Assembly: GCF_024105735.1 (NCBI RefSeq)
Contig: NZ_JAAAML010000002.1
Coordinates: 62,001-126,000, forward strand
DNA: 64,000 nucleotides
Direction of reading: 5' to 3'
Source: Parahoeflea alexandrii
GTDB lineage: Bacteria; Pseudomonadota; Alphaproteobacteria; Rhizobiales; Rhizobiaceae
Shown here: positions 1-64,000 of the stretch, in pieces
How the letters are laid out: each line of letters opens with the position of its first letter
Numbering within the stretch: the first letter of the stretch is position 1
Notes under the pieces: model-generated
The model's input: only the letters and a program-made list of their open reading frames with translations
Told to the model about the DNA's origin: nothing
Database searches by the model: none
Translations under genes and position numbers: made by a program

Positions 1-39
1 CGGCTTGGCGCCTCAGGCTGGGGCGCCATACCCTGGCGG

Positions 40-1065
40 CTAGCCGTCGTCCCCGACATAGCGGAATTCAAGAACCAGGTTCCGCTGCAGGATGGAATGA
101 TTGTCATCCGAGACAAGGGTAACGAACACACCTCCATCCTCGTCCTCGCTGACATCCAGGCCTTCCATGTTGTCGATCTGGTCGCCGAAATCCGCTTCAA
201 GAACGACCGGCCCGTCAACCAGGTTTCCCGCCCCAAGCCGGCTGGCGTCAATCCTGCGGATGCGCATGCCGATGCCTCCGGCGATCGAGAACCGCCGTTC
301 CAGCAGCAAGAGGTCGCCATTGGGCAGGAAGTCGCCGTCCGTCACATCGTAGGGCGGGTGCCGCTTGACGAAGAACACGCCCTTCTTCGGCCCGGTCAGC
401 ACAGCGGCATAGATATCGCCATTGGCATCGAGACTTCTCTCGGAGACGACAACCACCTCTCCCGCCAGCGGCGAGGTTGCCGGCGCCACCATGATGGCCT
501 CCAGGCCACGATTGTTGCGGAGTTCCCTCAACGGGATCTGCAGGGGCACCGTCCCGGTAGGCCTGGAACTGCCTGGCGCATCAGCTGGATAGACATCGAC
601 CCGGCTCCGCCGTTCGAAGCTGACCAGCACCTCGTCACCGCGCACCGCCAGGCCTTCGGCATCGACGCGCCACTTCTCTTCCGAAGACTCGCCGTCCGCA
701 TCCAGCATCGAAGCGACCGAGAAATCCGCAATCCCGGTCAATTCACCATTCGGCCCCCGCTCGAAGCGCCCGGCATACCAAAAGCCGGTGTCCATGACGC
801 CCAGAAAACGCTGCCGGTCAGCCGACAACCGGATCGCCGACATCGCGCCAAGCATCGAACTCGGAGAACTCAGCTCGAGCCCGCCGATGAACTCGAAGGC
901 ACCGAACCGGGTCTGGTCCGAACCAACCTTGAAATTGGAAATCAAACGCGAGTTTATCGGAAGGGTCTGGTCTTGCGCGGCGGACGGCAGAGCCGTCGAG
1001 ATTGTCAACGCGGCAAGCACGCTTGCGACCAGCATCAGCCGCGACCTGTTTCGCAGACGGATCAC
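40..1065 (-). CDS. secreted esterase-like / phytase-like beta-propeller protein
   Basis: Predicted exported protein of 341 aa resembling the 'esterase-like activity of phytase' family, a single-domain propeller fold. The N-terminus is a clear signal peptide: a basic stretch RLRNRSR, a hydrophobic core around residues 11-24, and an AQDQ-type cleavage site near residue 31. I chose the GTG at 1065 because it overlaps the cobT stop as GTGA and supplies the basic n-region; the internal ATG at 1035 would remove it. The overlap with cobT suggests translational coupling, although a secreted propeller has no obvious role in cobalt chelation. Substrate unknown. Family assignment comes from recalled sequence style ([22 protein letters not shown]), not a search. 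Confidence 0.7.
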
Positions 1066-2963
1066 GCCCGCTTGCGCCCGCGCCGGGATTGCGATCCGCC
1101 CGCTTCGTCGGCAAACAGCGCCGCCAGCTGCTCGGTCATCGCGCCGGCCAGCTCCTCCGCATCGACAATCGTCACAGCGCGCCGGTAATAGCGGGTGACA
1201 TCGTGCCCGATGCCGATGGCAAGCAGTTCCACTGCGGACCGGGTCTCGATCTCCTCGATCACCGCGCGCAGGTGCCGCTCGAGATAATTGCCAGGATTGA
1301 CCGACAGCGTTGAATCGTCGACCGGCGCGCCGTCGGAGATCATCATCAGGATCTTGCGCTGCTCGGGCCGCCGGGCCAGCCGCGAATGGGCCCATATCAG
1401 CGCTTCACCGTCGATGTTTTCCTTGAGCAGCCCTTCGCGCATCATCAGACCCAGATTGCGCCGTGCCCGGCGCCATGGCGCATCCGCGGACTTGTAGACG
1501 ATGTGTCGCAGATCGTTGAGCCGGCCCGGTGTCGCCGGCTTGCCGCCGCTCAACCACTTCTCGCGGCTCTGACCGCCCTTCCAGGCCTTGGTGGTAAAGC
1601 CGAGCAGCTCCACCTTGACCCCGCACCGCTCGAGCGTGCGCGCCAGGATGTCGGCGCAGGTTGCAGCAACGGTGATCGGCCGGCCGCGCATCGAGCCGGA
1701 ATTGTCGATCAGCAGCGTCACCACCGTGTCGCGGAAATTGGTGTCGCGCTCCATTTTGAATGACAGCGGCTGCATCGGATCAATGATCATCCGGGTCAGC
1801 CGGGCGCTGTCGAGATAGCCTTCCTCAAGATCGAAGTCCCAGGCCCGGTTCTGCTGCGCCATCAACCGGCGTTGAAGCCGGTTGGCGAGCCGTCCCACAA
1901 CGCCCTGCAGATGCGCCAGCTGCTTGTCGAGAAACGCCCGCAGCCGGTCGAGCTCCGCCTCATCGCAAAGTTCCTCGGCAGAGATCTCCTCGTCGAACTC
2001 CGTGGTGAAGACGTGATAGTCGATCTTCTCGTTGAGTTCGCCGAAGGGATCGCTCGACTTGCGCGTCTCGCCCGGAGTTTCGGCATCCTCGTCGCTGTCG
2101 TCGATGGTATCGTCTTCGCCGGTTTCCGCGCCGTCCATCTCGCCGGAATCCATCTGCTCGTCGGAGGTCTCGCTTTCCTCCGCCGGTGCAGCGTCCGAGC
2201 CGGCTTCTTCCTGCGAGGACTGGTCGTTGTCCTCCTCGCTGCGCGGTTGATCCTCGTCGGAAACCTCGTCCTGCTCGTCCTGTTCGCTGTCGTCGTCGCC
2301 GTAATCCTCAGCCATCTCCATGGCCGAGAGCATTTCGCGGATAACACGGGCAAAGGCCTGCTGGTCTTCGACCGACCCTTCAAGCGTCTCAAGCGCGCTG
2401 CCGGCCTTGTCTTCGATGAAGTCACGCCACAGCTCGACCACCTGTCCCGCCGACTCCGGCGGTTTGCGGCCAGTCAGCTTTTCGCGGACCATCAGCGCCA
2501 GTGCTTCCTCGAGCGGCGCATCCTCGCGGCTGGAAATGCCGCTGTAATTCGCCCGCTGATACTTGTCCTCGAGCATCGAGGTGAGATTGTCGCCCACTCC
2601 CGTCATCCGCCGTGCGCCGATGGCCTCGACCCGGGCCTGTTCGACGGCATCGTAGACTGCGCGGGCATCCGGGCCCTGCGGCGCCATCCGGGCATGGACG
2701 GAATCATCGTGGCAGGCCTTGCGCAGCGCCATGGAATCGCCGAGCCCGCGGGTCACCGAGAAATCGTTCCGCGACGGCCGTTTCGGCAGATCCGGCAGCC
2801 GCGCCCGTTCCCCGGAAATTCCCGGCCGGTCGGTGCCGAAGGAAACCTCGAGCTCGTGATCGCCGGCAATGGCGCGCACGCAACCCGTCAGCGCCCGCCG
2901 GAACGGCTCGGCGTCAACGGTGCCACTTGGCTTTGCTCGGGAATTGTCGCCGCGTCCGGCCAT
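1062..2963 (-). CDS. cobT: aerobic cobaltochelatase subunit CobT
   Basis: CobT (633 aa) partners CobS in the AAA-type chaperone that powers CobN to insert cobalt into hydrogenobyrinate a,c-diamide in aerobic cobalamin synthesis. The N-terminal half is helical; residues about 215-300 form a strikingly acidic, Ser-rich linker typical of CobT; the C-terminal third is a VWA domain with an intact MIDAS motif, DNSGSM, followed by [11 protein letters not shown]. Length is usual for the family. The start is 11 bp after the cobS stop, so cobS-cobT form one transcript. cobN is not in the window, so the chelatase is split across the genome. Confidence 0.95.
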
Positions 2964-2974
2964 TGCTCTACCCG

Positions 2975-3973
2975 TCAGGCGGTTGCGCTCAGAACGATGT
3001 TGGCAGCACTTTCCTTCAACTCGACGCCAAACGCCCGTTGATAGTGTTCAGCCACCAGCGCCCGTTCCAGCTCGTCGCATTTGTTAAGGAAGGTCAGGCG
3101 GAATGCCATCGCCACATCGCCGAAGATTTCCGCGTTTTCCGCCCAGGTGATCACTGTACGCGGGCTCATCACGGTTGAAAGATCGCCATTGATGAACGAC
3201 GAACGGGTCATGTCGGCAACCCGGACCATCCGTGAAATCGTTTCGCGGCCATCGCCCTTGGCGAAACCCTTGACCTTGGAGGCTACGATATCGACCTCCT
3301 GGTCGTGCGGCAGGTAGTTCAGCGTGGTGACGATGGACCAGCGGTCCATCTGCGCCTGGTTGATCTGCTGGGTACCATGGTAGAGCCCAGTTGTATCGCC
3401 AAGGCCGACCGTGTTGGCGGTCGCAAACAGGCGGAACGCCGGGTGCGGCCGGATGACGCGGCTCTGGTCGAGCAGAGTCAGGCGGCCTGAGGATTCAAGC
3501 ACCCGCTGGATCACGAACATCACGTCAGGACGGCCGGCGTCATACTCGTCGAACACCAGCGCGACATTGTGCTGATAGGCCCATGGCAGGATGCCGTCCT
3601 TGAATTCGGTGACCTGCATGCCCTCGCGAACAACGATCGCGTCCTTGCCGACCAGATCGATACGGCTGACATGGCTGTCGAGGTTGACGCGCACGCAAGG
3701 CCAGTTCAGCCGTGCCGCGACCTGCTCGATATGGGTCGATTTGCCGGTGCCGTGGTAGCCCGACACCATCACGCGGCGGTTGTGGGCAAACCCGGCCAGA
3801 ATGGCGAGCGTCGTGTCACGATCGAACAGGTAATCCGGATCCAGGTCGGGCACATAGGCGTCCCGTTCCTTGTAGGCCGGAACGGTGATGTCCGAATCGA
3901 TGCCAAACACTTCGCGCACATTGACGGTTGTGTCCGGCAGGTTGGTGATATCGAGGTCGATCTTGCTCATCAT
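2975..3973 (-). CDS. cobS: aerobic cobaltochelatase subunit CobS (AAA+ ATPase)
   Basis: CobS (332 aa) is the AAA+ ATPase of the cobalt chelatase and forms a ring complex with CobT. Walker A is GYHGTGKST near residues 73-81 and Walker B is ALVFDEYDA; an arginine-bearing sensor region follows. The protein is colinear with rhizobial CobS and of the expected length. It is the first gene of the cobS-cobT pair. Two ATG codons in tandem (3973 and 3970) make the exact first residue uncertain by one codon. The J-domain gene upstream on the same strand is 71 bp away and may be cotranscribed. Confidence 0.95.
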
Positions 3974-4044
3974 GTCTCCAAGGCCTGGCTCAAAAAGAGC
4001 CCGTGGGCCGTCTCTCCTGTCCGATCCTGCTTTAGACTGTTCGC

Positions 4045-4662
4045 TTAGCAGAAACCAGACTGCTTTAACAATTGGTAGGCCTGGATGACGGCACGAAAAC
4101 GGTCTTCCGAACCGCGGTCACCGCCATTGGCGTCGGGATGGTGTTGCTTGACCAGTTCCTTGTAGCGGGTCTTGATCTCGCTCGAAGTCGCATTCGCTGT
4201 CAGGCCCAGCGTATCGAACGCCTTCGATTCAAGTGTCTTCACCTTGCGTGCGCGAACCGGCCTGTTGGGACGGGTCTGGTTGAAAAAACCGTGAGGATCG
4301 CGCATCCGCGCCTGGGCGCCTGCCGACCCCGACTTGGCGGTCGACTGGGTCGGGCCGCTGGCCGCCGAGCGGTCGACACCCATTTTCCAGGTTGGCCGGT
4401 GACCGGTCAGTGCTTCCTTCTGGTAGCGCGCGATCTCGCCGTCCGAAAGGCCCGAGAAATAGTTGTAGCCCTTGTTGTACTCGCGCGCGTGATCAACGCA
4501 GAACATGAAGTACTGCCCTTCGGCATCACGACCCACAGGGGCACGGTGGGTACCCGGCTTGCTGCATCCGTCCCACTGGCATTCAGGCGTGGTGGGCTCG
4601 GCCGGACGAGCACCCTTTCGGCGGACCCTGATGCGGTCAAAATATTTGGAATCCAGTTTCAT
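4045..4662 (-). CDS. J-domain (DnaJ-like) protein
   Basis: A 205 aa protein with a C-terminal J domain (about residues 145-205) carrying the essential HPD tripeptide in [10 protein letters not shown], which stimulates Hsp70 ATPase. The N-terminal 100 residues hold a Cys/His-bearing segment ([15 protein letters not shown] followed by [16 protein letters not shown]) that could bind a metal; it is not the DnaJ zinc finger. A central low-complexity linker joins the two. It is not canonical DnaJ, because the J domain is at the wrong end and there is no G/F region. It lies upstream of cobS and divergent from bolA, an arrangement I associate with rhizobia. Client unknown. Confidence 0.85.
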
Positions 4663-4809
4663 ATCGACGATTATGGTGCTCTACAGGTTTGCGAACAAGG
4701 ATTGACAGGGATGATTCAAGCTGCGTACCCCGTCTCGACGTCGAATGCCACCATGCAAATCGTGACAACCGAAATTTGTGACCGCACAAGATACCCCAGG
4801 AGCAAACGC

Positions 4810-5112
4810 ATGTCTCGCCAGAGCCGCATAGAAACCGCGCTGACCGACCGTTTTCAGCCCGAACGGCTCAAGGTGATCAATGAAAGCCATCTCCACGCCG
4901 GTCACAACCATTCCGGCAGCGATCACCACGAGGCATTTGACGGAACCGGCGAAACCCATTTCCGGATCCGCATCGTCTCCGAGGCGTTTTCCGGCATGAG
5001 CCGCATCGAGCGCCACCGGGCGGTCAACGCCTTGCTTAAGGACGAACTCGACGGCGGATTGCACGCCATGGCCGTCGAGGCCTCAGCCCCGGGCGAACCC
5101 ACCCGCTGGTAG
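4810..5112 (+). CDS. bolA: BolA family protein
   Basis: A 100 aa BolA-fold protein. Family features are the N-terminal helix (RIETALTDRF), the HLHAGHNH segment, the ETHFRIRIVSEAF strand-turn with a conserved His, and the SRIERHRAVNALLKDEL helix. BolA proteins pair with monothiol glutaredoxins in Fe-S cluster handling and affect stress and cell-shape regulation. The ATG at 4810 gives the normal family length; in-frame codons upstream would add an unrelated extension. It is divergent from the J-domain gene and convergent with the corC-like gene, with 52 bp between stops. Confidence 0.92.
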   Translation: MSRQSRIETALTDRFQPERLKVINESHLHAGHNHSGSDHHEAFDGTGETHFRIRIVSEAFSGMSRIERHRAVNALLKDELDGGLHAMAVEASAPGEPTRW

Positions 5113-5164
5113 CATTGCAGGTTTTGGCCGCGCCAAATACTGAAAGACTGAAATCAGCCCCGCT

Positions 5165-6460
5165 CTAAGTCTTGTCCATCGGACGGATCCTCAACCGGGT
5201 GATCCGGTTGCGATCCCGTTTCATCACGATGAAGCGCTTGCCGTGGAAGGTGAAGGCCTGCTTTTCCTCCGGGATCGTCTGGGATTCGTGAATCACCAGG
5301 CCTGCCACGGTCGTCGCCTCGTCATCGGGCAATGACCAGTCAAGCGCCCGGTTGAGATCGCGAATGGGCACAGAGCCGTCAACGACGATCGAGCCGTCGG
5401 CCTCCTGGCGGACGCCCTGCACCTCGGTGTCATGCTCGTCCGCAATGTCGCCGACGATTTCCTCGAGAATGTCCTCGAGCGTCACCAGCCCTTCCACTTC
5501 GCCATACTCGTCCACGACGATGGCAATATGGGCCTTGCGCCGCAGGAATGCGTTGAGCTGGTCGGGCACGCTGGTTGTGTCGGGCACGAACCACGGCTTC
5601 TGGGCAATCTTGACCACGTCCAGCCGGTTCGTTTCGCTTGGCGCGTCGGCCAGCACCCGCAACACGTCCTTGGCATGCACGATGCCGATGATGTTGTCGG
5701 TAGACCCCCGCCAGATCGGCATTCTCGTATAGGGGCTTTCGAGCACCGCACGGACATTGGTCTCGGGCGTCTCGTCAGCATTGAGCATTCGCATCGAGGT
5801 GCGATGAATCATCACATCCGAGACTTCCAGCTCGCCCAGATCGAGCACGCCGCCCAGCCGGTCACGATCGGCCTTGACGACCGATCCCTCGCGATGCAGC
5901 AGGTCGACAGCGCCGCGGATCTCTTCATGCGCCGACAGCATCGATGTTTCCGACGCGAAGGTGACGCCGAACACCGCCATGATCTTGCGCACGATCCAGT
6001 TGATGAAGCTCGACAACGGACCGACCACGACAACGAAGGCCTTGACCACCGGCGCCACGAACATGGCAAAGCGGTCTGGTGTCGAGATCGCCCAGCTCTT
6101 GGGCAGCACTTCAGCGAAGATCACCAGAAGCAGCGTCATCGTCAGCGTGGCCACCGCCACACCGGAATCGCCGAATATCGACAACAGCACACTGGTTGCC
6201 AGCGCCGAGGCCAGAATGTTGACGAGGTTGTTGCCGATCAGCAGCGCGCCGATCAGCCTGTCCTTGCGTTCGATCAGCGTGTTGACCGTGCCCGCACGTG
6301 CATCGCCACTGGTCTGCAGCGAGTGCATGCGTGCCCGCGACGCTGCCGTCAGCGCCGTTTCCGAACCGGAAAAGAAACCCGACAGTGCAATCAGGGCGAG
6401 GATCGCCATGATGGTCAGGCCATGCTCGGCCAGCGTTGAAACGATGTTATCCAGGATCAT
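5165..6460 (-). CDS. CNNM/CorC-HlyC family membrane protein with CBS pair
   Basis: A 431 aa inner-membrane protein: an N-terminal CNNM (DUF21) region with about four membrane segments (residues 10-160, including SGFFSGSETALTAASRAR), a CBS-domain pair (about 205-330) and a C-terminal CorC_HlyC domain. Homologues are linked to magnesium or cobalt efflux, or are loosely called hemolysins (TlyC). Here the transport role is inferred from family only. Its ATG overlaps the aroB stop as ATGA, so it is the translationally coupled third gene of aroK-aroB-corC. Confidence 0.88.
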   Translation of the reverse strand: MILDNIVSTLAEHGLTIMAILALIALSGFFSGSETALTAASRARMHSLQTSGDARAGTVNTLIERKDRLIGALLIGNNLVNILASALATSVLLSIFGDSGVAVATLTMTLLLVIFAEVLPKSWAISTPDRFAMFVAPVVKAFVVVVGPLSSFINWIVRKIMAVFGVTFASETSMLSAHEEIRGAVDLLHREGSVVKADRDRLGGVLDLGELEVSDVMIHRTSMRMLNADETPETNVRAVLESPYTRMPIWRGSTDNIIGIVHAKDVLRVLADAPSETNRLDVVKIAQKPWFVPDTTSVPDQLNAFLRRKAHIAIVVDEYGEVEGLVTLEDILEEIVGDIADEHDTEVQGVRQEADGSIVVDGSVPIRDLNRALDWSLPDDEATTVAGLVIHESQTIPEEKQAFTFHGKRFIVMKRDRNRITRLRIRPMDKT

Positions 6461-7581
6461 GATCCCCGTTTTTCCTCCAGGAAGCGAAACACTTCATCCG
6501 CCTGCACATCGTCGGCAACGAAAGCCTCGCCGATTCCGCGCGTCAGGATGAAGGTCAATGCACCGCGCCGGACCTTCTTGTCCTGCCCGATGTGTTTCAT
6601 CAGTATATCGGTCGCCGGCAGCTCACCTTCAATATCCGCCATGCGGGTTGGCAGGCCAACCTCGCTCAAATGGCGCTGAACCCTCGCGGCATCATCCGGG
6701 CTCGCCAGGTTCATCCGCGCCGAAAACTCGTGCGCCAGCACCATGCCGATCGCCACACCCTCGCCATGCACCAGCCGCCGGCCGTCGTAATCCGTCGCCG
6801 CTTCCAGCGCGTGGCCGAAGGTGTGACCAAGATTGAGCAGCGCCCGCGCACCTTTTTCCCGTTCATCCGCCGCCACCACGTCGGCCTTCGCCTGGCAACC
6901 CGTGGCGATCGCCCGGATCCGTGCCGCACCACCCGCAAACACGTCCCGCCAGTTCTGTTCCAGCCAGCCGAAAAACTCCGGCCGGTCGATCAGCCCGTAT
7001 TTCGCCACCTCCGCATAGCCCGCCCTGAACTCGCGGATCGGCAGGGTATCCAGCACATCGGTGTCGGCCAGCACCAGATCCGGCTGGTGAAACACCCCGA
7101 TCAGGTTCTTGCCATGCGACGAATTGATCCCGGTCTTGCCGCCAACGGAGGAATCCACCTGTGCCAGCAGGCTGGTCGGCACCTGGATGAAACTCATGCC
7201 GCGCCGGACGATCCCCGCGGCAAAACCGGAAAGGTCGCCGATCACGCCGCCACCCAGCGCCACCACCGCGTCGCCGCGTTCGAGCCGCGCTCCGAGCACA
7301 TGGTCACAAACCTTCACCAGCTCATCGAACCGCTTGGTTTTCTCACCCGGTTCCAGCACCAGCGGCACAGCCTCGATTCCGCCCGTGGCAAGGCTTTCCA
7401 TGAGGCTGTCGAGATGAGCTGCAGCGACATTGCGATCGGTGATGACGGCGCACCGGATCCCGGGTTTGCGCGCCGCGATCTCGGCACCGGCCCGCGCGAT
7501 CAGCCCGGGGCCAATGACAATATCGTAGCTGCGCTCACCGAGATTGACGCGCACTGTTTCATGTGAGGGGGTCTGGGTCAT
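6457..7581 (-). CDS. aroB: 3-dehydroquinate synthase
   Basis: AroB (374 aa) converts DAHP to 3-dehydroquinate in the shikimate pathway using NAD and a divalent metal. Diagnostic segments are GGGVIGDLSGFAA (NAD site), PTSLLAQVDSSVGGKTGIN, the KYGLI region with DRPEF, and the metal-ligand histidines in LNLGHTFGHALE and LVHGEGVAIGM. It overlaps the aroK stop and the corC start by 4 bp each, so the three genes should be co-translated. Confidence 0.97.
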   Translation of the reverse strand: MTQTPSHETVRVNLGERSYDIVIGPGLIARAGAEIAARKPGIRCAVITDRNVAAAHLDSLMESLATGGIEAVPLVLEPGEKTKRFDELVKVCDHVLGARLERGDAVVALGGGVIGDLSGFAAGIVRRGMSFIQVPTSLLAQVDSSVGGKTGINSSHGKNLIGVFHQPDLVLADTDVLDTLPIREFRAGYAEVAKYGLIDRPEFFGWLEQNWRDVFAGGAARIRAIATGCQAKADVVAADEREKGARALLNLGHTFGHALEAATDYDGRRLVHGEGVAIGMVLAHEFSARMNLASPDDAARVQRHLSEVGLPTRMADIEGELPATDILMKHIGQDKKVRRGALTFILTRGIGEAFVADDVQADEVFRFLEEKRGS

Positions 7582-8201
7582 TGATCGGATACCGTTTCCT
7601 GCCTGCTGTCCAGCCGTGCCAGCGCCATGACCGTTTCAGCGGCAATTATGTCCTTGTCATCATCGCGGGACTGAACCGTCACATCCGCCTTGGCATAGAC
7701 CGGATAGCGCTGATCAAGCAGATCGGACAGTGTCTGCTTCGGGTTTGCAGTCTTGAGCAGCGGACGTGAATCGCGCTTCGAAACCCGTGTCCAAAGCACT
7801 TCGAGATCGGCTTTCAGCCAGACCGAAAGACCGTTGGCCAGAACCATGGCGCGGGTGGTGTCGTTCATGAAAGCTCCACCCCCGGTCGACAGCACACGCG
7901 GCCCGGTCTTCAACAGCCGCTTGATAACCCGCGCCTCAAGTGCCCTGAACTCCGGTTCGCCATAGGCCTCGAACAGTTCCGGGATCGTCATCCGGGACAC
8001 CCGCTCGATCTCGTGGTCGGAATCGACAAAGGGAATTCCGAGCATCTGCGCCACCAACCTGCCGATGGCAGATTTGCCCGCGCCCATCAGGCCGACGAAA
8101 ACCAGATTGCGGTGGCCAAGCACTCGCCGCGCCTTCTCGATATCCTGTTCCGGCGCGATAGCCTGCGGTTGCGTCAACTGTCTCCCCCGCCCTCGGGCCA
8201 T
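7578..8201 (-). CDS. aroK: shikimate kinase
   Basis: Shikimate kinase (207 aa) phosphorylates shikimate with ATP. It shows the Walker A loop GLMGAGKS (near 37-44), the shikimate-binding DSDHEIE, the central STGGGAF glycine-rich loop and an adenine-site region near RDSRPLL. The N-terminus carries about 30 residues before the core, as is common in alphaproteobacteria. First gene of aroK-aroB-corC. The 123 bp to the divergent small membrane-protein gene should hold both promoters. Confidence 0.96.
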
Positions 8202-8324
8202 TGGTATGGCCCTCTATTGGACAAGTCCGGCGGCGCGTCAAGCACAGCCGGACTTGTCGTTCAAGCTTGAAACGCCGCGCTCGCTGCCGCATAACACCTC
8301 CATCACCTGTTCGCCGGAGTGCTC

Positions 8325-8468
8325 ATGCCTTCCCTGTTTCGGTTTCTTTTTCTCTGTGCCGTGCTCGTGGGCCTGGTCTATGGCGCCATGTTCGCCTTGA
8401 TCGTCTATGTCGAACCGGTCGACCGGGAAGTCACTGTGCGCGTGCCGACCGAGAAACTCAACAACTGA
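8325..8468 (+). CDS. small single-span membrane protein
   Basis: A 47 aa protein: a short basic N-terminus (MPSLFRF), one hydrophobic helix of about 22 residues (residues 7-28), and a hydrophilic tail ending KLNN. It has a GGAG-type ribosome site a few bases upstream, and ends 17 bp before xerD, so the two are probably one transcript. I recall similar short ORFs next to xerD in rhizobia, but no function. Support is the clean membrane profile, RBS and position. Confidence 0.65.
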
Positions 8469-8485
8469 CAGGAACCGGTCTGCTC

Positions 8486-9427
8486 ATGCGCGATCTCAGC
8501 GCCGCCAATGCCGAAGCATTCCTTGAAATGATGAGTGCCGAACGCGGCGCGGCCGAGAACACGCTGGAAGCCTATCGCCGCGATCTCGATGACGCCTCTG
8601 CCGTGCTCAGCTCGCTTGGAACCACGCTGGCCAGGGCACAGCCCGAAGACATCCGCGGGGTCATCGGAGATCTGGCAAGCCGGGGATTTTCGCCGGCTTC
8701 CCAGGCCCGCCGGCTTTCCGCACTGCGACAGTTCTACAAGTTTCTCCATGCCGAAGGTCTTCGCGATGACGATCCTACCGGCGTGATCGATTCCCCGCGC
8801 AAGAGCCGCGCCCTCCCGAAAATCCTCAGCATCGACGATGTCTCGAAACTGCTGGCCCAGGCGGAAACCGACATCTCCATGGCTCGCGATCCCGGGGAAG
8901 CCTTGCGGCGCATCCGCTTTCGCGCCCTGCTGGAGCTTCTCTATGCCACCGGCATGCGAGTCAGCGAACTCGTCAGCCTGCCTTTCAGGGTGCTTGCTGA
9001 TGACGGGCGGTTTCTGATCATCCGCGGCAAGGGCGCCAAGGAACGCATGGTGCCGATGTCGCGGCCCGCCCGCGCGGCTCTCGACGCCTGGCTCGCGGCA
9101 ATCGGCGACACCGCCGAGGAGGCTGGCTTCCTGTTTCCGGCGAACTCTTCGGAAGGCTATCTCTCCCGCCAGGTATTTGCCCGAGAGCTCAAGGAAGTTG
9201 CTGCCCGCGCCGGCATTCCTGTGGCAAAGGTCTCACCGCATGTGCTGCGCCATGCCTTTGCCAGCCATCTGCTGGCAGGTGGCGCCGATCTGCGTGCTGT
9301 CCAGGAATTGCTCGGCCATGCCGACATTTCCACCACTCAAATCTACACACACGTGCTCGATGAAAGGCTGCGGCAATTGGTCAATGAGCACCACCCCCTT
9401 GCAAAAGCCACAAAAAGTCGCGATTAA
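8486..9427 (+). CDS. xerD: tyrosine recombinase XerD
   Basis: XerD (313 aa) acts with XerC at dif to resolve chromosome dimers. It has an N-terminal SAM-like core-binding domain (about 8-95) and a C-terminal catalytic domain with all family residues: Arg158 in ATGMRVSEL, Lys182/185 in GKGAKE, His252 and Arg255 in HVLRHAF, His278 in GHADISTT and the nucleophile Tyr287 in QIYTHV. The ATG at 8486 gives the usual length. The location beside aroK and accA and the absence of attachment-site repeats indicate the housekeeping enzyme and not an element integrase. Confidence 0.93.
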
Positions 9428-9526
9428 GCCCGCTCGCAGCACGCCAAAGAATGCGTGACAGACATGCCGGACTGGGCTTGACTGGTCACGGCGACGATAA
9501 ATGCGATGGCCCGCGTGGAAAAATCA

Positions 9527-10483
9527 ATGCACAACTATCTTGATTTCGAAAAACCGATCTCCGACCTGGAAGGCAAGATCCTCGAACTGAGGAAGCTTGC
9601 AAACGAGGACGAGAGCATCGACACCGGCGATGAAATCGCCCGCCTCGAAACCAGAGCCCGCGACGCCATGGCCGAGATCTACGGCAAGCTCAATCCGTGG
9701 CAGAAAACCCAGGTCGCAAGACATCCGGACAGGCCGCATTTCAAGGACTATGCCGAAGCTTTGTTCGACGAGTTCACGCCGCTGGCCGGTGACCGCAAAT
9801 TCGCCGAGGATGCCGCCATACAGGCCGGATTTGCCCGCTTCCGCGGCCAGCCTGTGGTGGTGATCGGCCAGGAGAAGGGCCACGACACCAAGACCCGCAT
9901 CCGCCACAATTTCGGCTCCGCCCGCCCGGAGGGCTATCGCAAGGCGATCCGCATCATGGAGATGGCCGACCGGTTCGAGCTTCCGGTGATCACGCTTGTC
10001 GACACAGCCGGAGCCTATCCGGGCGTCGGCGCGGAAGAACGCGGCCAGGCCGAAGCCATTGCCCGTTCGACCGAGACCTGCCTCAATCTCCGCGCACCGC
10101 TTATCTCGATCATCATCGGCGAAGGCGGATCCGGGGGCGCCATTGCCATTGCCACCGGCAACCGGGTCTTCATGCTCGAACACGCGATCTACTCCGTCAT
10201 CTCTCCGGAAGGAGCGGCTTCGATCCTGTGGCGCGATGCAACACGCGCCCGCGATGCGGCAACCTCGATGAAGATCACGGCTCAGGATCTGCTCGGTCTG
10301 GGCGTGATCGACAGCATCATCCCCGAGCCCGTGGGCGGCGCCCACCGCGATCCCGAAAGCGTGATCTCGCGTGCCGGTGACAAGATCTCCGCCGCCCTGG
10401 AAGAAATGGCCGGGCGTTCGGGCGATGAGCTGCGCTCGGACCGCCGCAAGAAATTCCTCGAGATCGGTCGTCATCTGGGCTAG
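9527..10483 (+). CDS. accA: acetyl-CoA carboxylase carboxyltransferase subunit alpha
   Basis: AccA (318 aa from the chosen start) forms the carboxyltransferase with AccD and makes malonyl-CoA for fatty-acid synthesis. Conserved segments are [24 protein letters not shown], the oxyanion-hole region [18 protein letters not shown] and [12 protein letters not shown] chose the ATG at 9527 ([11 protein letters not shown]) because it matches the usual rhizobial N-terminus; an in-frame ATG at 9506 would add seven residues. It is monocistronic in appearance, 99 bp after xerD. Confidence 0.95.
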
Positions 10484-10773
10484 CCGTCGCCCCATTCGGG
10501 CCACATTTACGACGCCAGTAAAGCAGACGCGTTCGAATACCGGCCTGATCTCCGGAATGAGAACGGGTGCTGGGGCGGCGTTGCTTCCGGGCACTGTGGA
10601 AAACTGGCCACTGCGGACCTGAAACAAAGGCTTGCCTGCCTGGCCGGACATGCAGCGGTAATGCTTCATGAACCATGTTGGTGATAGTATTGCGTTGGAA
10701 TACCCGGGCTGGGAGAGCCTTCAAGGCGACCCGATTGAACCGGAACTGGCAATTGCAAGATGCAAGAGACCCG

Positions 10774-12015
10774 ATGAGACCTATCCGTACACTGCGCTTC
10801 CTGCCCGTCCTGCTCCTCGGCCTGTCCGGGTGCCAGGACGCGCTTGATTCTGTCGCCAACAAGGTTGAACACCCGCTGCCCGCCAAGCTCGTCAACAAGA
10901 TGAAGGCGAACGACATGAGCACGCGGTCGCCGATCATGATGCGGATCTTCAAGGAAGAAGGTGTTCTCGAGGTCTGGAAACAGAAGGGCAATGGCCGCTA
11001 CGACATCATTGCCTCCTATGAGATCTGCAAATGGTCGGGCAAGCTGGGACCGAAATTCAAGGAAGGCGACCGCCAGGCGCCCGAAGGCTACTACCGGATC
11101 TATCCGTACCAGATGAACCCGAATTCGAGCTATTATCTCTCGTTCAACATGGGGTTCCCGAACAGCTACGACCGCTCCCACAACCGAACCGGCTCCAACC
11201 TGATGGTGCATGGTGCCTGCTCTTCGGCCGGCTGCTACTCGATGACCGACGAGCAGGTTCTCGAGATTTACGGTTTTGCCCGCGATGCCTTCAAGGGCGG
11301 GCAGGAATACTTCATCGTCGAAGCCCTGCCATTCCGTATGACAGCGGAAAACATGGCGCGCCACCGCGACAATGAGCACTTCGAGTTCTGGAAGATGCTC
11401 AAGACCGGCTACGACAACTTCGAACTGACCAGGCGCCCACCCAAGGTCGATGTCTGTGAACGCAGATATGTGTTCAACCAGGTCCCGCAGGTCGAGAATG
11501 CCAGCTTCCAGGCGAACGCCGCCTGTCCGCCGGCAAGCATGCCGGCCACCCTGGCATCGGCTTACTACGCCTATCAGAAGACCTGGAACCAGGACTTCAT
11601 CAAGGCCGTCGCCAAGTTCGACCGTGAGGAAGCCACTCAGATAGCCGCCAACGAGGCTCGTGCCGAGGCCGAAGCACGGCGCGCAGAACGCGAGGCCGAA
11701 AAGGCCGCACGCCTGGCCTCCACCGGCGGTCCGGCTCCCGCCGTTCCGGTTCTCGGCCTGTTTTCGACCGGCAATCCGCTCAAGGCGCTCGTGCCTGGTT
11801 CGGAACCCGCTGCTGCGAACGCCAATGCACAACAGGCGGCTGCGCAGGCTGCCCAGACTGAAGCCGGTGCCGGCCAGGTCACGCCGACCGCCGCAAACGC
11901 TGATGTCCCGGTGCCCACGCCGAATCCCGAGGTCGCTCCACAGGTCGCAAATGCAGGGTCTGCTCCGGCAGCCCAGTCCGACAAGCCGTTCTGGAAAATC
12001 TGGAGCAGCAATTGA
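10774..12015 (+). CDS. L,D-transpeptidase (YkuD/YafK type) lipoprotein
   Basis: A 413 aa envelope enzyme predicted to act on peptidoglycan peptides or outer-membrane protein linkage. The start at 10774 gives a lipoprotein signal peptide with lipobox LSGC (Cys20). The catalytic signature HGACSSAGCYSM supplies His146 and the nucleophile Cys154, as in YafK-like proteins. The catalytic domain occupies about residues 40-200. After about residue 300 there is an Ala/Glu/Arg-rich helical segment and then a long Ala/Gln/Pro-rich low-complexity tail, probably spanning the periplasm. The last codons overlap the tusA start. Confidence 0.85.
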   Translation: MRPIRTLRFLPVLLLGLSGCQDALDSVANKVEHPLPAKLVNKMKANDMSTRSPIMMRIFKEEGVLEVWKQKGNGRYDIIASYEICKWSGKLGPKFKEGDRQAPEGYYRIYPYQMNPNSSYYLSFNMGFPNSYDRSHNRTGSNLMVHGACSSAGCYSMTDEQVLEIYGFARDAFKGGQEYFIVEALPFRMTAENMARHRDNEHFEFWKMLKTGYDNFELTRRPPKVDVCERRYVFNQVPQVENASFQANAACPPASMPATLASAYYAYQKTWNQDFIKAVAKFDREEATQIAANEARAEAEARRAEREAEKAARLASTGGPAPAVPVLGLFSTGNPLKALVPGSEPAAANANAQQAAAQAAQTEAGAGQVTPTAANADVPVPTPNPEVAPQVANAGSAPAAQSDKPFWKIWSSN

Positions 12016-12263
12016 GCGGTGGCGACCATCTGGAGTTGGACCTTCGCGGACTGAAATGCCCGCTGCCCGTGCTCAAGACCCGCAGGCAGATGCGTGATCT
12101 GGCTTCCGGCGCCCGCATCCGGGTCGAAACCACGGACCCGCTGGCAGTGATCGACATCCCGCATTACTGCCGCGAGGACGGCCACCGGCTGCTCGACAGC
12201 GCCTCCGTCGATGGCGGCCACGTCTTTATCATCGAAAAGGGTGGACCTTCGCCGGCACAGTGA
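12012..12263 (+). CDS. tusA: TusA/SirA family sulfur-carrier protein
   Basis: An 83 aa TusA-fold protein. The active Cys16 sits in the family motif LKCPLPVLKTR (Cys-Pro-x-Pro), which carries persulfide sulfur in tRNA thiolation and other sulfur-transfer routes. The start is TTG at 12012, overlapping the L,D-transpeptidase stop (TTGA), so translation is probably coupled. No other sulfur-relay genes are adjacent; the pairing with a cell-wall enzyme is not explained. Confidence 0.85.
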   Translation: MSGGDHLELDLRGLKCPLPVLKTRRQMRDLASGARIRVETTDPLAVIDIPHYCREDGHRLLDSASVDGGHVFIIEKGGPSPAQ

Positions 12264-12278
12264 TTGCCGGAACCGGCG

Positions 12279-13427
12279 TCAGCGCCGCGACGGCATGCCA
12301 GGAATGGCCAGCGGATTGTCCGTCAGCGCGTCGCGGTCCGCCCTGCCAATGCCGGGTTCGTTGGCAAAGCCCGCAAACAGTTCTTCGACAAACCCCTTCG
12401 GCATGTCCCGGGTGATCACCACCAGCCTGGTTTCCTGCGCAGCTCCCTGCGGCCAGGCGGACAGACGCACCGGCTCCGACATCAGGCTTTGCACCGCGTG
12501 CAGCACCAGCGGTCGCGACGGGTCGTCCGAGAGCTTGACGATACCCTTCATGCGCAGAAGCTTCGGTCCGTGGGCCGAACGCAGCAGATCGATGAACAGT
12601 GCCAGGGCCTCCGGGGCGATTGGCCGCTCAAATACCATCGAATCCGCCCGGATATCCCGGTCGTGCCGGTTCACGTCATGCGTATGCCCGTGATGATGGC
12701 CGCTATGGTCATGGCCGTGAGCATGACCGTCCTGGTCTGAGCTTAGCCACCGCGCCACATCGAGGCTGCGTTCGGTGGGATCGTAGGCGCCGGCATCAAA
12801 CAGATCCTGCGCGGCAAGGTCGGGTTGTCCCGCGCTGACCACCCGAGCCATCGGATTGAGCGCGTCGAGCTGCGACCTGAGCTCGTCATGATTTCCAGCC
12901 AGCGCTGTTTTCGACAGCACAATCGTATCCGCCACCGCCACCTGGCGCCGCGCTTCCTCATGCTCGGCGAGCGTCGAAAGACCATTGACGGCATCCACCA
13001 CCGTTACCAGCCCTTCGAGCCGGTAGGACTGGCCAAGTGCCGGATGGCCGATCACCGATTGCATCACAGGCACCGGATCGGCCAGCCCCGTGGTTTCGAT
13101 CACAACCCGGGAAAACGGCCGGATCCGGCCCGTTTGCATCCGGTCCATCAGGTCGGCAAGCGTATCCACCAGCTCGCCGCGCACGGTGCAGCACAGGCAT
13201 CCGTCCGACAGTTCGATAATCCCGTCGCTCGAGCTTTCCACCAGCAGATGGTCGATACCGACATCGCCGAACTCGTTGATGATCAGGGCCGCATCGGACA
13301 ACCAGGGATCACCGATCAACCGGTTGAGCAGGGTCGTCTTGCCGGCTCCGAGAAAGCCGGTCAGGATCGATACGGGCACGCCCTGAGGAGCGCTCCACGC
13401 AGCTGGTGCGGATTTGTCGCCGGTCAT
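12279..13427 (-). CDS. CobW/COG0523 family metal-trafficking GTPase
   Basis: A 382 aa G3E-family GTPase. Walker A is GFLGAGKTTLLN (23-34); the family metal site CLCC lies at 77-80; a Walker B / ETTGLADP segment follows. A histidine-rich stretch (HAHGHDHSGHHHGH) before the C-terminal CobW_C domain suggests zinc, cobalt or nickel binding. It could serve cobalamin synthesis with CobST or zinc allocation; the sequence does not decide. It starts 19 bp after the D,D-carboxypeptidase stop, so the two are likely cotranscribed; YeiR/YciC-type proteins are the alternative name. Confidence 0.85.
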   Translation of the reverse strand: MTGDKSAPAAWSAPQGVPVSILTGFLGAGKTTLLNRLIGDPWLSDAALIINEFGDVGIDHLLVESSSDGIIELSDGCLCCTVRGELVDTLADLMDRMQTGRIRPFSRVVIETTGLADPVPVMQSVIGHPALGQSYRLEGLVTVVDAVNGLSTLAEHEEARRQVAVADTIVLSKTALAGNHDELRSQLDALNPMARVVSAGQPDLAAQDLFDAGAYDPTERSLDVARWLSSDQDGHAHGHDHSGHHHGHTHDVNRHDRDIRADSMVFERPIAPEALALFIDLLRSAHGPKLLRMKGIVKLSDDPSRPLVLHAVQSLMSEPVRLSAWPQGAAQETRLVVITRDMPKGFVEELFAGFANEPGIGRADRDALTDNPLAIPGMPSRR

Positions 13428-13446
13428 TGGCACGGGCCCCTCGGGA

Positions 13447-14640
13447 TCAGATTTGAGGCCGTGGAACCGGTATCGGCACGGTTGGCCTGAGCGGCGCCAC
13501 GTCTGCCGGCCTGGCAGGCGCACTGAAGGCTGAGGCGGCAAACGGCTCGGCCTGGCCCGCCAGTGTGCGGCCCGGTCGCGGCACCGGAATCGGAACCCGG
13601 GAAAGCGCAACCTCGACCCCGGCGCGCGGCAGCCCGGCGGGTGCCTGCACCAGCCGCGCCTCCCGCTCCATCGGGATCAGATAGGGCGAATTGAGCACCA
13701 TCTTGCCTTCGACATCCCGGCCTTCGTAGCGCGCGGCTCTTGCTTCCGCAGTGCAGATGCTGCCGGAGATATCGGCCACACGGTCCCGGCCTTCGCCATA
13801 GGGGGGCAGGTTTGCAAGGGTGGAGCTGCCCCAGGCCGTGGTCGTCAGCGCCTTGTGGAGAAGCCGGGCGGATTCCTCGGCCCGCTCTTCCTGCGACGCT
13901 GCGCCAAAGACCACGCTGACCACTGTCTTGCCATTGCGGGTCGCCGACGAGGTCTGGTTGAACCCCGATGCGCAGATGAAGCCGGTTTTCATACCGTCCG
14001 CATCCGGAAACCGGCCAACCAGAAGATTGTAATTGGTGTAGGCCTTGCCGCCATAGGAGAAGCCTTCATAGCCGAAATAATGCGCGTATTCGGGAAACTC
14101 CCGGCGCAGGGCAACCGCCAGAACCGCCATGTCGCGGACGGTCGAGTACTGACCTTCACCAGGCAATCCGTTCGGATTGATGAACCGCGACGATGTCATG
14201 CCAAGCTGACGGGCCGCCACATTCATGTCGCGGACGAAAGCTTCCTCGGTTCCCGAAACCGCTTCGGCGATCGCAACGGCAACGTCGTTGGCGGATTTGA
14301 CCATGAGGTACTTGAGCGCGGAATCCATCGTGAACCGCTCTCCCGGCTTGAAATACATCTTGCTCGCCGGTTCCTTGGCAGCAGTCACCGACATCGTCAC
14401 CGGCGTTTCCATCGTCAGCTGACCGGATCTGACCGCCTTGAACACCACATAAATCGTCATCAGCTTGGTCAGCGAAGCCGGATACCAGCGCTGGAAGGCC
14501 TGGTCATGCTCGATCACCCGCCCGGACGCCACGTCGACTGCAATTTTCGGGTTGGCGAGTGCGTCACCGGAAGAAACAACGGCAACGGAAAGCACCGCCA
14601 AGACTGCGGTCAACCGGCGCGACTGTGACAATAGGCTCAT
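13447..14640 (-). CDS. D-alanyl-D-alanine carboxypeptidase (penicillin-binding protein, S11)
   Basis: A 397 aa low-molecular-weight PBP that trims the terminal D-Ala of muropeptides. The chosen ATG at 14640 gives a signal peptide ending near SGDALA. Catalytic motifs: SLTK (Ser56-Lys59), SAN in VKSANDVA, and KTG in GMKTGFICASG. The C-terminal 90 residues contain Pro-rich repeats (PIPVPRP twice) and no obvious PBP5-type amphipathic anchor. It is an S11 family enzyme like DacA/DacF; which paralogue cannot be told. Confidence 0.9.
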   Translation of the reverse strand: MSLLSQSRRLTAVLAVLSVAVVSSGDALANPKIAVDVASGRVIEHDQAFQRWYPASLTKLMTIYVVFKAVRSGQLTMETPVTMSVTAAKEPASKMYFKPGERFTMDSALKYLMVKSANDVAVAIAEAVSGTEEAFVRDMNVAARQLGMTSSRFINPNGLPGEGQYSTVRDMAVLAVALRREFPEYAHYFGYEGFSYGGKAYTNYNLLVGRFPDADGMKTGFICASGFNQTSSATRNGKTVVSVVFGAASQEERAEESARLLHKALTTTAWGSSTLANLPPYGEGRDRVADISGSICTAEARAARYEGRDVEGKMVLNSPYLIPMEREARLVQAPAGLPRAGVEVALSRVPIPVPRPGRTLAGQAEPFAASAFSAPARPADVAPLRPTVPIPVPRPQI

Positions 14641-14841
14641 TCCGGGGTTCCGATTTTGCAGTGTTTCAATTGGCTTCTCGATGCAAGTCTTCAAGTCAAC
14701 GAAGCTTCTGCGACTGCTCGCGCAGCGCTTTTCACTCGTCATGATCTCCTACTTAGCCTATATGGCAGACAGATGGCAAAAGGCGACGACAGGTTTTCCC
14801 CTTTGCCCGACATCATGATCACGAAGCTATAGAGGTGAGAA

Positions 14842-16008
14842 ATGCAGTTGGTCGACGAGGTTGTTTCAATGAAAGACGAAGTCGCCACATGGCGCCGGAC
14901 GCTCCATGCCGATCCGGAACTCCTTTTCGACGTGCACAACACGGCCGCTTTCGTGGCCGACAAGCTCCGCTCGTTCGGCTGTGACGAGGTCGTCACCGGC
15001 ATCGGCCAGACCGGCGTTGTCGGCATCATCCACGGCCGCCCCGGTGGCAATGGCCCGGCCATCGGTCTGCGCGCCGATATGGACGCGCTACCCATCAAAG
15101 AAATCACCGGCCTGCCCTGGGCGTCCCGCACGCCTGGAAAGATGCATGCCTGCGGTCATGATGGTCACACCGCGATGCTGCTGGGCGCTGCCCGGCACCT
15201 TGCCGCAACCCGCAATTTCACCGGCTCCGTGGCCGTGATTTTCCAGCCTGCCGAAGAAGGCGGTGGCGGTGGCCGCGAGATGGTCAACGACGGCATGATG
15301 GAGCGCTTCGGCATCACCAAGGTCTTCGGCATGCACAACCTGCCGGGCCTTCCCGTCGGCCAGTTCGCCATCCGCAAGGGGCCCATCATGGCGGCAACCG
15401 ACATCTTCGACGTCACCATCAAGGGTCGCGGCGGTCATGCCGCGATGCCGCATCAGACCATCGATCCGATTGTTGCCGCATCGGCCATTGTCTCCTCGCT
15501 GCAGTCGATCGCCTCGCGCAACGCCAACCCGCTGGAATCACTGGTCGTCTCGGTGACCAAGTTCATCGGCGGCTCGGCCTACAACATCATTCCGGAAACC
15601 GTTGAACTGGCCGGCACTGTGCGCACCCTTTCACCGGAAATGCGCGACCTGGCCGAAACCCGTATAAGCGAGATCGTCCGTGGCGTCGCCGCGGCCCACG
15701 GCTGCGAAGGCTCGGTGAACTACATCCGCAACTACCCGGTCACCTTCAACCATTCCGACGAGACCGACTTTGCCGCCGATATCGCCGAGAGCATTGCCGG
15801 CGACGGAATGGTCGAACGCGAGCAGCCGCCGACCATGGGCGGCGAGGACTTCTCCTTCATGCTGGAAGCGCGTCCGGGCGCTTTCATCTTCATGGGCAAT
15901 GGCGACACCGCGGGCCTGCATCACCCGGCCTATGACTTCAACGACGACGCCATCCCGGTCGGCGTGTCCTACTGGGTCCGGCTCGCAGAAAAGGCGCTTG
16001 CCGCCTGA
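14842..16008 (+). CDS. M20 family amidohydrolase (hippurate hydrolase-like)
   Basis: A 388 aa metallohydrolase of the M20D / HipO-AbgB-type group that cleaves N-acyl amino acids or related amides. The fold markers are LRADMDALPI, KMHACGHDGHTAMLLG (metal-binding His/Asp), QPAEEGGGGGREM (catalytic and ligand Glu), and the late MGGEDFSF ligand. Start codon supported by GAGGTGAGAA upstream. It stands alone, followed by a strong terminator. The actual substrate cannot be read from sequence. Confidence 0.88.
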   Translation: MQLVDEVVSMKDEVATWRRTLHADPELLFDVHNTAAFVADKLRSFGCDEVVTGIGQTGVVGIIHGRPGGNGPAIGLRADMDALPIKEITGLPWASRTPGKMHACGHDGHTAMLLGAARHLAATRNFTGSVAVIFQPAEEGGGGGREMVNDGMMERFGITKVFGMHNLPGLPVGQFAIRKGPIMAATDIFDVTIKGRGGHAAMPHQTIDPIVAASAIVSSLQSIASRNANPLESLVVSVTKFIGGSAYNIIPETVELAGTVRTLSPEMRDLAETRISEIVRGVAAAHGCEGSVNYIRNYPVTFNHSDETDFAADIAESIAGDGMVEREQPPTMGGEDFSFMLEARPGAFIFMGNGDTAGLHHPAYDFNDDAIPVGVSYWVRLAEKALAA

Positions 16009-16014
16009 GACTGC

Positions 16015-16055
16015 GCCCGGTGGACGGCCGAAAACAGCCGCCCGCCGGGCCTTTT
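16015..16055 (+). terminator. intrinsic terminator after the M20 amidohydrolase
   Basis: A 14-bp stem with one mismatch and one G-T pair (16015-16028 with 16037-16050), loop CGAAAACA, followed by CTTTT. It ends the amidohydrolase transcript before the tRNA gene. Confidence 0.75.
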
Positions 16056-16125
16056 AAAACCTCACGCCGGCGCCAGCATCCGTTGTTGATGTCGGGCCGC
16101 TGTTTCTGTATGCAGTTTACCGCGT

Positions 16126-16201
16126 GGTCCCGTAGCTCAGGGGATAGAGCACAGGATTCCTAATCCTGGGGTCGAAGGTTCGAATCCTTCCGGGATCACC
16201 A
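16126..16201 (+). tRNA. tRNA-Arg (anticodon CCT)
   Basis: A 76-nt cloverleaf: acceptor arms GGTCCCG and CGGGATC (one G-T pair), D arm beginning at TAGCTCAG, anticodon stem CAGGA/TCCTG around the loop TTCCTAA with anticodon CCT at 16159-16161, T loop GGTTCGAATCC, and an encoded CCA end. It reads AGG arginine codons. I saw no integrase gene or repeated 3' end beside it, so there is no sign it serves as an attachment site here. Confidence 0.96.
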
Positions 16202-16441
16202 TTTTCATCTCGTTTTCGTCGGCAACAAGCCCCTCTCCACAATCCCCTTGGACATCAAGGCGGGTTGCGCGTTGCGAACGCCTGCGCTCGCCAACCAGAT
16301 TCGCAAGCCAGATTCGCAAGCTTGACCATCGCCATTGTACGGAGCTCCCCTACTTCATTCATCGTGGTTGGAAGAAAGGGACTTCGGATTCATGCAAACA
16401 GGCTGGGTATCTTCCCTTGGGTCAACCGGAACCTCTCGCGC

Positions 16442-17803
16442 GTGAGTGACGGGCGAGGAGGTCGAGGTCGGCCATCCCCGGTGCCGTCGCATCGTCTGGC
16501 CCGCCTTGCCGGGCTCGGCGCGCTGACCGCCGGTATCGCAACCCGGACCATGCTCGAAGGCGCGCGAAGGCTTAGCCGCGGCGAACTCCCCAAACCGTCG
16601 GATCTCCTGCTCACACCCGGCAATATCCTGCGCGTCTCCGATGAGCTCTCGCGGATGCGGGGAGCAGCGCTGAAACTCGGGCAGTTGCTCTCCATGGATG
16701 CCGGTGATTTCCTGCCAGGCGAACTTGCCGGGTTGCTGGAGCGGTTGCGTGCGGATGCGGATTTCATGCCGCCCCGGCAACTCAACTCTGTTCTCGTCAC
16801 CAATTGGGGACCGGACTGGAGAAAAAGGTTCTCACGTTTCGAAACACGGCCCCTGGCTGCTGCGTCCATTGGTCAGGTACACCGGGCCACAACCCTTGAT
16901 GGCCGTGATCTGGCCATCAAGGTACAGTATCCCGGCGTCGCGAAAAGCATCGACAGCGATATCGCCAACGTCATCTCCCTGTTCCGGCTGAGCGGGTTCG
17001 CACCACCCGCCCCGGTGCTTGCAAGACTGGGCGCAGAAGCCCGCAAACAATTGCACGAAGAGGCGGATTATCTCCGCGAGGCTGACAACATCCGGCGCTA
17101 CACTGAACAGCTAGGCGGCATCGAGGGGTTCATCGTTCCTGTCGTACAGGAAGATCTGAGCACCGACAGGGTTCTGACCATGTCATTCGTTCCCGGCCTG
17201 CCGATTGATGTCGCCACCGGGCAGAGCCAGGAGGTCCGCAACAGCATCCTCACAAGATTGGCCCGCCTCGCTCTTGATGAACTGTTTGCCTTCGGCTTCG
17301 TGCAGACCGATCCGAATTTCGCAAACTACAGTTACGACCCGGACAGCAGGACCATCGGTCTGCTCGATTTTGGCGCGGCGAAGGAGGTTTCGCCCGACAT
17401 GGCAGACCTTCTCAGACAACTGCTCGCTGCCGGACTGGAAGAAAATCACGAAAGGCTCAGCGAACTGTCGGTCAGGCTGGGGCTTTACAGCGAACAGACC
17501 AGCCTCCGGCACCGGGAGCTCATTGACCAGACCATCAGGCTGGTCTTCGAGGCAGTCCTGGCCAGCCCGTCCTTTGACTTCGCAAACGACCAACTGCTGC
17601 ACCGTCTTCGCGCCATGGGAACGGAGCTCGCTCTCGATCCGGGTTTTGACCAGATCCCGCCGATCGACGTGCTTTATCTGCAACGCAAGGCAGCCGGGCT
17701 CTACCTGCTGGGACGGCGATTGCGGGCGCAACTGCCGCTGCGCGATATCCTTGAGGAATATGTTCACGAACCCGTGCCGGAGCGCAGCGTTCGAAAGGAC
17801 TGA
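16442..17803 (+). CDS. ABC1/ADCK/UbiB-family atypical kinase
   Basis: A 453 aa ABC1-family protein. The family's KxGQ motif is KLGQ (78-81), the Ala-rich nucleotide loop is AAASIGQVH, the invariant Lys is in AIKVQYPG, the catalytic-loop equivalent is QTDPNFANY and the metal Asp is in LLDFGAAKE. Members support ubiquinone synthesis or lipid homeostasis. Unlike UbiB it lacks C-terminal membrane spans, so it is nearer to the ADCK3/Coq8-like soluble branch. I chose GTG at 16442 because VSDGRGGRGRPSPVPSHR matches the family's usual N-terminus; longer starts are in unlikely sequence. Confidence 0.82.
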   Translation: MSDGRGGRGRPSPVPSHRLARLAGLGALTAGIATRTMLEGARRLSRGELPKPSDLLLTPGNILRVSDELSRMRGAALKLGQLLSMDAGDFLPGELAGLLERLRADADFMPPRQLNSVLVTNWGPDWRKRFSRFETRPLAAASIGQVHRATTLDGRDLAIKVQYPGVAKSIDSDIANVISLFRLSGFAPPAPVLARLGAEARKQLHEEADYLREADNIRRYTEQLGGIEGFIVPVVQEDLSTDRVLTMSFVPGLPIDVATGQSQEVRNSILTRLARLALDELFAFGFVQTDPNFANYSYDPDSRTIGLLDFGAAKEVSPDMADLLRQLLAAGLEENHERLSELSVRLGLYSEQTSLRHRELIDQTIRLVFEAVLASPSFDFANDQLLHRLRAMGTELALDPGFDQIPPIDVLYLQRKAAGLYLLGRRLRAQLPLRDILEEYVHEPVPERSVRKD

Positions 17804-17925
17804 CAGCACGTCGCCGCGGTTCGGTTACCAGCTTCTCCACGGCCGCCACCCCCTTTGCCGCCATCCGTTTGCCGCCACACCGGGACATGAAGCAATTGCC
17901 GAGCGTGGAACGGGATGGAACGCCC

Positions 17926-19146
17926 TCACGCCGGCACTGCATCTCCGCGTCTCGACCGCGATTTCACAAGAAGCAGCGTCATGATCGCGATGTTGAGGAA
18001 GTTCCAGGCAATCCCGTTGAGGAACGCGGCCTGGTAGGATCCGGTGAGATCGTAGATCCAGCCCGACATCCAGCCACCGAGCGCCATGCCGACAATGGTC
18101 GCCATGATGACGAAACCCACCCTCGCCCCGGCCTCTCTCGCAGGCAGAGACTCCCGCACGATCAGCGCGTAGCTCGGCACGATCCCGCCCTGCGACAGGC
18201 CGAAGATCAGGCTGACGACATAGAGCGGCACAAGGGCGTCGAATGGCAGGTACAAGAACAGCGCGATGCATTGCAGCGTCGAGCCGATGAGCAGCGTCAT
18301 CACCCCCCCGAGCCGGTCGGCGATCAGGCCTGACACCAGCCGCGAAACCACCCCGCCCATCAGCATCAGCGACAGCATCTCGGCACCCACCGCCGGGCCG
18401 TAGCCGAGATCGGTGCAGTAGGACACGATATGCACCTGCGGCATCGACATCGCGATGCAGCATCCGATACCGGCGATCCCAAGCATCCATTGCAACGCTC
18501 TCGGCGAGAAGCGGACCGAGCGCGCATTGGCAAACGACATCCTGTTGGCGTGCTCTGTCGCCGCTTCCGGAATCCGGGGCCTGAGCAGCAGCGAGATCGG
18601 GATGATCAGCACCACCGGCACAATCGCCAGCACGGTATAGGCGGCACGCCATCCGTAATCGCTCAGAACGCCCGCCAAAAGCAGCGGCCATATCGCCCCT
18701 GACAGGTAATTACCGCTCGCAGCGATCGCCACCGCAATGCCGCGCCTCCGGTAGAACCAGTGCGAGATATCCGCAATCAGCGGACCGAACCCCACCGCGG
18801 TTCCGAAGCCGACAATGAACTGCATGGCCGACAGCATCAGGATCGATTGACTTACCGCGGCGAGACCGAATCCGGCGGCCATGATCACCGCAGATCCGAT
18901 CAGCGCAAGTGTCACCCCGAACCGGTCGACGGCCCGCCCGATCACCAGGTTGCCCAGCGCAAAGCCGATCATGGTCAATGTATAGGGAAGCGAAGCATCC
19001 GCCCGCGCCACACCGAACTCCGCCTGCACCGCCGGCATGATCACGATGATCGACCACATCCCGACATTGCCGAGAACGGCAATCGCCAGGGTGATGCCCA
19101 GCCTTGTCCAGGAGTAGCGGCTGTCGAGAATATCGGTCTCAGTCAT
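17926..19146 (-). CDS. major facilitator superfamily transporter
   Basis: A 406 aa carrier with twelve predicted membrane segments. MFS landmarks include GRAVDRFG in the loop between helices 2 and 3 (motif A form) and the repeat at IADRLGG after helix 8. It resembles the oxalate/formate-monocarboxylate (MCT-like) group in WFYRRRGIAVAIAASG. Substrate unknown. It is transcribed toward the ABC1 gene, and the 122 bp between stops shows no strong terminator. Confidence 0.82.
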   Translation of the reverse strand: MTETDILDSRYSWTRLGITLAIAVLGNVGMWSIIVIMPAVQAEFGVARADASLPYTLTMIGFALGNLVIGRAVDRFGVTLALIGSAVIMAAGFGLAAVSQSILMLSAMQFIVGFGTAVGFGPLIADISHWFYRRRGIAVAIAASGNYLSGAIWPLLLAGVLSDYGWRAAYTVLAIVPVVLIIPISLLLRPRIPEAATEHANRMSFANARSVRFSPRALQWMLGIAGIGCCIAMSMPQVHIVSYCTDLGYGPAVGAEMLSLMLMGGVVSRLVSGLIADRLGGVMTLLIGSTLQCIALFLYLPFDALVPLYVVSLIFGLSQGGIVPSYALIVRESLPAREAGARVGFVIMATIVGMALGGWMSGWIYDLTGSYQAAFLNGIAWNFLNIAIMTLLLVKSRSRRGDAVPA

Positions 19147-19316
19147 GCGGGTACGTTATTGTTGAGACCGGCACTTGTATAGGCGAATTCGCGGGTTGGT
19201 TGCCGCAATGAAGGTTGCTTCCGCCATTAACGACAACGGGAGATTGTCCTTGAATCTCCGTTGCGGCCGCGCAACAAATCAGGCAGCGGCGCAAGCCGGG
19301 GAACAGGAGGAAACCG

Positions 19317-20078
19317 ATGGCCGACAGCAAAACAACCGAACAGACCGCATTGCCGATGTTCTACAATCAGCCCGAAGCCGTCAGCCTCGAGCGGCACAGC
19401 AAGAAGGGCCTGGCGCAGGCCGCGGGTTTCGGCTTTGCCGCAGGTGCTATGGTCATTCCGCTGATGGCGCCTGAAATGCCTGCCGCGATGCGGTCCTATC
19501 CGATCGTGTTTTCTGGTCCCGATTTCATGCCGATGATGATCACCGGCATCAGAGACGGCGAGAACCTGTTCGTCGGAGCCAGGGGCAACTGGGCAGAGCC
19601 GCATTACGTGCCGGCCTATGTCAGGCGCTATCCATTCATTCTCGCCGGCGACGAGACCGCCGACCGCCTTTCGCTTTGTGTCGAAAACGATCCGGAGCGC
19701 TTGGTGACGCTCAACACCAGGACCAGGAAAACCGCCAAGCCCCTGTTCGAGGATGGCGAACAAGCCGAAGCCGTGAAGAATGCCCTGTCCTTCTGCGAGC
19801 AGTATCAGGGCATGTTTATCAAGACCCGGCAGATCATGAAGCTGATCGCGGACAGCGGGCTGCTGGCAGAGCGCACAAGCAAGATCACGCTATCGGAAGG
19901 CGAAACATTCAATCTCACCGGCTTCCACCTGATCGACGAGGCAAGGCTCCAGGCGATGAGCGATGCCGACTTCATCAAGCTCCGCAAGGCCGATGCTCTC
20001 ACGGTGATCTACAGCCATCTGGCGTCCATGAACAGCTGGAATTCGCTCCTGTACCAGGCGAGGCAGCAGGCCGCCTGA
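19317..20078 (+). CDS. SapC family protein
   Basis: A 253 aa protein recalled as the SapC family, from its N-terminal MFYNQPEAVSLERHSKKGL segment, the central YVPAYVRRYPF motif and the LSFCEQYQG region. SapC was named for S-layer secretion in Campylobacter but is common in bacteria without an S-layer; its molecular role is not established. No signal peptide or membrane span. Strong ribosome site (AGGAGG) seven bases before the ATG. Divergent from the MFS gene. Confidence 0.75.
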   Translation: MADSKTTEQTALPMFYNQPEAVSLERHSKKGLAQAAGFGFAAGAMVIPLMAPEMPAAMRSYPIVFSGPDFMPMMITGIRDGENLFVGARGNWAEPHYVPAYVRRYPFILAGDETADRLSLCVENDPERLVTLNTRTRKTAKPLFEDGEQAEAVKNALSFCEQYQGMFIKTRQIMKLIADSGLLAERTSKITLSEGETFNLTGFHLIDEARLQAMSDADFIKLRKADALTVIYSHLASMNSWNSLLYQARQQAA

Positions 20079-20245
20079 AACCATCTTGAGGCTGCTGTGA
20101 CCAGCACTGATCTGCGCGGCTACGAAGATCGCGGCTGATCCTTTGCCGCATTCGGGTGTTTGCCCGCATCGATTGGAAATTGCCACGCCGCTTCCGCTTC
20201 TGTACTGCTTCCTTCAACAATAGACTGTGGATGGAGGAAGCGGAT

Positions 20246-21139
20246 ATGACGACATCGGTTGCATTGCTCGGAACCGGGCTGATGGGGTTTCCGATGGCCA
20301 GGCGCCTGCTTGCCGCGGGCCATGAGCTCACCGTCTGGAACCGGGATCAATCAAAGGCCCGGCCGCTTGCCGGGGAAGGTGCAAGGGTAGCCGACAGCGC
20401 CGCCGCAGCCGTTCGCGACGCCACCCACATCATCACCATGCTGACCGACGGCACCGTGGTGGATCAGGTCTTGTTCGACACCGGTGTGGCCGAGGCAATC
20501 ACCGCCGGCGCCACCGTCATCGACATGAGTTCGATCCAGCCTGGCCAGGCGCGCGAGCATGCCCGGCGCCTCTCCGCCCTTGGCATCTCGCATCTTGATG
20601 CCCCGGTCAGCGGCGGCACCGGTGGTGCAGAGGCCGGAACGCTGGCGATCATGGTGGGTGGCGAAACCGAGACATTCGACAAGGCTGCAAACCTGTTCAG
20701 CCCCATGGGCCGGGCCATCAGGGTCGGGCCCAGCGGCGCCGGACAACTCGCCAAGCTCGCCAATCAGGCCATCGTCGGCATCGCCATCGGCGCCGTTGCG
20801 GAAGCCACACTGCTGGTCTCCGAAGGCGGTGGCGATCTTGATGCATTCCGTGCGGCGCTCGCCGGCGGGTTTGCCGATTCCACCATCCTGCAGGTGCACG
20901 GGCAACGGATGCAGGCGAATGACTTTGCACCCCGCGGCCGTGCATCGGTGCAGCTCAAGGACCTCAACAACGTGCTTCTCGAGGCACGTGAACTCGGCAT
21001 ACAGCTCCCGCTGGTCGAGGCGATCCGCGATCGTTTTGTCCGCCTGGCCAATGATCTTGATGGCGGCAATCTCGACCATTCCGCCCTGTTCATCGAACTG
21101 CTCGACCTCAATGGCCGTCCGCCCGCACCGCGCGTTTGA
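20246..21139 (+). CDS. NAD(P)-dependent beta-hydroxyacid dehydrogenase (3-HIBDH family)
   Basis: A 297 aa member of the 3-hydroxyisobutyrate / tartronate-semialdehyde / glyoxylate reductase family. The nucleotide site is GTGLMGFPMA (9-18), the substrate loop is DAPVSGGTGGAEAGTL, and the catalytic Lys170 is in GQLAKLANQ. The ATG at 20246 has GGAGGAAG just upstream; an earlier GTG at 20156 gives an unlikely basic extension. The substrate loop is the standard carboxylate-binding form, so this is not obviously a sulfolactaldehyde reductase despite the sulfosugar locus 10 kb away. It is 30 bp from dxr and probably cotranscribed. Confidence 0.85.
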   Translation: MTTSVALLGTGLMGFPMARRLLAAGHELTVWNRDQSKARPLAGEGARVADSAAAAVRDATHIITMLTDGTVVDQVLFDTGVAEAITAGATVIDMSSIQPGQAREHARRLSALGISHLDAPVSGGTGGAEAGTLAIMVGGETETFDKAANLFSPMGRAIRVGPSGAGQLAKLANQAIVGIAIGAVAEATLLVSEGGGDLDAFRAALAGGFADSTILQVHGQRMQANDFAPRGRASVQLKDLNNVLLEARELGIQLPLVEAIRDRFVRLANDLDGGNLDHSALFIELLDLNGRPPAPRV

Positions 21140-21169
21140 CCACAAGACCCAAGCTCTCCATGGTATAGC

Positions 21170-22357
21170 ATGATCACCAGTCCCCCGAACCCCAGGCGCC
21201 GCATCTCCATCTTTGGCGCGACAGGCTCCATAGGCCGCAACACGCTAGATATCATGAACCATCTCGGGGGGCGGGAGGCGTTTGAGGTCCCTGCCATCAC
21301 CGGAATGGGCAACATCGAGCTGCTGGCCGCACAGGCACGACAGACGGGTGCCGGATTTGCAGTGACTGCCGACCCGGATCGCTATGACGATCTGAAATCC
21401 GCCCTTGCGGGATCGGGAGTCGAGGCAGGCGCCGGCCCTTCCGCATTGATCGAAGCTGGCGCAAGGGACACGGACCTTTTGATCGCCGGCATCGTCGGCA
21501 TCGCGGGCCTCGCCCCGACGCTGGCAGCAGCGGCCAACGGCGCCGACATCGCTCTTGCCAACAAGGAATGCCTGGTCTCCGCCGGCGATCTGTTTACTGC
21601 GGCCATCGCCCGTGGCGGCGGCAAGCTGCTGCCGGTCGACAGCGAGCACAATGCCATATTTCAGGTGCTGGAGGAGCACCAGCGCCACGCCGTCGAGCGC
21701 ATCATCCTGACCGCATCTGGCGGCCCCTTCCGTGATTTCACCCGCGAACAGATGGCCGCTGTCACTCCCGAAATCGCGGCTGCCCATCCCAACTGGTCGA
21801 TGGGCATCAAGATCTCCATCGACAGCGCCTCGATGTTCAACAAGGCACTCGAAATGATCGAGGCTCGGCATCTCTTCGGCATGCGGCCCGAGCAGATAGA
21901 GGTGATCGTGCATCCGCAATCGATCATCCACTCGATGGTCGGCTACAGCGACGGATCAGTGCTGGCCCAGCTCGGGGCACCCGATATGCGTCACGCCATC
22001 GGCTATGCCATTGCCCATCCGAGGCGTGCCAGTCTCCCGGTCGAAAGGCTTGATTTTGCCAAGCTGGCCCGGCTTGATTTTATCGCCCCGGACGAGGTCC
22101 GCTTTCCGGCACTCGCCCTTGCACGCACTGCCATGCAGCGCGGCGGCCTTCAGGGCGCGGTGCTGAATGGCGCCAAGGAGGCTGCGCTTGAGGCATTCAT
22201 TGCCGGCCGCACCGGTTTTCTCGACATTGCCGAAATCGTGGCGTCCGTCATGGACCGGCTCGATGACGGACGCCACGCCCTGTCCATCGATGATGTCTAC
22301 GCTGCGGACCAGGATGCTCGAAGGGCTGCTACTGAGTTGATGCGCAAATCAGCCTGA
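21170..22357 (+). CDS. dxr: 1-deoxy-D-xylulose 5-phosphate reductoisomerase
   Basis: DXR (395 aa) rearranges and reduces DXP to MEP in the non-mevalonate isoprenoid pathway and is the fosmidomycin target. NADPH site FGATGSIGRNTLD; active-site segments PVDSEHNAIFQ (metal ligands Asp/Glu), LTASGGPF, HPNWSMG and KISIDSASMFNKALE. Full length. It ends the plus-strand unit and is followed by a hairpin shared with the convergent coxM gene. Confidence 0.95.
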   Translation: MITSPPNPRRRISIFGATGSIGRNTLDIMNHLGGREAFEVPAITGMGNIELLAAQARQTGAGFAVTADPDRYDDLKSALAGSGVEAGAGPSALIEAGARDTDLLIAGIVGIAGLAPTLAAAANGADIALANKECLVSAGDLFTAAIARGGGKLLPVDSEHNAIFQVLEEHQRHAVERIILTASGGPFRDFTREQMAAVTPEIAAAHPNWSMGIKISIDSASMFNKALEMIEARHLFGMRPEQIEVIVHPQSIIHSMVGYSDGSVLAQLGAPDMRHAIGYAIAHPRRASLPVERLDFAKLARLDFIAPDEVRFPALALARTAMQRGGLQGAVLNGAKEAALEAFIAGRTGFLDIAEIVASVMDRLDDGRHALSIDDVYAADQDARRAATELMRKSA

Positions 22358-22370
22358 ATACTCAGCTCAT

Positions 22371-22396
22371 GAAAAAGGCGGGTCCGAAGACCCGCC
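22371..22396 (-). terminator. intrinsic terminator of the coxSLM operon
   Basis: A perfect 8-bp stem GGCGGGTC/GACCCGCC. Read on the minus strand the loop is TTCG, a stable tetraloop, followed by TTTTTC, so it is a textbook terminator for coxM (ends 22428). It may also slow the convergent dxr transcript, though the plus-strand T tract is poor. Confidence 0.85.
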
Positions 22397-22427
22397 CTGT
22401 ACGCTTTTCTCACACCTCGGCACTGCC

Positions 22428-23228
22428 TTATCCGGCTGCCGCAACCGCCCGCTTGGCCATCACCTTGACCAGGTTGGCACGGTAGGCCGATGAGGCGTGG
22501 ATGTCCGACATCAGCTCCGAATCGTCGACGGTGACACCGTCAATCGCGCCGGCGGAGAAGTCGGAGGCCAGGGCCTGCTCCATGTCGGCCTGCCGGAACA
22601 CGCCGTCCGAACCCGCTCCGGTCACCGCCACCCGCACCGATCCGTCACCATGCTTGGCCACGAACACGCCGGTCATCGCGTAACGCGAGGCCGGGTTTGG
22701 GAACTTGGCGTAGCCGGATTTGGAAGGAGCCTTGATCTCGACCGCCACGATCAGTTCGCCGTCTTCCAGCGCCGTGTCGAACATGCCGGTGAAGAAATCA
22801 TCGGCGCCGATGGAGCGCTTGTTGGTGACGATCGTGGCATTGAGTGCCACCAGCCCCGCCGGATAGTCCGCCGCCGGGTCATTGTTGGCGATCGAGCCGC
22901 CGATCGTCCCCATGTGCCGCACATGCGGATCACCGATATGGGCGGCGAGATGGGCGAGGCCGGGGCAGGCCGATGCGATCTCCGACGATTTCGCGACTTC
23001 CGCATGGGTTGTTGCAGCCCCGATGCGGATCGAGCCGCCACTGACGGAAATGCCCTTCATGTCGGAGACGTGGCGAAGATCGACCAGGTCTGAAGGAGCG
23101 GCGAGCCGCTGTTTCATGGTTGGCAGCAGGGTCTGTCCGCCGGAGAGATACTTGGCCTCGTCATTTGACGAAGCCAGCTTGACGGCGTCCTCGACCGAGG
23201 AGGCACGGTGATAGTTGGTTGCATACAT
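22428..23228 (-). CDS. molybdenum hydroxylase FAD-binding subunit (CoxM-like)
   Basis: A 266 aa FAD subunit of the xanthine-oxidase family. The FAD loops are YLSGGQTLLPTMK (near 27-39) and the HMGTIGGSIANNDPAAD segment. It transfers electrons from the CoxS-like [2Fe-2S] centres to an acceptor. Start supported by GGGAGG upstream; 18 bp after coxL. Third gene of coxS-coxL-coxM and followed by a clear terminator. Confidence 0.9.
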   Translation of the reverse strand: MYATNYHRASSVEDAVKLASSNDEAKYLSGGQTLLPTMKQRLAAPSDLVDLRHVSDMKGISVSGGSIRIGAATTHAEVAKSSEIASACPGLAHLAAHIGDPHVRHMGTIGGSIANNDPAADYPAGLVALNATIVTNKRSIGADDFFTGMFDTALEDGELIVAVEIKAPSKSGYAKFPNPASRYAMTGVFVAKHGDGSVRVAVTGAGSDGVFRQADMEQALASDFSAGAIDGVTVDDSELMSDIHASSAYRANLVKVMAKRAVAAAG

Positions 23229-23246
23229 GGTGTCTGCCTCCCTTTC

Positions 23247-25595
23247 CTACTTTGCCGATCCGAGCGCTGCCCAGACCCGTTGCGGGGTCGCAGGCATCGT
23301 CAGGTCATTGTTGCCGATTGCATCGGTGATGGCGTTGATCAGTGCCGGTGGAGAGCCGATCGCTCCGGCCTCTCCGCAGCCCTTGATGCCGAGCGGGTTG
23401 GACGGGCAGGCGGTTTCCGTGGTCGAGATCTGGAACGACGGCAGGTCGTCGGCACGCGGCATGGTGTAGTCCATGTAGCTCGCCGTCAGCAGCTGACCGG
23501 TTTCCGCATCGTAATGCGTGCCTTCCAGCAATGCTTGCCCGATGCCCTGCGCCACGCCACCATGGACCTGGCCTTCGACAATCATCGGATTGATGATCTT
23601 GCCGAAGTCGTCGGCCGCAACGAACTGGATGATTTCGGTCTTGCCGGTTTCCGGATCGACCTCCACTTCGCAGATGTAGCAGCCGGCCGGGAAGGTGAAG
23701 TTGGACGGGTCGTAGAACGCGCCTTCCTTGAGCCCCGGCTCCATGCCTTCCGGCATGTTGTGTGCGGTGTAGGCGGCGAGCGCCATCTGGAACCACGGCA
23801 CGCTCTTGTCGGTGCCGGCGACCTTGAGCTCGCCATTCTCGATGACGATGTCGCTTTCATCGGCCTCGAGCAGGTGCGCCGCAAGTTTCTTGGCCTTGAT
23901 TTCGACCTTGTCGAGCGCCTTGACCACCGCCGACATGCCGACCGCACCGGAGCGCGAGCCGTAGGTACCCATGCCCATCTGCACCTTGTCGGTGTCACCA
24001 TGGACAATGGAGACGGTGTCGATGCCAACGCCGAAGCGGTCGGCAACGAGCTGGGCAAAGGTGGTTTCATGACCCTGGCCATGGCTGTGTGATCCGGTCA
24101 GAACCTCGACCGTGCCCACCGCGTTGACCCGCACTTCCGCCGATTCCCAGAGGCCGACGCCGGCGCCGAGCGATCCCACCGCGGCTGACGGCGCGATGCC
24201 GCAGGCCTCGATGTAGCAGCTCATGCCGATGCCCCTGAGCTTGCCGCGGCTCTTGGCTTCCTCCTTGCGGGCGGCGAAACCTGCATAGTCGGAAGCGTCC
24301 ATGGCCGCATTGAGCGAAGCTTCGAAATCACCTGCGTCGTAGCACATGATCACCGGCGTCTGGTGCGGGAACTCGCGGACGAAGTTTGTCTTGCGAAGTT
24401 CCGCCGGCGACACTCCGAGCTCACGTGCTGCAGTCTCCATTGTCCGCTCGACCAGATAGGTGGCCTCCGGGCGTCCCGCGCCGCGATAGGCGTCCACCGG
24501 GACGGTGTTGGTGTAGACCGTGCGCACATTGGCGTGAATGTTGGGGATATTGTACTGGCCCGACAGCAGCGTGGCGTAGAGATAGGTCGGAACCGAACTC
24601 GAAAACAGCGACATGTAGGCGCCGAGATTGGCGATCGTGTCGACCTTGAACCCGGTGATCCGGTTGTCGGCGTCAAACGCCATCTTCACCGTCGAGACAT
24701 GGTCACGGCCATGCGCATCAGTGAGGAAGGCTTCGGTCCGGTCCGAATTCCACTTGACCGGGACACCGGTGCGCTTGGAAGCCCAGAGGCAGACGATCTC
24801 TTCGGGATAGATGTAGATCTTCGAGCCGAAACCGCCGCCGACGTCGGGCGCGATCACCCGCAGCTTGTTCTCGGGCGCCACGTTGTAGAACGCACTGAGC
24901 ACCAGCCGTGCGACATGCGGGTTCTGCGAGGTGGTCCACAGCGTGTAGTGATCCTCGCCCTCGTCGTAGACACCGAGTGCCGCACGCGGCTCCATCGGGT
25001 TGGGAACCAGACGGTTGTTGATGACCTTCATTTCGGTGACATGCGCCGCCGATGCAATCGCTGCATCGGTTGCCGCACTGTCGCCAATCTCCCAGTCAAA
25101 GATCAGGTTGTTCTTTGCCTCGGGATGGAGTTGCGGGGCACCATCCTTGAGCGCCTCGATCGCGGACGTGACCACCGGCAGGGTTTCATAGTCGACAACC
25201 ACAGCCTCTGCCGCATCACGTGCCTGGGTCTTGCTGTCGGCAACCACGATGGCGACTGCGTCTCCGACATAGCGGACCGTGTCCTGGGCAAGGGGACGCC
25301 ATGCACCCATGTTCATCGGCGTCCCGTCCTTGGAATGTATCATCCAGCCGCAGATGATGTTTCCGATCGCGTCTTCGGCCAGCTGCGCGCCATTGAGAAT
25401 ACCGATCACGCCCGGCATCTTTTCAGCGGCCGAAGTGTCGATGCTCTTGATCTTGGCATGCGCGTGCGGCGAGCGGATGAAATGGGCATGCTTCATGCCC
25501 GGCACCACCATGTCGTCCGTGTACCGGCCCTTGCCGGTTATGAACCGCTTGTCTTCCTTGCGCGCCACCCGGGCGCCGATGCCTTCCATTCCCAT
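23247..25595 (-). CDS. molybdenum hydroxylase large subunit (form II CoxL-like)
   Basis: A 782 aa molybdopterin subunit. Mo-cofactor motifs include GGGFGSK (253-259), a late KGCGEAGAIG segment with the base Glu, and GQGHETTFAQ. The active-site loop is AYRGAGR (369-375), which marks the form II group; genuine form I CO dehydrogenases carry AYxCSFR. It is therefore an aldehyde, purine, aromatic or other hydroxylase and probably not a CO dehydrogenase. The ATG at 25595 has GGAGGAG eight bases upstream, which sets the start. Confidence 0.9.
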   Translation of the reverse strand: MGMEGIGARVARKEDKRFITGKGRYTDDMVVPGMKHAHFIRSPHAHAKIKSIDTSAAEKMPGVIGILNGAQLAEDAIGNIICGWMIHSKDGTPMNMGAWRPLAQDTVRYVGDAVAIVVADSKTQARDAAEAVVVDYETLPVVTSAIEALKDGAPQLHPEAKNNLIFDWEIGDSAATDAAIASAAHVTEMKVINNRLVPNPMEPRAALGVYDEGEDHYTLWTTSQNPHVARLVLSAFYNVAPENKLRVIAPDVGGGFGSKIYIYPEEIVCLWASKRTGVPVKWNSDRTEAFLTDAHGRDHVSTVKMAFDADNRITGFKVDTIANLGAYMSLFSSSVPTYLYATLLSGQYNIPNIHANVRTVYTNTVPVDAYRGAGRPEATYLVERTMETAARELGVSPAELRKTNFVREFPHQTPVIMCYDAGDFEASLNAAMDASDYAGFAARKEEAKSRGKLRGIGMSCYIEACGIAPSAAVGSLGAGVGLWESAEVRVNAVGTVEVLTGSHSHGQGHETTFAQLVADRFGVGIDTVSIVHGDTDKVQMGMGTYGSRSGAVGMSAVVKALDKVEIKAKKLAAHLLEADESDIVIENGELKVAGTDKSVPWFQMALAAYTAHNMPEGMEPGLKEGAFYDPSNFTFPAGCYICEVEVDPETGKTEIIQFVAADDFGKIINPMIVEGQVHGGVAQGIGQALLEGTHYDAETGQLLTASYMDYTMPRADDLPSFQISTTETACPSNPLGIKGCGEAGAIGSPPALINAITDAIGNNDLTMPATPQRVWAALGSAK

Positions 25596-25789
25596 ATTCC
25601 AAACTCCTCCGGTTGGGTGATGGAGAAGAGCCGGTGCGGAACTCGTTTTCGCGTCTGGAGATCGGGATCTCAATCCGGCAACGGCAACGGAACTCTCCCT
25701 GCCGGTGCAACTTCGATCCTCAAACCCGTGACCACCTCCTGGTCATCCGCGCTGTCCGCAGCTCTTCGCCATTGCCTGTTCAGGCATCT

Positions 25790-26281
25790 TTATTCGGCTG
25801 CGACCTTCGTGCCGTCGCCCATCTTGGACGCGGCGTCGAGCACTGCCTTGACGATGTTGTGATAGCCGGTGCAACGGCAGATATTGCCTTCAAGCTCCTG
25901 CCGCACGGTCTTCTCGTCCAGCCGGCCGCCGTGCCGCTGGATCATGTCGACCGCCGACATGATCATTCCGGGCGTGCAGAACCCGCACTGCAGGCCATGA
26001 TGCTCACGAAATGCAGCCTGTACCGGATGCAGTTCCCCACCGGAGGCCAGGCCTTCGATCGTTACGACCTCCGAACCGTCCGCCTGAGCAGCCAGCATCG
26101 TGCAGGATTTGACCGCCTTGCCATCCACGTGCACCACGCATGCACCGCACTGGGACGTGTCGCATCCGACATGGGTACCGGTCAGCCCGAGATTTTCACG
26201 GATGAACTGGACCAGAAGAGTCCTGTCCTCACATTGGCCGGAAACGGAGCGTCCGTTCACGGTCATAGATACATTCGCCAT
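25790..26281 (-). CDS. molybdenum hydroxylase [2Fe-2S] subunit (CoxS-like)
   Basis: A 163 aa small subunit with two [2Fe-2S] clusters: the plant-type cluster from Cys40, Cys45, Cys48 and Cys60, and the helical cluster from Cys99, Cys102, Cys135 and Cys137 (QCGFCTPGM and NICRCTGY). First gene of the operon, preceded by GGGAGGAA. A 194-bp gap separates it from coxL, longer than usual; nothing coding is evident in it. Confidence 0.93.
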
Positions 26282-26332
26282 AAAATTCCTCCCTGGGGTG
26301 TACAGTCCTCACTCACCCTGCTGGCATCATTT

Positions 26333-26350
26333 TCCTTTTTTGAAAAAGGA
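26333..26350. promoter_or_regulatory. perfect palindrome upstream of coxS
   Basis: TCCTTTTT-TG-AAAAAGGA, an 8-bp inverted repeat with a 2-bp centre, 52 bp before the coxS start in the 522-bp divergent region. It could be an operator or part of the leader. Function unproven. Confidence 0.35.
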
Positions 26351-26531
26351 TCAACAGCTAAACTGGGAATTATGTTCACCAAGGCAACAGCCAATCGTTG
26401 GGGCGAGCCGACATGATGTCCGCTTGCTACCGCCGGATTCTCCGACAATGGCGCGGATAGTGCCCGATCACGGCCTTGAAACGCTCAAATCCGGGCAAGG
26501 CGTGGGTATTTTGGTCAGGTTGCGCGTCCGA

Positions 26532-26559
26532 TTGCCGCAAGAAAGCGGTTGCCGCAAGA
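26532..26559. promoter_or_regulatory. tandem TTGCcGCAA palindromes between coxS and dctP
   Basis: The 11-mer TTGCCGCAAGA occurs at 26532-26542 and again at 26549-26559, in the same orientation with starts 17 bp apart. Each contains the small palindrome TTGC-c-GCAA. A repeated palindrome in a divergent intergenic region is typical of a regulator operator. No regulator gene is adjacent. The rest of the 26282-26803 gap shows no credible gene. Confidence 0.4.
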
Positions 26560-26743
26560 CAGGTTTCCATCTACAAACTGACCGGACGGTCGGTTAATTT
26601 CCGGATCGATCCCTGGGAGGCTTGTTCGAAAGACTAACACCCGCCTGTTCGGCCATGCTTCCGCAGTTGCCCGCGAAATGGCATAACTCTTTCGGAAGCA
26701 CCCGGGCGGAGACCCGCTACAGGCTCTAGGCAGTTACAAAAAA

Positions 26744-26763
26744 TGCCCCTAGTTTCCGGGGCA
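26744..26763 (-). terminator. minus-strand hairpin with T tract upstream of dctP
   Basis: TGCCCC/GGGGCA stem with an 8-nt loop. On the minus strand the stem is followed by TTTTTTG, giving a terminator shape that would stop leftward transcription before it enters the cox promoter region. No minus-strand gene precedes it, so it may instead be a barrier or attenuator. Confidence 0.35.
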
Positions 26764-26803
26764 GCCGCGGTCCTCAATCCGCAAACCTATCTGGGAGGAT
26801 AGA

Positions 26804-27853
26804 ATGAAGAAACGCAATTTCCTGAAATCCGCTGCAGTTGCGGCACTTGCCCTTTCCGCAATGGGTGCATCGTCGATCGGTGCGGCCGCGCAGGAAGTCA
26901 CCCTGCGCATGCACCAGTTCCTGCCGGCGCAGGCGAATGTTCCTGCCGGCATCCTCATCCCCTGGGCGGAAAAGATCGGCACTGAATCAGGCGGCCGCAT
27001 CAAGGTCGAGGTGTTTTCAGCCATGTCGCTCGGCGGCACGCCGCCGCAGCTGATGGACCAGGCCCGTGACGGCGTTGTCGACATCGTCTGGACTCTCCCC
27101 GGCTACACCCCCGGCCGCTTCCCGAGCGTCGAGGTGTTTGAACTTCCCTTCACCATGACCAATGCCGAAGCGACGTCGCGGGCCTATTGGGACCTGTTCA
27201 AGTCGGACATGGAAGCCAGCGAGTTCAAGGGCGTCAAGATTCTCGCCACTTGGGTCCATGGCCCCGGCGTGATTCACTCCAAGGGCGATGGCGTCCGCAA
27301 GCTTGAGGATATGGAAGGCAAGAAGATGCGCGGCCCGACCCGCGTCATCAACGGCCTGCTTGCTGAACTCGGCGCCGAGCCGGTCGGCATGCCGGTTCCG
27401 GCCATTCCGGAAGCCCTGTCGAAGGGCGTGATCGACGGCACCGTGATTCCGTGGGAAGTGACGCCAGCGCTCAAGGTTGCCGAACTTGTCGACACCCATA
27501 CCGAGTTTGCCGGCGACACCGCGCTTTACACCGCGGCCTTCGTCCTGGCCATGAACCAGGCCAAATACGACAGCATGCCCGACGATCTCAAGAAGATCCT
27601 CGACGACAACACTGGCGCTGAGTTCTCTGCCTATGCCGGCAAGACCATGGCGGGCTACGATGCCGCAGGCCGCGGCATTGCCGAAGCCACAGACAACGAG
27701 ATTGTCGTGCTGGATGAAGCCGAGGTCGAACGCTGGAAGGCCATCGCCGAAACCGTGCGTGACAACTGGTTCGACGAGATGGACGCAAAGGGCATGGACG
27801 GCGAAGCTCTTTACGCCAAGGCGCAGGAACTGATTGCCAAGTACACCAAGTAA
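26804..27853 (+). CDS. TRAP transporter substrate-binding protein DctP (system 1)
   Basis: A 349 aa periplasmic solute-binding protein with a Sec signal peptide (MKKRNFLKS start, cleavage near AAAQ). DctP-family features are the TLRMHQFLP N-terminus, PWAEKIGTESGGRIKVEVF, the KKMRGPTRVINGLL segment with the ligand-carboxylate Arg, and PWEVTPALK. It feeds the dctQ-dctM pair downstream. A ribosome site GGGAGGAT precedes the ATG. Lying back-to-back with coxSLM suggests its ligand may be the hydroxylase substrate. It lacks the palindrome found at the sulfosugar genes. Confidence 0.9.
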   Translation: MKKRNFLKSAAVAALALSAMGASSIGAAAQEVTLRMHQFLPAQANVPAGILIPWAEKIGTESGGRIKVEVFSAMSLGGTPPQLMDQARDGVVDIVWTLPGYTPGRFPSVEVFELPFTMTNAEATSRAYWDLFKSDMEASEFKGVKILATWVHGPGVIHSKGDGVRKLEDMEGKKMRGPTRVINGLLAELGAEPVGMPVPAIPEALSKGVIDGTVIPWEVTPALKVAELVDTHTEFAGDTALYTAAFVLAMNQAKYDSMPDDLKKILDDNTGAEFSAYAGKTMAGYDAAGRGIAEATDNEIVVLDEAEVERWKAIAETVRDNWFDEMDAKGMDGEALYAKAQELIAKYTK

Positions 27854-27872
27854 AACGCTGGGTTTTGCAATG

Positions 27873-27908
27873 CCGGCGGGGCCAGTCTGCGAGGACCGAC
27901 CCCGCCGG
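27873..27908 (+). promoter_or_regulatory. intercistronic stem-loop between dctP and dctQ (system 1)
   Basis: CCGGCGGGG pairs with CCCCGCCGG over 9 bp around an 18-nt loop, with no T tract. Such hairpins often protect the 3' end of the binding-protein mRNA so that it accumulates above the membrane genes. This is inferred from position and structure; the 288-bp spacer holds nothing else evident. Confidence 0.5.
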
Positions 27909-28141
27909 AATCATATCAGGACCCTGAAAGAGGGCCATGGGGGCCAATTCCGCGGGAACTTGCCGGATCGAATCGGACGCCGATTGGTCACCACAACAGC
28001 GCATCCAGGTTAGCCTGCGTGGACGGCCCGGCAACATCCGGTCTTTACAAGACCCGGCCGGTCCTGCACAGGCTTCTAATGGTACCCGTCAGGATATGGT
28101 CCTAGGGGCGCGTGGCCGCGGCCACGCCGGGGAGGTTTGAA

Positions 28142-28672
28142 ATGTTTGACCGGATAGACCGGCTGATGCGGTCACTTGCTGCTTTCCTGGCCATCCTGGG
28201 CGGGTTGGTCCTGGTGATCGTCATTCTTACCACAGTCACATCGGTGGCCGGCAGAGCCCTGCTGTGGGTCGGGCTTGGGCCCATTCGCGGCGATTTCGAA
28301 CTTGTCGAGCTCGGCACCGGCTTCGCCGTCTTTTCCTTCCTGCCGTGGGTTCAGATCAACCGCCAGCATGCATCGGTGGAGATCCTCACCATGCATATGG
28401 GCGATAGCGCCAACCGGCTGATCGACCTCATCGCAGATCTGCTGATGCTTGCCATCGCCGTTCTCCTCACCTGGAAGCACTGGGACGGCACGCTTGACAA
28501 GTTCGCCTATGGCGAAACCACGTTCATCATCCAGTACCCGATCTGGTGGGCCTATGCCTCGGGTCTGGTCGGCGCCTTCGGTTTTGTTCTGATAAGTTTC
28601 TGGTGTGTGATCCTCAGTGCCCGTGCGCTGTTGACCGGTCGCAGCCAGATGCATGGAGAGACGGTACATTGA
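28142..28672 (+). CDS. TRAP transporter small membrane subunit DctQ (system 1)
   Basis: A 176 aa protein with four predicted membrane helices. DctQ markers are the ELVELGTGFAVFSFLPWVQ helix and the QYPIWWAYASGLVGAF helix. The ATG at 28142 follows GGGGAGG at a good distance; an upstream in-frame codon at 28112 is not supported by a ribosome site. The stop overlaps the TTG start of dctM. Confidence 0.88.
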   Translation: MFDRIDRLMRSLAAFLAILGGLVLVIVILTTVTSVAGRALLWVGLGPIRGDFELVELGTGFAVFSFLPWVQINRQHASVEILTMHMGDSANRLIDLIADLLMLAIAVLLTWKHWDGTLDKFAYGETTFIIQYPIWWAYASGLVGAFGFVLISFWCVILSARALLTGRSQMHGETVH

Positions 28673-29991
28673 CCAATATCGACATTGCACTGCTCTCCTT
28701 TCCCGTTCTTCTGCTGCTGATCTTCCTGCGCATACCGATCGGGCTTGCCATGCTGATCACGGGTATCGGTGGCAGCTATTTCATCAATGGCTCGTTCCTG
28801 ATGATTTTCGCCCAGCTCAAGAACCTGACCTGGGGCACGTTTTCGAGCTATTCGCTCTCGATCATCCCGCTTTTTCTGCTGATGGGCCAGTTCGCCACCC
28901 TGGGCGGCATGTCCCAGGCACTCTTCAAAGCGGCTGAAACCTGGATGGGACACAAGAAAGGCGGCGTCGCCATGGCTGCTGTCGGCGCCTGCGCCGGCTT
29001 CGGCGCCATCTGCGGTTCCTCGCTGGCGACGGCGGCGACGATGGGTCAGGTCGCCCTGCCCGAACTCAAGCGCTATGGCTATTCCGGCGAACTGGCGACC
29101 GGCGCACTGGCCGCCGGCGGAACGCTCGGAATCCTGATCCCGCCTTCCGTCATCCTCGTCATCTACGCCATCCTGACCGAGCAGAACATTGCAAAACTGT
29201 TTGTCGCGGCCTTCATTCCCGGCATTCTTGCCGCGATCGGCTACATGATTGCCATTGCCATCTATGTCAGGCTCAAGCCCGGCTCCGCCGGTCAGCGCGA
29301 GCGCGCACCCTATACTGAGCGCTTCCGCAGCCTGATTGCTGTCTGGCCGGTACTTCTGGTTTTCATCGCCGTGGTCGGCGGCATCTATGGCGGCATCTTC
29401 ACGCCCACCGAGGCAGCGGCCATCGGCGCCTTCGGCACCGGCCTGATCGCGCTGTTCAATGGCGGGCTGACAAGATCCTCGCTGATGAGCTCCATTCTGA
29501 CGACCGCCAGCGCCACCGGCATGATCTTTCTCATCGTCTTTGGTGCCGGCGTCTACAACGCCTTCCTGGCGCTCAGCCAGTTACCGCAGACGGCTGCCGC
29601 CTATGTTGGCGACCAGGGCTTCAACCCCTGGCTTGTGATGGTTGTCGTGCTGCTCCTCTACCTGGTTTTCGGCTGCGTCATGGACTCGCTGTCGATGATC
29701 CTGCTGACCGTTCCGATTTTCTTCCCGATCATGGCGGCGCTCGATTTCGGCCTTACACCCGAGGAGTTCGCACTCTGGTTCGGCATCATCGTGCTGATTG
29801 TGGTGGAGGTTGGATTGATAACACCGCCGGTTGGCATGAACCTGTTCGTCATCAATTCGATGGCGAAGGACACGCCACTGTCGGCAACCTATCGCGGGGT
29901 GTTCCCCTTCGTCCTGACCGACATCATCCGTGTCGCCATCCTGACCATGTTCCCGGCAATAACGCTCGTCGCCGTCAGGATGCTTTACTGA
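28669..29991 (+). CDS. TRAP transporter large permease DctM (system 1)
   Basis: A 440 aa ion-coupled permease with about 12 helices. DctM motifs include RIPIGLAMLITGIG, GFGAICGSSLATAATMG, LAAGGTLGILIPPSV and GLITPPVGMNLFVI. I place the start at the TTG 28669, which overlaps the dctQ stop (TTGA) and has GGAGAG upstream; no other start codon gives a plausible N-terminus. It is convergent with the comC-like gene, 43 bp apart, without an evident terminator. Confidence 0.9.
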   Translation: MTNIDIALLSFPVLLLLIFLRIPIGLAMLITGIGGSYFINGSFLMIFAQLKNLTWGTFSSYSLSIIPLFLLMGQFATLGGMSQALFKAAETWMGHKKGGVAMAAVGACAGFGAICGSSLATAATMGQVALPELKRYGYSGELATGALAAGGTLGILIPPSVILVIYAILTEQNIAKLFVAAFIPGILAAIGYMIAIAIYVRLKPGSAGQRERAPYTERFRSLIAVWPVLLVFIAVVGGIYGGIFTPTEAAAIGAFGTGLIALFNGGLTRSSLMSSILTTASATGMIFLIVFGAGVYNAFLALSQLPQTAAAYVGDQGFNPWLVMVVVLLLYLVFGCVMDSLSMILLTVPIFFPIMAALDFGLTPEEFALWFGIIVLIVVEVGLITPPVGMNLFVINSMAKDTPLSATYRGVFPFVLTDIIRVAILTMFPAITLVAVRMLY

Positions 29992-30034
29992 TCGAGGCGC
30001 ATGAAGGTTCGCCGATAGTTGGCCCGGTCTCGGC

Positions 30035-31039
30035 TCAGACCCCGATAGCGCGGATGGCAGCCGCAAGCTCGGCATCGACCGGTATTCCGTTCTCGAGCAG
30101 ATCGGCGCGGATCTGCTGCCGCCGGCGCCCGGGCAGACGTGCACCTTGCGTGCCGGCAACCATGTCGGCCATCAGCGCCATGCGTTCGGCGCCACCGGGG
30201 CCGAACGCATCCGGGTCTATCGCGATGATCGCCTGCCCGGTTCCGGGCGGATCACCCTTGTCATCAAAGAACGAGCTCGCCTGCCAGGCATAATTCGCTC
30301 CGGTCAGCCCGGCGCAGAGAAGTTCCACCATCAGCGCCAGTGCCGTGCCCTTGGCGTCCCCGAGCGGAATCATTGTTCCCGCCATTGCGGCCTTGGCGTC
30401 GGTCGTGGGCCGACCGTCCGGATCGAGCGCCCAGCCTTCCGGGATGGGCTCGCCCTTCTGCGCTGCCGCCATGATCTTGCCGCGCGCCACCTTGGACAGG
30501 GAGATATCCACCACCACCGGCGCGCCATCGCTTAACGGAGCGGCAAAGGCAATCGGATCGGTGCCGAACAGCGGTCGGCGTCCACCCCAGGGCGCCATGG
30601 CCGCCGGCGCATTGGCAACCATCAGCGCCGCAACGCCGCGCTCGGCCAGCGCCTCGACGATCACGCCCGCAACACCGCAATGGTGCGAACGGCGGATTCC
30701 GGCGATGGCGATCCCCTGGCTCTTCGCAGCCTGTGGCAACCATTCGAGCGCAAGGTCCATCGCCGGATAGGCAAAACCGTTGGCTGCATCGATCGCAAGC
30801 GCCCCCGGCCTTGTTTCCGTCGCGGTCGGAACGGCAAAGCCGTCAACCTTGCCCGCCTTTGCCTGGGCAGAATAGGCCTCGACGCGCCGCAGGCCATGGC
30901 CGCTCTGTCCCGCCAGTTCGGCAGCCAGCAGCGCCCGCGCCACCGACAGAGCGTTTTCCGCAGACGTCCGGCTGCGCGTCAATGCTCCACTTATCAACTC
31001 GGCGACCGCCTCCGGCGTCATCGTCAGCGTATCGCTCAT
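30035..31039 (-). CDS. comC: probable (R)-3-sulfolactate dehydrogenase (Ldh_2 / malate-lactate dehydrogenase family)
   Basis: A 334 aa NAD(P)-dependent dehydrogenase of the Ldh_2 family (MDH type 2, YlbC, ComC). Family motifs: GQSGHGLRRVEAY, the catalytic-His region RRSHHCGVAG, and ANAPAAMAPWGGRRPLFGTDPIAFA. Alone the family is broad (malate, ureidoglycolate, sulfolactate), but the gene is the last of suyA-suyB-slcC-comC, where ComC interconverts sulfopyruvate and (R)-sulfolactate. Length matches characterised ComC as I recall it. Its start overlaps the slcC stop by 4 bp. Confidence 0.78.
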   Translation of the reverse strand: MSDTLTMTPEAVAELISGALTRSRTSAENALSVARALLAAELAGQSGHGLRRVEAYSAQAKAGKVDGFAVPTATETRPGALAIDAANGFAYPAMDLALEWLPQAAKSQGIAIAGIRRSHHCGVAGVIVEALAERGVAALMVANAPAAMAPWGGRRPLFGTDPIAFAAPLSDGAPVVVDISLSKVARGKIMAAAQKGEPIPEGWALDPDGRPTTDAKAAMAGTMIPLGDAKGTALALMVELLCAGLTGANYAWQASSFFDDKGDPPGTGQAIIAIDPDAFGPGGAERMALMADMVAGTQGARLPGRRRQQIRADLLENGIPVDAELAAAIRAIGV

Positions 31040-31968
31040 GCCTTGCTCCCCAGCGCTTCAAGCACCTTGTCGGCGATCAGATGACTGACCCGCTCGTTGG
31101 ATTCTCCCGTCACCCCGGCGATATGCGGGGTCAGGACCAGATTCTCCAATCCCTTGAACGTCGCCCCTGCTTCCGCGGTCAGCGGTTCGGTCTCGAAAAC
31201 GTCAAGCGCGGCACCGCCGAGACGGCCGGCCTTGAGCGCTTCCGCAAGCGCGGCCTCGTCAACAATCCCGCCGCGCGCCGCATTGATCAGGATCGCATCC
31301 GGCTTCATCCGCGACAACGCTTCGTCGTTGATGATGTTGCGCGTCGCATCGGTCAACGGGGTATGCAGCGAGACCACGTCCGAGAGTTCAAGCACCGCAT
31401 CAAGCGACACGTTGCGGGCAATCTGCCAACCCGGATGGTCCGCCATCAGATAGGGATCATAGGCAACGATCTGCATCCCCATCATATGCGCCCGCCAGGC
31501 CACTTCGCGGGCAATCGAGCCATAGCCGATAAGACCGATGGTCTTGCCTGCCAGTTCCCGGCCCATCATCGATTGCCTCGGCCATTCTCCCGCGACAACA
31601 TCGGCGGTACGCAAAAAAGCGCTGCGCAGCAGCATCAGCGCGGATGTGATCACATATTCCGCCACCGAGAGATCATTGGCCCCGGTTGCCGGAATGACCG
31701 AAATCGAGCGCGCCTTGCAGGCCACCACGTCGATATTGTCGAGCCCGACACCCAGTCGCCCCACCACACGCAGTTTGGGACCCATACTCAAAAGCGTCTC
31801 GCGCACCTGGGTACGATTGCGCACGATCAGCGCGCGCGCCGAGGTCAGGTGATCGTGCAATGCCGCCGGATCATCCACCAGTTTCGGATCATAAAGTGTA
31901 TCGTGCACACGAACGAGGCGGCCAACAGCCGCCTCGTCCATGAATTCGGTTATGACGATATCTGCCAT
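31036..31968 (-). CDS. slcC: probable (S)-sulfolactate dehydrogenase (D-2-hydroxyacid dehydrogenase family)
   Basis: A 310 aa NAD-dependent D-isomer-type dehydrogenase. Rossmann motif GLIGYGSIAREVA (about 146-158), catalytic-Arg segment INAARGGIVDEAAL, acidic DVFETEPL and the catalytic His in LTPHIAGVT. The family includes phosphoglycerate dehydrogenase; the short form without ACT domains and the suyAB-comC context point to SlcC, which oxidises (S)-sulfolactate to sulfopyruvate. Translation is probably coupled to comC. Starts 25 bp after suyB. Confidence 0.8.
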   Translation of the reverse strand: MADIVITEFMDEAAVGRLVRVHDTLYDPKLVDDPAALHDHLTSARALIVRNRTQVRETLLSMGPKLRVVGRLGVGLDNIDVVACKARSISVIPATGANDLSVAEYVITSALMLLRSAFLRTADVVAGEWPRQSMMGRELAGKTIGLIGYGSIAREVAWRAHMMGMQIVAYDPYLMADHPGWQIARNVSLDAVLELSDVVSLHTPLTDATRNIINDEALSRMKPDAILINAARGGIVDEAALAEALKAGRLGGAALDVFETEPLTAEAGATFKGLENLVLTPHIAGVTGESNERVSHLIADKVLEALGSKA

Positions 31969-31993
31969 TTCAACTCCACCTGTTTCCTCAGGT

Positions 31994-33175
31994 TTAAGCG
32001 GAACGGTAGAGCTTTGTCATGGAGAATTCGCGGTGACCGAGTGCCTCCGCCGCGGTGGCGCGACCGTTCGATGTGCGGATGATCATCTCGATCAGCGAAT
32101 CGCCGGCCTCGTCGATGGTCATCTCGCGGGTCAGCACGCCGGTCACATCGACATCGATATGCTCGCTCATGGTCCTGAGCGTGCGCGGATTGCCCGAGAT
32201 CTTGATCACCGGCACGATCGGGTTGCCGATCACGTTGCCCTGACCGGTCGGGAAGGTGTGGATCACCGCACCGCCTGCCGCCATCAGCGTCACGCATTCC
32301 GCAGCCGCCGAGGACGAATCCATGAAATAGAGCCCCTTGCCCGATGCCGGCTGCTCGGCCGGGTCGAGGATGTCGATGAATTTCGATGTCCGGCCGATCT
32401 TTTCCAGGTTGCCGAGCGCCTTCTCCTCGATGGTGGTCAGGCCACCCTCGATATTGCCCTTGGTCGGCTGGCTGTCCGACAAATCATCGGTCTGGTGGGC
32501 GAAGATGACGTCGTCCTGATAGGCCTTCCACATCTTGTACCAGCGCTCGCCAACCTCCTCGTTGATGGCGCGGGTCTTGCAGATGTGCTCGGCGCCGGTG
32601 ATCTCCGAGGTCTCCCCGAAGAAGCCGTAGATGCCCTCGGGCAGCAGCTTGTCATACATGTTGCCAACCGTCGGGCAGGAACTCAGGCCTGTCGTCGTGT
32701 CGCTCTCGCCGCACTTGGTCGAGACCCAGAGTTCCGAGATCGAGCACTCCTCGCGCTGCAGCTCGGAGGCAAAATGCACATATTCCTTGGCCACCTTCGA
32801 GGCTTCCATAATCGTCTTCAGGTCGCCATTCTGCTCGATCGACAGACCGGTCACCGGCTTGCCGGTGGCAGCGATCCCGTCGACGATCTTCTTGGTCCAG
32901 CCCGGCTCGATGCCGATCACGACCACCGCCGCCACGTTTGGGTTTGCCCCGGTGCCGATGATGGTGCGGAAATGCAGATCGAGATCCTCGCCGAACTGCA
33001 GCCGGCCATAGGCATGCGGAATCGCGAGTGTGCCCTTGATATTGTTGGCCACGGCCTCGCAGGCCGCATTGGAGATGTCGTCGACCGGCAGGATGAGGAC
33101 GTGGTTGCGCACGCCGACCCGGCCGTTCTCACGCCGGTAGCCTTGAAACGTCATGTTTGAGTATTTCGATGCCAT
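31994..33175 (-). CDS. suyB: (R)-sulfolactate sulfo-lyase large subunit SuyB
   Basis: A 393 aa UxaA/altronate-dehydratase-superfamily lyase. It begins [16 protein letters not shown], then [27 protein letters not shown], the Cys-bearing [12 protein letters not shown], and ends [21 protein letters not shown]. These match my recollection of SuyB closely in sequence and length. With SuyA it eliminates sulfite from (R)-3-sulfolactate, giving pyruvate. GGAG precedes the ATG at 33175 and suyA ends 11 bp upstream. A true altronate dehydratase is the alternative, less likely because no uronate genes are near and slcC-comC follow. Confidence 0.85.
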
Positions 33176-33186
33176 GATCAGGGCTC

Positions 33187-33474
33187 CTACCAGCGCTTGG
33201 TTTTCAGGTTGTTGGTGTGGACGTGAGCGCCCTTCTCGACATCGGCGACGAACTTTCCGATGTCCTCGCCGTACTTGATCGCCGTATCGCCCGACTTGAT
33301 GTCCTTGAGCGCGACCTTGTGGCCGATCGGCACATCGGCATTCGAGACCAGCTCGAAGCTGGAATTGTCATGCGTGACGACACACAGCATCTTGGTCCCG
33401 GCCTTCAGGCCCTCGACAACGACGACACCGACATTGTCCGCGTGGTCATGAACTAGCAAATGGGGGGTGGTCAC
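33187..33474 (-). CDS. suyA: (R)-sulfolactate sulfo-lyase small subunit SuyA
   Basis: A 95 aa SAF-domain protein, the separate small subunit corresponding to the N-terminal part of UxaA. Recognisable segments are FLVHD-like [39 protein letters not shown] and the C-terminal [12 protein letters not shown], all as in SuyA. I chose the GTG at 33474 because GGAGG stands seven bases before it and it gives the normal SuyA length; the longer reading would run into the operator. First gene of suyA-suyB-slcC-comC. Confidence 0.85.
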
Positions 33475-33525
33475 GTTTGTCCTCCAATGTGGATAAGGTG
33501 TATTCTGGTGGCATACGACATTCAA

Positions 33526-33539
33526 GTCTTATATAAGAC
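33526..33539. promoter_or_regulatory. GTCTTATATAAGAC operator, suyA/gntR intergenic (site 1)
   Basis: Perfect 14-bp palindrome, one of four identical copies in the window, in the divergent region between suyA and gntR. The flank on the gntR side, ATAAGAT, nearly matches ACAAGAT at sites 2 and 3. A TTGACT hexamer (33562-33567, minus strand) 22 bp away could be the suyA -35, placing the operator near the transcription start. Most likely bound by the GntR protein beside it. Confidence 0.8.
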
Positions 33540-33579
33540 ATAAGATATGGTATGAATGAAAAGTCAACCGGGGCAGAGC

Positions 33580-34341
33580 ATGGAAAACAAAAAACAGGTG
33601 CCGGAAGCAGCAGAATCCGGAAGCGGAGAGCCAATCGGCTTCAAGCCGCTCTATGCCCAGGTTCGTGAACGACTGATGCGCCGTCTGGTCGATGGCGCCT
33701 GGCTGCCGGGCATGCTACTGCCCAGCGAAATGGAGCTGGCGCGCCAGCTCAATGTCAGCCAGGGCACTGTGCGCAAGGCGCTCGATTCGATGACGGCCGA
33801 CAATCTTCTGCTGCGCCGCCAGGGCCGCGGCACCTACGTCGCCGAGCCTGAGGAAAGCCGGATCATGTTCCAGTTCTTCCGGCTTTCGCCGGACGAGGGC
33901 AGCCCGAACTTTCCGGATTCGAAAGTGCTCAGCACCGGATCCGCCAGCCCGACCAAAACCGAAAAAGAAGCGCTCGGCCTCGGTGATGCAGATGAGGTCA
34001 TCCGCATCGAACGCATTCGCTCACTGTCCGGTCAGCCGATCCTGATCGAAACCATCACACTGCCGTCAAACCGGTTCCCCGACTTCGATCACCTGACAAT
34101 CATCCCGAACAATGTCTACAGGCTCTATTCCGAACGCTGGGGCATCACCATCGGCAGCGCCGAGGAGCGCCTCAAGGCCATCGCCGCCAGCGCCCGTGAC
34201 GCCGCAAAGCTGGGCTGCGAAAATGGAGAGCCCTTGCTCCTGATCAGCCGCCTGGCCCGCGATCTGGAAAACCGTCCGGTCGAATTGCGCTGGTCGCGGT
34301 GCATCACCCGCGAAATCCATTACGCGGTCAATTTGCGCTGA
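33580..34341 (+). CDS. GntR/HutC-family transcriptional regulator (probable regulator of the sulfosugar regulon)
   Basis: About 253 aa: an N-terminal winged-helix domain (PLYAQVRERLMRRL, PSEMELARQLNVSQGTVRKAL, RRQGRGTYV) and a C-terminal UTRA ligand domain (IRIERIRSLSGQPILIET, VYRLYSERWGITIG). HutC-type regulators are usually repressors released by a pathway sugar phosphate or acid. Divergent from suyA with a shared operator, so probably autoregulated. I favour the ATG at 33580; an ATG at 33556 would add eight residues. The effector is unknown; sulfolactate or a sulfosugar phosphate is an inference from context. Confidence 0.85.
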   Translation: MENKKQVPEAAESGSGEPIGFKPLYAQVRERLMRRLVDGAWLPGMLLPSEMELARQLNVSQGTVRKALDSMTADNLLLRRQGRGTYVAEPEESRIMFQFFRLSPDEGSPNFPDSKVLSTGSASPTKTEKEALGLGDADEVIRIERIRSLSGQPILIETITLPSNRFPDFDHLTIIPNNVYRLYSERWGITIGSAEERLKAIAASARDAAKLGCENGEPLLLISRLARDLENRPVELRWSRCITREIHYAVNLR

Positions 34342-34344
34342 ATT

Positions 34345-35430
34345 TCAAAGGCTGATCGCCGTGCCGGTCTTGGCCGATTTTTCCGCCGCCAAGCCGATCC
34401 GCACCGCCTTCAGTCCATCCTCGAGAGAGACCTCGGGCATGCCACCGTTTCGGATCATCTCCAGGAATTTCTGATGCTGGAAGAAGGTCGATCCATGGTG
34501 ATCGCCAACCGCCAGGATCGCGGCATCGACATCGACGATCTCGCGTTGTTCGCGCTTGGTCGCGCGCGGCGACAGCACGAATTCCGAATGCCGTTCCTTG
34601 CCGTCGGGCGCAAACCGGGATGGTCCCGGCACGAACGCCTCGGCCTTGGCGATGTCGCCTGTCACCGCGATCGCTTCCTGCCAGTTCGAACCTTCCGCGA
34701 ACATGCAGAGATCCAGCATGGCGCGCAGGCCATTGTCGAAATCAACCACCACGAAGGCGTTGTCGAGGATGTCCGGGCGTACGCCATCATATTCCTCGTC
34801 GCGGAAATTGACGTCCCCACTGCCTGACGCATAGACGCGGACCGGTTCGGCCTTGGCGATGAGCCGCATCAGATCGAAGAAATGGCAGCATTTTTCCACC
34901 AGCGTGCCGCCCGTCTTGGCCTCGAAGCGGTTCCAGTCCCCCACTTTTTTCAGGAACGGAAACCGGTGTTCGCGGATCGATATCATCCGCGGCACGCCGG
35001 TTTCGCCCGCGTGCACCGCCTCGATCAGCCGCGCCACCGGCGGGATGTAGCGATACTCCATCGCCACCCAGACCTGCGCCGTCCGCCCCCCGGCAAGCTC
35101 CAGGATGTCCTCGCAATCCGCCAGCGTCGTGCACAAGGGCTTTTCCACCAGGATTGGAAGATCCGCGGGCAGCACATCTTTGAGAATCCGGTGATGCAGA
35201 TGATTCGGAGCCGCGATCACCAGCGCGTCGCAGAGTCCCGAGCGCAGGAGGTCGGCATGATCGGTGAATTCGGCGCAATCCTTGCCCGCCATATGCGCGG
35301 CACTTGAGCGCATGCCCTCATCCGGATCGCTCACAGCGGTCACCTGCGCGCCCTCCAGCAATCCGATCGTGCGGATATGTTCCTGCCCCATCATGCCGGA
35401 GCCGATGATGCCGTATCTGATGTCTGCCAT
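34345..35430 (-). CDS. Gfo/Idh/MocA family oxidoreductase; candidate NAD-dependent sulfoquinovosidase
   Basis: A 361 aa protein with an N-terminal NAD-binding Rossmann domain (GIIGSGMMGQEHI), the family EKPL motif in LVEKPLCT, and a C-terminal domain containing FEAKTGGTLVEKCCHFFDLM. The family holds sugar dehydrogenases and NAD-dependent glycoside hydrolases. Because it lies with sulfosugar genes it might be a GH188-like sulfoquinovosidase releasing sulfoquinovose from its glycosides; I cannot confirm diagnostic residues, so a dehydrogenase remains equally possible. It starts 27 bp after the isomerase-like gene on the same strand and ends 3 bp from gntR (convergent). Confidence 0.8.
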   Translation of the reverse strand: MADIRYGIIGSGMMGQEHIRTIGLLEGAQVTAVSDPDEGMRSSAAHMAGKDCAEFTDHADLLRSGLCDALVIAAPNHLHHRILKDVLPADLPILVEKPLCTTLADCEDILELAGGRTAQVWVAMEYRYIPPVARLIEAVHAGETGVPRMISIREHRFPFLKKVGDWNRFEAKTGGTLVEKCCHFFDLMRLIAKAEPVRVYASGSGDVNFRDEEYDGVRPDILDNAFVVVDFDNGLRAMLDLCMFAEGSNWQEAIAVTGDIAKAEAFVPGPSRFAPDGKERHSEFVLSPRATKREQREIVDVDAAILAVGDHHGSTFFQHQKFLEMIRNGGMPEVSLEDGLKAVRIGLAAEKSAKTGTAISL

Positions 35431-35457
35431 GGCAAAGCCCTGATGTTCGGAGAAACT

Positions 35458-36846
35458 CTAGAGGTGGATGACCGGCAGGCCGGCGGCAGCGGCAAAGCTT
35501 TCCAGCGCCCCCACATGGTCGCCATAGGCAAGCGCCATGTGGTGCTCGAGCCCGCTGTCGATGACCCGCGTGAGCACCTCCTCAGCCGGCCGATCGAACC
35601 TGACCACGCCCGAGGTGCCGGTGAAAGCCATGTCGCGCTTGAGCATCTCGCCCCGGGCGATGATCAGACTCTGCTGCCCGCGCGCCTGGCTCAACCGGAC
35701 AAAGGTGACAGGCCCCGGCTTGAGCGGAAATTCGAACAGGAGCGGCATCTTGCGGTTGGTGTGGATCGTTGCGCGGGCGATCGCCTCCGGTTCCGCCATC
35801 GACATCGGCGCCTGGCCGCAATGCCAGACCACGCCGGTGTCATCACTCGAATCCAGATCGACCAGGTCGACCAGAAATACCGGCTGGTCGCTCGCCGCCT
35901 GAAGCAGCAATTGCGTGGCCGCGCCATAGACATCCGCCTCGCAGGCGCACGGCACCCGGCCCTCGCCCATCATCGAGGCGGGACCGCAGACAGCACCACC
36001 ATACTCGGTGAATGTTTCCGGCCAGCAGCGGATGGCAAACGCGTCGAAACCGCCCTCGGCCTTCATTCCGTCGAGCGCCAGTTTCAGCCGCAGCGACCGG
36101 TCGAGCTGCGTCTGGTCAACCTGATCAAGGCCGGCTAGATTTGCCGATAGCTCGGTCTTGAGCCCGGTGGCCGCGGCTTCCGGCGCCGCCCGAGCCCGGT
36201 CAAACAGGTCCGCAAGCTCGAACCCGGTCACGGTCATTCCGATCAGGTCTGCGAGACGGGCGCTGTCATAGGCACAGGTGTCAAACCCGTCCGGATGCGC
36301 GCCGATCCGGGCAATGGTCCTGCCGCGCAGACCGTCCAGCAAGGCGCCGCCATACTCTGGGTCTGCATCAGTTATCTGCGAAATCAAAGGGCAAACCATC
36401 GGCTCTTCTGTCAGCAATGCCTCGATACCTGAAGTATGGGGAGCCGCGTACCGCCACGAAAACAGCCGGTTACGCAGCCCCAGGGCATGCGAGGCAAGAT
36501 TGAGCCCGCAGAACGCGTTGAGCCGCAGCCGCCCGCCCAGACGCGGCTCGGGCACCGCCCAGATCGCCAACGGTTGCGGGAACGTGTCCGCGATGCGGCA
36601 TGTCAGCGCGGCATCGGTGAAGGTGACCTGCAGGATGAGGATGCGGTCCGGCTTCTCGGCCTTGATGTCCGTCATCGCCGCTTGCGTGGCATCGGCGTCC
36701 ATCAGCAGTTTTTCCGGCCCGATCAGCCGGTGGCCGCTTGCCCTGAGATCGGCCATCATGCCCGCGAGCATCTCCTCGGCGAATGCCACGTCGAAGGTCG
36801 GCCGTCCGAGCGGCAGAACGCCTATGGTGAGAGTTTCACCGGACAT
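35458..36846 (-). CDS. L-fucose/L-arabinose-isomerase-like protein; candidate sulfosugar isomerase
   Basis: A 462 aa protein resembling the FucI/AraA-fold isomerases. C-terminal family signatures are AIRCWPETFTEYGG, CACEADVYGAATQLLL, VDLVDLDSSDDTGVVWHCGQAP and a late GLEHHMALAYGDH. These enzymes interconvert aldoses and ketoses with a divalent metal. In this locus it could convert sulfoquinovose to 6-deoxy-6-sulfofructose, the substrate of the kinase at 38520-39425. The ATG at 36846 has AAGGGGG seven bases upstream; an ATG at 36852 is too close to it. No copy of the shared palindrome lies in front. Confidence 0.72.
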   Translation of the reverse strand: MSGETLTIGVLPLGRPTFDVAFAEEMLAGMMADLRASGHRLIGPEKLLMDADATQAAMTDIKAEKPDRILILQVTFTDAALTCRIADTFPQPLAIWAVPEPRLGGRLRLNAFCGLNLASHALGLRNRLFSWRYAAPHTSGIEALLTEEPMVCPLISQITDADPEYGGALLDGLRGRTIARIGAHPDGFDTCAYDSARLADLIGMTVTGFELADLFDRARAAPEAAATGLKTELSANLAGLDQVDQTQLDRSLRLKLALDGMKAEGGFDAFAIRCWPETFTEYGGAVCGPASMMGEGRVPCACEADVYGAATQLLLQAASDQPVFLVDLVDLDSSDDTGVVWHCGQAPMSMAEPEAIARATIHTNRKMPLLFEFPLKPGPVTFVRLSQARGQQSLIIARGEMLKRDMAFTGTSGVVRFDRPAEEVLTRVIDSGLEHHMALAYGDHVGALESFAAAAGLPVIHL

Positions 36847-36892
36847 CGACATTCCCCCTTACATCATCGGGTAAAAACACTAGATTGCAGAC

Positions 36893-37480
36893 ATGAAATT
36901 GAACCTGCGACGTTGGCCTGCGGCCCTCTTCCTCGCAATGGCAATGCTTGCCATTGCCCCTTCCACCAAGAGCACGGCCACGGAGGCCGCCTGGGCACGT
37001 TTGGCGCAGGGCGGATACACGATCCTGCTGGGCTATGCGCGCACCCCGGGCGGCGAACCGCTCCGGCCCGATCTTGGAGACTGCGAAAACCGCAAGAGCC
37101 TGACCGATCGGGGCATCCAGGAAGCCCGTCGCATCGGCATGCGGTTTGCGGCCCGTGCCGTCTCCATCTCTGCAGTCTATTCCGGGGAGTTCTGCCGGGC
37201 GCTTGAAACGGCGGAACTCGCCTTTGGAAGCTCGAATGTCGAGACCAGGGCCTATCTCAACTCGATCGTCAGCGGCGGTGATCCGGAACTCATCCCCGGC
37301 GAACTGATTGCAGCCGTTGACGACTTTTACGGCGCCGGCAATCAGCTGATGGTTACCCATCCGGTTCTGATCCGCGCCATTTCTGGAACCACGCCGCGCG
37401 AAGGCGAGGCGGTTATCATCGCGCCGGGCATCAATCCCGGCGACAAGCCGCGTGTCATCAACCGCCTGTTGCTCGACTAG
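36893..37480 (+). CDS. secreted histidine-phosphatase-like protein lacking the catalytic histidine
   Basis: A 195 aa protein with a signal peptide (hydrophobic 9-22) and the layout of histidine phosphatases: LGDCENRKSLTDRGIQEARRIG, the SGEFCRALETAELAFG segment and a late VTHPVLIRAISG with His156. The RHG/RHA motif that holds the phospho-accepting histidine is instead GYA (Gly47-Tyr48; codons ggc tat at 37031-37036), so the enzyme should be unable to form phosphohistidine. It may be a binding pseudoenzyme. It lies between and opposite to the sulfosugar genes, ends 14 bp from the aldolase gene, and seems unrelated in function. Confidence 0.75.
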   Translation: MKLNLRRWPAALFLAMAMLAIAPSTKSTATEAAWARLAQGGYTILLGYARTPGGEPLRPDLGDCENRKSLTDRGIQEARRIGMRFAARAVSISAVYSGEFCRALETAELAFGSSNVETRAYLNSIVSGGDPELIPGELIAAVDDFYGAGNQLMVTHPVLIRAISGTTPREGEAVIIAPGINPGDKPRVINRLLLD

Positions 37481-37494
37481 GGCCAGGCCGTGCA

Positions 37495-38529
37495 TCAGCC
37501 GAAATCGCTGTAGCTGTGGCGGAAACTCTGGTCGGCGGGTGAGAACCGCGCACCCTCGGGCCCGAACACCGGGTGCTTGTCCCAGGGCGTCGCGGATTTG
37601 TCGGTAAGTGCATTGAGATCGCGCATATAGTCGACCGAACCGGTCTCCAGCCCCTGCCGCATCGCGTCCCAGTCGGGATAAAGTCCGAACGGCTCGAGCC
37701 AGATCGCCCTTCCCGCGAGATAACCGGATGCACCGGCCCTGTAGGCATGGGCAAGAATATTGCGGAACTCGGCCTTGCCGGCGCCTGCCGACAGCATCAC
37801 CCAGGGCCGCCCGGCAAGCCGTCCCATCTCGTCGAATGCCGCCTGCACGTCCGCGTCGCCACCCTCGGGAACATCCTTCGCCGCAACCGGGCTTTCCAGC
37901 TTGAACACGTCGATGCCGAACTCGGGCGCGGCGAAATCGGCCACCGATTGCAGCACGTGGTCGGTGCGCTTGCCGGTCATCTCGACATAATCGGTGGTCT
38001 GGTGCGCATCGCTCTTGAGCGGATAGACCAGCAGTTCGAACAGAAACGGAATGTCATACCGCGCACAGGCCTCGCCGATCCGCTTGGTGAAATCCTTCTG
38101 CTTCTGGCGGTTGTGTTTGGGTGCGTCGGGCCGGTACCAGGCCAGCACCTTGACCGCATCGCCGCCCATCCGCTTGATCTTGGCCACCGACCAGTCGTCG
38201 ATCTCGCTCGACAGCCGCCCTTCAGGCGTTTCCTCGAACACAGAATCCTCGAGTGTGACAATCAGCCCCTTTGTTGGCGAAAGCTTGCCGATCCCCTTGG
38301 GAATCGCGAAATGCGGATCCAGCAGCATCGCCGAGGATTGCCCCTGCAGGGCCTCGATCAGCAGGGTCTTGAACGCGGCCACCTCTTCCCAGGGCGCTTC
38401 GGCCACGCCATGATGTTTGGCGATCGGCCCCTTGATCGGCGGCCGCTGGTCAACGGCTGTCATCTTGAACAATCCCCTGTCGTCGGCCATGCGGCGCATG
38501 CCCCACAATTTGCCTGCGCTTAGCTGCAT
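37495..38529 (-). CDS. class I aldolase of the LacD/YihT type; candidate 6-deoxy-6-sulfofructose-1-phosphate aldolase
   Basis: A 344 aa TIM-barrel aldolase similar to tagatose-1,6-bisphosphate aldolase and E. coli YihT. Shared features are AVDQRPPI near residue 25, GGDAVKVLAWYRP, the Schiff-base candidate Lys210 in DVFKLESP, VMLSAG and AGASGYLAGRAIW. It would split the phosphorylated sulfosugar into DHAP and sulfolactaldehyde. About 50 residues longer than YihT, mostly at the C-terminus. The start lies within the kinase gene (10-bp overlap), so the two are co-translated. Tagatose or deoxy-ketogluconate phosphate aldolase are alternatives if the context is misleading. Confidence 0.78.
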   Translation of the reverse strand: MQLSAGKLWGMRRMADDRGLFKMTAVDQRPPIKGPIAKHHGVAEAPWEEVAAFKTLLIEALQGQSSAMLLDPHFAIPKGIGKLSPTKGLIVTLEDSVFEETPEGRLSSEIDDWSVAKIKRMGGDAVKVLAWYRPDAPKHNRQKQKDFTKRIGEACARYDIPFLFELLVYPLKSDAHQTTDYVEMTGKRTDHVLQSVADFAAPEFGIDVFKLESPVAAKDVPEGGDADVQAAFDEMGRLAGRPWVMLSAGAGKAEFRNILAHAYRAGASGYLAGRAIWLEPFGLYPDWDAMRQGLETGSVDYMRDLNALTDKSATPWDKHPVFGPEGARFSPADQSFRHSYSDFG

Positions 38530-39425
38530 AGTGGCGTCTCTTTCATGAAGGATTCGGTTTCCGCGCGTGTCGGATAGCCAGCGCGGCCATTGGTTCGGGT
38601 GCATTTGATCGCTGCAACGGCGCTGGCAAATCGGATCGCTTCGGGCGGTGACGCCCCTTCTCCGAGCAGCAAGGCGAAGGCGCCATGCCAGACGTCGCCC
38701 GCGCCCAGTGTGTCAAGTGGTGTAATGGCGAAGGCCGGCTCGGATCCGGATGCCGCACCTTGCCGCCAGAACACGCCCCTGGCGCCATCGGTCACGCAGA
38801 CGAAAGATCCCGTATCCGCGGCAACATCCGCCAGCGCCTTGTCGAGGTCGTCATGCTCCGCCCAGTCGCGCAGTCCCTGCGCCGAAAAGGCGACATGGCT
38901 TGCCTGGTGCAGCGCCGCCTCCGCTTCGCGGATCGGCGCTTCTCCATCAAGCACGCCGGGCAGACCACGCTCACGCGCGGTTTGCATGAGCACTTCGGCT
39001 CCATCGGGCCAGCGTGTATCGGCCAGCGCCGCATCGAAAGTCTGCGGCAGCGCCGCCTTCAGCCACCCGGCATCCATCGGCAAGTCATGATCCCGGAAAT
39101 TGACAATCTGGCGTTCGCCGGCCTGGTCGATGAACACCGACGAGAACGAGGATCGCCGTCTCTCGAAGCGGCGCACCATTGCGCAGTCGACGCCATCGGC
39201 CTCAAGTCCGGCGACAATCATGTCGGCCACCTGGTCCGAGCCGAGCCGGCTTGCCAGCATCGCATGCCCGCCAAGCCGGGCAATCGCCGCGGCGGCATTG
39301 GCGGCACCGCCCCCGCCGGTAATCTCGGCACCGTTCGCGCGGTACTTCTCCGCCAGCCGCGGCATCTCGTCGAGAAAGAAGACGAAATCCACCACTGCGA
39401 CCCCGGTGGTCACGATCTTTGTCAT
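38520..39425 (-). CDS. PfkB-family kinase resembling 6-deoxy-6-sulfofructose kinase YihV
   Basis: A 301 aa ribokinase-fold sugar kinase. It aligns with E. coli YihV (from memory) along its length: EKYRANGAEITGGGGAANAA, GERQIVNF, ALADTRWPDGA, GVLDGE, DTLGAGDVWHGAFAL and RFASAVAAIKCTRTNGRAG. Three residues I recall as contacting the sulfonate in YihV, Lys27, Asn109 and Arg138, fall at the same numbers here. The catalytic Asp is in GAGD. It should phosphorylate sulfofructose at C1. Operator site 2 lies 69 bp upstream. The resemblance goes well beyond generic PfkB motifs. Confidence 0.85.
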   Translation of the reverse strand: MTKIVTTGVAVVDFVFFLDEMPRLAEKYRANGAEITGGGGAANAAAAIARLGGHAMLASRLGSDQVADMIVAGLEADGVDCAMVRRFERRRSSFSSVFIDQAGERQIVNFRDHDLPMDAGWLKAALPQTFDAALADTRWPDGAEVLMQTARERGLPGVLDGEAPIREAEAALHQASHVAFSAQGLRDWAEHDDLDKALADVAADTGSFVCVTDGARGVFWRQGAASGSEPAFAITPLDTLGAGDVWHGAFALLLGEGASPPEAIRFASAVAAIKCTRTNGRAGYPTRAETESFMKETPLCS

Positions 39426-39493
39426 TGCAAGCTTCTATCCCAGGCACTCTTCCGGCAGAGGCAAATCGTCCCGCCCGGAATCGACCATATCAA

Positions 39494-39507
39494 GTCTTAT
39501 ATAAGAC
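39494..39507. promoter_or_regulatory. GTCTTATATAAGAC operator before the kinase-aldolase genes (site 2)
   Basis: Exact copy of the palindrome, followed on the plus strand by ACAAGAT as at site 3. It lies in the gap between the cytochrome c peroxidase-like gene and the kinase, 69 bp before the kinase start, and thus controls the kinase-aldolase transcript. Confidence 0.8.
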
Positions 39508-39560
39508 ACAAGATGGAATGCGCAGCTCCGGTGACCGTGGACCACACAAAAATCGCCGCT

Positions 39561-40940
39561 TCAATCCACCGGCAATCCGCTCGGGACGGCAGGCGGCCGT
39601 CCCAGACGTCCCTTCGCGCTCCCGGTCAAGGCGTTGAGAAACGAGACCAGTTGCGAGACCTCCGCATCGGAAAGCATGACCGGCGCGATATCGACCCGCG
39701 CCTTCAGCCGCGCCCGCTCGCGGCTGTCGTCGAGTGCAATGAAATCGACCCTTTCGAACCTCGCATCCGCCGGCAGCAAGACCATATCCGGCGTCCAGGC
39801 CTCCAGTGACGCAATCGGATCGAGATGGTGCCGCACGATCCCCTCCAGCGTCGCATAGGCGCCATTGTGGCCCCATGGCCCGGTCAGCGCCACGTTGCGC
39901 AGCATCGGCGTGCGAAACCGGTAGGCGTCTTCGAGCCTGTCCGATTCGGCCATGCGCCCGACGTCACGCACATAGGGATCGAACCGCCGGGTCCGCCCTG
40001 GACCGAAATGCGGCAGCGCCAGGGCATGAAACCCCTGATCCGATAGGAGCGGCCCGGAATGGCAGCTGGCGCATCCCGCCTTGCCGAAGAACAGCTCCAT
40101 GCCCGCCCGCGCCGGGGGCGACATCGCAGACCCGTCGCCGGCAAGAGAACGGTCAAACGCGCTGTCCGTGCTGCGCCATTCGGAATTCATGAAATCGCCG
40201 AGCGCATTGGCGATGTGCACGATGCTCAGGTCACCCGCCGCGGCAATCGAGGCGTCCGCGCCACGAAACAGCTCGAGATAGGCGGGAATCCCGCGCACAC
40301 GCTCGACCAGCAGCGGCCAGACATAATCGATCCGGTCATAGGCGGCCCCGGCTATCTTGTTCTCCTCCGGATTGCCGGCCATCTCCGTTTCCGATGTGAG
40401 CGGAAACAGCGCCTGCGCCGCCAGGATGCCCTTCAGCCCGAGTGGCAGATATTCCTCGGCCGGGGAGTTGAAGCCGTTGCCGAAAATATCGTCGACACTC
40501 AGCCGCCCGTCATGGAACAGCACGCTGATGTCGCGGGCGCCGAGATTGAACAGCGCCGGCGCATTGCGCGGCACCCGTTTCTCGATCAGGTCGGCTCCTT
40601 GTCCGGTTGTCCGCTTGGCGCCGATGCCCGTGCCGCCCTCGCCGACCCCCAGCGCCAGGCCATCCCCGGAGGCAAGATCATGGTGGTGGCAGGTGCCGCA
40701 GGAGATATTGCCGTTCCCCGACAAGATCGGGTCGTAGAACAGGAGACGCCCGATCTCCGCGAGCTTGGGATCGAAATCGTGAAAATCCGCGTCCGTCAGC
40801 GGCTTTGGCAGGACCTGCGCCTGGGCCGCCGGGGCAGACAGGCAGACGCCTGCAAGTAGGCCAAGCGTCGCAACGAGCGAGCGCAGTCCGGCGATTGCTT
40901 GGTTTCTCACCTTCCAGCCTCCCGTCCGCCTTGTCCCCAT
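39561..40940 (-). CDS. di-haem cytochrome c peroxidase / MauG family protein
   Basis: A 459 aa periplasmic di-haem protein. The N-terminus is a signal peptide ending near AAQAQ. Two haem-attachment motifs, CGTCH and CASCH, are present. Family segments include GRLLFYDPILSGNGNISC, GKRTTGQGADL, FHDGRLS, FRTPMLRNVALTGPWGHNGAY and the terminal DAEVSQLVSFLNALTG. It reduces peroxide or, MauG-like, oxidises a protein or small substrate. ATG 40940 has GGAGGAGGAG upstream; a GTG at 40910 is also well placed. Operator site 2 lies beyond its 3' end, so it is not obviously part of the regulon. Confidence 0.87.
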   Translation of the reverse strand: MGTRRTGGWKVRNQAIAGLRSLVATLGLLAGVCLSAPAAQAQVLPKPLTDADFHDFDPKLAEIGRLLFYDPILSGNGNISCGTCHHHDLASGDGLALGVGEGGTGIGAKRTTGQGADLIEKRVPRNAPALFNLGARDISVLFHDGRLSVDDIFGNGFNSPAEEYLPLGLKGILAAQALFPLTSETEMAGNPEENKIAGAAYDRIDYVWPLLVERVRGIPAYLELFRGADASIAAAGDLSIVHIANALGDFMNSEWRSTDSAFDRSLAGDGSAMSPPARAGMELFFGKAGCASCHSGPLLSDQGFHALALPHFGPGRTRRFDPYVRDVGRMAESDRLEDAYRFRTPMLRNVALTGPWGHNGAYATLEGIVRHHLDPIASLEAWTPDMVLLPADARFERVDFIALDDSRERARLKARVDIAPVMLSDAEVSQLVSFLNALTGSAKGRLGRPPAVPSGLPVD

Positions 40941-41039
40941 GCGGGTGCTCCTCCTCCGGGCCATCGGGCCACCGCCTTGCCAGCCCGGGCGCACCGCCCT
41001 TATTCTCGGCCACCTGACTTCGCAGCGAAAGAATGACAA

Positions 41040-41537
41040 ATGAAAGTTCCGCTTGCAAACGCCAAACACGGCCTGCTTGTTCTCGGCTTGGCCATCAGCA
41101 TTGCTCTTCCAGCGAGAGCCGAGATCGAGAAGGGCCGCATGCTGATGGAAAGCCACAGGTTCGAGGAGGCCATGGCCGAGTTCCTGCCCGCCGCCCGCTC
41201 CGGCAATGCCGATGCCGAGGAACTGATCGGCGTCATGTATGCCATGGGCCTGGGCGTCGAACGCGATGACGAGCGCGCCTTCGAGTGGTACCTGCGCGCC
41301 TCCATGAAAGGGCATCCCGGCGCGCAATCCGGCATCGGCTGGTACTTCGAGGTTGGCCGCGGCACGGCCGTCGATCTGGTCCGCGCCTATCTCTGGTACG
41401 GCCTCTCGGCCATCGGCGGCGATCCGGACGCGGCGATTTCGATCGAGGACGTGGCGAGGAAGATGACACAGGAACAGATCCGCCGCGCCGAGGTGCTGAT
41501 CAACGACTACCGTCCCTGGATGTACCCGTTTCGCTGA
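41040..41537 (+). CDS. Sel1-like repeat protein
   Basis: A 165 aa exported protein: signal peptide (about 1-27, PARA cleavage), then a TPR/Sel1-like array. Two repeats are clear, AEELIGVMYAMGLGVERDDERAFEWYLRASMKGHPGAQ and the next beginning SGIGWYFEVGRG, with a third degenerate one. Such proteins are adaptors for protein contacts. Divergent from the di-haem gene (99 bp shared promoter region), so the two may act together in the periplasm. Followed by a strong terminator. Confidence 0.8.
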   Translation: MKVPLANAKHGLLVLGLAISIALPARAEIEKGRMLMESHRFEEAMAEFLPAARSGNADAEELIGVMYAMGLGVERDDERAFEWYLRASMKGHPGAQSGIGWYFEVGRGTAVDLVRAYLWYGLSAIGGDPDAAISIEDVARKMTQEQIRRAEVLINDYRPWMYPFR

Positions 41538-41558
41538 ACGCCCATTCCAAAAGACAAA

Positions 41559-41593
41559 CCGCCCGGATGTGATCCGGGCGGCTGGCATTTTTT
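41559..41593. terminator. bidirectional intrinsic terminator between Sel1 gene and dctP (system 2)
   Basis: A perfect 10-bp stem CCGCCCGGAT/ATCCGGGCGG with loop GTG, followed on the plus strand by CTGGCATTTTTT. On the minus strand the stem is followed by TTTGTCTTTT, so it can end both the Sel1 transcript and the convergent TRAP binding-protein transcript. Confidence 0.85.
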
Positions 41594-41608
41594 GAAACCC
41601 GTGCAGCC

Positions 41609-42688
41609 TTACTGCATGTCCTTCATCGCACCGCCATCGATCATCTCGGAGGCCTTCGCGGCTTCGGCGACCAGCAGGTCATAGAAGGTGGCTCCACCCT
41701 CGACATTGGCCTTGAACCACTCGAACACCGGGGCTGCGGCTTCCTTGAACTGGGCCTTTTCTTCCATGGTAGGCACGTAGACCGCACCGCCCACTTCGGC
41801 AAACGCCTTGTAGGCGTCGATGGACTTGCGCTTCGGCGATGCGAATGTCGCCTGCTGAAGGGCCGCAAAACCGTCCACCACGACGCGGCGCAGACCTTCG
41901 TCCAGCCCAATGAACCGGTCATTGTTCATGTACCACAGCGCGCCCATGTAGGAATGGCCGTCAAGCGTGAGGTATTTCAGCCCGGCATCGGGGAACTTCA
42001 TGCCCATGATGTCGGTGATGCCGTTCTGGGTGCCTTCGACCACACCGGTCTGGAACGAGGTGAACAGTTCCGGCCAAGGAATCGGGGTCGGCGACGCGCC
42101 CATGGCGCGAACCAGTTCCTGCGGCAGGTCTGCCACCACGGTGCGGATCTTCAACCCATCCATGTCGGCCGGCGAACGGATTTCGCGCTTGGTGTTGGCA
42201 AAGTTGCGCCATCCGCCCGTGTTGCCGATCGTCATCAGCCGGATCATGCCGCCCGAATCGGCCAGCATCTGTTCGCGCAGCGCCCGGACGAAGGTACCTT
42301 CGGTCAGCACTGCCTCGGCAATGCGGTCATCGCGCAGCAGGTAAGGCAGATCCAGTACCTGCACATAGGGGAAGATGCCCGACGCGCCGCCTGAGGTGGA
42401 GATGTAGATGTCGATCGACCCGTCGGCGATACCCTGGAGGCATTCTGCGCCGGTCGAGCACAGCTGCGTGCCGATGAACAGTTCGACCTCGATCGCGCCA
42501 TTCGAGGCCTTCTCGACATAGTCCTTGAACACGATCAGACCGTCATAGTCCTCGTCGTTCTCGTTCGAGTTGGCCGTTGCACGCAGCTTGATATCGGCCG
42601 CCTGCGCCGCCGTGATCATGCCGCCGGCCAGGACCGAAAGTCCCAGCGCCGCCGCGGTCAGTGTTTTCATTGCCTGTTTCAAGATCAT
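41609..42688 (-). CDS. TRAP transporter substrate-binding protein DctP (system 2, palindrome-controlled)
   Basis: A 359 aa periplasmic binding protein with a signal peptide (hydrophobic 8-25, cleavage near AQAA). DctP-family landmarks are the IKLRATANSNEND start, FKDYVEKASNGAIEVELF, DMDGLKIRTVVADL with the ligand Arg, and FTSFQTGVVEGTQNG. It has its own operator (site 3) 38 bp upstream and GGGAGG before the ATG, so it is transcribed separately from, or in addition to, dctQ-dctM. Proposed ligand: the sulfosugar, its glycoside or sulfolactate, judged from shared regulation only. Confidence 0.88.
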   Translation of the reverse strand: MILKQAMKTLTAAALGLSVLAGGMITAAQAADIKLRATANSNENDEDYDGLIVFKDYVEKASNGAIEVELFIGTQLCSTGAECLQGIADGSIDIYISTSGGASGIFPYVQVLDLPYLLRDDRIAEAVLTEGTFVRALREQMLADSGGMIRLMTIGNTGGWRNFANTKREIRSPADMDGLKIRTVVADLPQELVRAMGASPTPIPWPELFTSFQTGVVEGTQNGITDIMGMKFPDAGLKYLTLDGHSYMGALWYMNNDRFIGLDEGLRRVVVDGFAALQQATFASPKRKSIDAYKAFAEVGGAVYVPTMEEKAQFKEAAAPVFEWFKANVEGGATFYDLLVAEAAKASEMIDGGAMKDMQ

Positions 42689-42725
42689 TGAAGAGCCTCC
42701 CGTTGATAATTGTTATGCATCACTA

Positions 42726-42739
42726 GTCTTATATAAGAC
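42726..42739. promoter_or_regulatory. GTCTTATATAAGAC operator before dctP (site 3)
   Basis: Exact palindrome followed on the plus strand by ACAAGAT. On the minus strand a consensus -35 TTGACA (42765-42770) lies 25 bp upstream of it, so the operator would cover the start region of the dctP transcript. Confidence 0.82.
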
Positions 42740-42815
42740 ACAAGATCGACAACATCCCTGTCCTTGTCAACCGGGCACAAGCTGTCGGAAACATCTTCCG
42801 CAAGCTTCCCGTTTC

Positions 42816-44105
42816 TCATCGCGCGAATCCGAACAGCTGCGGCACGAACAGCGAGATCTGCGGCACGAAGGTGATCAGGAAGATCACGATCACCTCCACC
42901 AGCAGAAACGGCAGGATAGCCTTTGCGATGGTTTCCACCCGCTCGCCCGACACGCTTGAGGTGACGAACAGAACCAGCCCCATCGGCGGCGTCGCCAGCC
43001 CGACGGTCAGATTGACGCTCATGATGATGGCGAAGTGCACCGGGTGCACGCCGAGATCGGTGAAGATCGGCCCCAGGATCGGACCCAGGATAATGATCGC
43101 CGGCCCGGCATCGAGGAACATGCCCACAATGAACAACAGGACATTGATCAGGAACAGCAGGATATAGGGATTGTCCGACAGGCCGAGAATGAAATTGGCC
43201 AGGATTTCCGGCGTGTGCGACAGGCTGACCACGGTCTTGAACGCCATTGCGGCACCGACAAGCAAAAGCACCACCGACGTCGTCATCGCAGCCTTTGTCA
43301 GCACTTTTGGCAGGTCTGCCCAGCCCATGGTCTTGAGAATGAACAGCGACACGATGAAGGCATAGACTGCCGCCACCGCAGACGCCTCCGTCGGCGTGAA
43401 CACGCCGCCCAGGATCCCACCGAGGATGATCACCGGGGTCAGCAGCGGAAAAAATGCCTTCAGGCTTGCCTCCCCGCGCTCCGGCCAGCTCGCCTTGCGC
43501 GCCGCAACCGGAAAGTCGTGCCGCTTGGCAAGAAAGGCGACGACCATCATCAGGCCGATGCCGACCAGCACCCCGGGAACGATGCCGGCGAGAAACAGTG
43601 CCGCCACCGATTCTCCCATCACATAGGCATAGATGATCATGATACCCGACGGTGGAATGATAGGACCGATCACCGAGGAGGCCGCGGTCACCGCCGCCGC
43701 GAATTTCCGGGTGTAGCCGTTTTTCTCCATTGCCGGGATCAGCATCGATCCCAAGGCCGAAACATCCGCAACGGCGGAGCCGGACAGGCCTGCAAACAGC
43801 ATCGAGGAGAGGATGTTCACATGCGCAAGACCGCCCTTGAGATGACCGATCATCGCCTGGCTGAACTCGACGATGCGCATGGTGATGCCGCCGCGGTTCA
43901 TCAGCTCGCCCGCCAGCATGAAGAACGGGATCGCCATCAGCGGAAACGAATCCATGCCCGTGTAGACGTTGCGGTAAAGCAGCGCGATGTCGCGTTCCTG
44001 GCCGTTGAGCCAGAGCAGAAACCCGGGGGCTGCCAACATGCCGAAGAACACCGGCAGGCCGATCATCAGGAAAATCAGGAACAGCGGCAGGAAGAAGAAC
44101 AGCAT
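42816..44105 (-). CDS. TRAP transporter large permease DctM (system 2)
   Basis: A 429 aa permease with about 12 helices and DctM signatures: FAGLSGSAVADVSALGSMLIPAM, GPIIPPSGIMIIYAY, and VGLATPPMGLVLFVTSSV. It starts 3 bp after dctQ and is followed 127 bp later by dctP with its own operator. The order Q-M-P is reversed from system 1 (P-Q-M), so the two transporters were acquired separately. Confidence 0.92.
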   Translation of the reverse strand: MLFFFLPLFLIFLMIGLPVFFGMLAAPGFLLWLNGQERDIALLYRNVYTGMDSFPLMAIPFFMLAGELMNRGGITMRIVEFSQAMIGHLKGGLAHVNILSSMLFAGLSGSAVADVSALGSMLIPAMEKNGYTRKFAAAVTAASSVIGPIIPPSGIMIIYAYVMGESVAALFLAGIVPGVLVGIGLMMVVAFLAKRHDFPVAARKASWPERGEASLKAFFPLLTPVIILGGILGGVFTPTEASAVAAVYAFIVSLFILKTMGWADLPKVLTKAAMTTSVVLLLVGAAMAFKTVVSLSHTPEILANFILGLSDNPYILLFLINVLLFIVGMFLDAGPAIIILGPILGPIFTDLGVHPVHFAIIMSVNLTVGLATPPMGLVLFVTSSVSGERVETIAKAILPFLLVEVIVIFLITFVPQISLFVPQLFGFAR

Positions 44106-44108
44106 GGC

Positions 44109-44696
44109 CTACTCCACCGCCACGATCACCCGGTCATGATCCTCGGGCAACTCGGCCTCCGGATCGATGAGGTGAGCAAGCGCCTTGAGACACAACTCGA
44201 CATTGACAAGGGTCATCATCAACAGGCCGACAGGCAGCGACATGTACATCCATGCCAGCTTGATGCGAACAAGCCCGAGGCCGAGAAACTCAAGCGGCAG
44301 CTTCAGCGAGCTGGAATTGAACAGCCAGCCGGAGTTGACATGGTTGAGCCCGAGCCGGAATCCGTAGACAAGCACGACCAGCGACACTAGCAGCAGCATC
44401 AGGCCGAGCAAGGCGCCAAGCCGCGCGGGCAACAGGTCCTTGACCATCTCAATGGAAACAAACCCGCCCCAGCGATAGGCCGTCGGTGCAATCAGTGCCG
44501 TCATCCAAAGCATCAGAAAACGTGCGCCCTCATCGGGCCATGCCAATGCGTTGCCGAGGATGTAGCGGAAAACCACCTGCAGGATGATGATCAGCACCAT
44601 CAGCCCCATAGCCACCCAGGCAATGTTGCGACCAGCCCTTAGAAGCAGGGTGTTCAACCCCGCCAGCGGTTTGAGCACCGCCAGAATCACCGTCAT
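44109..44696 (-). CDS. TRAP transporter small membrane subunit DctQ (system 2)
   Basis: A 195 aa four-helix subunit: LQVVFRYILGNALAWPDEGARFLMLWMTALIAPTAYRWGGFVSIEMV is the classical DctQ region. I chose the ATG at 44696 because GGGGAGGA stands eight bases before it; a start at 44720 adds eight residues with no ribosome site. Operator site 4 lies 44 bp upstream, so dctQ-dctM belong to the same regulon as suyAB. Confidence 0.88.
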   Translation of the reverse strand: MTVILAVLKPLAGLNTLLLRAGRNIAWVAMGLMVLIIILQVVFRYILGNALAWPDEGARFLMLWMTALIAPTAYRWGGFVSIEMVKDLLPARLGALLGLMLLLVSLVVLVYGFRLGLNHVNSGWLFNSSSLKLPLEFLGLGLVRIKLAWMYMSLPVGLLMMTLVNVELCLKALAHLIDPEAELPEDHDRVIVAVE

Positions 44697-44740
44697 GGTC
44701 TTGGTCCTCCCCAGGGCCACCCGCCAAACCGCGTCCGCAA

Positions 44741-44754
44741 GTCTTATATAAGAC
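44741..44754. promoter_or_regulatory. GTCTTATATAAGAC operator before dctQ-dctM (site 4)
   Basis: Exact palindrome; the flank differs from the other three (CTTGCC in place of AyAAGA). A TTGACA on the minus strand (44785-44790) lies 30 bp upstream of it. It sits between the galM stop and dctQ. Confidence 0.8.
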
Positions 44755-44816
44755 CTTGCCTATGGGCTTCTATTTCTCGACGCCTGTCAAGACCGGAAAT
44801 TCTCAACCGCTGAGTG

Positions 44817-45827
44817 TCAGCTCCGAATGAACACGTGCTCGGTCCGCTGCACCAGCGTCTCGCCGGGCCTGAGCACCGCCCCCGCAAAACCGGCATGGTT
44901 GGGGCTGTCAGGCCAGCTCTGGGTTTCCAGACAGAAGCCGGCGCAGGCTCCATAGAGCTTGCCGTTCAGCCCCGGGACCGTCGGCTTGATCTTGAAGCCG
45001 CTGTAGAATTGGAGGCCAGGCTCGGTCGAACGCAGTTCCATGGCCAGCCCCGACCGCATGGACCGCGCCAGCGCGATGGTCCGGACCGCCTGCCGGTCCG
45101 TCGACAGGCAGAAATTGTGATCATACGGCACCTGGCCGTCGGGCCCTTCGCACCGGATCGGACGCAGCTCCCGGAAGTCGAACTCCGTGCCCTCGACGGC
45201 CCTGATCTCTCCGGTCGGGATCTGCTCCGCATCGACCGGCAGATACTCCTCCGCGGCAATCATCAGCTCGTGGTCAAGAATGTCATCGGCATCATCAAGG
45301 GTGAAGTAGCTGTGATGGGCGATGTTGATCAGCGTCGGCCTGTCGGTGACGCTGGTATAGGTGATCGCCATGCAGCCGCCGGCCTGAAGCTCGTAGCGCG
45401 CCTCGATCTTCGCTGTCCCGGGATAGCCCGACTGGCCGTCCGGATCGACGATCGAGAACACCGCGTGGTCTGTTCCGTGGCTTTCCAGCGTCCACACCCG
45501 CTTGCCGATGCCCGCGCTGCCGCCATGCAGATGGTTGATCCCGCGTTCGTTGCATTCGAGCTGGTAGGCCACTCCATCGAGCACGAAGCGACCACCGGCA
45601 ATCCTGTTGGCGTGCCGGCCCGGTGTCTGGCCGAAATAGGGCGAATGCGCGGGATAGCTTTCGAAATCAGGAAACCCGAGTGTTAGCGGTCCGACATGGC
45701 CGTCGAGCCTGAGATCCTGCAGGGTGGCGCCCCAGGTCATGATCTTCGCCGTCAGCCCACCGCCCGAGATCGTCACCCGGTGAACGGCCTCCCCGTCTGC
45801 AGTCTGCCCAAACGCTTCGATGGTCAT
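44817..45827 (-). CDS. aldose 1-epimerase (mutarotase)
   Basis: A 336 aa GalM-fold enzyme. Markers are the substrate-binding GRHANRIAGGRF, HLHGG, the catalytic-acid His in NIAHHSYF, and the C-terminal catalytic-base Glu in CLETQSWPD. It interconverts alpha and beta sugar anomers. Because it adjoins the palindrome-controlled TRAP genes it may serve as a sulfoquinovose mutarotase, as YihR does in E. coli, but no shared palindrome precedes it and the active site is not visibly specialised. It reads toward dctQ on the same strand. Confidence 0.87.
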   Translation of the reverse strand: MTIEAFGQTADGEAVHRVTISGGGLTAKIMTWGATLQDLRLDGHVGPLTLGFPDFESYPAHSPYFGQTPGRHANRIAGGRFVLDGVAYQLECNERGINHLHGGSAGIGKRVWTLESHGTDHAVFSIVDPDGQSGYPGTAKIEARYELQAGGCMAITYTSVTDRPTLINIAHHSYFTLDDADDILDHELMIAAEEYLPVDAEQIPTGEIRAVEGTEFDFRELRPIRCEGPDGQVPYDHNFCLSTDRQAVRTIALARSMRSGLAMELRSTEPGLQFYSGFKIKPTVPGLNGKLYGACAGFCLETQSWPDSPNHAGFAGAVLRPGETLVQRTEHVFIRS

Positions 45828-45905
45828 GCCGTGTTTCCCGTCTCTCAGGTTGGGACAATGCCGGAGAAAGCCATGGCCCGATTTTCCAAGCTGCGCAAGA
45901 CCGCA

Positions 45906-47090
45906 TCAGCGCGTCAGTTGACGCGTCGCAGCTTCCAGTCCCGCAAGCGTCATCGGGAACATACGATCACCGAACAGATGCCGGATCAGCGCCGTCGAAT
46001 GGGTATGCGGCCAATAGGCTTCCGGTGTCGGGTTGAGCCAGGCCACCTTGTGGAAATGGTTGAGCATCCGCGTCAGCCAGACCTGGCCCGGCTCCTCGTT
46101 CCAGTGCTCGACCGAGCCGCCCACCGATACCACCTCGTACGGGCTCATGGCCGCATCCCCGACGAAGATCACCCGGTAATCCGAGCCGTAGGTGCGCAAA
46201 ACCTCCGCCGTCGGCAACAACTCCTGGCGCCGCCGGCGGTTGTCGCGCCAGACCCCCTCGTAGAGACAGTTGTGGAAGTAGAAATACTCCATGTGCCGGA
46301 ACTCGGCCCGCGCCGCGGAAAACAGCTCCTCGACCACCTTGATGTGATCATCCATGGAGCCGCCGACATCGAAAAACATCAGAAGCTTGACCGCGTTGCG
46401 GCGCTCCGGCCGGGTCTTGACGTCAAGCCAGCCATGTTCCGCCGTCGACTGGATGGTGCCCGGAAGATCGAATTCTTCCGCCGCGCCCTCGCGAACCCAG
46501 CGCCTGAGCCGCCTCAGCGCCACCTTGATGTTGCGTGTGCCGAGCTCGACCTTGTCATCAAGGTTCCTGAATTCCCGCTTGTCCCAGACCTTCACCGCCC
46601 GCCGATGACGGCTTTCGTCCTGGCTGATCCGCACACCCTCGGGATTGTAGCCATAGGCCCCGAAAGGCGACGTGCCGGCGGTACCGATCCATTTCGACCC
46701 GCCCTGGTGCCGCTTCTGCTGCTCCTCGAGCCGTTGCTTGAGGGTTTCCATCAGCTTGTCGAAACCGCCAAGGCTCTCGATCAGCTTCTTCTCGTCTTCG
46801 CTCAGATGCTTCTCCGCCATCCGCCGGAGCCATTCCTCGGGCAGGTTGCGGGCATCGACGCCGGTTTCGCCGCCGATTGCCTCGACACCGCGGAAATAGT
46901 GCGAGAACACCTGGTCGAACCGGTCAATATGGCGCTCGTCCTTCACCAGCGCCGCCCGCGCCAGGTAATAGAAACCCTCGACATCATAGCGCGACAGCCC
47001 GGCCTCAAGCCCTTCCATCAGGGTGAGATATTCGCGCAGCGAGACCGGGACTTTAGCGGCTTTGAGCTCTAGGAAAAACGGAAGAAACAT
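45906..47090 (-). CDS. CoxE-like VWA domain protein
   Basis: A 394 aa protein with an N-terminal helical region (MFLPFFLELKAAKVPVSLREYLTLMEG), a central basic segment and a C-terminal VWA domain. The MIDAS begins DVGGSMDDH, where the usual DxSxS has Gly in place of the first Ser; I recall this form as normal for the family. Members pair with MoxR-type AAA ATPases, and the likely partner lies at 50652-51494. The ATG at 47090 gives the usual N-terminus. The cellular target is not known. Confidence 0.8.
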   Translation of the reverse strand: MFLPFFLELKAAKVPVSLREYLTLMEGLEAGLSRYDVEGFYYLARAALVKDERHIDRFDQVFSHYFRGVEAIGGETGVDARNLPEEWLRRMAEKHLSEDEKKLIESLGGFDKLMETLKQRLEEQQKRHQGGSKWIGTAGTSPFGAYGYNPEGVRISQDESRHRRAVKVWDKREFRNLDDKVELGTRNIKVALRRLRRWVREGAAEEFDLPGTIQSTAEHGWLDVKTRPERRNAVKLLMFFDVGGSMDDHIKVVEELFSAARAEFRHMEYFYFHNCLYEGVWRDNRRRRQELLPTAEVLRTYGSDYRVIFVGDAAMSPYEVVSVGGSVEHWNEEPGQVWLTRMLNHFHKVAWLNPTPEAYWPHTHSTALIRHLFGDRMFPMTLAGLEAATRQLTR

Positions 47091-47148
47091 GGGCGCGACC
47101 ATAGCCGCAATGCCAAGCCCTTGCCAACCGGTTTAGTGCCGATCGTCT

Positions 47149-47661
47149 TCAGCCGCCCTTGAGTTCCGGATTGGGAAAATAGCCTGGCCCGATGGTCAGC
47201 GGCTTGTCGGGAACGACGGTGTCGTCGATCTGGCTGGTGAAATTCTTCTCCCCGGACCAGATCAGCCGGCTGCGGGTGTGGTCGTAAAGCCGGAGCGCGA
47301 CATGATAGGGCTTGCCAGCCTTGACGCCGCGCACCTGTGGAGAATGAACGCCGTAACGGACGCTGCGCGCGTGCAGCCTGGTCTCGACGGCGAGCGGCGG
47401 TCCGCCCGCCGGGTCCTCGAACTCGGCAATCAGCCAGGTCCCGACCGGTAGCGGTTTGAGCACATTGGCGACAAACCCGTAATAAACCTGCGCTTCGCGG
47501 TAGTTGTAGACAAAGCCGCCGCCGGCAATTTCCAGATACGGCTTTTCCGCCGGGTCCTCGCGCGTTGCCCATCCAACCGCCAGCAGCAGGCAGGCGAGGC
47601 CAACGATTGCTGCGATGACTTTCTCGAATGTCCTGTCTTCCCGCACGGCCATGTCCGCCAC
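47149..47661 (-). CDS. conserved hypothetical membrane-anchored protein
   Basis: A 170 aa protein of unknown function. One hydrophobic segment near residues 16-33 would anchor it, with the remainder (LEIAGGGFVYNYREAQVYYGFVANV onward) predicted as a beta-rich periplasmic domain. A VRGVKAGKPYHVALRLYD stretch resembles the uncharacterised proteins often found beside this VWA gene in alphaproteobacteria, but I cannot name a family. It is 58 bp upstream of the VWA start and likely cotranscribed. Confidence 0.6.
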   Translation of the reverse strand: MADMAVREDRTFEKVIAAIVGLACLLLAVGWATREDPAEKPYLEIAGGGFVYNYREAQVYYGFVANVLKPLPVGTWLIAEFEDPAGGPPLAVETRLHARSVRYGVHSPQVRGVKAGKPYHVALRLYDHTRSRLIWSGEKNFTSQIDDTVVPDKPLTIGPGYFPNPELKGG

Positions 47662-47792
47662 GCCCCGATCGCTTCGCCGGTATGGGTCTGATCAGCGATC
47701 ATGTTCTCACATGTCACGGAACGGATCCAGCTTGAGGCTGATCCGGCGGCTTTATCCGGAATCGCAATCCGCCACTTCGTTCCCGGTGAGGT

Positions 47793-48257
47793 CTACCGGC
47801 TGTACTTGATGAACGGCGTCAGCGTGGCGATGCGGTCATAGAGCTTTCGCGCGGTGGCGTTGAATTCCTGCGTCATCCAGTAGACGCTCGGGCAGCCATC
47901 GGCGTCGGCCTGCGCGTAGACCGCCTCGATCAGCGCCCGGCCAAGACCGGTACCGCGCACGTCCGGCGCGGCATACAGGTCCTGGAGATAGCAGACCGGC
48001 TCCACCTTCCAGCCGTGGCGGTGGTACATGTAGTGCACCAGCCCGGCAGGCTTGCCGTCCACCAGCGCCAGCATCCCGCGCGGCTCGTAGAACGAGGCCT
48101 CACCTGCGGCGTGGGGACCGGCGATGCGGGCCAGCGTGGTCCGGTAGACCTCCTCCGGCACACTTGATTCGTAGAATTCCAGATAAAGTGTCCACAACCG
48201 CCGCCATTCGGGCTCGTCAGCAAGCGTTATCGGCCGTATTTCAACACTCCCGCTCAT
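47793..48257 (-). CDS. GNAT family N-acetyltransferase
   Basis: A 154 aa acetyltransferase of the GNAT fold. Motif A is the acetyl-CoA loop [21 protein letters not shown] (residues about 94-115), preceded by the beta-bulge strand YLQDLY. The C-terminal [12 protein letters not shown] fits motif B. Its ATG overlaps the metA stop (ATGA), so it is coupled to metA and probably under the SAM-II riboswitch. Acceptor unknown. Confidence 0.85.
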
Positions 48258-49201
48258 GCATTCACTCCCTCTTTTCCGGCCGGCAAACGGTCTTCCCCGA
48301 TCTCCTGGATGTCGAAGGGCGTGGTTTGGTAGACCTGGTTGATCCAGTTTCCGAACAGCAGGAAGGCATGGCTGCGCCAGCGGTTTTGCGGCTTGTTGTC
48401 CGGGTTGTCATCCGGAAAATAGTTTGCCGGCGGCTTGATCGGTGTCCCCGACTTCACATCGCGGAAATATTCCTCGGCCAGCGTGCCGGAATCATATTCG
48501 ATATGATTGAAGATGTAGAGCCGGTTGGCGAAAGCCTCGTGCAACAGGCACAGACCCGTCTGCTGGCTTTCCATCAGGATCTCGAAATCCGGTGTAAGGT
48601 CCTCGCGGCGGACCTCCGTCCAGCGAGACACCGAAACCTGGAAATCGTCCGAAAATCCCGTGAGATAGGGAGAGGCAGGGTTGAGGTTGCGGTGCCGGTA
48701 GACGCCAAAGGCCTTCTCCTGTAGCGCCCGCTTCGGCACCTTGTGGAAGTGCCAGGCCGCAGCCATCGCCCCCCAGCAGACAAAAAAGCTCGAATGAACA
48801 TGGGTGGTCGTCCAGTCGAGGATCTGCTCCATCTCCTGCCAATAGGTCACATCCTCGAACGGCAGCGTCTCGATCGGCGCGCCGGTGATGATAAAGCCAT
48901 CGAACTTGCGGTGCTTTATCTCGTCCCAGGTGTGGTAGAAATTGATCAGGTGATCTTCCGAAGTGTTCTTGGCCACATGCGAGCCGATCCGCACCAGCGT
49001 CAGTTCGACCTGCAGCGGTGACGCCCCGATCAGCCGCGCGATCTGCGTTTCAGTGGCGATCTTGTTCGGCATCAGGTTCAACAGCCCGATATGAAGCGGA
49101 CGGATATCCTGCCGCACGGCAACGGATTCATCCATGATTTGCACGCCTTCGCGCACAAGCGCATCGCGGGCGGGAAGACCATCGGGAATACGGATCGGCA
49201 T
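48254..49201 (-). CDS. metAA: homoserine O-acetyltransferase (MetA family)
   Basis: A 315 aa MetA-family enzyme that activates homoserine for methionine synthesis. Catalytic Cys is in [11 protein letters not shown], the His in [12 protein letters not shown]. Position 111 is Glu in [11 protein letters not shown]; in this family Glu at 111 favours acetyl-CoA while Gly (E. coli) favours succinyl-CoA, so it is probably an acetyltransferase. The ATG at 49201 gives the standard N-terminus [11 protein letters not shown]. Controlled by an adjacent SAM-II riboswitch. Confidence 0.92.
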
Positions 49202-49279
49202 GACGCAACAAGCTCCAACAAAAAACCGGCCGCGAATGTCAACGCTACCGGTCCGGTGGGAACGCGCCCCGTCGGCCAT

Positions 49280-49330
49280 TTAGCGAGTTGTTTAACGTGG
49301 CTGCAAGCCGGCCGGCCAAATCACCACGAA
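49280..49330 (-). ncRNA. SAM-II riboswitch
   Basis: Read on the minus strand: CGTGGTGATTTGGCCGGCCG, then GCTTGCAGCCACG, TTAAACAACTCGCTAAA. P1 pairs CGTGG with CCACG, and the downstream GCTAAA completes the H-type pseudoknot. This is the alphaproteobacterial metA element; SAM binding sequesters the ribosome site. It ends about 79 bp before the metA start. Confidence 0.9.
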
Positions 49331-49393
49331 ACGCAATCTAGTAAGGCTTGCAGGCAAGGTCAATCGCACGGCGATGACAAGCCGCAACGCTGA

Positions 49394-50608
49394 TCAGACA
49401 AACCGGGCCTGTTGGGTTGCCGTTGGTGGCGAACCGGCGCGCCGCACCAGATTGCGGCCATCACTCTTGGCCTGGTACACGGCCGCGTCTACCTCTGCCA
49501 AGGCTCTCGGCAGATCGTCGCCGGGAGCAAGCTCGCAGTAGCCGAAACTTGCCGTCAGTCGAAGGCTTCCGGTGCTGGTGGCAATATGCAACCGCTCGAC
49601 CGCGCTGCGCAGGTGTATGGCCTGAAGCCGGATCGCCTCGTCATCGAGACCGGCAACCAAGATGCAGAATTCCTCGCCGCCAAGCCTGGCACAAAGGGCT
49701 GTTTGTGGCGTCTCCCTTTCCAACAGCCGGGCAAACGCCTTGAGCGTACGATCTCCGACTTCATGACCGTGGCGATCATTGACGCGCTTGAAGTGATCGA
49801 TATCGCAGATGATCAGGCCCGTCGGCAACGGCGCGGAGGCCGCCCTGAGTGCCTGCACCCTGGCTTCGAAGGCACGACGGTTGAGCAGCCCGGTCAGTGG
49901 ATCTGTTTCCGCAAGCCGGCGCAATTGCTGCACCAGCGTCACCGAATAACGGGCAAACAGCGCAAGCCCGATCATGATTGCGAAGATGGCATTCTCTGTC
50001 TGCATCGACGACGCAAGTTGCGAACTCTTGAAGGCGCTGTGTGTTGTCATGTCGACGTCTGAGATCTCGACCCTGACAACCCTGCTCACGGACAATCCCG
50101 CCTGGATCAGGAATACCGAAGCCAGCACCAGATCGACCCGGTGGCTTCTCGCGCGCCAGACCAGCAGACAGCACATCAGATAGACAAAGCTCGCGAACCC
50201 GCTGACGGCAATCACCCGCACCCAGAACAACGGCCCCTGGTGGTTTGCGTAGAGTGCCGCGCCGGCAGTCAGCAGCACCGCCAGGACATAGGGCGGCCAT
50301 GGCACATCTTTGCCGAACAGCGAGGCCACCCCCCACAACAACAGGAAATGGCCGGCAAAAAGCGATCCCAGGATGAGCGCCTGGTAGGCTGGCTGACGGT
50401 CAGTATCGACCAGCATGACCCCAACAAAGCCGACCACTGACAAGAGATAGGCACCGGACAGGCGCAACGCAGCCTGCTGCTTGCGGTCATGCAGATAGAG
50501 CAGCAGGAATGCACCACCGCCGGACAGGAAGATTGCAGGTCCAAGCCATTCATATGACAGGGTGGCATACGGCAAGTTGATCGGCCTTTCGCGAGTGTCC
50601 GGAGCCAC
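49394..50608 (-). CDS. membrane GGDEF diguanylate cyclase
   Basis: A 404 aa protein: an N-terminal region of about six to seven membrane segments (residues 18-235), and a C-terminal GGDEF domain (about 240-390) that makes cyclic di-GMP from GTP. The active-site loop is RLGGEEF, an active variant; upstream DPLTGLLNRRAFE and ICDIDHFKRVND fit. No RxxD inhibitory site precedes the loop, so product inhibition may be absent. Start codon GTG at 50608. Monocistronic. Confidence 0.88.
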   Translation of the reverse strand: MAPDTRERPINLPYATLSYEWLGPAIFLSGGGAFLLLYLHDRKQQAALRLSGAYLLSVVGFVGVMLVDTDRQPAYQALILGSLFAGHFLLLWGVASLFGKDVPWPPYVLAVLLTAGAALYANHQGPLFWVRVIAVSGFASFVYLMCCLLVWRARSHRVDLVLASVFLIQAGLSVSRVVRVEISDVDMTTHSAFKSSQLASSMQTENAIFAIMIGLALFARYSVTLVQQLRRLAETDPLTGLLNRRAFEARVQALRAASAPLPTGLIICDIDHFKRVNDRHGHEVGDRTLKAFARLLERETPQTALCARLGGEEFCILVAGLDDEAIRLQAIHLRSAVERLHIATSTGSLRLTASFGYCELAPGDDLPRALAEVDAAVYQAKSDGRNLVRRAGSPPTATQQARFV

Positions 50609-50651
50609 CCAAGCTAACAGCCAAACCTAGCCAATTAATTACCGGCAAGAA

Positions 50652-51494
50652 CTAATTGCCGCGCTGCCTTGCCAAAAATGCCAGCCGTTCAAAAAGATGG
50701 ACATCCTGCTCGTTCTTCAAGAGCGCACCGTGCAGTTTCGGCAACGCGTTCTTGGCGTCTCCACGCAGGGTTTCCGGTGCCACGTCATCAGCAACCAGCA
50801 GCCTGATCCAGTCCAGCGCCTCGGACGTCGAGGGTTTCTTCTTCAGCCCCGCTGTCTCCCGGATCTCGTAGAACTGCGTCAGGGCCTCGCGGACCAGTGT
50901 CTGCTTGATCCCCGGATAATGCACATCGACAATCCGCTGCAGCGTCTCCATGTCGGGAAAACGGATATAGTGGAAGAAGCAGCGGCGCAGAAATGCGTCG
51001 GGCAATTCCTTCTCGTTGTTCGATGTGATGATGACGATCGGCCGCTGTCTGGCCCGGATCGTTTCGCCGGTCTCATAGACAAAGAACTCCATGCGATCGA
51101 GTTCCTGCAGCAAGTCGTTGGGAAACTCGATATCGGCCTTGTCGATCTCGTCGATCAGCAGCACCGTCTTCTTGTCGGCTGCAAAGGCTTCCCAGAGTTT
51201 TCCGCGGCGAATGTAGTTGGCCACGTCGTTGACACGCTCATCACCAAGCTGACTGTCGCGCAACCGGCTGACCGCATCATACTCATACAGCCCCTGATGC
51301 GCCTTGGTGGTGGATTTCACCGACCATTCGATCAGCTCCAGCCCCAGCGCACTGGCGATCTGCACGGCAAGTTCGGTCTTGCCTGTGCCGGGTTCACCCT
51401 TTACCAGAAGCGGCCGCTCGAGCCGGATCGCGGCATTGACCGCAACGGTGAGATCCTTTTCCGCCACATAGGCGGACGTGCCTTCAAACTGCAT
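50652..51494 (-). CDS. MoxR-family AAA ATPase
   Basis: A 280 aa AAA+ ATPase: Walker A VKGEPGTGKTE, Walker B VLLIDEIDKAD, sensor-1 ITSNNEKELPDAFLRRC with an arginine finger. MoxR proteins act as chaperones with VWA partners; the CoxE-like protein 3.6 kb away on the same strand is the probable partner. The ATG at 51494 has GGAGGA upstream, and longer readings have no family support. Confidence 0.9.
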   Translation of the reverse strand: MQFEGTSAYVAEKDLTVAVNAAIRLERPLLVKGEPGTGKTELAVQIASALGLELIEWSVKSTTKAHQGLYEYDAVSRLRDSQLGDERVNDVANYIRRGKLWEAFAADKKTVLLIDEIDKADIEFPNDLLQELDRMEFFVYETGETIRARQRPIVIITSNNEKELPDAFLRRCFFHYIRFPDMETLQRIVDVHYPGIKQTLVREALTQFYEIRETAGLKKKPSTSEALDWIRLLVADDVAPETLRGDAKNALPKLHGALLKNEQDVHLFERLAFLARQRGN

Positions 51495-51689
51495 ACTTCC
51501 TCCATGCACCGCCTGTCGCGGGCGGCTTGGTTCGATCGCATCTTCAACACCACACTCGGGCGCGGGACGCAACCCGTTCGCCGGAATGGCATTTCCCCGC
51601 GACGACGGTTTGCGCCAGATCAAGGCGGCGCCCGCAAGGGCGCGACAGGATGAGCCTGAACATGCCGAGAGCATCAACTGGAGAATGAC

Positions 51690-52064
51690 ATGACGCTTTA
51701 CCACATCCATCTGGTCATGGCCCGCAACAAGGAATTCCCCGAAGGCAACGTCCATCGCGGCTATGACATTCATGCGCCGCTGGACCAGGAAGGCCATCTC
51801 GACAAGGCCGCTTGGGATAAGGCGCCGTCATCCTCGACGGTGGTGCGGTTCTGGGATGGCGAGCGCTCGGAACTGGGCTATCTCGTCCATCACCCCAAAG
51901 TCGGCTGGGCATTCGATTATGACCCCGCAGATGATGACGACGATGAAACCGGCTTCAGACTGTCCAATCACGTCTTCAAGACCGGGGAATACATCTCCAT
52001 CCGCGATCACGGTGCGGACGAGTTGCACACCTTCGTCATTGCCTCGGTGACAAAGGCGGATTGA
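51690..52064 (+). CDS. conserved hypothetical protein
   Basis: A 124 aa soluble, acidic protein of unknown function. Visible features are the start MTLYHIHLVMARNKEFPEG, a WAFDYDPADDDDDETG acidic patch and a terminal HTFVIASVTKAD. I recall similar hypothetical proteins in rhizobia beside MoxR genes. GGAG lies upstream of the ATG at 51690. Divergent from the MoxR gene across 195 bp. Confidence 0.65.
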   Translation: MTLYHIHLVMARNKEFPEGNVHRGYDIHAPLDQEGHLDKAAWDKAPSSSTVVRFWDGERSELGYLVHHPKVGWAFDYDPADDDDDETGFRLSNHVFKTGEYISIRDHGADELHTFVIASVTKAD

Positions 52065-52094
52065 CTCCGCCCCACTCTGATCAATCAGGATTTG

Positions 52095-52128
52095 TCGCGC
52101 CCGGGGTGAGATGCCGCGGGCGCGATTT
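52095..52128. terminator. terminator hairpin between the hypothetical gene and the ABC-F gene
   Basis: A 9-bp stem TCGCGCCCG/CGGGCGCGA with a 13-nt loop and a short TTTAA tail on the plus strand, placed between the two convergent genes. Confidence 0.6.
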
Positions 52129-52133
52129 AACAT

Positions 52134-53966
52134 TCAGCTGCCCTCGATTTCCTCGCGCAACATCTCGAGCTCAAGCCATTCGCCTTCCATCGCTTCGATC
52201 TCGCCCTTGAGGGCGTCGTGGGTCTTGGCCCGGGCGGCAAACCCGTTCGGGTCCTTGGCAAACAGCTTGGGATCAGCCATTTCAGCCTCGATTTTCGCAA
52301 GCTTCGCCTGCGCTTCCTCGATCTTGACCGGAAGCGATTCGAGCGCGAATTTCTGCTTGTAGGACAGCTTGCGCGAGGCATCGCGATTGCCTGCCTGCGG
52401 TTTCGGCACCGTGGCCACACTGCTGCTTTCCTGCGCTGCGCGGGCCTTGGTCTCCCGCGCCTCCGTGCCCCGTTGTGCCAGCATGTCGGAATACCCTCCG
52501 GCATAGGCGATCCAGCGCCCATCCGGCTCCAATGGGTTCGCCGGCGCCAGCGTCGAGGTCACCGTACGGTCGAGAAAATCACGGTCATGGCTGATCAGGA
52601 TCACCGTTCCCGGATAGGACGCGACCACCTCCTGCAGCAGATCCAGCGTTTCCATGTCGAGATCGTTCGTCGGCTCATCAAGGATCAGCAGGTTCGACGG
52701 TCGCGACAGGATCCGCGCCAGCACCAGCCTCGCCTTCTCGCCGCCGGACAGGTTGCGGATCGGGGTCCGCGCCTGCTCCGGCTGGAACAGGAAATCCTTC
52801 ATGTAGCCGGTGACATGCTTGGCTTCGCCGTTGACGATCAGGCTGTCACCGCGCCCGTCGGTCAGGTAATGCGCCAGCGTTTCCTCCGGATCGAGCACCT
52901 CGCGTCGCTGGTCGAGAACCGCGATGTCGAGTTTAGAACCGTGCCGCACGAAACCGGTGTCGGTCTCGAGTTCGCCGATCAGCATCTTCAGCAGCGTCGT
53001 CTTGCCTGCACCGTTGGGGCCGACAATGCCGATACAGTCGCCGCGGTTGATCCGCATCGAGAAATCGCGCACCACCGCCGGCGCGCCGTCATAGCTCTTC
53101 GAGATGCCTTCGGCCTCGATCACCAGCTTGCCCGAATCGCGCCCCTCGGCAACCTGCGCATTGATCCGCCCCTGCGGTCCCTTGTGGCCGCGGAACTCGG
53201 CGCGCATGGTCTTGAGGTCAGACAGCCGCCGCATGTTGCGCTTGCGCCGTGCCGTCACGCCGTAGCGCAACCAGTGTTCCTCGCGCTCGATCTGGCGTCC
53301 AAGCTTGTGCTGCTCAAGCTCCTCGGCTTCCAGCACGGAATCCCGCCAGGCCTCGAAATGCGCAAATCCCCGGTCAAGCCTGAGCGACCTGCCCCGGTCA
53401 AGCCATATGGTCATTCGGCTGACGCGCTCGAGAAACCGCCGGTCATGCGAGATCACCAGAAGCGCACTGCGGCTGCGTGTCAGTTCTTCTTCCAGCCATT
53501 CGATGGTCGGAAGATCGAGATGGTTGGTCGGCTCGTCCAGAAGCAGAATATCCGGTTCCGGCGCCAGCACTCGCGCCAGCGCCGCGCGTCGGGCTTCGCC
53601 TCCGGACAGCGTCTGAGGATCGGCTTCACCATCCAGCCCCAGATGCTCCAGCAGATAGCTGACCCGGTACGGATCATCGCTTGGCCCCAGACCCGCCTCG
53701 GCATAGGCCTGGACAGTGGCAAAGCCGTCGAAATCCGGCGCCTGCGGCAGATAGCGGATGGTCGAGGACGGATGCCTGAAGATTTCGCCTGTCTGAGGTT
53801 CAACCTGTCCGGCGGCGATCTTCAGCAGGGTTGACTTGCCCGACCCGTTGCGGCCGACAAGGCAGATCCGGTCACCCGGTTCGACCTGCAGCTCGGCCCC
53901 GTCAAGCAGCGGCGTACCGCCAAAGGAAAGCCCGATATCGTCAAGTTTCAAAATGGGAGGCGCCAT
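52134..53966 (-). CDS. ABC-F family ATPase (Uup-like)
   Basis: A 610 aa protein with two ABC domains and no membrane part. Walker A sequences GRNGSGKST and GPNGAGKTT; signatures LSGGEARR and LSGGEKAR; Walker B LLLDEPTNHLD and LILDEPTNDLD; a basic inter-domain linker rich in Arg/Glu; and a C-terminal coiled coil (about 550-605). ABC-F proteins bind the ribosomal E site and rescue stalls. The C-terminal coil favours Uup. Stops 2 bp from the pyrophosphokinase stop-to-start junction and is cotranscribed with it. Confidence 0.9.
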   Translation of the reverse strand: MAPPILKLDDIGLSFGGTPLLDGAELQVEPGDRICLVGRNGSGKSTLLKIAAGQVEPQTGEIFRHPSSTIRYLPQAPDFDGFATVQAYAEAGLGPSDDPYRVSYLLEHLGLDGEADPQTLSGGEARRAALARVLAPEPDILLLDEPTNHLDLPTIEWLEEELTRSRSALLVISHDRRFLERVSRMTIWLDRGRSLRLDRGFAHFEAWRDSVLEAEELEQHKLGRQIEREEHWLRYGVTARRKRNMRRLSDLKTMRAEFRGHKGPQGRINAQVAEGRDSGKLVIEAEGISKSYDGAPAVVRDFSMRINRGDCIGIVGPNGAGKTTLLKMLIGELETDTGFVRHGSKLDIAVLDQRREVLDPEETLAHYLTDGRGDSLIVNGEAKHVTGYMKDFLFQPEQARTPIRNLSGGEKARLVLARILSRPSNLLILDEPTNDLDMETLDLLQEVVASYPGTVILISHDRDFLDRTVTSTLAPANPLEPDGRWIAYAGGYSDMLAQRGTEARETKARAAQESSSVATVPKPQAGNRDASRKLSYKQKFALESLPVKIEEAQAKLAKIEAEMADPKLFAKDPNGFAARAKTHDALKGEIEAMEGEWLELEMLREEIEGS

Positions 53967-53968
53967 GC

Positions 53969-54622
53969 TCAGGCTCCGGAAAAGTCGTGAGGACGGGCAA
54001 TGATCAGGGCCCGTCCGGAATTCAGGCTGGCCGTCAGCCGGCCCTCGGCCACATTCGAGATGGTGCGCGACGCACCGAAAGCAATGTCGGCTTCATCAAG
54101 CGGATATTTCGCACCCGAAAGCGAAAGACCCTTGAGGGCGGTAAAGGCAACGACCGAGAACAGCGAGCCGGCGGGAAGATCGAGTTCACGCGATCCCGGC
54201 AAGAGCGGAACCGCTTCCTCGGCGCCCGAGGTCAGCACGACGTCAAGACCTCGCTCGGCCAGCGTGACGGCCTGCAGCAGATGTGACAGGGCATGATCGG
54301 TGCGGGCGCCGCCAAACGAGCCGATCAGCACCAGGCGGGTCGCGCCGCGTTCGATCGCCTGTTCGATGGCCAGTTCGCCATCGGTGAAATTCTTCTCGGC
54401 CGGGAACGGCATCCGCGGCGTGGCCGCATGTGTCTCGGACAGCTCGGGCGGCGTGGAATCGAAATCCCCGACCCAGACTTCCGGCAAAAGTCCGAGGGCC
54501 TGTGCATGCCGCATGCCGCCATCGGCCGCGATCGCCCGCGCGCCTCTGGTCAGTTCCACGACACGGTCGTCAATCTCAAGCGCCCCGCCGAGCAGGATGG
54601 CAAATGTGGAATTTGAACTCAT
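53969..54622 (-). CDS. thiamine pyrophosphokinase
   Basis: A 217 aa enzyme converting thiamine to TPP with ATP. Family motifs: [36 protein letters not shown] and [10 protein letters not shown], with a C-terminal substrate domain. The ATG at 54622 begins [13 protein letters not shown]. Divergent from the TPP riboswitch-thiBPQ unit, which imports its substrate. ABC-F follows 2 bp downstream. Confidence 0.92.
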
Positions 54623-54690
54623 GGCGCATGCCAATAGCAGCTTTGCGCGCACTTGCCAGCGTCTGGAAGAAATTCTATGTCTTGTCTCGC

Positions 54691-54780
54691 TCTAACGGGG
54701 TGCCTGGCGTCTGCCGGGCTGAGAGACCTGACGGTCAACCCGAAGAACCTGATCCGGTTTGTACCGGCGGAGGGATTAGA
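54691..54780 (+). ncRNA. TPP (THI-box) riboswitch
   Basis: The core strings ACGGGGTGCC, GGGCTGAGA, ACCCG..GAACCTGATCCGG and GGCGGAGGGA are all present, and P1 pairs TCTAA (54691-54695) with TTAGA (54776-54780). It lies 49 bp upstream of thiB and should shut off the thiamine importer when TPP is plentiful. Confidence 0.96.
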
Positions 54781-54828
54781 CGTGCCAATCGCGCCTATTC
54801 CTGTTTTTCGAACCAAGGAGGCGCGACA

Positions 54829-55842
54829 ATGCGCAAGTACCGTTTCTTCCCTGCGGCTGCCCTGGCAGCCATTCTTCCGTTCACCGCCAGCCCGGCGTTG
54901 AGCGCGGACAGGTCGCTGACCGTCTACACCTATGAGAGCTTCATTGCCGATTGGGGGCCGGGCCCGAAGATCGAGGCAGCATTCGAGGCCGAATGCGGCT
55001 GTGACCTGAAATGGGTGGGCATCGCCGATGGCGTGGCACTCCTCAACCGTCTCAAGCTCGAGGGTGAAAAGGCCGAAGCCGGCATCGTGCTCGGGCTCGA
55101 CACCAATCTGGTCGCCGAAGCCAAGGCCACCGGCCTGTTCGAGGCCCACGGTCTCGATACCGGTGCCGTTTCGGTTCCCGGCAATTTCAGCGACGAGGTC
55201 TTCATTCCCTATGATTACGGCCATTTTGCCGTGGTCTATGACAGTGAGGCGATCAGCACCCCGCCCGCAAGCCTCAAAGAGCTGGTTGAAGGCGACCCGG
55301 AGCAGAAGATCGTCATCCAGGATCCCCGCACCTCGACCCCGGGGCTTGGTCTGCTGCTCTGGATGAAGTCTGTCTATGGCGATGATGCCGCCCAGGCCTG
55401 GGAGAAGCTTTCCGGGCGCGTACTGACCGTGACGCCGGGATGGTCGGAGGCCTATGGCCTGTTCACCTCGGGCGAAGCGCCGATGGTGCTGTCCTACACC
55501 ACCTCGCCTGCCTACCACATGGTCGCCGAAGACACCGAGCGTTACCAGGCCGCTGAATTCTCCGAAGGTCACTACCTGCAGATCGAGGTCGCAGGCCTGC
55601 TCGCCAACGCGCCCGAGAAGGATCTCGCCAGGCAGTTCCTGAGCTTCATGATGACGCCCGGGTTCCAGAACGAGATCCCGACCAACAACTGGATGATGCC
55701 GGCAGCACCGGTCACCATGGACCTGCCGCAAGCCTTCGCCACGCTGGTATCGCCGGAAAGGACATTCCTCTATTCGCCGGAGGAAGTGGCCGAAAATCGC
55801 GCTGCCTGGATCGATGAATGGCTCGGCGCCATGAGCCGCTGA
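54829..55842 (+). CDS. thiB: thiamine ABC transporter substrate-binding protein
   Basis: A 337 aa periplasmic thiamine/TPP-binding protein with a signal peptide (1-26, cleavage near LSADR). ThiB landmarks are [50 protein letters not shown] and [26 protein letters not shown]. An AAGGAGG ribosome site precedes ATG 54829. First gene of thiB-thiP-thiQ under the TPP riboswitch. Confidence 0.95.
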
Positions 55843-55852
55843 ACCGGCTGTC

Positions 55853-57475
55853 ATGCTGACCCGGGCAGAACACCGCACAGCGAGAACGGGTGGATGGAGC
55901 GCCCTCCTGTGTGTCGGCCTGGGGCTGGCGGCACCCGTCGCCGTGCTGATTTCACAAGGCATCGAAGCGGCTCCATCGACAGAGCAGGGTACCTACCTGT
56001 TCCGCATCACCCGGTTCACGCTGCTGCAGGCGGGTCTGTCGACCTTTCTCAGCCTCTTGCTTGCCGTACCGTTGGCCCGTTCGCTTGCCCGCCGCCCCGT
56101 CTTTCCAGGGCGGCGCTGGCTCATCAGCCTCTTTGCCGTCCCACTCGGTTTGCCGCCCTTGGTGGCCGCGCTCGGCCTGATCGAGATCTGGGGCCGTAAT
56201 GGCATCGCCAACAAGGGCCTGTCCGTCCTGGGCTTCGAGACACCCTTTTCGATCTACGGGCTCAGCGGCATTCTCATCGCCCACGTGTTCTTCAACCTGC
56301 CGCTTGCCGTGAGGCTGATCCTGCCGGCGCTGGAACGCCTGCCGCCCGAATATTGGAAGACGGCGGCCAATCTTGGCATGAACGGTTTCTCCTTGTTCCG
56401 CCTTGTCGAATGGCCTGCCATTCGCCGTTCAGCGGCGGGTGCGGCAGGGCTGGTCTTCATGCTCTGCGCTACCTCGTTCACGCTGGTGCTGGTACTCGGC
56501 GGCGGACCGGCCGCAACCACACTGGAGGTGGCGATCTACCAGGCGCTGCGCTTTGACTTCAATCCAGGCCGCGCCGTGCTGCTTTCATTCATACAGGTCG
56601 GACTGACCCTCATCGTCATGCTCTTCCTCAGACTGTTCTCGGTTCCCACGGAAGAAGGACAGACCAGCGGCGGCGGCACCAGTCGTCCGGATGTCCGCGG
56701 TGGGCTGCATGTGCTGCTCGACGCTGTCCTGATCGGCCTGGGCCTCGTTTTTGTCGCCGCGCCGATGATTGCAGTTCTGGTGTCCGGGTTGAGTGCCGAC
56801 CTGCCCCGGCTTCTTGGCGACACTCTGTTCTGGCGCGCGGCGGTGACCAGCCTGTCGATCGGCATTGCCGCTGCCACCCTTTCGGTCCTGATTGCAAGTC
56901 TGCTTGTCCGTGGCCGCTATTCGGCAGGTAATCGTCCCGGATCACCGATACTCGCCGTTCTGGCGGGACTGTCAGGTGCTGCCGGCTCATTGACCCTGCT
57001 GGTGCCTCCGGTCGTCCTCGGTGCCGGCTGGTTTCTCATGTTTGGAGGCACCACCGGCCAGCTGCTGGCCCCGCTCGCAGTGATCGTGCTGGTCAATGCG
57101 CTGATGGCGCTGCCCTTTGTCATGCGGGTGATCGAACCCGCGCACCGCAACACCATGGAACGCAATGGACGTCTTGCCGTGTCCCTCGGGCTCGTCGGCC
57201 TCAACCGCCTGCGCCAGATCGACATTCGGGCGATGCTGCCGGCACTGGCGACCGGCTTCGTCTTCGCGGTGGCCCTGTCGCTGGGGGATCTGGGCGCGAT
57301 CGCGCTCTTCGGCAGCGACCGCATCATCACCCTGCCCTGGCTGCTCTATCAGAAACTTGGTAGTTACCGGACTGCTGACGCCGCCGGCCTGGCGCTGCTT
57401 CTGGGAGGCATCACGATGGGGTTGATGGTGCTGGCCGACCGGCTGGGAAACCGCCAGCGAAGTGAGGAGCGATGA
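55853..57475 (+). CDS. thiP: thiamine ABC transporter permease
   Basis: A 540 aa fused permease with two repeats of six helices, each ending in an EAA loop that contacts ThiQ (near EYWKTAANLGMNGFSLFRLVEWPAIRRS and LAVSLGLVGLNRLRQIDIRAM). Fusion of two permease domains is normal for ThiP. It starts 10 bp after thiB and overlaps thiQ by 4 bp. Confidence 0.94.
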   Translation: MLTRAEHRTARTGGWSALLCVGLGLAAPVAVLISQGIEAAPSTEQGTYLFRITRFTLLQAGLSTFLSLLLAVPLARSLARRPVFPGRRWLISLFAVPLGLPPLVAALGLIEIWGRNGIANKGLSVLGFETPFSIYGLSGILIAHVFFNLPLAVRLILPALERLPPEYWKTAANLGMNGFSLFRLVEWPAIRRSAAGAAGLVFMLCATSFTLVLVLGGGPAATTLEVAIYQALRFDFNPGRAVLLSFIQVGLTLIVMLFLRLFSVPTEEGQTSGGGTSRPDVRGGLHVLLDAVLIGLGLVFVAAPMIAVLVSGLSADLPRLLGDTLFWRAAVTSLSIGIAAATLSVLIASLLVRGRYSAGNRPGSPILAVLAGLSGAAGSLTLLVPPVVLGAGWFLMFGGTTGQLLAPLAVIVLVNALMALPFVMRVIEPAHRNTMERNGRLAVSLGLVGLNRLRQIDIRAMLPALATGFVFAVALSLGDLGAIALFGSDRIITLPWLLYQKLGSYRTADAAGLALLLGGITMGLMVLADRLGNRQRSEER

Positions 57476-58215
57476 CGCAAGAGCCGGCAATAGCCTTCGA
57501 AGACGTCGCCTTCGGCATTGGCGATCTCAGCGCCGCTTTTTCCTTCGAACGCGCTGCCGGATCCGTCACCGCCATTCTCGGACCTTCTGGGGCCGGCAAG
57601 TCGACCCTGCTCAACCTTGCCGCCGGGTTCCTGACCCCGTCTGCAGGCCGCATCGGGCTCAATGGCAAGGACGTGACCCGTCTCGCGCCGTCCGAACGTG
57701 GCGTTTCCATGGTGTTCCAGGACAACAATCTGTTTGCCCATCTCGACATTCGCACCAATATCGGCCTCGGGCTCGATCCGGCGTTGCGGCTCGACAGAAC
57801 CGCCTGGTCGCAGGTCGATCACGCGCTCGACCGTGTCGGCCTCGGGGGCTTCGGCAAGCGGATGCCGGCAACCCTGTCAGGCGGCGAGCAGCAACGCGTG
57901 GCGCTGGCCCGCGCTTTTGTCCGGCGCCGGCCGGTTCTCCTGCTTGACGAACCTTTCGACGGGCTCGGCCCGGGGCTTGCCGCCGACATGCTCGACCTCA
58001 TGCTCGAGATCCGCGCCGAAGTCGGTGCGACCGTGCTGATGGTCACCCATGACCCCGATGAAGCCAGTGCCGCGGCTGATCAGATTCTGTTCATAGCCAG
58101 GGGCCGCATCGCTGCGGACGCACCTGCCGCGGGGTTCTTCGACCGTGCAGATCTGCCCGACTTGCTTGCGTATCTCGGCAACGGAGCCAAAAGACGAGGC
58201 GGCGCCACAATTTAG
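57472..58215 (+). CDS. thiQ: thiamine ABC transporter ATPase
   Basis: A 247 aa ABC ATPase: Walker A GPSGAGKST, Q-loop VFQDNNLF, signature LSGGEQQRVALARA, Walker B VLLLDEPFDGL and the H-loop MVTHDPDEA. It energises ThiP. Start overlaps the thiP stop (ATGA), so production is coupled. Last gene of the unit; the following 121 bp carry no evident terminator. Confidence 0.95.
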   Translation: MTQEPAIAFEDVAFGIGDLSAAFSFERAAGSVTAILGPSGAGKSTLLNLAAGFLTPSAGRIGLNGKDVTRLAPSERGVSMVFQDNNLFAHLDIRTNIGLGLDPALRLDRTAWSQVDHALDRVGLGGFGKRMPATLSGGEQQRVALARAFVRRRPVLLLDEPFDGLGPGLAADMLDLMLEIRAEVGATVLMVTHDPDEASAAADQILFIARGRIAADAPAAGFFDRADLPDLLAYLGNGAKRRGGATI

Positions 58216-58336
58216 CCGCGAGCGTTTGGCACTGGAGAACCGGCGCAAATTGGGATAGACCAGAGCCTTAAGTTCCGGCCTGTGAGATTTTCAGCTTCCG
58301 TCCCGGCATTACGATGACCAGAAAACAATCCGGACC

Positions 58337-59851
58337 ATGGCCAAGATCGCTGCGCCCCATACAAGATTGATATCCCCGCCCCTCCGCAACCGGCTGCGCG
58401 CTGCGCTGCTCCTGTCCGGCAGCCTGCTGTTTTTGTCCGCGTGCCAGACACTGGGCGTCGATGTCTATCAACCGACAGTGGCGCCATCGGCCACGCCGCA
58501 GACCGCCGAGAAGGCAGGCGCTTCCGACCCCCGCACCCGCATAGGCGCCAACGAGCATCCGCGCATCATCGCCAGCTATGGCGGAGAATTCCCGGATGCC
58601 AAGACCGAACGGCTGGTCGCCCGCATCGTCGGCGCCCTGACGCTGGTGTCGGAGAACCCGAGCCAGGCCTATCGCATCACCGTGCTCAATTCTCCCGCGG
58701 TCAACGCCTTCGCCTTGCCGGGCGGCTATCTCTATGTCACCCGCGGTCTGCTTGCGCTTGCCAATGACGCCTCGGAAGTGGCTGCCGTCCTGTCGCATGA
58801 AATGGCCCACGTCACCGCCAATCACGGCCTCGAACGCCAGCGGCGCGAACAGGAAGTCGAACTGGCCGGGCAGGTGGCCGAGGAATTGTTCGCCAATTCA
58901 ATCGATGGCCGGCGCGCGGTCGCCCGCGGCAAACTCTCGCTCGCAGCCTTTTCGAGAAACCAGGAACTGCAGGCCGATGTCATCGGGGTCAGGATGCTCG
59001 GCGAAGCCGGCTACGACCCCTATGCAGCGGCACGGTTCCTTGAATCGATGAATGCCAATCAGCAGTTCAGCTCGGTCGATCCCGAGTCGGATTCAAGCCT
59101 CGACTTCCTGGCAAGTCACCCCAACGCACCCCAGCGGGTGCAGCTTGCCAAGAACCATGCCAGGGCGTTCGGGATGGAAGGTGTGGGTGACCGCGGTCGC
59201 GACTACTATCTCGAGGGCATTGATGGATTGCTGTTTGGCGACAGCCCCAATGAGGGCTATGTGCGCGGCACCGAATTCCTGCACCCGGTGCTGGGTATCA
59301 AGTTCAGGGTACCCAATGGCTTCCGCATCGACAACAATGCAGACGCGGTCCTGGCGACCGGCCCCGGGGATCTTGCGATCCGCTTTGACGGCGTGACCGA
59401 CAACGGCCGTCAGTCCTTGTCCGATTACATCGCCAGCGGCTGGGTGACCGGGCTTGACCCAGCCTCGATCCGGGAAACCAGTGTCAACGGTCTGCCTGCG
59501 GCTGTCGCGCGGGCAAGGGCGGATCAATGGGATTTCGATATCACCGTGATCCGGTTGAAGGACCGTATCTACCGGTTCCTGACCGCCGCCCCGACCGGCA
59601 GTGACAGGCTGGAGCCCACGGCCTCGGTGGTTCGCGCCGGCTTCAGCAGGATGTCCGCCATGGAGATAAGGCAGCTGCAGCCTCTGCGCATCCGCATCGT
59701 CACCATAGCCCCCGGTGACACGGTGGCTTCGCTTGCCGCCCGCATGCGGGGCGTGGAGCGCAAGGTTGAGCTTTTCAGACTGCTCAATGCGGTTTCGCCC
59801 GGAAGTTCTCTCGCGCCCGGCCAGAAGGTCAAGATTGTCACGGACCGGTGA
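58337..59851 (+). CDS. M48 metalloprotease lipoprotein with C-terminal LysM-like domain
   Basis: A 504 aa BepA/YfgC-type protein. Lipobox LSAC with Cys36; peptidase domain with zinc motif HEMAH (154-158) and the distal QADVIGVRM ligand Glu/Asp; then a long domain and a C-terminal LysM-like segment (PGDTVASLAARM ... PGQKVKIV). Such lipoproteins degrade or assist misassembled outer-membrane proteins. Plausibly relevant to envelope stress, as rpoH is the next gene. A weak hairpin (59864-59886) followed by CTTTC ends the transcript. A GTG or earlier start is not suggested. Confidence 0.88.
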   Translation: MAKIAAPHTRLISPPLRNRLRAALLLSGSLLFLSACQTLGVDVYQPTVAPSATPQTAEKAGASDPRTRIGANEHPRIIASYGGEFPDAKTERLVARIVGALTLVSENPSQAYRITVLNSPAVNAFALPGGYLYVTRGLLALANDASEVAAVLSHEMAHVTANHGLERQRREQEVELAGQVAEELFANSIDGRRAVARGKLSLAAFSRNQELQADVIGVRMLGEAGYDPYAAARFLESMNANQQFSSVDPESDSSLDFLASHPNAPQRVQLAKNHARAFGMEGVGDRGRDYYLEGIDGLLFGDSPNEGYVRGTEFLHPVLGIKFRVPNGFRIDNNADAVLATGPGDLAIRFDGVTDNGRQSLSDYIASGWVTGLDPASIRETSVNGLPAAVARARADQWDFDITVIRLKDRIYRFLTAAPTGSDRLEPTASVVRAGFSRMSAMEIRQLQPLRIRIVTIAPGDTVASLAARMRGVERKVELFRLLNAVSPGSSLAPGQKVKIVTDR

Positions 59852-60034
59852 GTGAAAGCTTCAGGCCGCAGTCGGCTGCAGCCCTTTCGATCAATCATCT
59901 CCAACTGAAAGCGAACTTATCCGACGGGCTGCCGAACCATAAGGTGGCACGTCGCAAGCGCCGCCAGCATCCTGCGGCACCGTTCGGAGCGCGCAAGACC
60001 AGGCTCAAACAACGCCGTCGAAAAATGGGAGGGT

Positions 60035-60898
60035 CTAAAGGCTGGCAATTTCCGGCGTCGAGGTCGTCAGCACGGCGCGCAGTTTTTCCAGTGCGCGGTT
60101 CTCGATCTGGCGCACCCGCTCCTTGGAGATACCGAGTTCCGAACCGAGTGACTCAAGCGTCGCACCGTCCTCGCTCAGCCGCCGCTCGCGGATGATCCGC
60201 AATTCGCGCGGGTTAAGTGTGTTGAGCGCATCATCGAGCCAGATATTGCGGCGTTCCTCGTCGATGATGGTCGACACCTGCTCGTCGGGCAAAGGCTCTT
60301 CGCTCTTGAGGAAATCCATCCGGTCGGAGGCGCTGCCCTCGTCACCATTCGACATCGGTGCGTTGAGAGAGGAATCGGAGCCGGAAAGCCGAGCATTCAT
60401 CACCTCCACGTCCTTGGCGTGGACACCAAGCGTGTTTGCGATCTGCGAGTGAATTGCGCTCTCGGTGAGCGAGGGATCGTCCTGCGCCAACCGCGCCCGG
60501 AGCCGCCTCAGGTTGAAGAACAGGGCCTTCTGGGCGGAACTGGTGCCGCCACGCACGATTGACCAGTTGCGTAGCACGTAGTCCTGAATGGAAGCCCGGA
60601 TCCACCAGGTTGCATAGGTCGAAAAGCGCACATCCCGGCCCGGATCGAACCGCGCCGCTGCCTCGAGCAGGCCGACATGGCCTTCCTGTATCAGGTCGCT
60701 CATTGGCAACCCGAAATTGCGGAATTTCGCCGCCATGGAAATCACCAGTCGCATGTGCGCCATGGTAATCTGGTGTAGGGCGTCCTGGTCTTTTTCGTCT
60801 TTCCAGCGAACAGCCAGGTCGTGTTCCTGCTCTCGCTCGAGGTACGGCGCTGCCATTGCGGCTCGCACCATCTGCCTGTTTGCGGAAATCGCTTTCAT
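60035..60898 (-). CDS. rpoH2: heat-shock type sigma factor (RpoH2-like)
   Basis: A 287 aa sigma-70-family factor of the RpoH group. Region 2 is clear (AHMRLVISMAAKFRNFGLPMSDLIQEGHVGLLEAAARFDP and FSTYATWWIRASIQDYVLRNWSIVR), the RpoH box is AQKALFFNLRRLR, and region 4 is in LESLGSELGISKERVRQIENRALEKLR. In rhizobia the second copy responds to oxidative and photo-oxidative stress. I assign RpoH2 from its sequence style and neighbours, without excluding RpoH1. Its 5' region (60899-61385) holds a candidate small ORF and the carD terminator. Confidence 0.85.
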   Translation of the reverse strand: MKAISANRQMVRAAMAAPYLEREQEHDLAVRWKDEKDQDALHQITMAHMRLVISMAAKFRNFGLPMSDLIQEGHVGLLEAAARFDPGRDVRFSTYATWWIRASIQDYVLRNWSIVRGGTSSAQKALFFNLRRLRARLAQDDPSLTESAIHSQIANTLGVHAKDVEVMNARLSGSDSSLNAPMSNGDEGSASDRMDFLKSEEPLPDEQVSTIIDEERRNIWLDDALNTLNPRELRIIRERRLSEDGATLESLGSELGISKERVRQIENRALEKLRAVLTTSTPEIASL

Positions 60899-61095
60899 GA
60901 CACCCTCCGGTCTTTTCGACTGATTTACTCACTCTACGCACGCGGGCGAAGAACGGATCATCACGACCGATGACATCGGCGTGATCGGGTCAAACAAGGC
61001 CGAAGCAGTCCAACCACCACTAAGGTGAAGGCAACAGCATCGAAATGGTTCCATAAACACTGAGGAAACATCAAGAGAAGTATTCGAACGAGCAG

Positions 61096-61236
61096 TCATT
61101 CGATCCATACGCCAGGTATGGCCCGGCAAAATTCTGGCTGGGCCAGCCCCAGCCCGAGGACCGTTGCAACAGCCCCCGCCAGCAGGCATTCATAGCCGCA
61201 TGCAGCCTTGCCCTTGAAGATCCATACTTCACGCAT
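61096..61236 (-). CDS. candidate 46-aa small membrane protein
   Basis: An open frame coding 46 residues with a GGAG ten bases before the ATG and one hydrophobic stretch (LLAGAVATVLGLGLA, residues 18-32) preceded by FKGKAACGYEC. It lies in the rpoH upstream region on the same strand as rpoH and carD. The composition looks like a real single-span peptide, but the frame is short and could be chance; no family recognised. Confidence 0.3.
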   Translation of the reverse strand: MREVWIFKGKAACGYECLLAGAVATVLGLGLAQPEFCRAIPGVWIE

Positions 61237-61321
61237 GGCTTGGATTCTCCGGCAGATCCGGGGGTGGGCCACTCCTGTACGACTGGCCTGCAGACCGATC
61301 AGCTCACGCCCTATGGATGGG

Positions 61322-61360
61322 AAAAAATAAGCCCGGGCGCGCTGGGCGGCCCGGGCTTAT
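61322..61360 (-). terminator. intrinsic terminator of carD
   Basis: A perfect 10-bp stem AAGCCCGGGC/GCCCGGGCTT with a 10-nt loop. Read on the minus strand it is followed by ATTTTTTC. It ends carD transcription. Confidence 0.85.
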
Positions 61361-61385
61361 ACTACCAGAATGTACGTTTGGAGGA

Positions 61386-61955
61386 TTATGCAGCCTCTTC
61401 TTGCGCACCCTCTTCATCATTGGCCTTGCCACGCTTTGGGCCCTTGTTGAGGTTGACCTCGATCAGGCGAACGGCCTCGGTTTCCGACATCTTGTTGACG
61501 GCACCCAGTTCACGCGCCATCCGGTCAAGCGCCGCTTCGTAAAGCTGGCGTTCGGAATAGGACTGCTCCGGCTGGTTCTCGGCGCGATAGAGATCGCGAA
61601 CCACTTCCGCGATCGAAATCAGATCGCCGGAGTTGATCTTCGCATCATATTCCTGCGCACGGCGCGACCACATGGTCCGCTTCACCCGGGCGCGGCCCTG
61701 AACGACCTTCAGTGCGCGCTCGACAAAATCTGTTTCCGACAATTTGCGCATGCCGATTGTCGACGCCTTGGCGACCGGCACCTTGAGGCGCATCTTGTCC
61801 TTTTCGAAATCAATCACAAACAATTCAAGCTTGTGGCCTGCGACTTCCTGCTCTTCGATTGCAACGATCTGTCCAACGCCGTGGGCGGGATAGACGATCG
61901 ATTCACCGGTCTTGAAACCCTGTCTCTGTGAAGGCTTTTTCTGCTGGGTTGTCAT
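61386..61955 (-). CDS. carD: CarD family transcription regulator
   Basis: A 189 aa CarD/CdnL protein. The N-terminal RNA-polymerase-interacting domain starts FKTGESIVYPAHGVGQI and the C-terminal helical DNA-binding domain contains GDLISIAEVVRDLYRAENQPEQSYSERQLYEAALDRMA. It stabilises promoter open complexes, chiefly at rRNA and stress promoters. Strong terminator 25-60 bp downstream. The 417 bp upstream hold an inverted repeat but no gene. Confidence 0.92.
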   Translation of the reverse strand: MTTQQKKPSQRQGFKTGESIVYPAHGVGQIVAIEEQEVAGHKLELFVIDFEKDKMRLKVPVAKASTIGMRKLSETDFVERALKVVQGRARVKRTMWSRRAQEYDAKINSGDLISIAEVVRDLYRAENQPEQSYSERQLYEAALDRMARELGAVNKMSETEAVRLIEVNLNKGPKRGKANDEEGAQEEAA

Positions 61956-62254
61956 GCGTTTTCAAAACTCCCTGTTACGGAAACGGACACTGGGAGCCGG
62001 ACATGACTTGCCCGGACCGGTCCTGCGATGGCCGGCAGGCCGATCGCACTGACAACGCTTTCAAGAGCTGGACAAGGCAAAAAGCCGCAGCCGGTCACCG
62101 CGCGGAATAAGGCAATCCGGCAGCATCGCGCTGCAAGGAAAAGACCACCGCTGTGAGGGACGTTTGCTTCCGTTTTTGCTTCTTGTTTCGCCCTGGCGGC
62201 GCCTTGAAGATGTCAGTAATAAAATATGTATCACAAAAAATGGTGTAAATCAAT

Positions 62255-62290
62255 GATTTGCGCGAGCCCTCCCAAAGGCTGGCGCAAATC
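62255..62290. repeat. long inverted repeat between fdxA and carD
   Basis: GATTTGCGC with AGCC pairs GGCT with GCGCAAATC around one G-G mismatch: two 14-nt arms and an 8-nt loop. It lies about 83 bp past the fdxA stop. On the minus strand the nearest T run (TTTTTT) is 17 bases further on, so it is not a standard terminator. It may be a 3' stabiliser or processing site. The rest of 61956-62372 shows an AT-rich block likely to hold the carD promoter. Confidence 0.5.
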
Positions 62291-62372
62291 GTGCCGCGAT
62301 TTGGTTAATCGTGCGGCGGTGCAACGGCCCCAACGCCGCGTTGCAGCAAAATCCTGACCGTCTCGGGCCCTG

Positions 62373-62711
62373 TCAGTCGCCTTCGCCGGGCTCCGGAGAG
62401 AAGTACTTCTCGAACTTGCCTTCCTGGCCGTCGAATTCCTTCGCGTCGTCCGGGGCTTCACGTTTGATTGTGATGTTCGGCCATTTGTCGGCAAATTCAG
62501 TGTTGACCTCGAGCCACTTTTCAAGCCCGGGCTCGGTGTCCGGCTTGATGGCTTCGGCGGGGCACTCGGGCTCGCACACGCCGCAATCGATGCATTCGTC
62601 AGGATGAATGACCAGCATGTTCTCGCCCTCGTAGAAACAATCCACCGGGCAGACTTCAACGCAATCCATGTATTTGCAGCGAATGCAGTTATCAGTCACC
62701 ACATAGGTCAT
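62373..62711 (-). CDS. fdxA: ferredoxin FdxA (seven-iron type)
   Basis: A 112 aa ferredoxin with a [3Fe-4S] site and a [4Fe-4S] site: [17 protein letters not shown] (the first Cys group) and [12 protein letters not shown]. The usual seven-iron pattern and C-terminal extension of FdxA are visible. It carries electrons in the cytosol. GGAGAG precedes the ATG. Its leader contains a long imperfect hairpin. Confidence 0.95.
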
Positions 62712-62729
62712 ACGTCTCTCCTGAGGCTC

Positions 62730-62774
62730 CTAAGACGCCGCGCGTTCAATCAAACGCGCAAAAGGACGCCTTAG
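62730..62774 (-). promoter_or_regulatory. imperfect inverted repeat in the fdxA leader
   Basis: Core arms GCGCGTT/AACGCGC with a CAATCA loop, extended by CTAAG/CTTAG outer arms with a bulge between. It ends 19 bp before the fdxA start and could influence translation or be a regulator site. No other feature in the 335-bp fdxA-S4 gap. Confidence 0.35.
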
Positions 62775-63046
62775 CACTTAAAACTGCTGCATATGCGGTT
62801 CGGCCAGATTGGCTCCTGCTGGACCACAGATACATCATTTTCAGAGCGTCACAGCGGACATCGCGCTCAAGAGAGCAAAGCCGCAGCTGTCACGATCAAC
62901 GGCGGTGAGGTACCGGCTTTGACGCCGTATTGCAAGACATCAGATGCCGCCAAAGCGCCGCAGCAAGGCGCTCGCGGAGAAACCTCGCTCCCCATGCGCC
63001 GGATTGGCGAATGAGCTTCTCCTCAGTGTCATAGGTCAAGACAATT

Positions 63047-63436
63047 TCATGCGTCATCGTCCGAATTACGAAACTGATCTATTTTTCGCCGGTCACGCTT
63101 GGTCGGCCGGCCTGAACCGGGCTCGCGCTGCGCCGCTACCGTTTCGGCCTTGCTTGCCTCGGTCGGTTTTGGCGTCAGGTCTTCGTACAGCAGTTGCGCT
63201 TCAGGTGCCGGTCCACGGCGATGGCCACAGCCAAGGATTTTGAGCACCAGGATCCGCCGCTCAAGCGAGATGGTCAGGACATCACCCGGCTTGATCTGCG
63301 CGCTGGGCTGATCGATCTTCTCCCGGTTGACCCTGACATTGCCGCCGGAAACGAATTTTCCGGCGAGCGTTCGGGATTTCAGGATTCGGGCGAAGAACAG
63401 CCATTTGTCGATCCGCTGTCTTTCGCTCTGCTCCAC
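63047..63436 (-). CDS. S4-domain RNA-binding protein (Hsp15-like)
   Basis: A 129 aa protein: an N-terminal S4 domain (RQRIDKWLFFARILKSRTLAGKFVSGGNVRVNREKID) followed by a basic, Lys/Arg-rich tail. Hsp15-type proteins bind free 50S subunits carrying nascent chains after heat stress. GTG start at 63436, 11 bp after the stop of the upstream gene, so cotranscribed. A generic S4 protein is the alternative to Hsp15. Confidence 0.87.
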   Translation of the reverse strand: MEQSERQRIDKWLFFARILKSRTLAGKFVSGGNVRVNREKIDQPSAQIKPGDVLTISLERRILVLKILGCGHRRGPAPEAQLLYEDLTPKPTEASKAETVAAQREPGSGRPTKRDRRKIDQFRNSDDDA

Positions 63437-63447
63437 CAGACCCGTGC

Positions 63448-64000
63448 CTATTTCTTCAGCTGGTCACGCAAGGCTGCCAGAGCTGCGAAGGGCGAATCCG
63501 GATCGATCGGCTTCTCCTTGCGCTGCGGCCGGTCGTTGCGGTTGCCACGGTTCGCATCACCGCCGTGGCCTGGCTTGTTGCCATGTCCGCCCTTGCCGCC
63601 CCGGCCGGGTCCGCCCTTGCCCTGGTGTCCCGGCTTTCCGCGGTGGCCCCGGTTGGGACGGCCCTCGCCATCGGCTGCAGCTTCGCCATCCTGCTTCTCG
63701 CCGGACCGGGCGTTGCGGTTGCCACCGTCGCGACGGCCTCTGCCTTCACCGGGCGCATTGCGCGGCCCGCGCTGCCCGTCCTGACGGCCGCCCGGCCGCC
63801 ACAGCAGCACCGGACGCGGCGCTTCCGCTTCTTCAGCAATGTCAGCCTGTGCGGCATCACCTTGAGGCGCCTCGGTCTCACCGGCAGCACTTTCGGCTGC
63901 CGCCTCGGCCGGCTGGGCCGTTGGTGCGTTATCGGCCGCGGGGGATTGCGCGGCATCGGAAGCAGCTTCGCCAGTGGCGTCTTCGGAAGTTTCCGCTGAG
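63448..64000 (-). CDS. C-terminal part of a large basic/Gly-rich tailed protein, probably an RNA helicase
   Basis: The last 183 codons of a gene whose 5' end is outside the window. The visible part starts with an Ala/Glu-rich acidic stretch and ends in a Gly/Arg/Asn/Lys-rich low-complexity tail with repeats (GGKGGHGNKPGHGG, NRGNRNDRPQRK) closing at FAALAALRDQLKK. Rhizobial genes in this position often encode an ATP-dependent (Suv3-like) helicase with such a tail; the tail itself does not prove it. No stop interrupts the frame up to the window edge. Confidence 0.7.
   Translation of the reverse strand, partial: SAETSEDATGEAASDAAQSPAADNAPTAQPAEAAAESAAGETEAPQGDAAQADIAEEAEAPRPVLLWRPGGRQDGQRGPRNAPGEGRGRRDGGNRNARSGEKQDGEAAADGEGRPNRGHRGKPGHQGKGGPGRGGKGGHGNKPGHGGDANRGNRNDRPQRKEKPIDPDSPFAALAALRDQLKK

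Follow-up and report, generated by a model that had tools for sequence, protein, structure and literature searches.

Sulfoquinovose (SQ) is the sulfur sugar of plants and algae. In the accessible text of the respective reports, its production is put at approximately 10 billion tons a year (PMC10755693), and full use of its sulfur is described as best known from two-member communities (PMC9594981). The principle of joining sulfosugar breakdown to the sulfo-lyase SuyAB has precedents, and the locus described here, from a marine Hoeflea-type bacterium, varies a known theme. According to the available part of their description, the actinobacterial GH188 "Y160" clusters (Backlund and Higgins 2024, PMC11465081) resemble it in harboring a GH188 protein, a sulfofructose (SF) kinase, an SFP aldolase, a fucose isomerase, both sulfolactate sulfo-lyase subunits, a PGDH-like gene and a regulator, but possess an ABC transporter, an in-cluster sulfolactaldehyde (SLA) dehydrogenase and a Tyr in the sulfonate loop, where the Hoeflea locus has a TRAP transporter, a Leu, ComC and no SLA dehydrogenase. 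As far as the accessible portion of its report extends, the sulfofucolytic-SuyAB tandem of Paracoccus wurundjeri (PMC12421959) likewise belongs to an alphaproteobacterium, with complete degradation proposed via SlcC, ComC and SuyAB and an SLA dehydrogenase that was not pinpointed; it concerns sulfofucose, an ED route and ABC uptake and is supported by growth, proteomics and assays, whereas the Hoeflea locus, read from sequence, has an EMP set with a GH188 protein.

Other systems share parts of this arrangement, again as described in the accessible text. Extended sulfo-TAL clusters of Thermotogae and Chloroflexi (PMC9594981) couple sulfoglycolysis to SuyAB, but employ transaldolase cleavage and belong to other phyla. 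Hybrid sulfo-EMP pathways, Proteobacteria included, mix sulfo-EMP and EMP2 enzymes; the Vibrio hybrid combines sulfo-EMP enzymes with the aldolase SqiA and has DHPS as its end product, and no SuyAB is described for hybrid clusters in the available portions (PMC10599462, PMC13372026, PMC12890257). The sulfo-EMP pathway of Arthrobacter AK01 (PMC10755693) similarly pairs a GH188 enzyme, SqgA, with an SF kinase and an aldolase, but releases sulfolactate to the medium and has an in-cluster SLA dehydrogenase, while the DHPS route of Ruegeria pomeroyi (PMC11131964) offers a parallel in GabD-2, a GabD-type SLA dehydrogenase whose tag lies distant from hpsN, and in its HpsN/O/P-type genes, differing in that it starts from DHPS. 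The initial annotation, which knew of no alphaproteobacterial locus with this exact combination, needs the correction that the principle has been published, for extended sulfoglycolysis with SuyAB, for Paracoccus, an alphaproteobacterium, and for the actinobacterial GH188 clusters. What appears to be new here, judging from sequence comparison, is that one operator word joins the sugar and desulfonation modules and recurs in a sulfofucose-type cluster of Sinorhizobium. Literature searches, weak in that subscription papers lay mostly outside them, returned no paper on Hoeflea with SQ or sulfolactate, none on GntR control of sulfolactate genes by title or abstract start, for suyR or a suyAB operator, at the level of listings, papers almost entirely on other subjects, and for SF kinase residues nothing related.

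The cluster occupies positions 30035 to 45827 of the window (the whole analyzed stretch of 64,000 nucleotides) in a genome of 4.9 Mb, and its genes lie on the minus strand unless marked otherwise. All of the genes previously named in it (kinase, aldolase, fucose-isomerase-like protein, Gfo/Idh protein, epimerase, TRAP importer and suyA-suyB-slcC-comC) were recovered. The Gfo/Idh protein (34345 to 35430) is an SqgA-like relative of the GH188 NAD-dependent sulfoquinovosidases and is predicted to hydrolyze SQ glycosides; its similarity to SqgA is full-length, spanning residues 3 to 361 (phmmer E values of 1.5e-119 for 8qc2 and 4.7e-118 for 8qc3). The accessible text on the ArSqgA structure names K107, Y136, E163, R166, L170, K172, E189, H193 and H321 (PMC10755693). 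By hand count on the alignment, eight of these nine are identical, with K97, Y126, R156, L160, K162, E179, H183 and H311 matching the named ligands and the sulfonate triad conserved; the ninth, at position 163 by hand count, is Glu in neither protein, both of which carry a Glu one position on. A GH188 relative with this triad points to SQ.

The neighboring isomerase candidate (35458 to 36852) possesses an arabinose/fucose isomerase fold, and its sole hit in NCBIfam is to SftI, a model for SQ isomerases (NF048012; E value of 2.8e-79), at 266.9 bits, far under the 700-bit cut-off. Genomic context and fold make it a candidate for SftI/SqvD-like SQ isomerase function, and it stands in place of the YihS-type isomerase (PF07221) of the canonical sulfo-EMP pathway. 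It was found in 12 of the 18 genomes of the genus, and a search of plasmids with it as query gave no match above 39% identity. The proposed likeness of the kinase (38520 to 39425), a PfkB protein and SF kinase candidate, to E. coli YihV was borne out, its top solved match being the E. coli SF kinase (7ag6; E value of 9.2e-59), with which K27, N109 and R138 align; we take these to be the residues with a sulfonate role in SF kinase. Since a relative (60.6%) is located on a plasmid of Nitratireductor thuwali in a non-SQ context, the kinase by itself is not diagnostic.

The class I aldolase of the DeoC/LacD family (37495 to 38529), a candidate sulfofructose-1-phosphate aldolase, has its most probable start at 38529, where its gene overlaps the stop of the kinase gene; the 369-amino-acid open reading frame is over-extended. 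It had been described as YihT/LacD-like; it scores far higher with 8tnf and LacD (E values of 3e-91 and 7e-39) than with YihT (3e-17), and it passes the NCBIfam subfamily "tagatose 1,6-diphosphate aldolase" with 336.7 bits (cut-off, 184). An aldolase nearer to LacD and 8tnf than to YihT, coupled with an SftI/SqvD-like rather than a YihS isomerase, denotes a hybrid pathway and not that of E. coli. An aldose 1-epimerase gene (44817 to 45827), possibly encoding a sulfosugar mutarotase, matches the galactose-1-epimerase subfamily NF008277 with 247.3 bits (cut-off, 240) and the galM equivalog with 252.7 bits, below the required 397.65; because it lies upstream of operator 4, its membership of the regulon is not plain. 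The TRAP importer is specified by genes for the binding protein DctP (41609 to 42688), the large permease DctM (42816 to 44105) and the small permease DctQ (44109 to 44720).

On the desulfonation side, suyA (33187 to 33477; SAF domain E value of 3.5e-4) encodes the sulfo-lyase small subunit, and its start, revised from 33525, is most likely the GTG at 33477 that follows GGAGG. Adjacent to it, suyB (31994 to 33175; GD_AH_C/GD_AH_second) encodes the large subunit of (R)-sulfolactate sulfo-lyase, so that a SAF-domain SuyA and a GD_AH SuyB are neighbors, as expected of SuyAB, and resemble the SuyAB of reported hosts: SuyA is 74% identical to that of Sinorhizobium mexicanum, and SuyB is 67% identical to a Cupriavidus pinatubonensis plasmid protein and 83 to 87% identical to those of Paracoccus and Sinorhizobium. 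In the accessible portions of two reports, SuyAB is recorded for these same taxa (PMC12421959, PMC9594981). The single other match of SuyB in the genome is at 34%; its top solved match is a galactarate dehydratase (E value of 6e-40), which is also the sole NCBIfam match of SuyAB, far under its cut-off. The product of slcC (31036 to 31968; 2-Hacid_dh families), a candidate (S)-sulfolactate dehydrogenase, is 60 to 67% identical to those of suyAB-adjoining genes of Paracoccus aestuarii and S. mexicanum. That of comC (30035 to 31039; Pfam Ldh_2, E value of 1.1e-94), a candidate (R)-sulfolactate dehydrogenase, scores 181.9 bits against the sulfolactate dehydrogenase model NF040650 (cut-off, 500) and matches the L-sulfolactate dehydrogenase 2x06 with an E value of 5.8e-36, other Ldh_2 enzymes scoring above 2x06.

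The two halves of the cluster are joined by an operator. The four identical sites noted earlier were verified as exact 15-nucleotide copies of AGTCTTATATAAGAC, between suyA and gntR (operator 1, 33525 to 33539) and upstream of the kinase gene (operator 2, 39493 to 39507), dctP (operator 3, 42725 to 42739) and dctQM (operator 4, 44740 to 44754). Their core, TCTTATATAAGA, has four exact sites in the whole genome, all within the locus (backward control, 0), and the 12-base core with up to two mismatches was matched four times in the window where 0.16 matches were expected, a count reached in 0 of 100 shuffles. The divergent gntR (33556 to 34341, plus strand; start possibly at 33580) encodes a GntR/HutC-type regulator with a UTRA domain. 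Across 80 loci sampled by the presence of the isomerase gene, the operator occurs in 31 of 33 with this GntR and in 2 of 47 without it (Fisher P = 1.8e-17, on related and thus not independent genomes), with L067 and L068, whose GntR matches are at 36% and 35%, scored as lacking the regulator although both carry the operator. This pairing spans alpha- and gammaproteobacteria, and the regulator is in turn associated with suy genes (Fisher P = 2.7e-13). The proposal that a single regulon performs uptake, sulfo-EMP-type cleavage and desulfonation is accordingly well supported by sequence, through a genome-exclusive operator at four promoters that is kept in two classes, a GH188 relative, and isomerase, kinase and aldolase genes beside suyAB; it falls short at the conversion of SLA to sulfolactate, for which the locus holds no gene.

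As in extended sulfoglycolysis, the locus combines sulfoglycolytic genes with suyAB. In the survey, either suyA or suyB is present in 31 of the 80 loci, with L070, a low-coverage suyA match, scored as lacking suy genes, and the suggested co-occurrence across genomes was seen for suyB, kinase and isomerase together in 28 of 80. GH31 enzymes of gammaproteobacterial loci, in a cluster covering 11 loci, were considered as stand-in sulfoquinovosidases where GH188 is absent, a reading that was not retained: in L088, the one member searched, the GH31 protein was YicI-like, with no sulfoquinovosidase at an E value of 1e-40.

Within the window, none of the 25 aldehyde dehydrogenase (PF00171) genes detected in the genome is located, nor does the cluster hold the SLA reductase or dehydrogenase of the canonical sulfo-EMP pathway. 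A 3-hydroxyisobutyrate dehydrogenase-type gene (20156 to 21139), presumably of the YihU superfamily, lies approximately 9 kb away and is operator-less. Among the 31 suy-bearing loci, 24 show no linked SLA dehydrogenase within the extracted DNA, L078 having one just outside. A GabD/SlaB-type gene immediately follows comC in L050, L053, L066 and L078, which assigns the step absent here to this pathway; the linked enzyme of L112, one of the seven counted, is 32 to 35% identical to the others. Candidates for SLA oxidation in trans are two, a GabD paralogue at C7:928667, which is 65% identical to the in-operon dehydrogenase of Nitratireductor, and gabD at C9:58791 (58%). The former was rejected as a genus-wide SLA dehydrogenase, as it has an ABC/SDR/aminotransferase neighborhood and a copy above 66% in just 2 of 18 genus genomes; the dehydrogenase tree, with several long branches, left it unplaced. 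That tree joins the dehydrogenases located within the L090 and L092 loci to the gabT-linked GabD of this genome (98/99), so the locus-borne dehydrogenases fall into more than one group (three changes).

We consider it probable that the locus specifies an extended hybrid sulfo-EMP pathway for SQ and SQ glycosides that feeds SuyAB, and infer the following course. The TRAP importer would take up the substrate, from which the GH188 enzyme would free SQ, with mutarotation next. The SftI/SqvD-like isomerase would convert SQ to SF, the YihV-type kinase would phosphorylate it, and the LacD-like aldolase would cleave the product to DHAP and (S)-SLA. A gene product from outside the locus, most probably an aldehyde dehydrogenase of the GabD type, would form (S)-sulfolactate, which SlcC and ComC would convert via sulfopyruvate to (R)-sulfolactate, the predicted substrate from which SuyAB would release sulfite and pyruvate. 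The GntR/UTRA regulator, a presumed repressor, would keep these modules off from its four operators until an intermediate appears. Of all this, the sequence itself establishes which families the genes belong to and the association of the operator with GntR.

The sugar could conceivably be sulfofucose, or both sugars, with isomerization to sulfotagatose, phosphorylation to sulfotagatose-1-phosphate and aldolytic release of DHAP and SLA ahead of SuyAB. The closeness of the aldolase to the LacD/tagatose-bisphosphate aldolase group is in keeping with this, and the same operator and GntR stand beside a sulfofucose-ED-type gene set in S. mexicanum, which means that the identity of the sugar cannot be read from the regulator. 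An EMP route was also weighed by Stewart et al. for a suyAB-adjoining PF00294/PF01791 pair in Paracoccus, but that pair was uninduced by sulfofucose according to the accessible text (PMC12421959). The SQ-binding residues of the GH188 enzyme and the SQ isomerase model as sole match of the isomerase make this reading unlikely. Chance sharing of a regulator by two separate neighboring operons, one for an ordinary hexose derivative and the other for sulfolactate, is less credible still: many isomerase loci lack suy genes, L058 has the kinase-aldolase-isomerase trio alone, and Paracoccus aestuarii harbors a cluster for sulfolactate only, but the GH188 sulfonate triad, the operator common to both halves and the GntR-suy association all argue against it, as does the retention of GH188 in 34 of the 49 suy-less loci.

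A further alternative concerns SLA itself. Instead of GabD, a DHPS (hps) module encoded in trans might reduce it to DHPS or subject it to HpsN-type oxidation, the SQ and DHPS routes sharing C3 steps and a single SuyAB. The genome does encode such a module at C7:961-968 kb, with TRAP, HpsN, SDR and Zn-ADH genes (HpsN against the (R)-DHPS dehydrogenase 8wwe, E value of 1.1e-210). Of the 16 locus-bearing Rhizobiales genomes, none of the 11 with HpsN of at least 67%, but all 5 without it, encode a dehydrogenase that reaches 80% identity to the in-operon one of Nitratireductor (Fisher P = 2.3e-4, inflated by the close kinship of the Hoeflea genomes). As a general rule this exclusion was rejected, with P = 0.13 over all 31 genomes (a set that covers every one of the 31 suy-bearing loci but L112, with L037 added) and P = 0.36 at a 70% cut, where L043 has both. 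HpsN is, moreover, described for R-DHPS in the available text (PMC11131964), whereas the aldolase is expected to yield (S)-SLA, and slcC and comC would become needless; we thus judge this route improbable and retain oxidation by a GabD-type enzyme.

Sharing of the operator with the Sinorhizobium sulfofucose-type cluster suggests that the regulator may sense a C3 intermediate common to sulfosugar modules. We tentatively extend this to a recurrent cassette, comprising the GntR/UTRA regulator, the TCTTATATAAGA operator and suyAB-slcC-comC, that could link varied sulfosugar modules (SQ EMP in Hoeflea and gammaproteobacteria, sulfofucose ED in Sinorhizobium) to one desulfonation core, with sulfolactate or SLA as the shared signal and the Hoeflea SLA step shared in trans with DHPS catabolism; if true, two large pools of marine sulfonate would converge on a single SuyAB. 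Having almost the entire route behind one switch in an alphaproteobacterial genus would shorten the two-member chain, and GTCTTATATAAGAC near a GntR gene and suyAB offers a genome search word for candidate complete degraders. The locus also sharpens the question raised by P. wurundjeri as to which enzyme oxidizes SLA where no dedicated gene is linked.

The initial annotation was silent on the absence of an aldehyde dehydrogenase and on two further genes. Between dctP and the kinase gene lies one for a MauG/di-heme peroxidase-like protein (39561 to 40964; CCP_MauG E value of 4.8e-28; two CxxCH motifs; start approximate, with a Met at 40964), which, searched with a query devoid of its N terminus, was found in 35 of the 80 loci, in every case with dctP. 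An antisense gene inside the cluster (36893 to 37480, plus strand) encodes a histidine-phosphatase-like protein (His_Phos_1) and is retained in Hoeflea and some relatives. Scans for sigma-70 promoters (2 sites against 4.2 expected) and terminator-like sites (12 against 11.2) were uninformative; a stem of 12 pairs is located 3′ of dctP.

The Gfo/Idh gene, which the initial annotation had left open, is, judged by sequence, the most telling gene of the locus at window positions 30035 to 45827 (the Hoeflea locus). Its product matches the solved GH188 sulfoquinovosidases 8qc2 (E 1.5e-119) and 8qc3 (E 4.7e-118), as well as 8zn9 (E 7.7e-116), an entry named merely oxidoreductase, with the following match at E 3.4e-18. 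By alignment count, ArSqgA residues K107, Y136, R166, L170, K172, E189, H193, and H321, whose roles are described in the available text of PMC10755693, are all conserved, the sulfonate triad included. The closest solved relative of the kinase is the sulfofructose kinase of E. coli (E 9.2e-59), while the aldolase is of class I, lies nearer to LacD and 8tnf (a DUF2090 entry) than to YihT, and scores over the cut-off of the NCBIfam tagatose-1,6-diphosphate aldolase subfamily model. Against the SftI sulfoquinovose isomerase model, the isomerase reaches E 2.8e-79, its 266.9 bits lying under the equivalog cut-off of 700; Foldseek aligns its predicted structure (mean pLDDT 92.1) with L-arabinose isomerases (E 9.5e-21) and L-fucose isomerases (E 5.2e-15), at TM-scores of about 0.55 to 0.58. 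A plasmid protein of Cupriavidus pinatubonensis shares 67% identity with SuyB, and proteins of Paracoccus and Sinorhizobium share 83 to 87%, the second-best match in its own genome being 34%. Compared with canonical sulfo-EMP clusters, the Hoeflea locus carries neither YihS nor a linked sulfolactaldehyde (SLA) enzyme and thus falls outside that class; on present evidence, the locus would be functionally akin to canonical sulfo-EMP, and its isomerase to SftI.

The gene set initially listed for the locus was borne out by the ORF list and family searches. Read along the minus strand with falling coordinates, the order is epimerase, operator (44740), dctQ, dctM, operator (42725), dctP, a MauG-like di-haem gene, operator (39493), PfkB kinase, LacD-like aldolase, fucose-isomerase-like gene, and Gfo/Idh gene, followed by gntR (plus strand), operator (33525), and suyA, suyB, slcC, and comC. 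The operator word, a putative GntR target, is GTCTTATATAAGAC, and AGTCTTATATAAGAC is common to all four copies. With up to two mismatches, TCTTATATAAGA occurs four times in the window against 0.16 expected; its four exact sites in the 4,909,397-base genome all lie within the locus, and its backward control gave no site genome-wide. Because two of the four operators precede TRAP genes, one the kinase, and one lies between suyA and gntR, the genes for uptake, sugar cleavage, and desulfonation carry a common sign. The single regulon initially proposed is upheld to this extent, with the epimerase placed upstream of the operator before dctQ. The locus is read, by sequence, as a coherent regulon, whose role is most likely complete sulfoquinovose (SQ) use.

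Further genes lie in or beside the locus. A second TRAP transporter (26804 to 29991, plus strand), convergent with comC and without an operator, occupies the spot held by a dehydrogenase gene in Nitratireductor loci. An antisense histidine-phosphatase-like gene (36893 to 37480, plus strand) between the aldolase and isomerase genes is kept in Hoeflea and some relatives. The MauG/di-haem peroxidase-like gene (39561 to 40964, minus strand), between dctP and the kinase gene, occurs in 35 of 80 related loci, all 35 of which encode a TRAP binding protein; no copy was found in five of the eight loci from Hoeflea (L034 to L041), and we know of no role for such a protein in sulfosugar use.

Among the 80 isomerase-bearing loci examined (the best 80 of 96 relatives), the nearest named relatives of the isomerase are those of Hoeflea (L034 to L041; 76 to 89% identity), where gene order is nearly invariant; within the genus, 12 of 18 genomes have the gene. 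In Hoeflea alexandrii (L034), the proteins of the locus that were found share 88 to 97% identity with those of the window, and no MauG-like gene was found. The suggested search for co-occurrence with suy genes found suyB, kinase, and isomerase genes joined in 28 of these best 80 loci, suyA or suyB occurring in just 31, as against 61 for the kinase, 68 for the aldolase, and 51 for GH188. The suy and kinase genes of gammaproteobacterial loci point in opposite directions, with gntR and the operator in between. The operator accompanies the GntR protein in 31 of 33 loci and occurs in 2 of the 47 that lack it (those two having a 35 to 36% GntR), although these counts come from related genomes and the trials are hence not independent. 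Sixty-eight copies were observed in related loci against 0.09 expected from base composition, and the word is conserved even where GntR identity is just 38 to 46% (loci L080 to L110).

The operator also extends to a different sugar module. Sinorhizobium mexicanum ITTG R7, listed among strains with a sulfofucolytic cluster in the available text of PMC12421959, has a plasmid that bears suyAB-slcC-comC, a gene for a GntR of this type (58%), and the exact operator twice. The first copy separates suyA from gntR; the second is flanked by an ABC binding protein gene on one side and a PF03328 aldolase gene on the other, with SDR and PF13378/PF02746 genes nearby. The aldolase, SDR, and PF13378/PF02746 genes represent the families of three out of four enzymes in the sulfofucolytic ED route, the fourth being a lactonase. 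The edge of this stretch holds a dehydrogenase with 81% identity to the Nitratireductor in-operon enzyme. The sulfolactate cluster of Paracoccus aestuarii encodes a 38% GntR and holds no exact operator. If one operator word does serve both EMP and ED modules, the simplest inducer would be an intermediate common to both, namely SLA or sulfolactate.

Sulfo-EMP cleavage yields SLA, and SlcC, ComC, and SuyAB start from sulfolactate. No PF00171 gene lies in the window, and 25 are present in the genome. A GabD/SlaB-type dehydrogenase gene directly follows comC in L050 and L053 (both Nitratireductor), L066, and L078, and an aldehyde dehydrogenase gene was found within the fetched stretches of 7 of 31 suy loci, that of L078 lying just beyond its stretch. 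The closest relatives of the Nitratireductor enzyme in the P. alexandrii genome are at C7:928667 (65%) and the gabT-linked gabD at C9:58791 (58%). Because the demonstrated SLA dehydrogenase of Ruegeria pomeroyi, GabD-2 (SPO3328), has a locus tag distant from that of hpsN (SPO0594; PMC11131964, available text), it is plausible by analogy that SLA would be oxidized here by an enzyme supplied in trans.

The same genome holds an hps-type DHPS cluster (C7:957000-973000) of TRAP, HpsN, SDR, and Zn-ADH genes, its HpsN matching 8wwe at E 1.1e-210. Among 31 genomes, HpsN of at least 67% occurs in 12 and a dehydrogenase at least 80% identical to the Nitratireductor enzyme in 5, with none having both (p 2.3e-4 in 16 Rhizobiales, 0.13 across all 31); with a cut of 70%, the L043 genome has both, and mutual exclusion is regarded as a lead, not a result. 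A further histidinol-dehydrogenase-family gene (L131:7720-9042), of three in the genome, lies beside fused TRAP permease, SDR, and LeuC-like genes. Elsewhere in the genome are one Mo-co_dimer (sulfite dehydrogenase-type) gene and eight TauE-family genes. A 3-hydroxyisobutyrate-dehydrogenase-family gene (window 20156 to 21139, plus strand), of the superfamily of the SLA reductase YihU, adjoins dxr outside the regulon.

As far as the available texts go, several published systems lie close to this one. A tandem of sulfofucose breakdown and SuyAB is described in Paracoccus (PMC12421959), sulfo-TAL genes are likewise clustered with SuyAB (PMC9594981), and actinobacterial clusters combine GH188 with an SF kinase, an SFP aldolase, a fucose isomerase, and the sulfo-lyase (PMC11465081). 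Hybrid sulfo-EMP pathways are described in Proteobacteria (PMC10599462 and PMC13372026), and an Ensifer strain is predicted to join sulfo-ED to DHPS degradation (PMC10599462). Compared with these, the features particular to the Hoeflea locus are TRAP uptake, the GntR/operator regulon, and the lack of a linked dehydrogenase. In the literature text available, "sulfoquinovose" and "TRAP transporter" were found together only in a mouse-gut taurine study.

Sixteen alphaproteobacterial loci (L044, L045, L047, L051, L054, L055, L059, L060, L071 to L073, L079, L081 to L083, and L086) hold isomerase, aldolase, GH188, and TRAP genes, several also the kinase, together with a slcC-like gene; neither suyAB nor comC was seen in them. 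In Rhizobiales bacterium 65-79, listed with a sulfofucolytic cluster in the available text of PMC12421959, the kinase-aldolase-isomerase trio (L058:7785-11130) lies near pyruvate dehydrogenase genes, with no suy or GH188 gene seen at the locus. A GH31 enzyme is common to 11 loci (L088, L090 to L093, L095, L097 to L100, and L109), the single member searched (L088:4282-6348) being YicI-like rather than like known sulfoquinovosidases. Plasmid pZZM402 of Zymomonas mobilis (L135) groups isomerase (39%), GH188-like (49%), epimerase, class II aldolase, MFS, and SSADH-like genes, which may possibly, from their sequences, form an SQ cluster.
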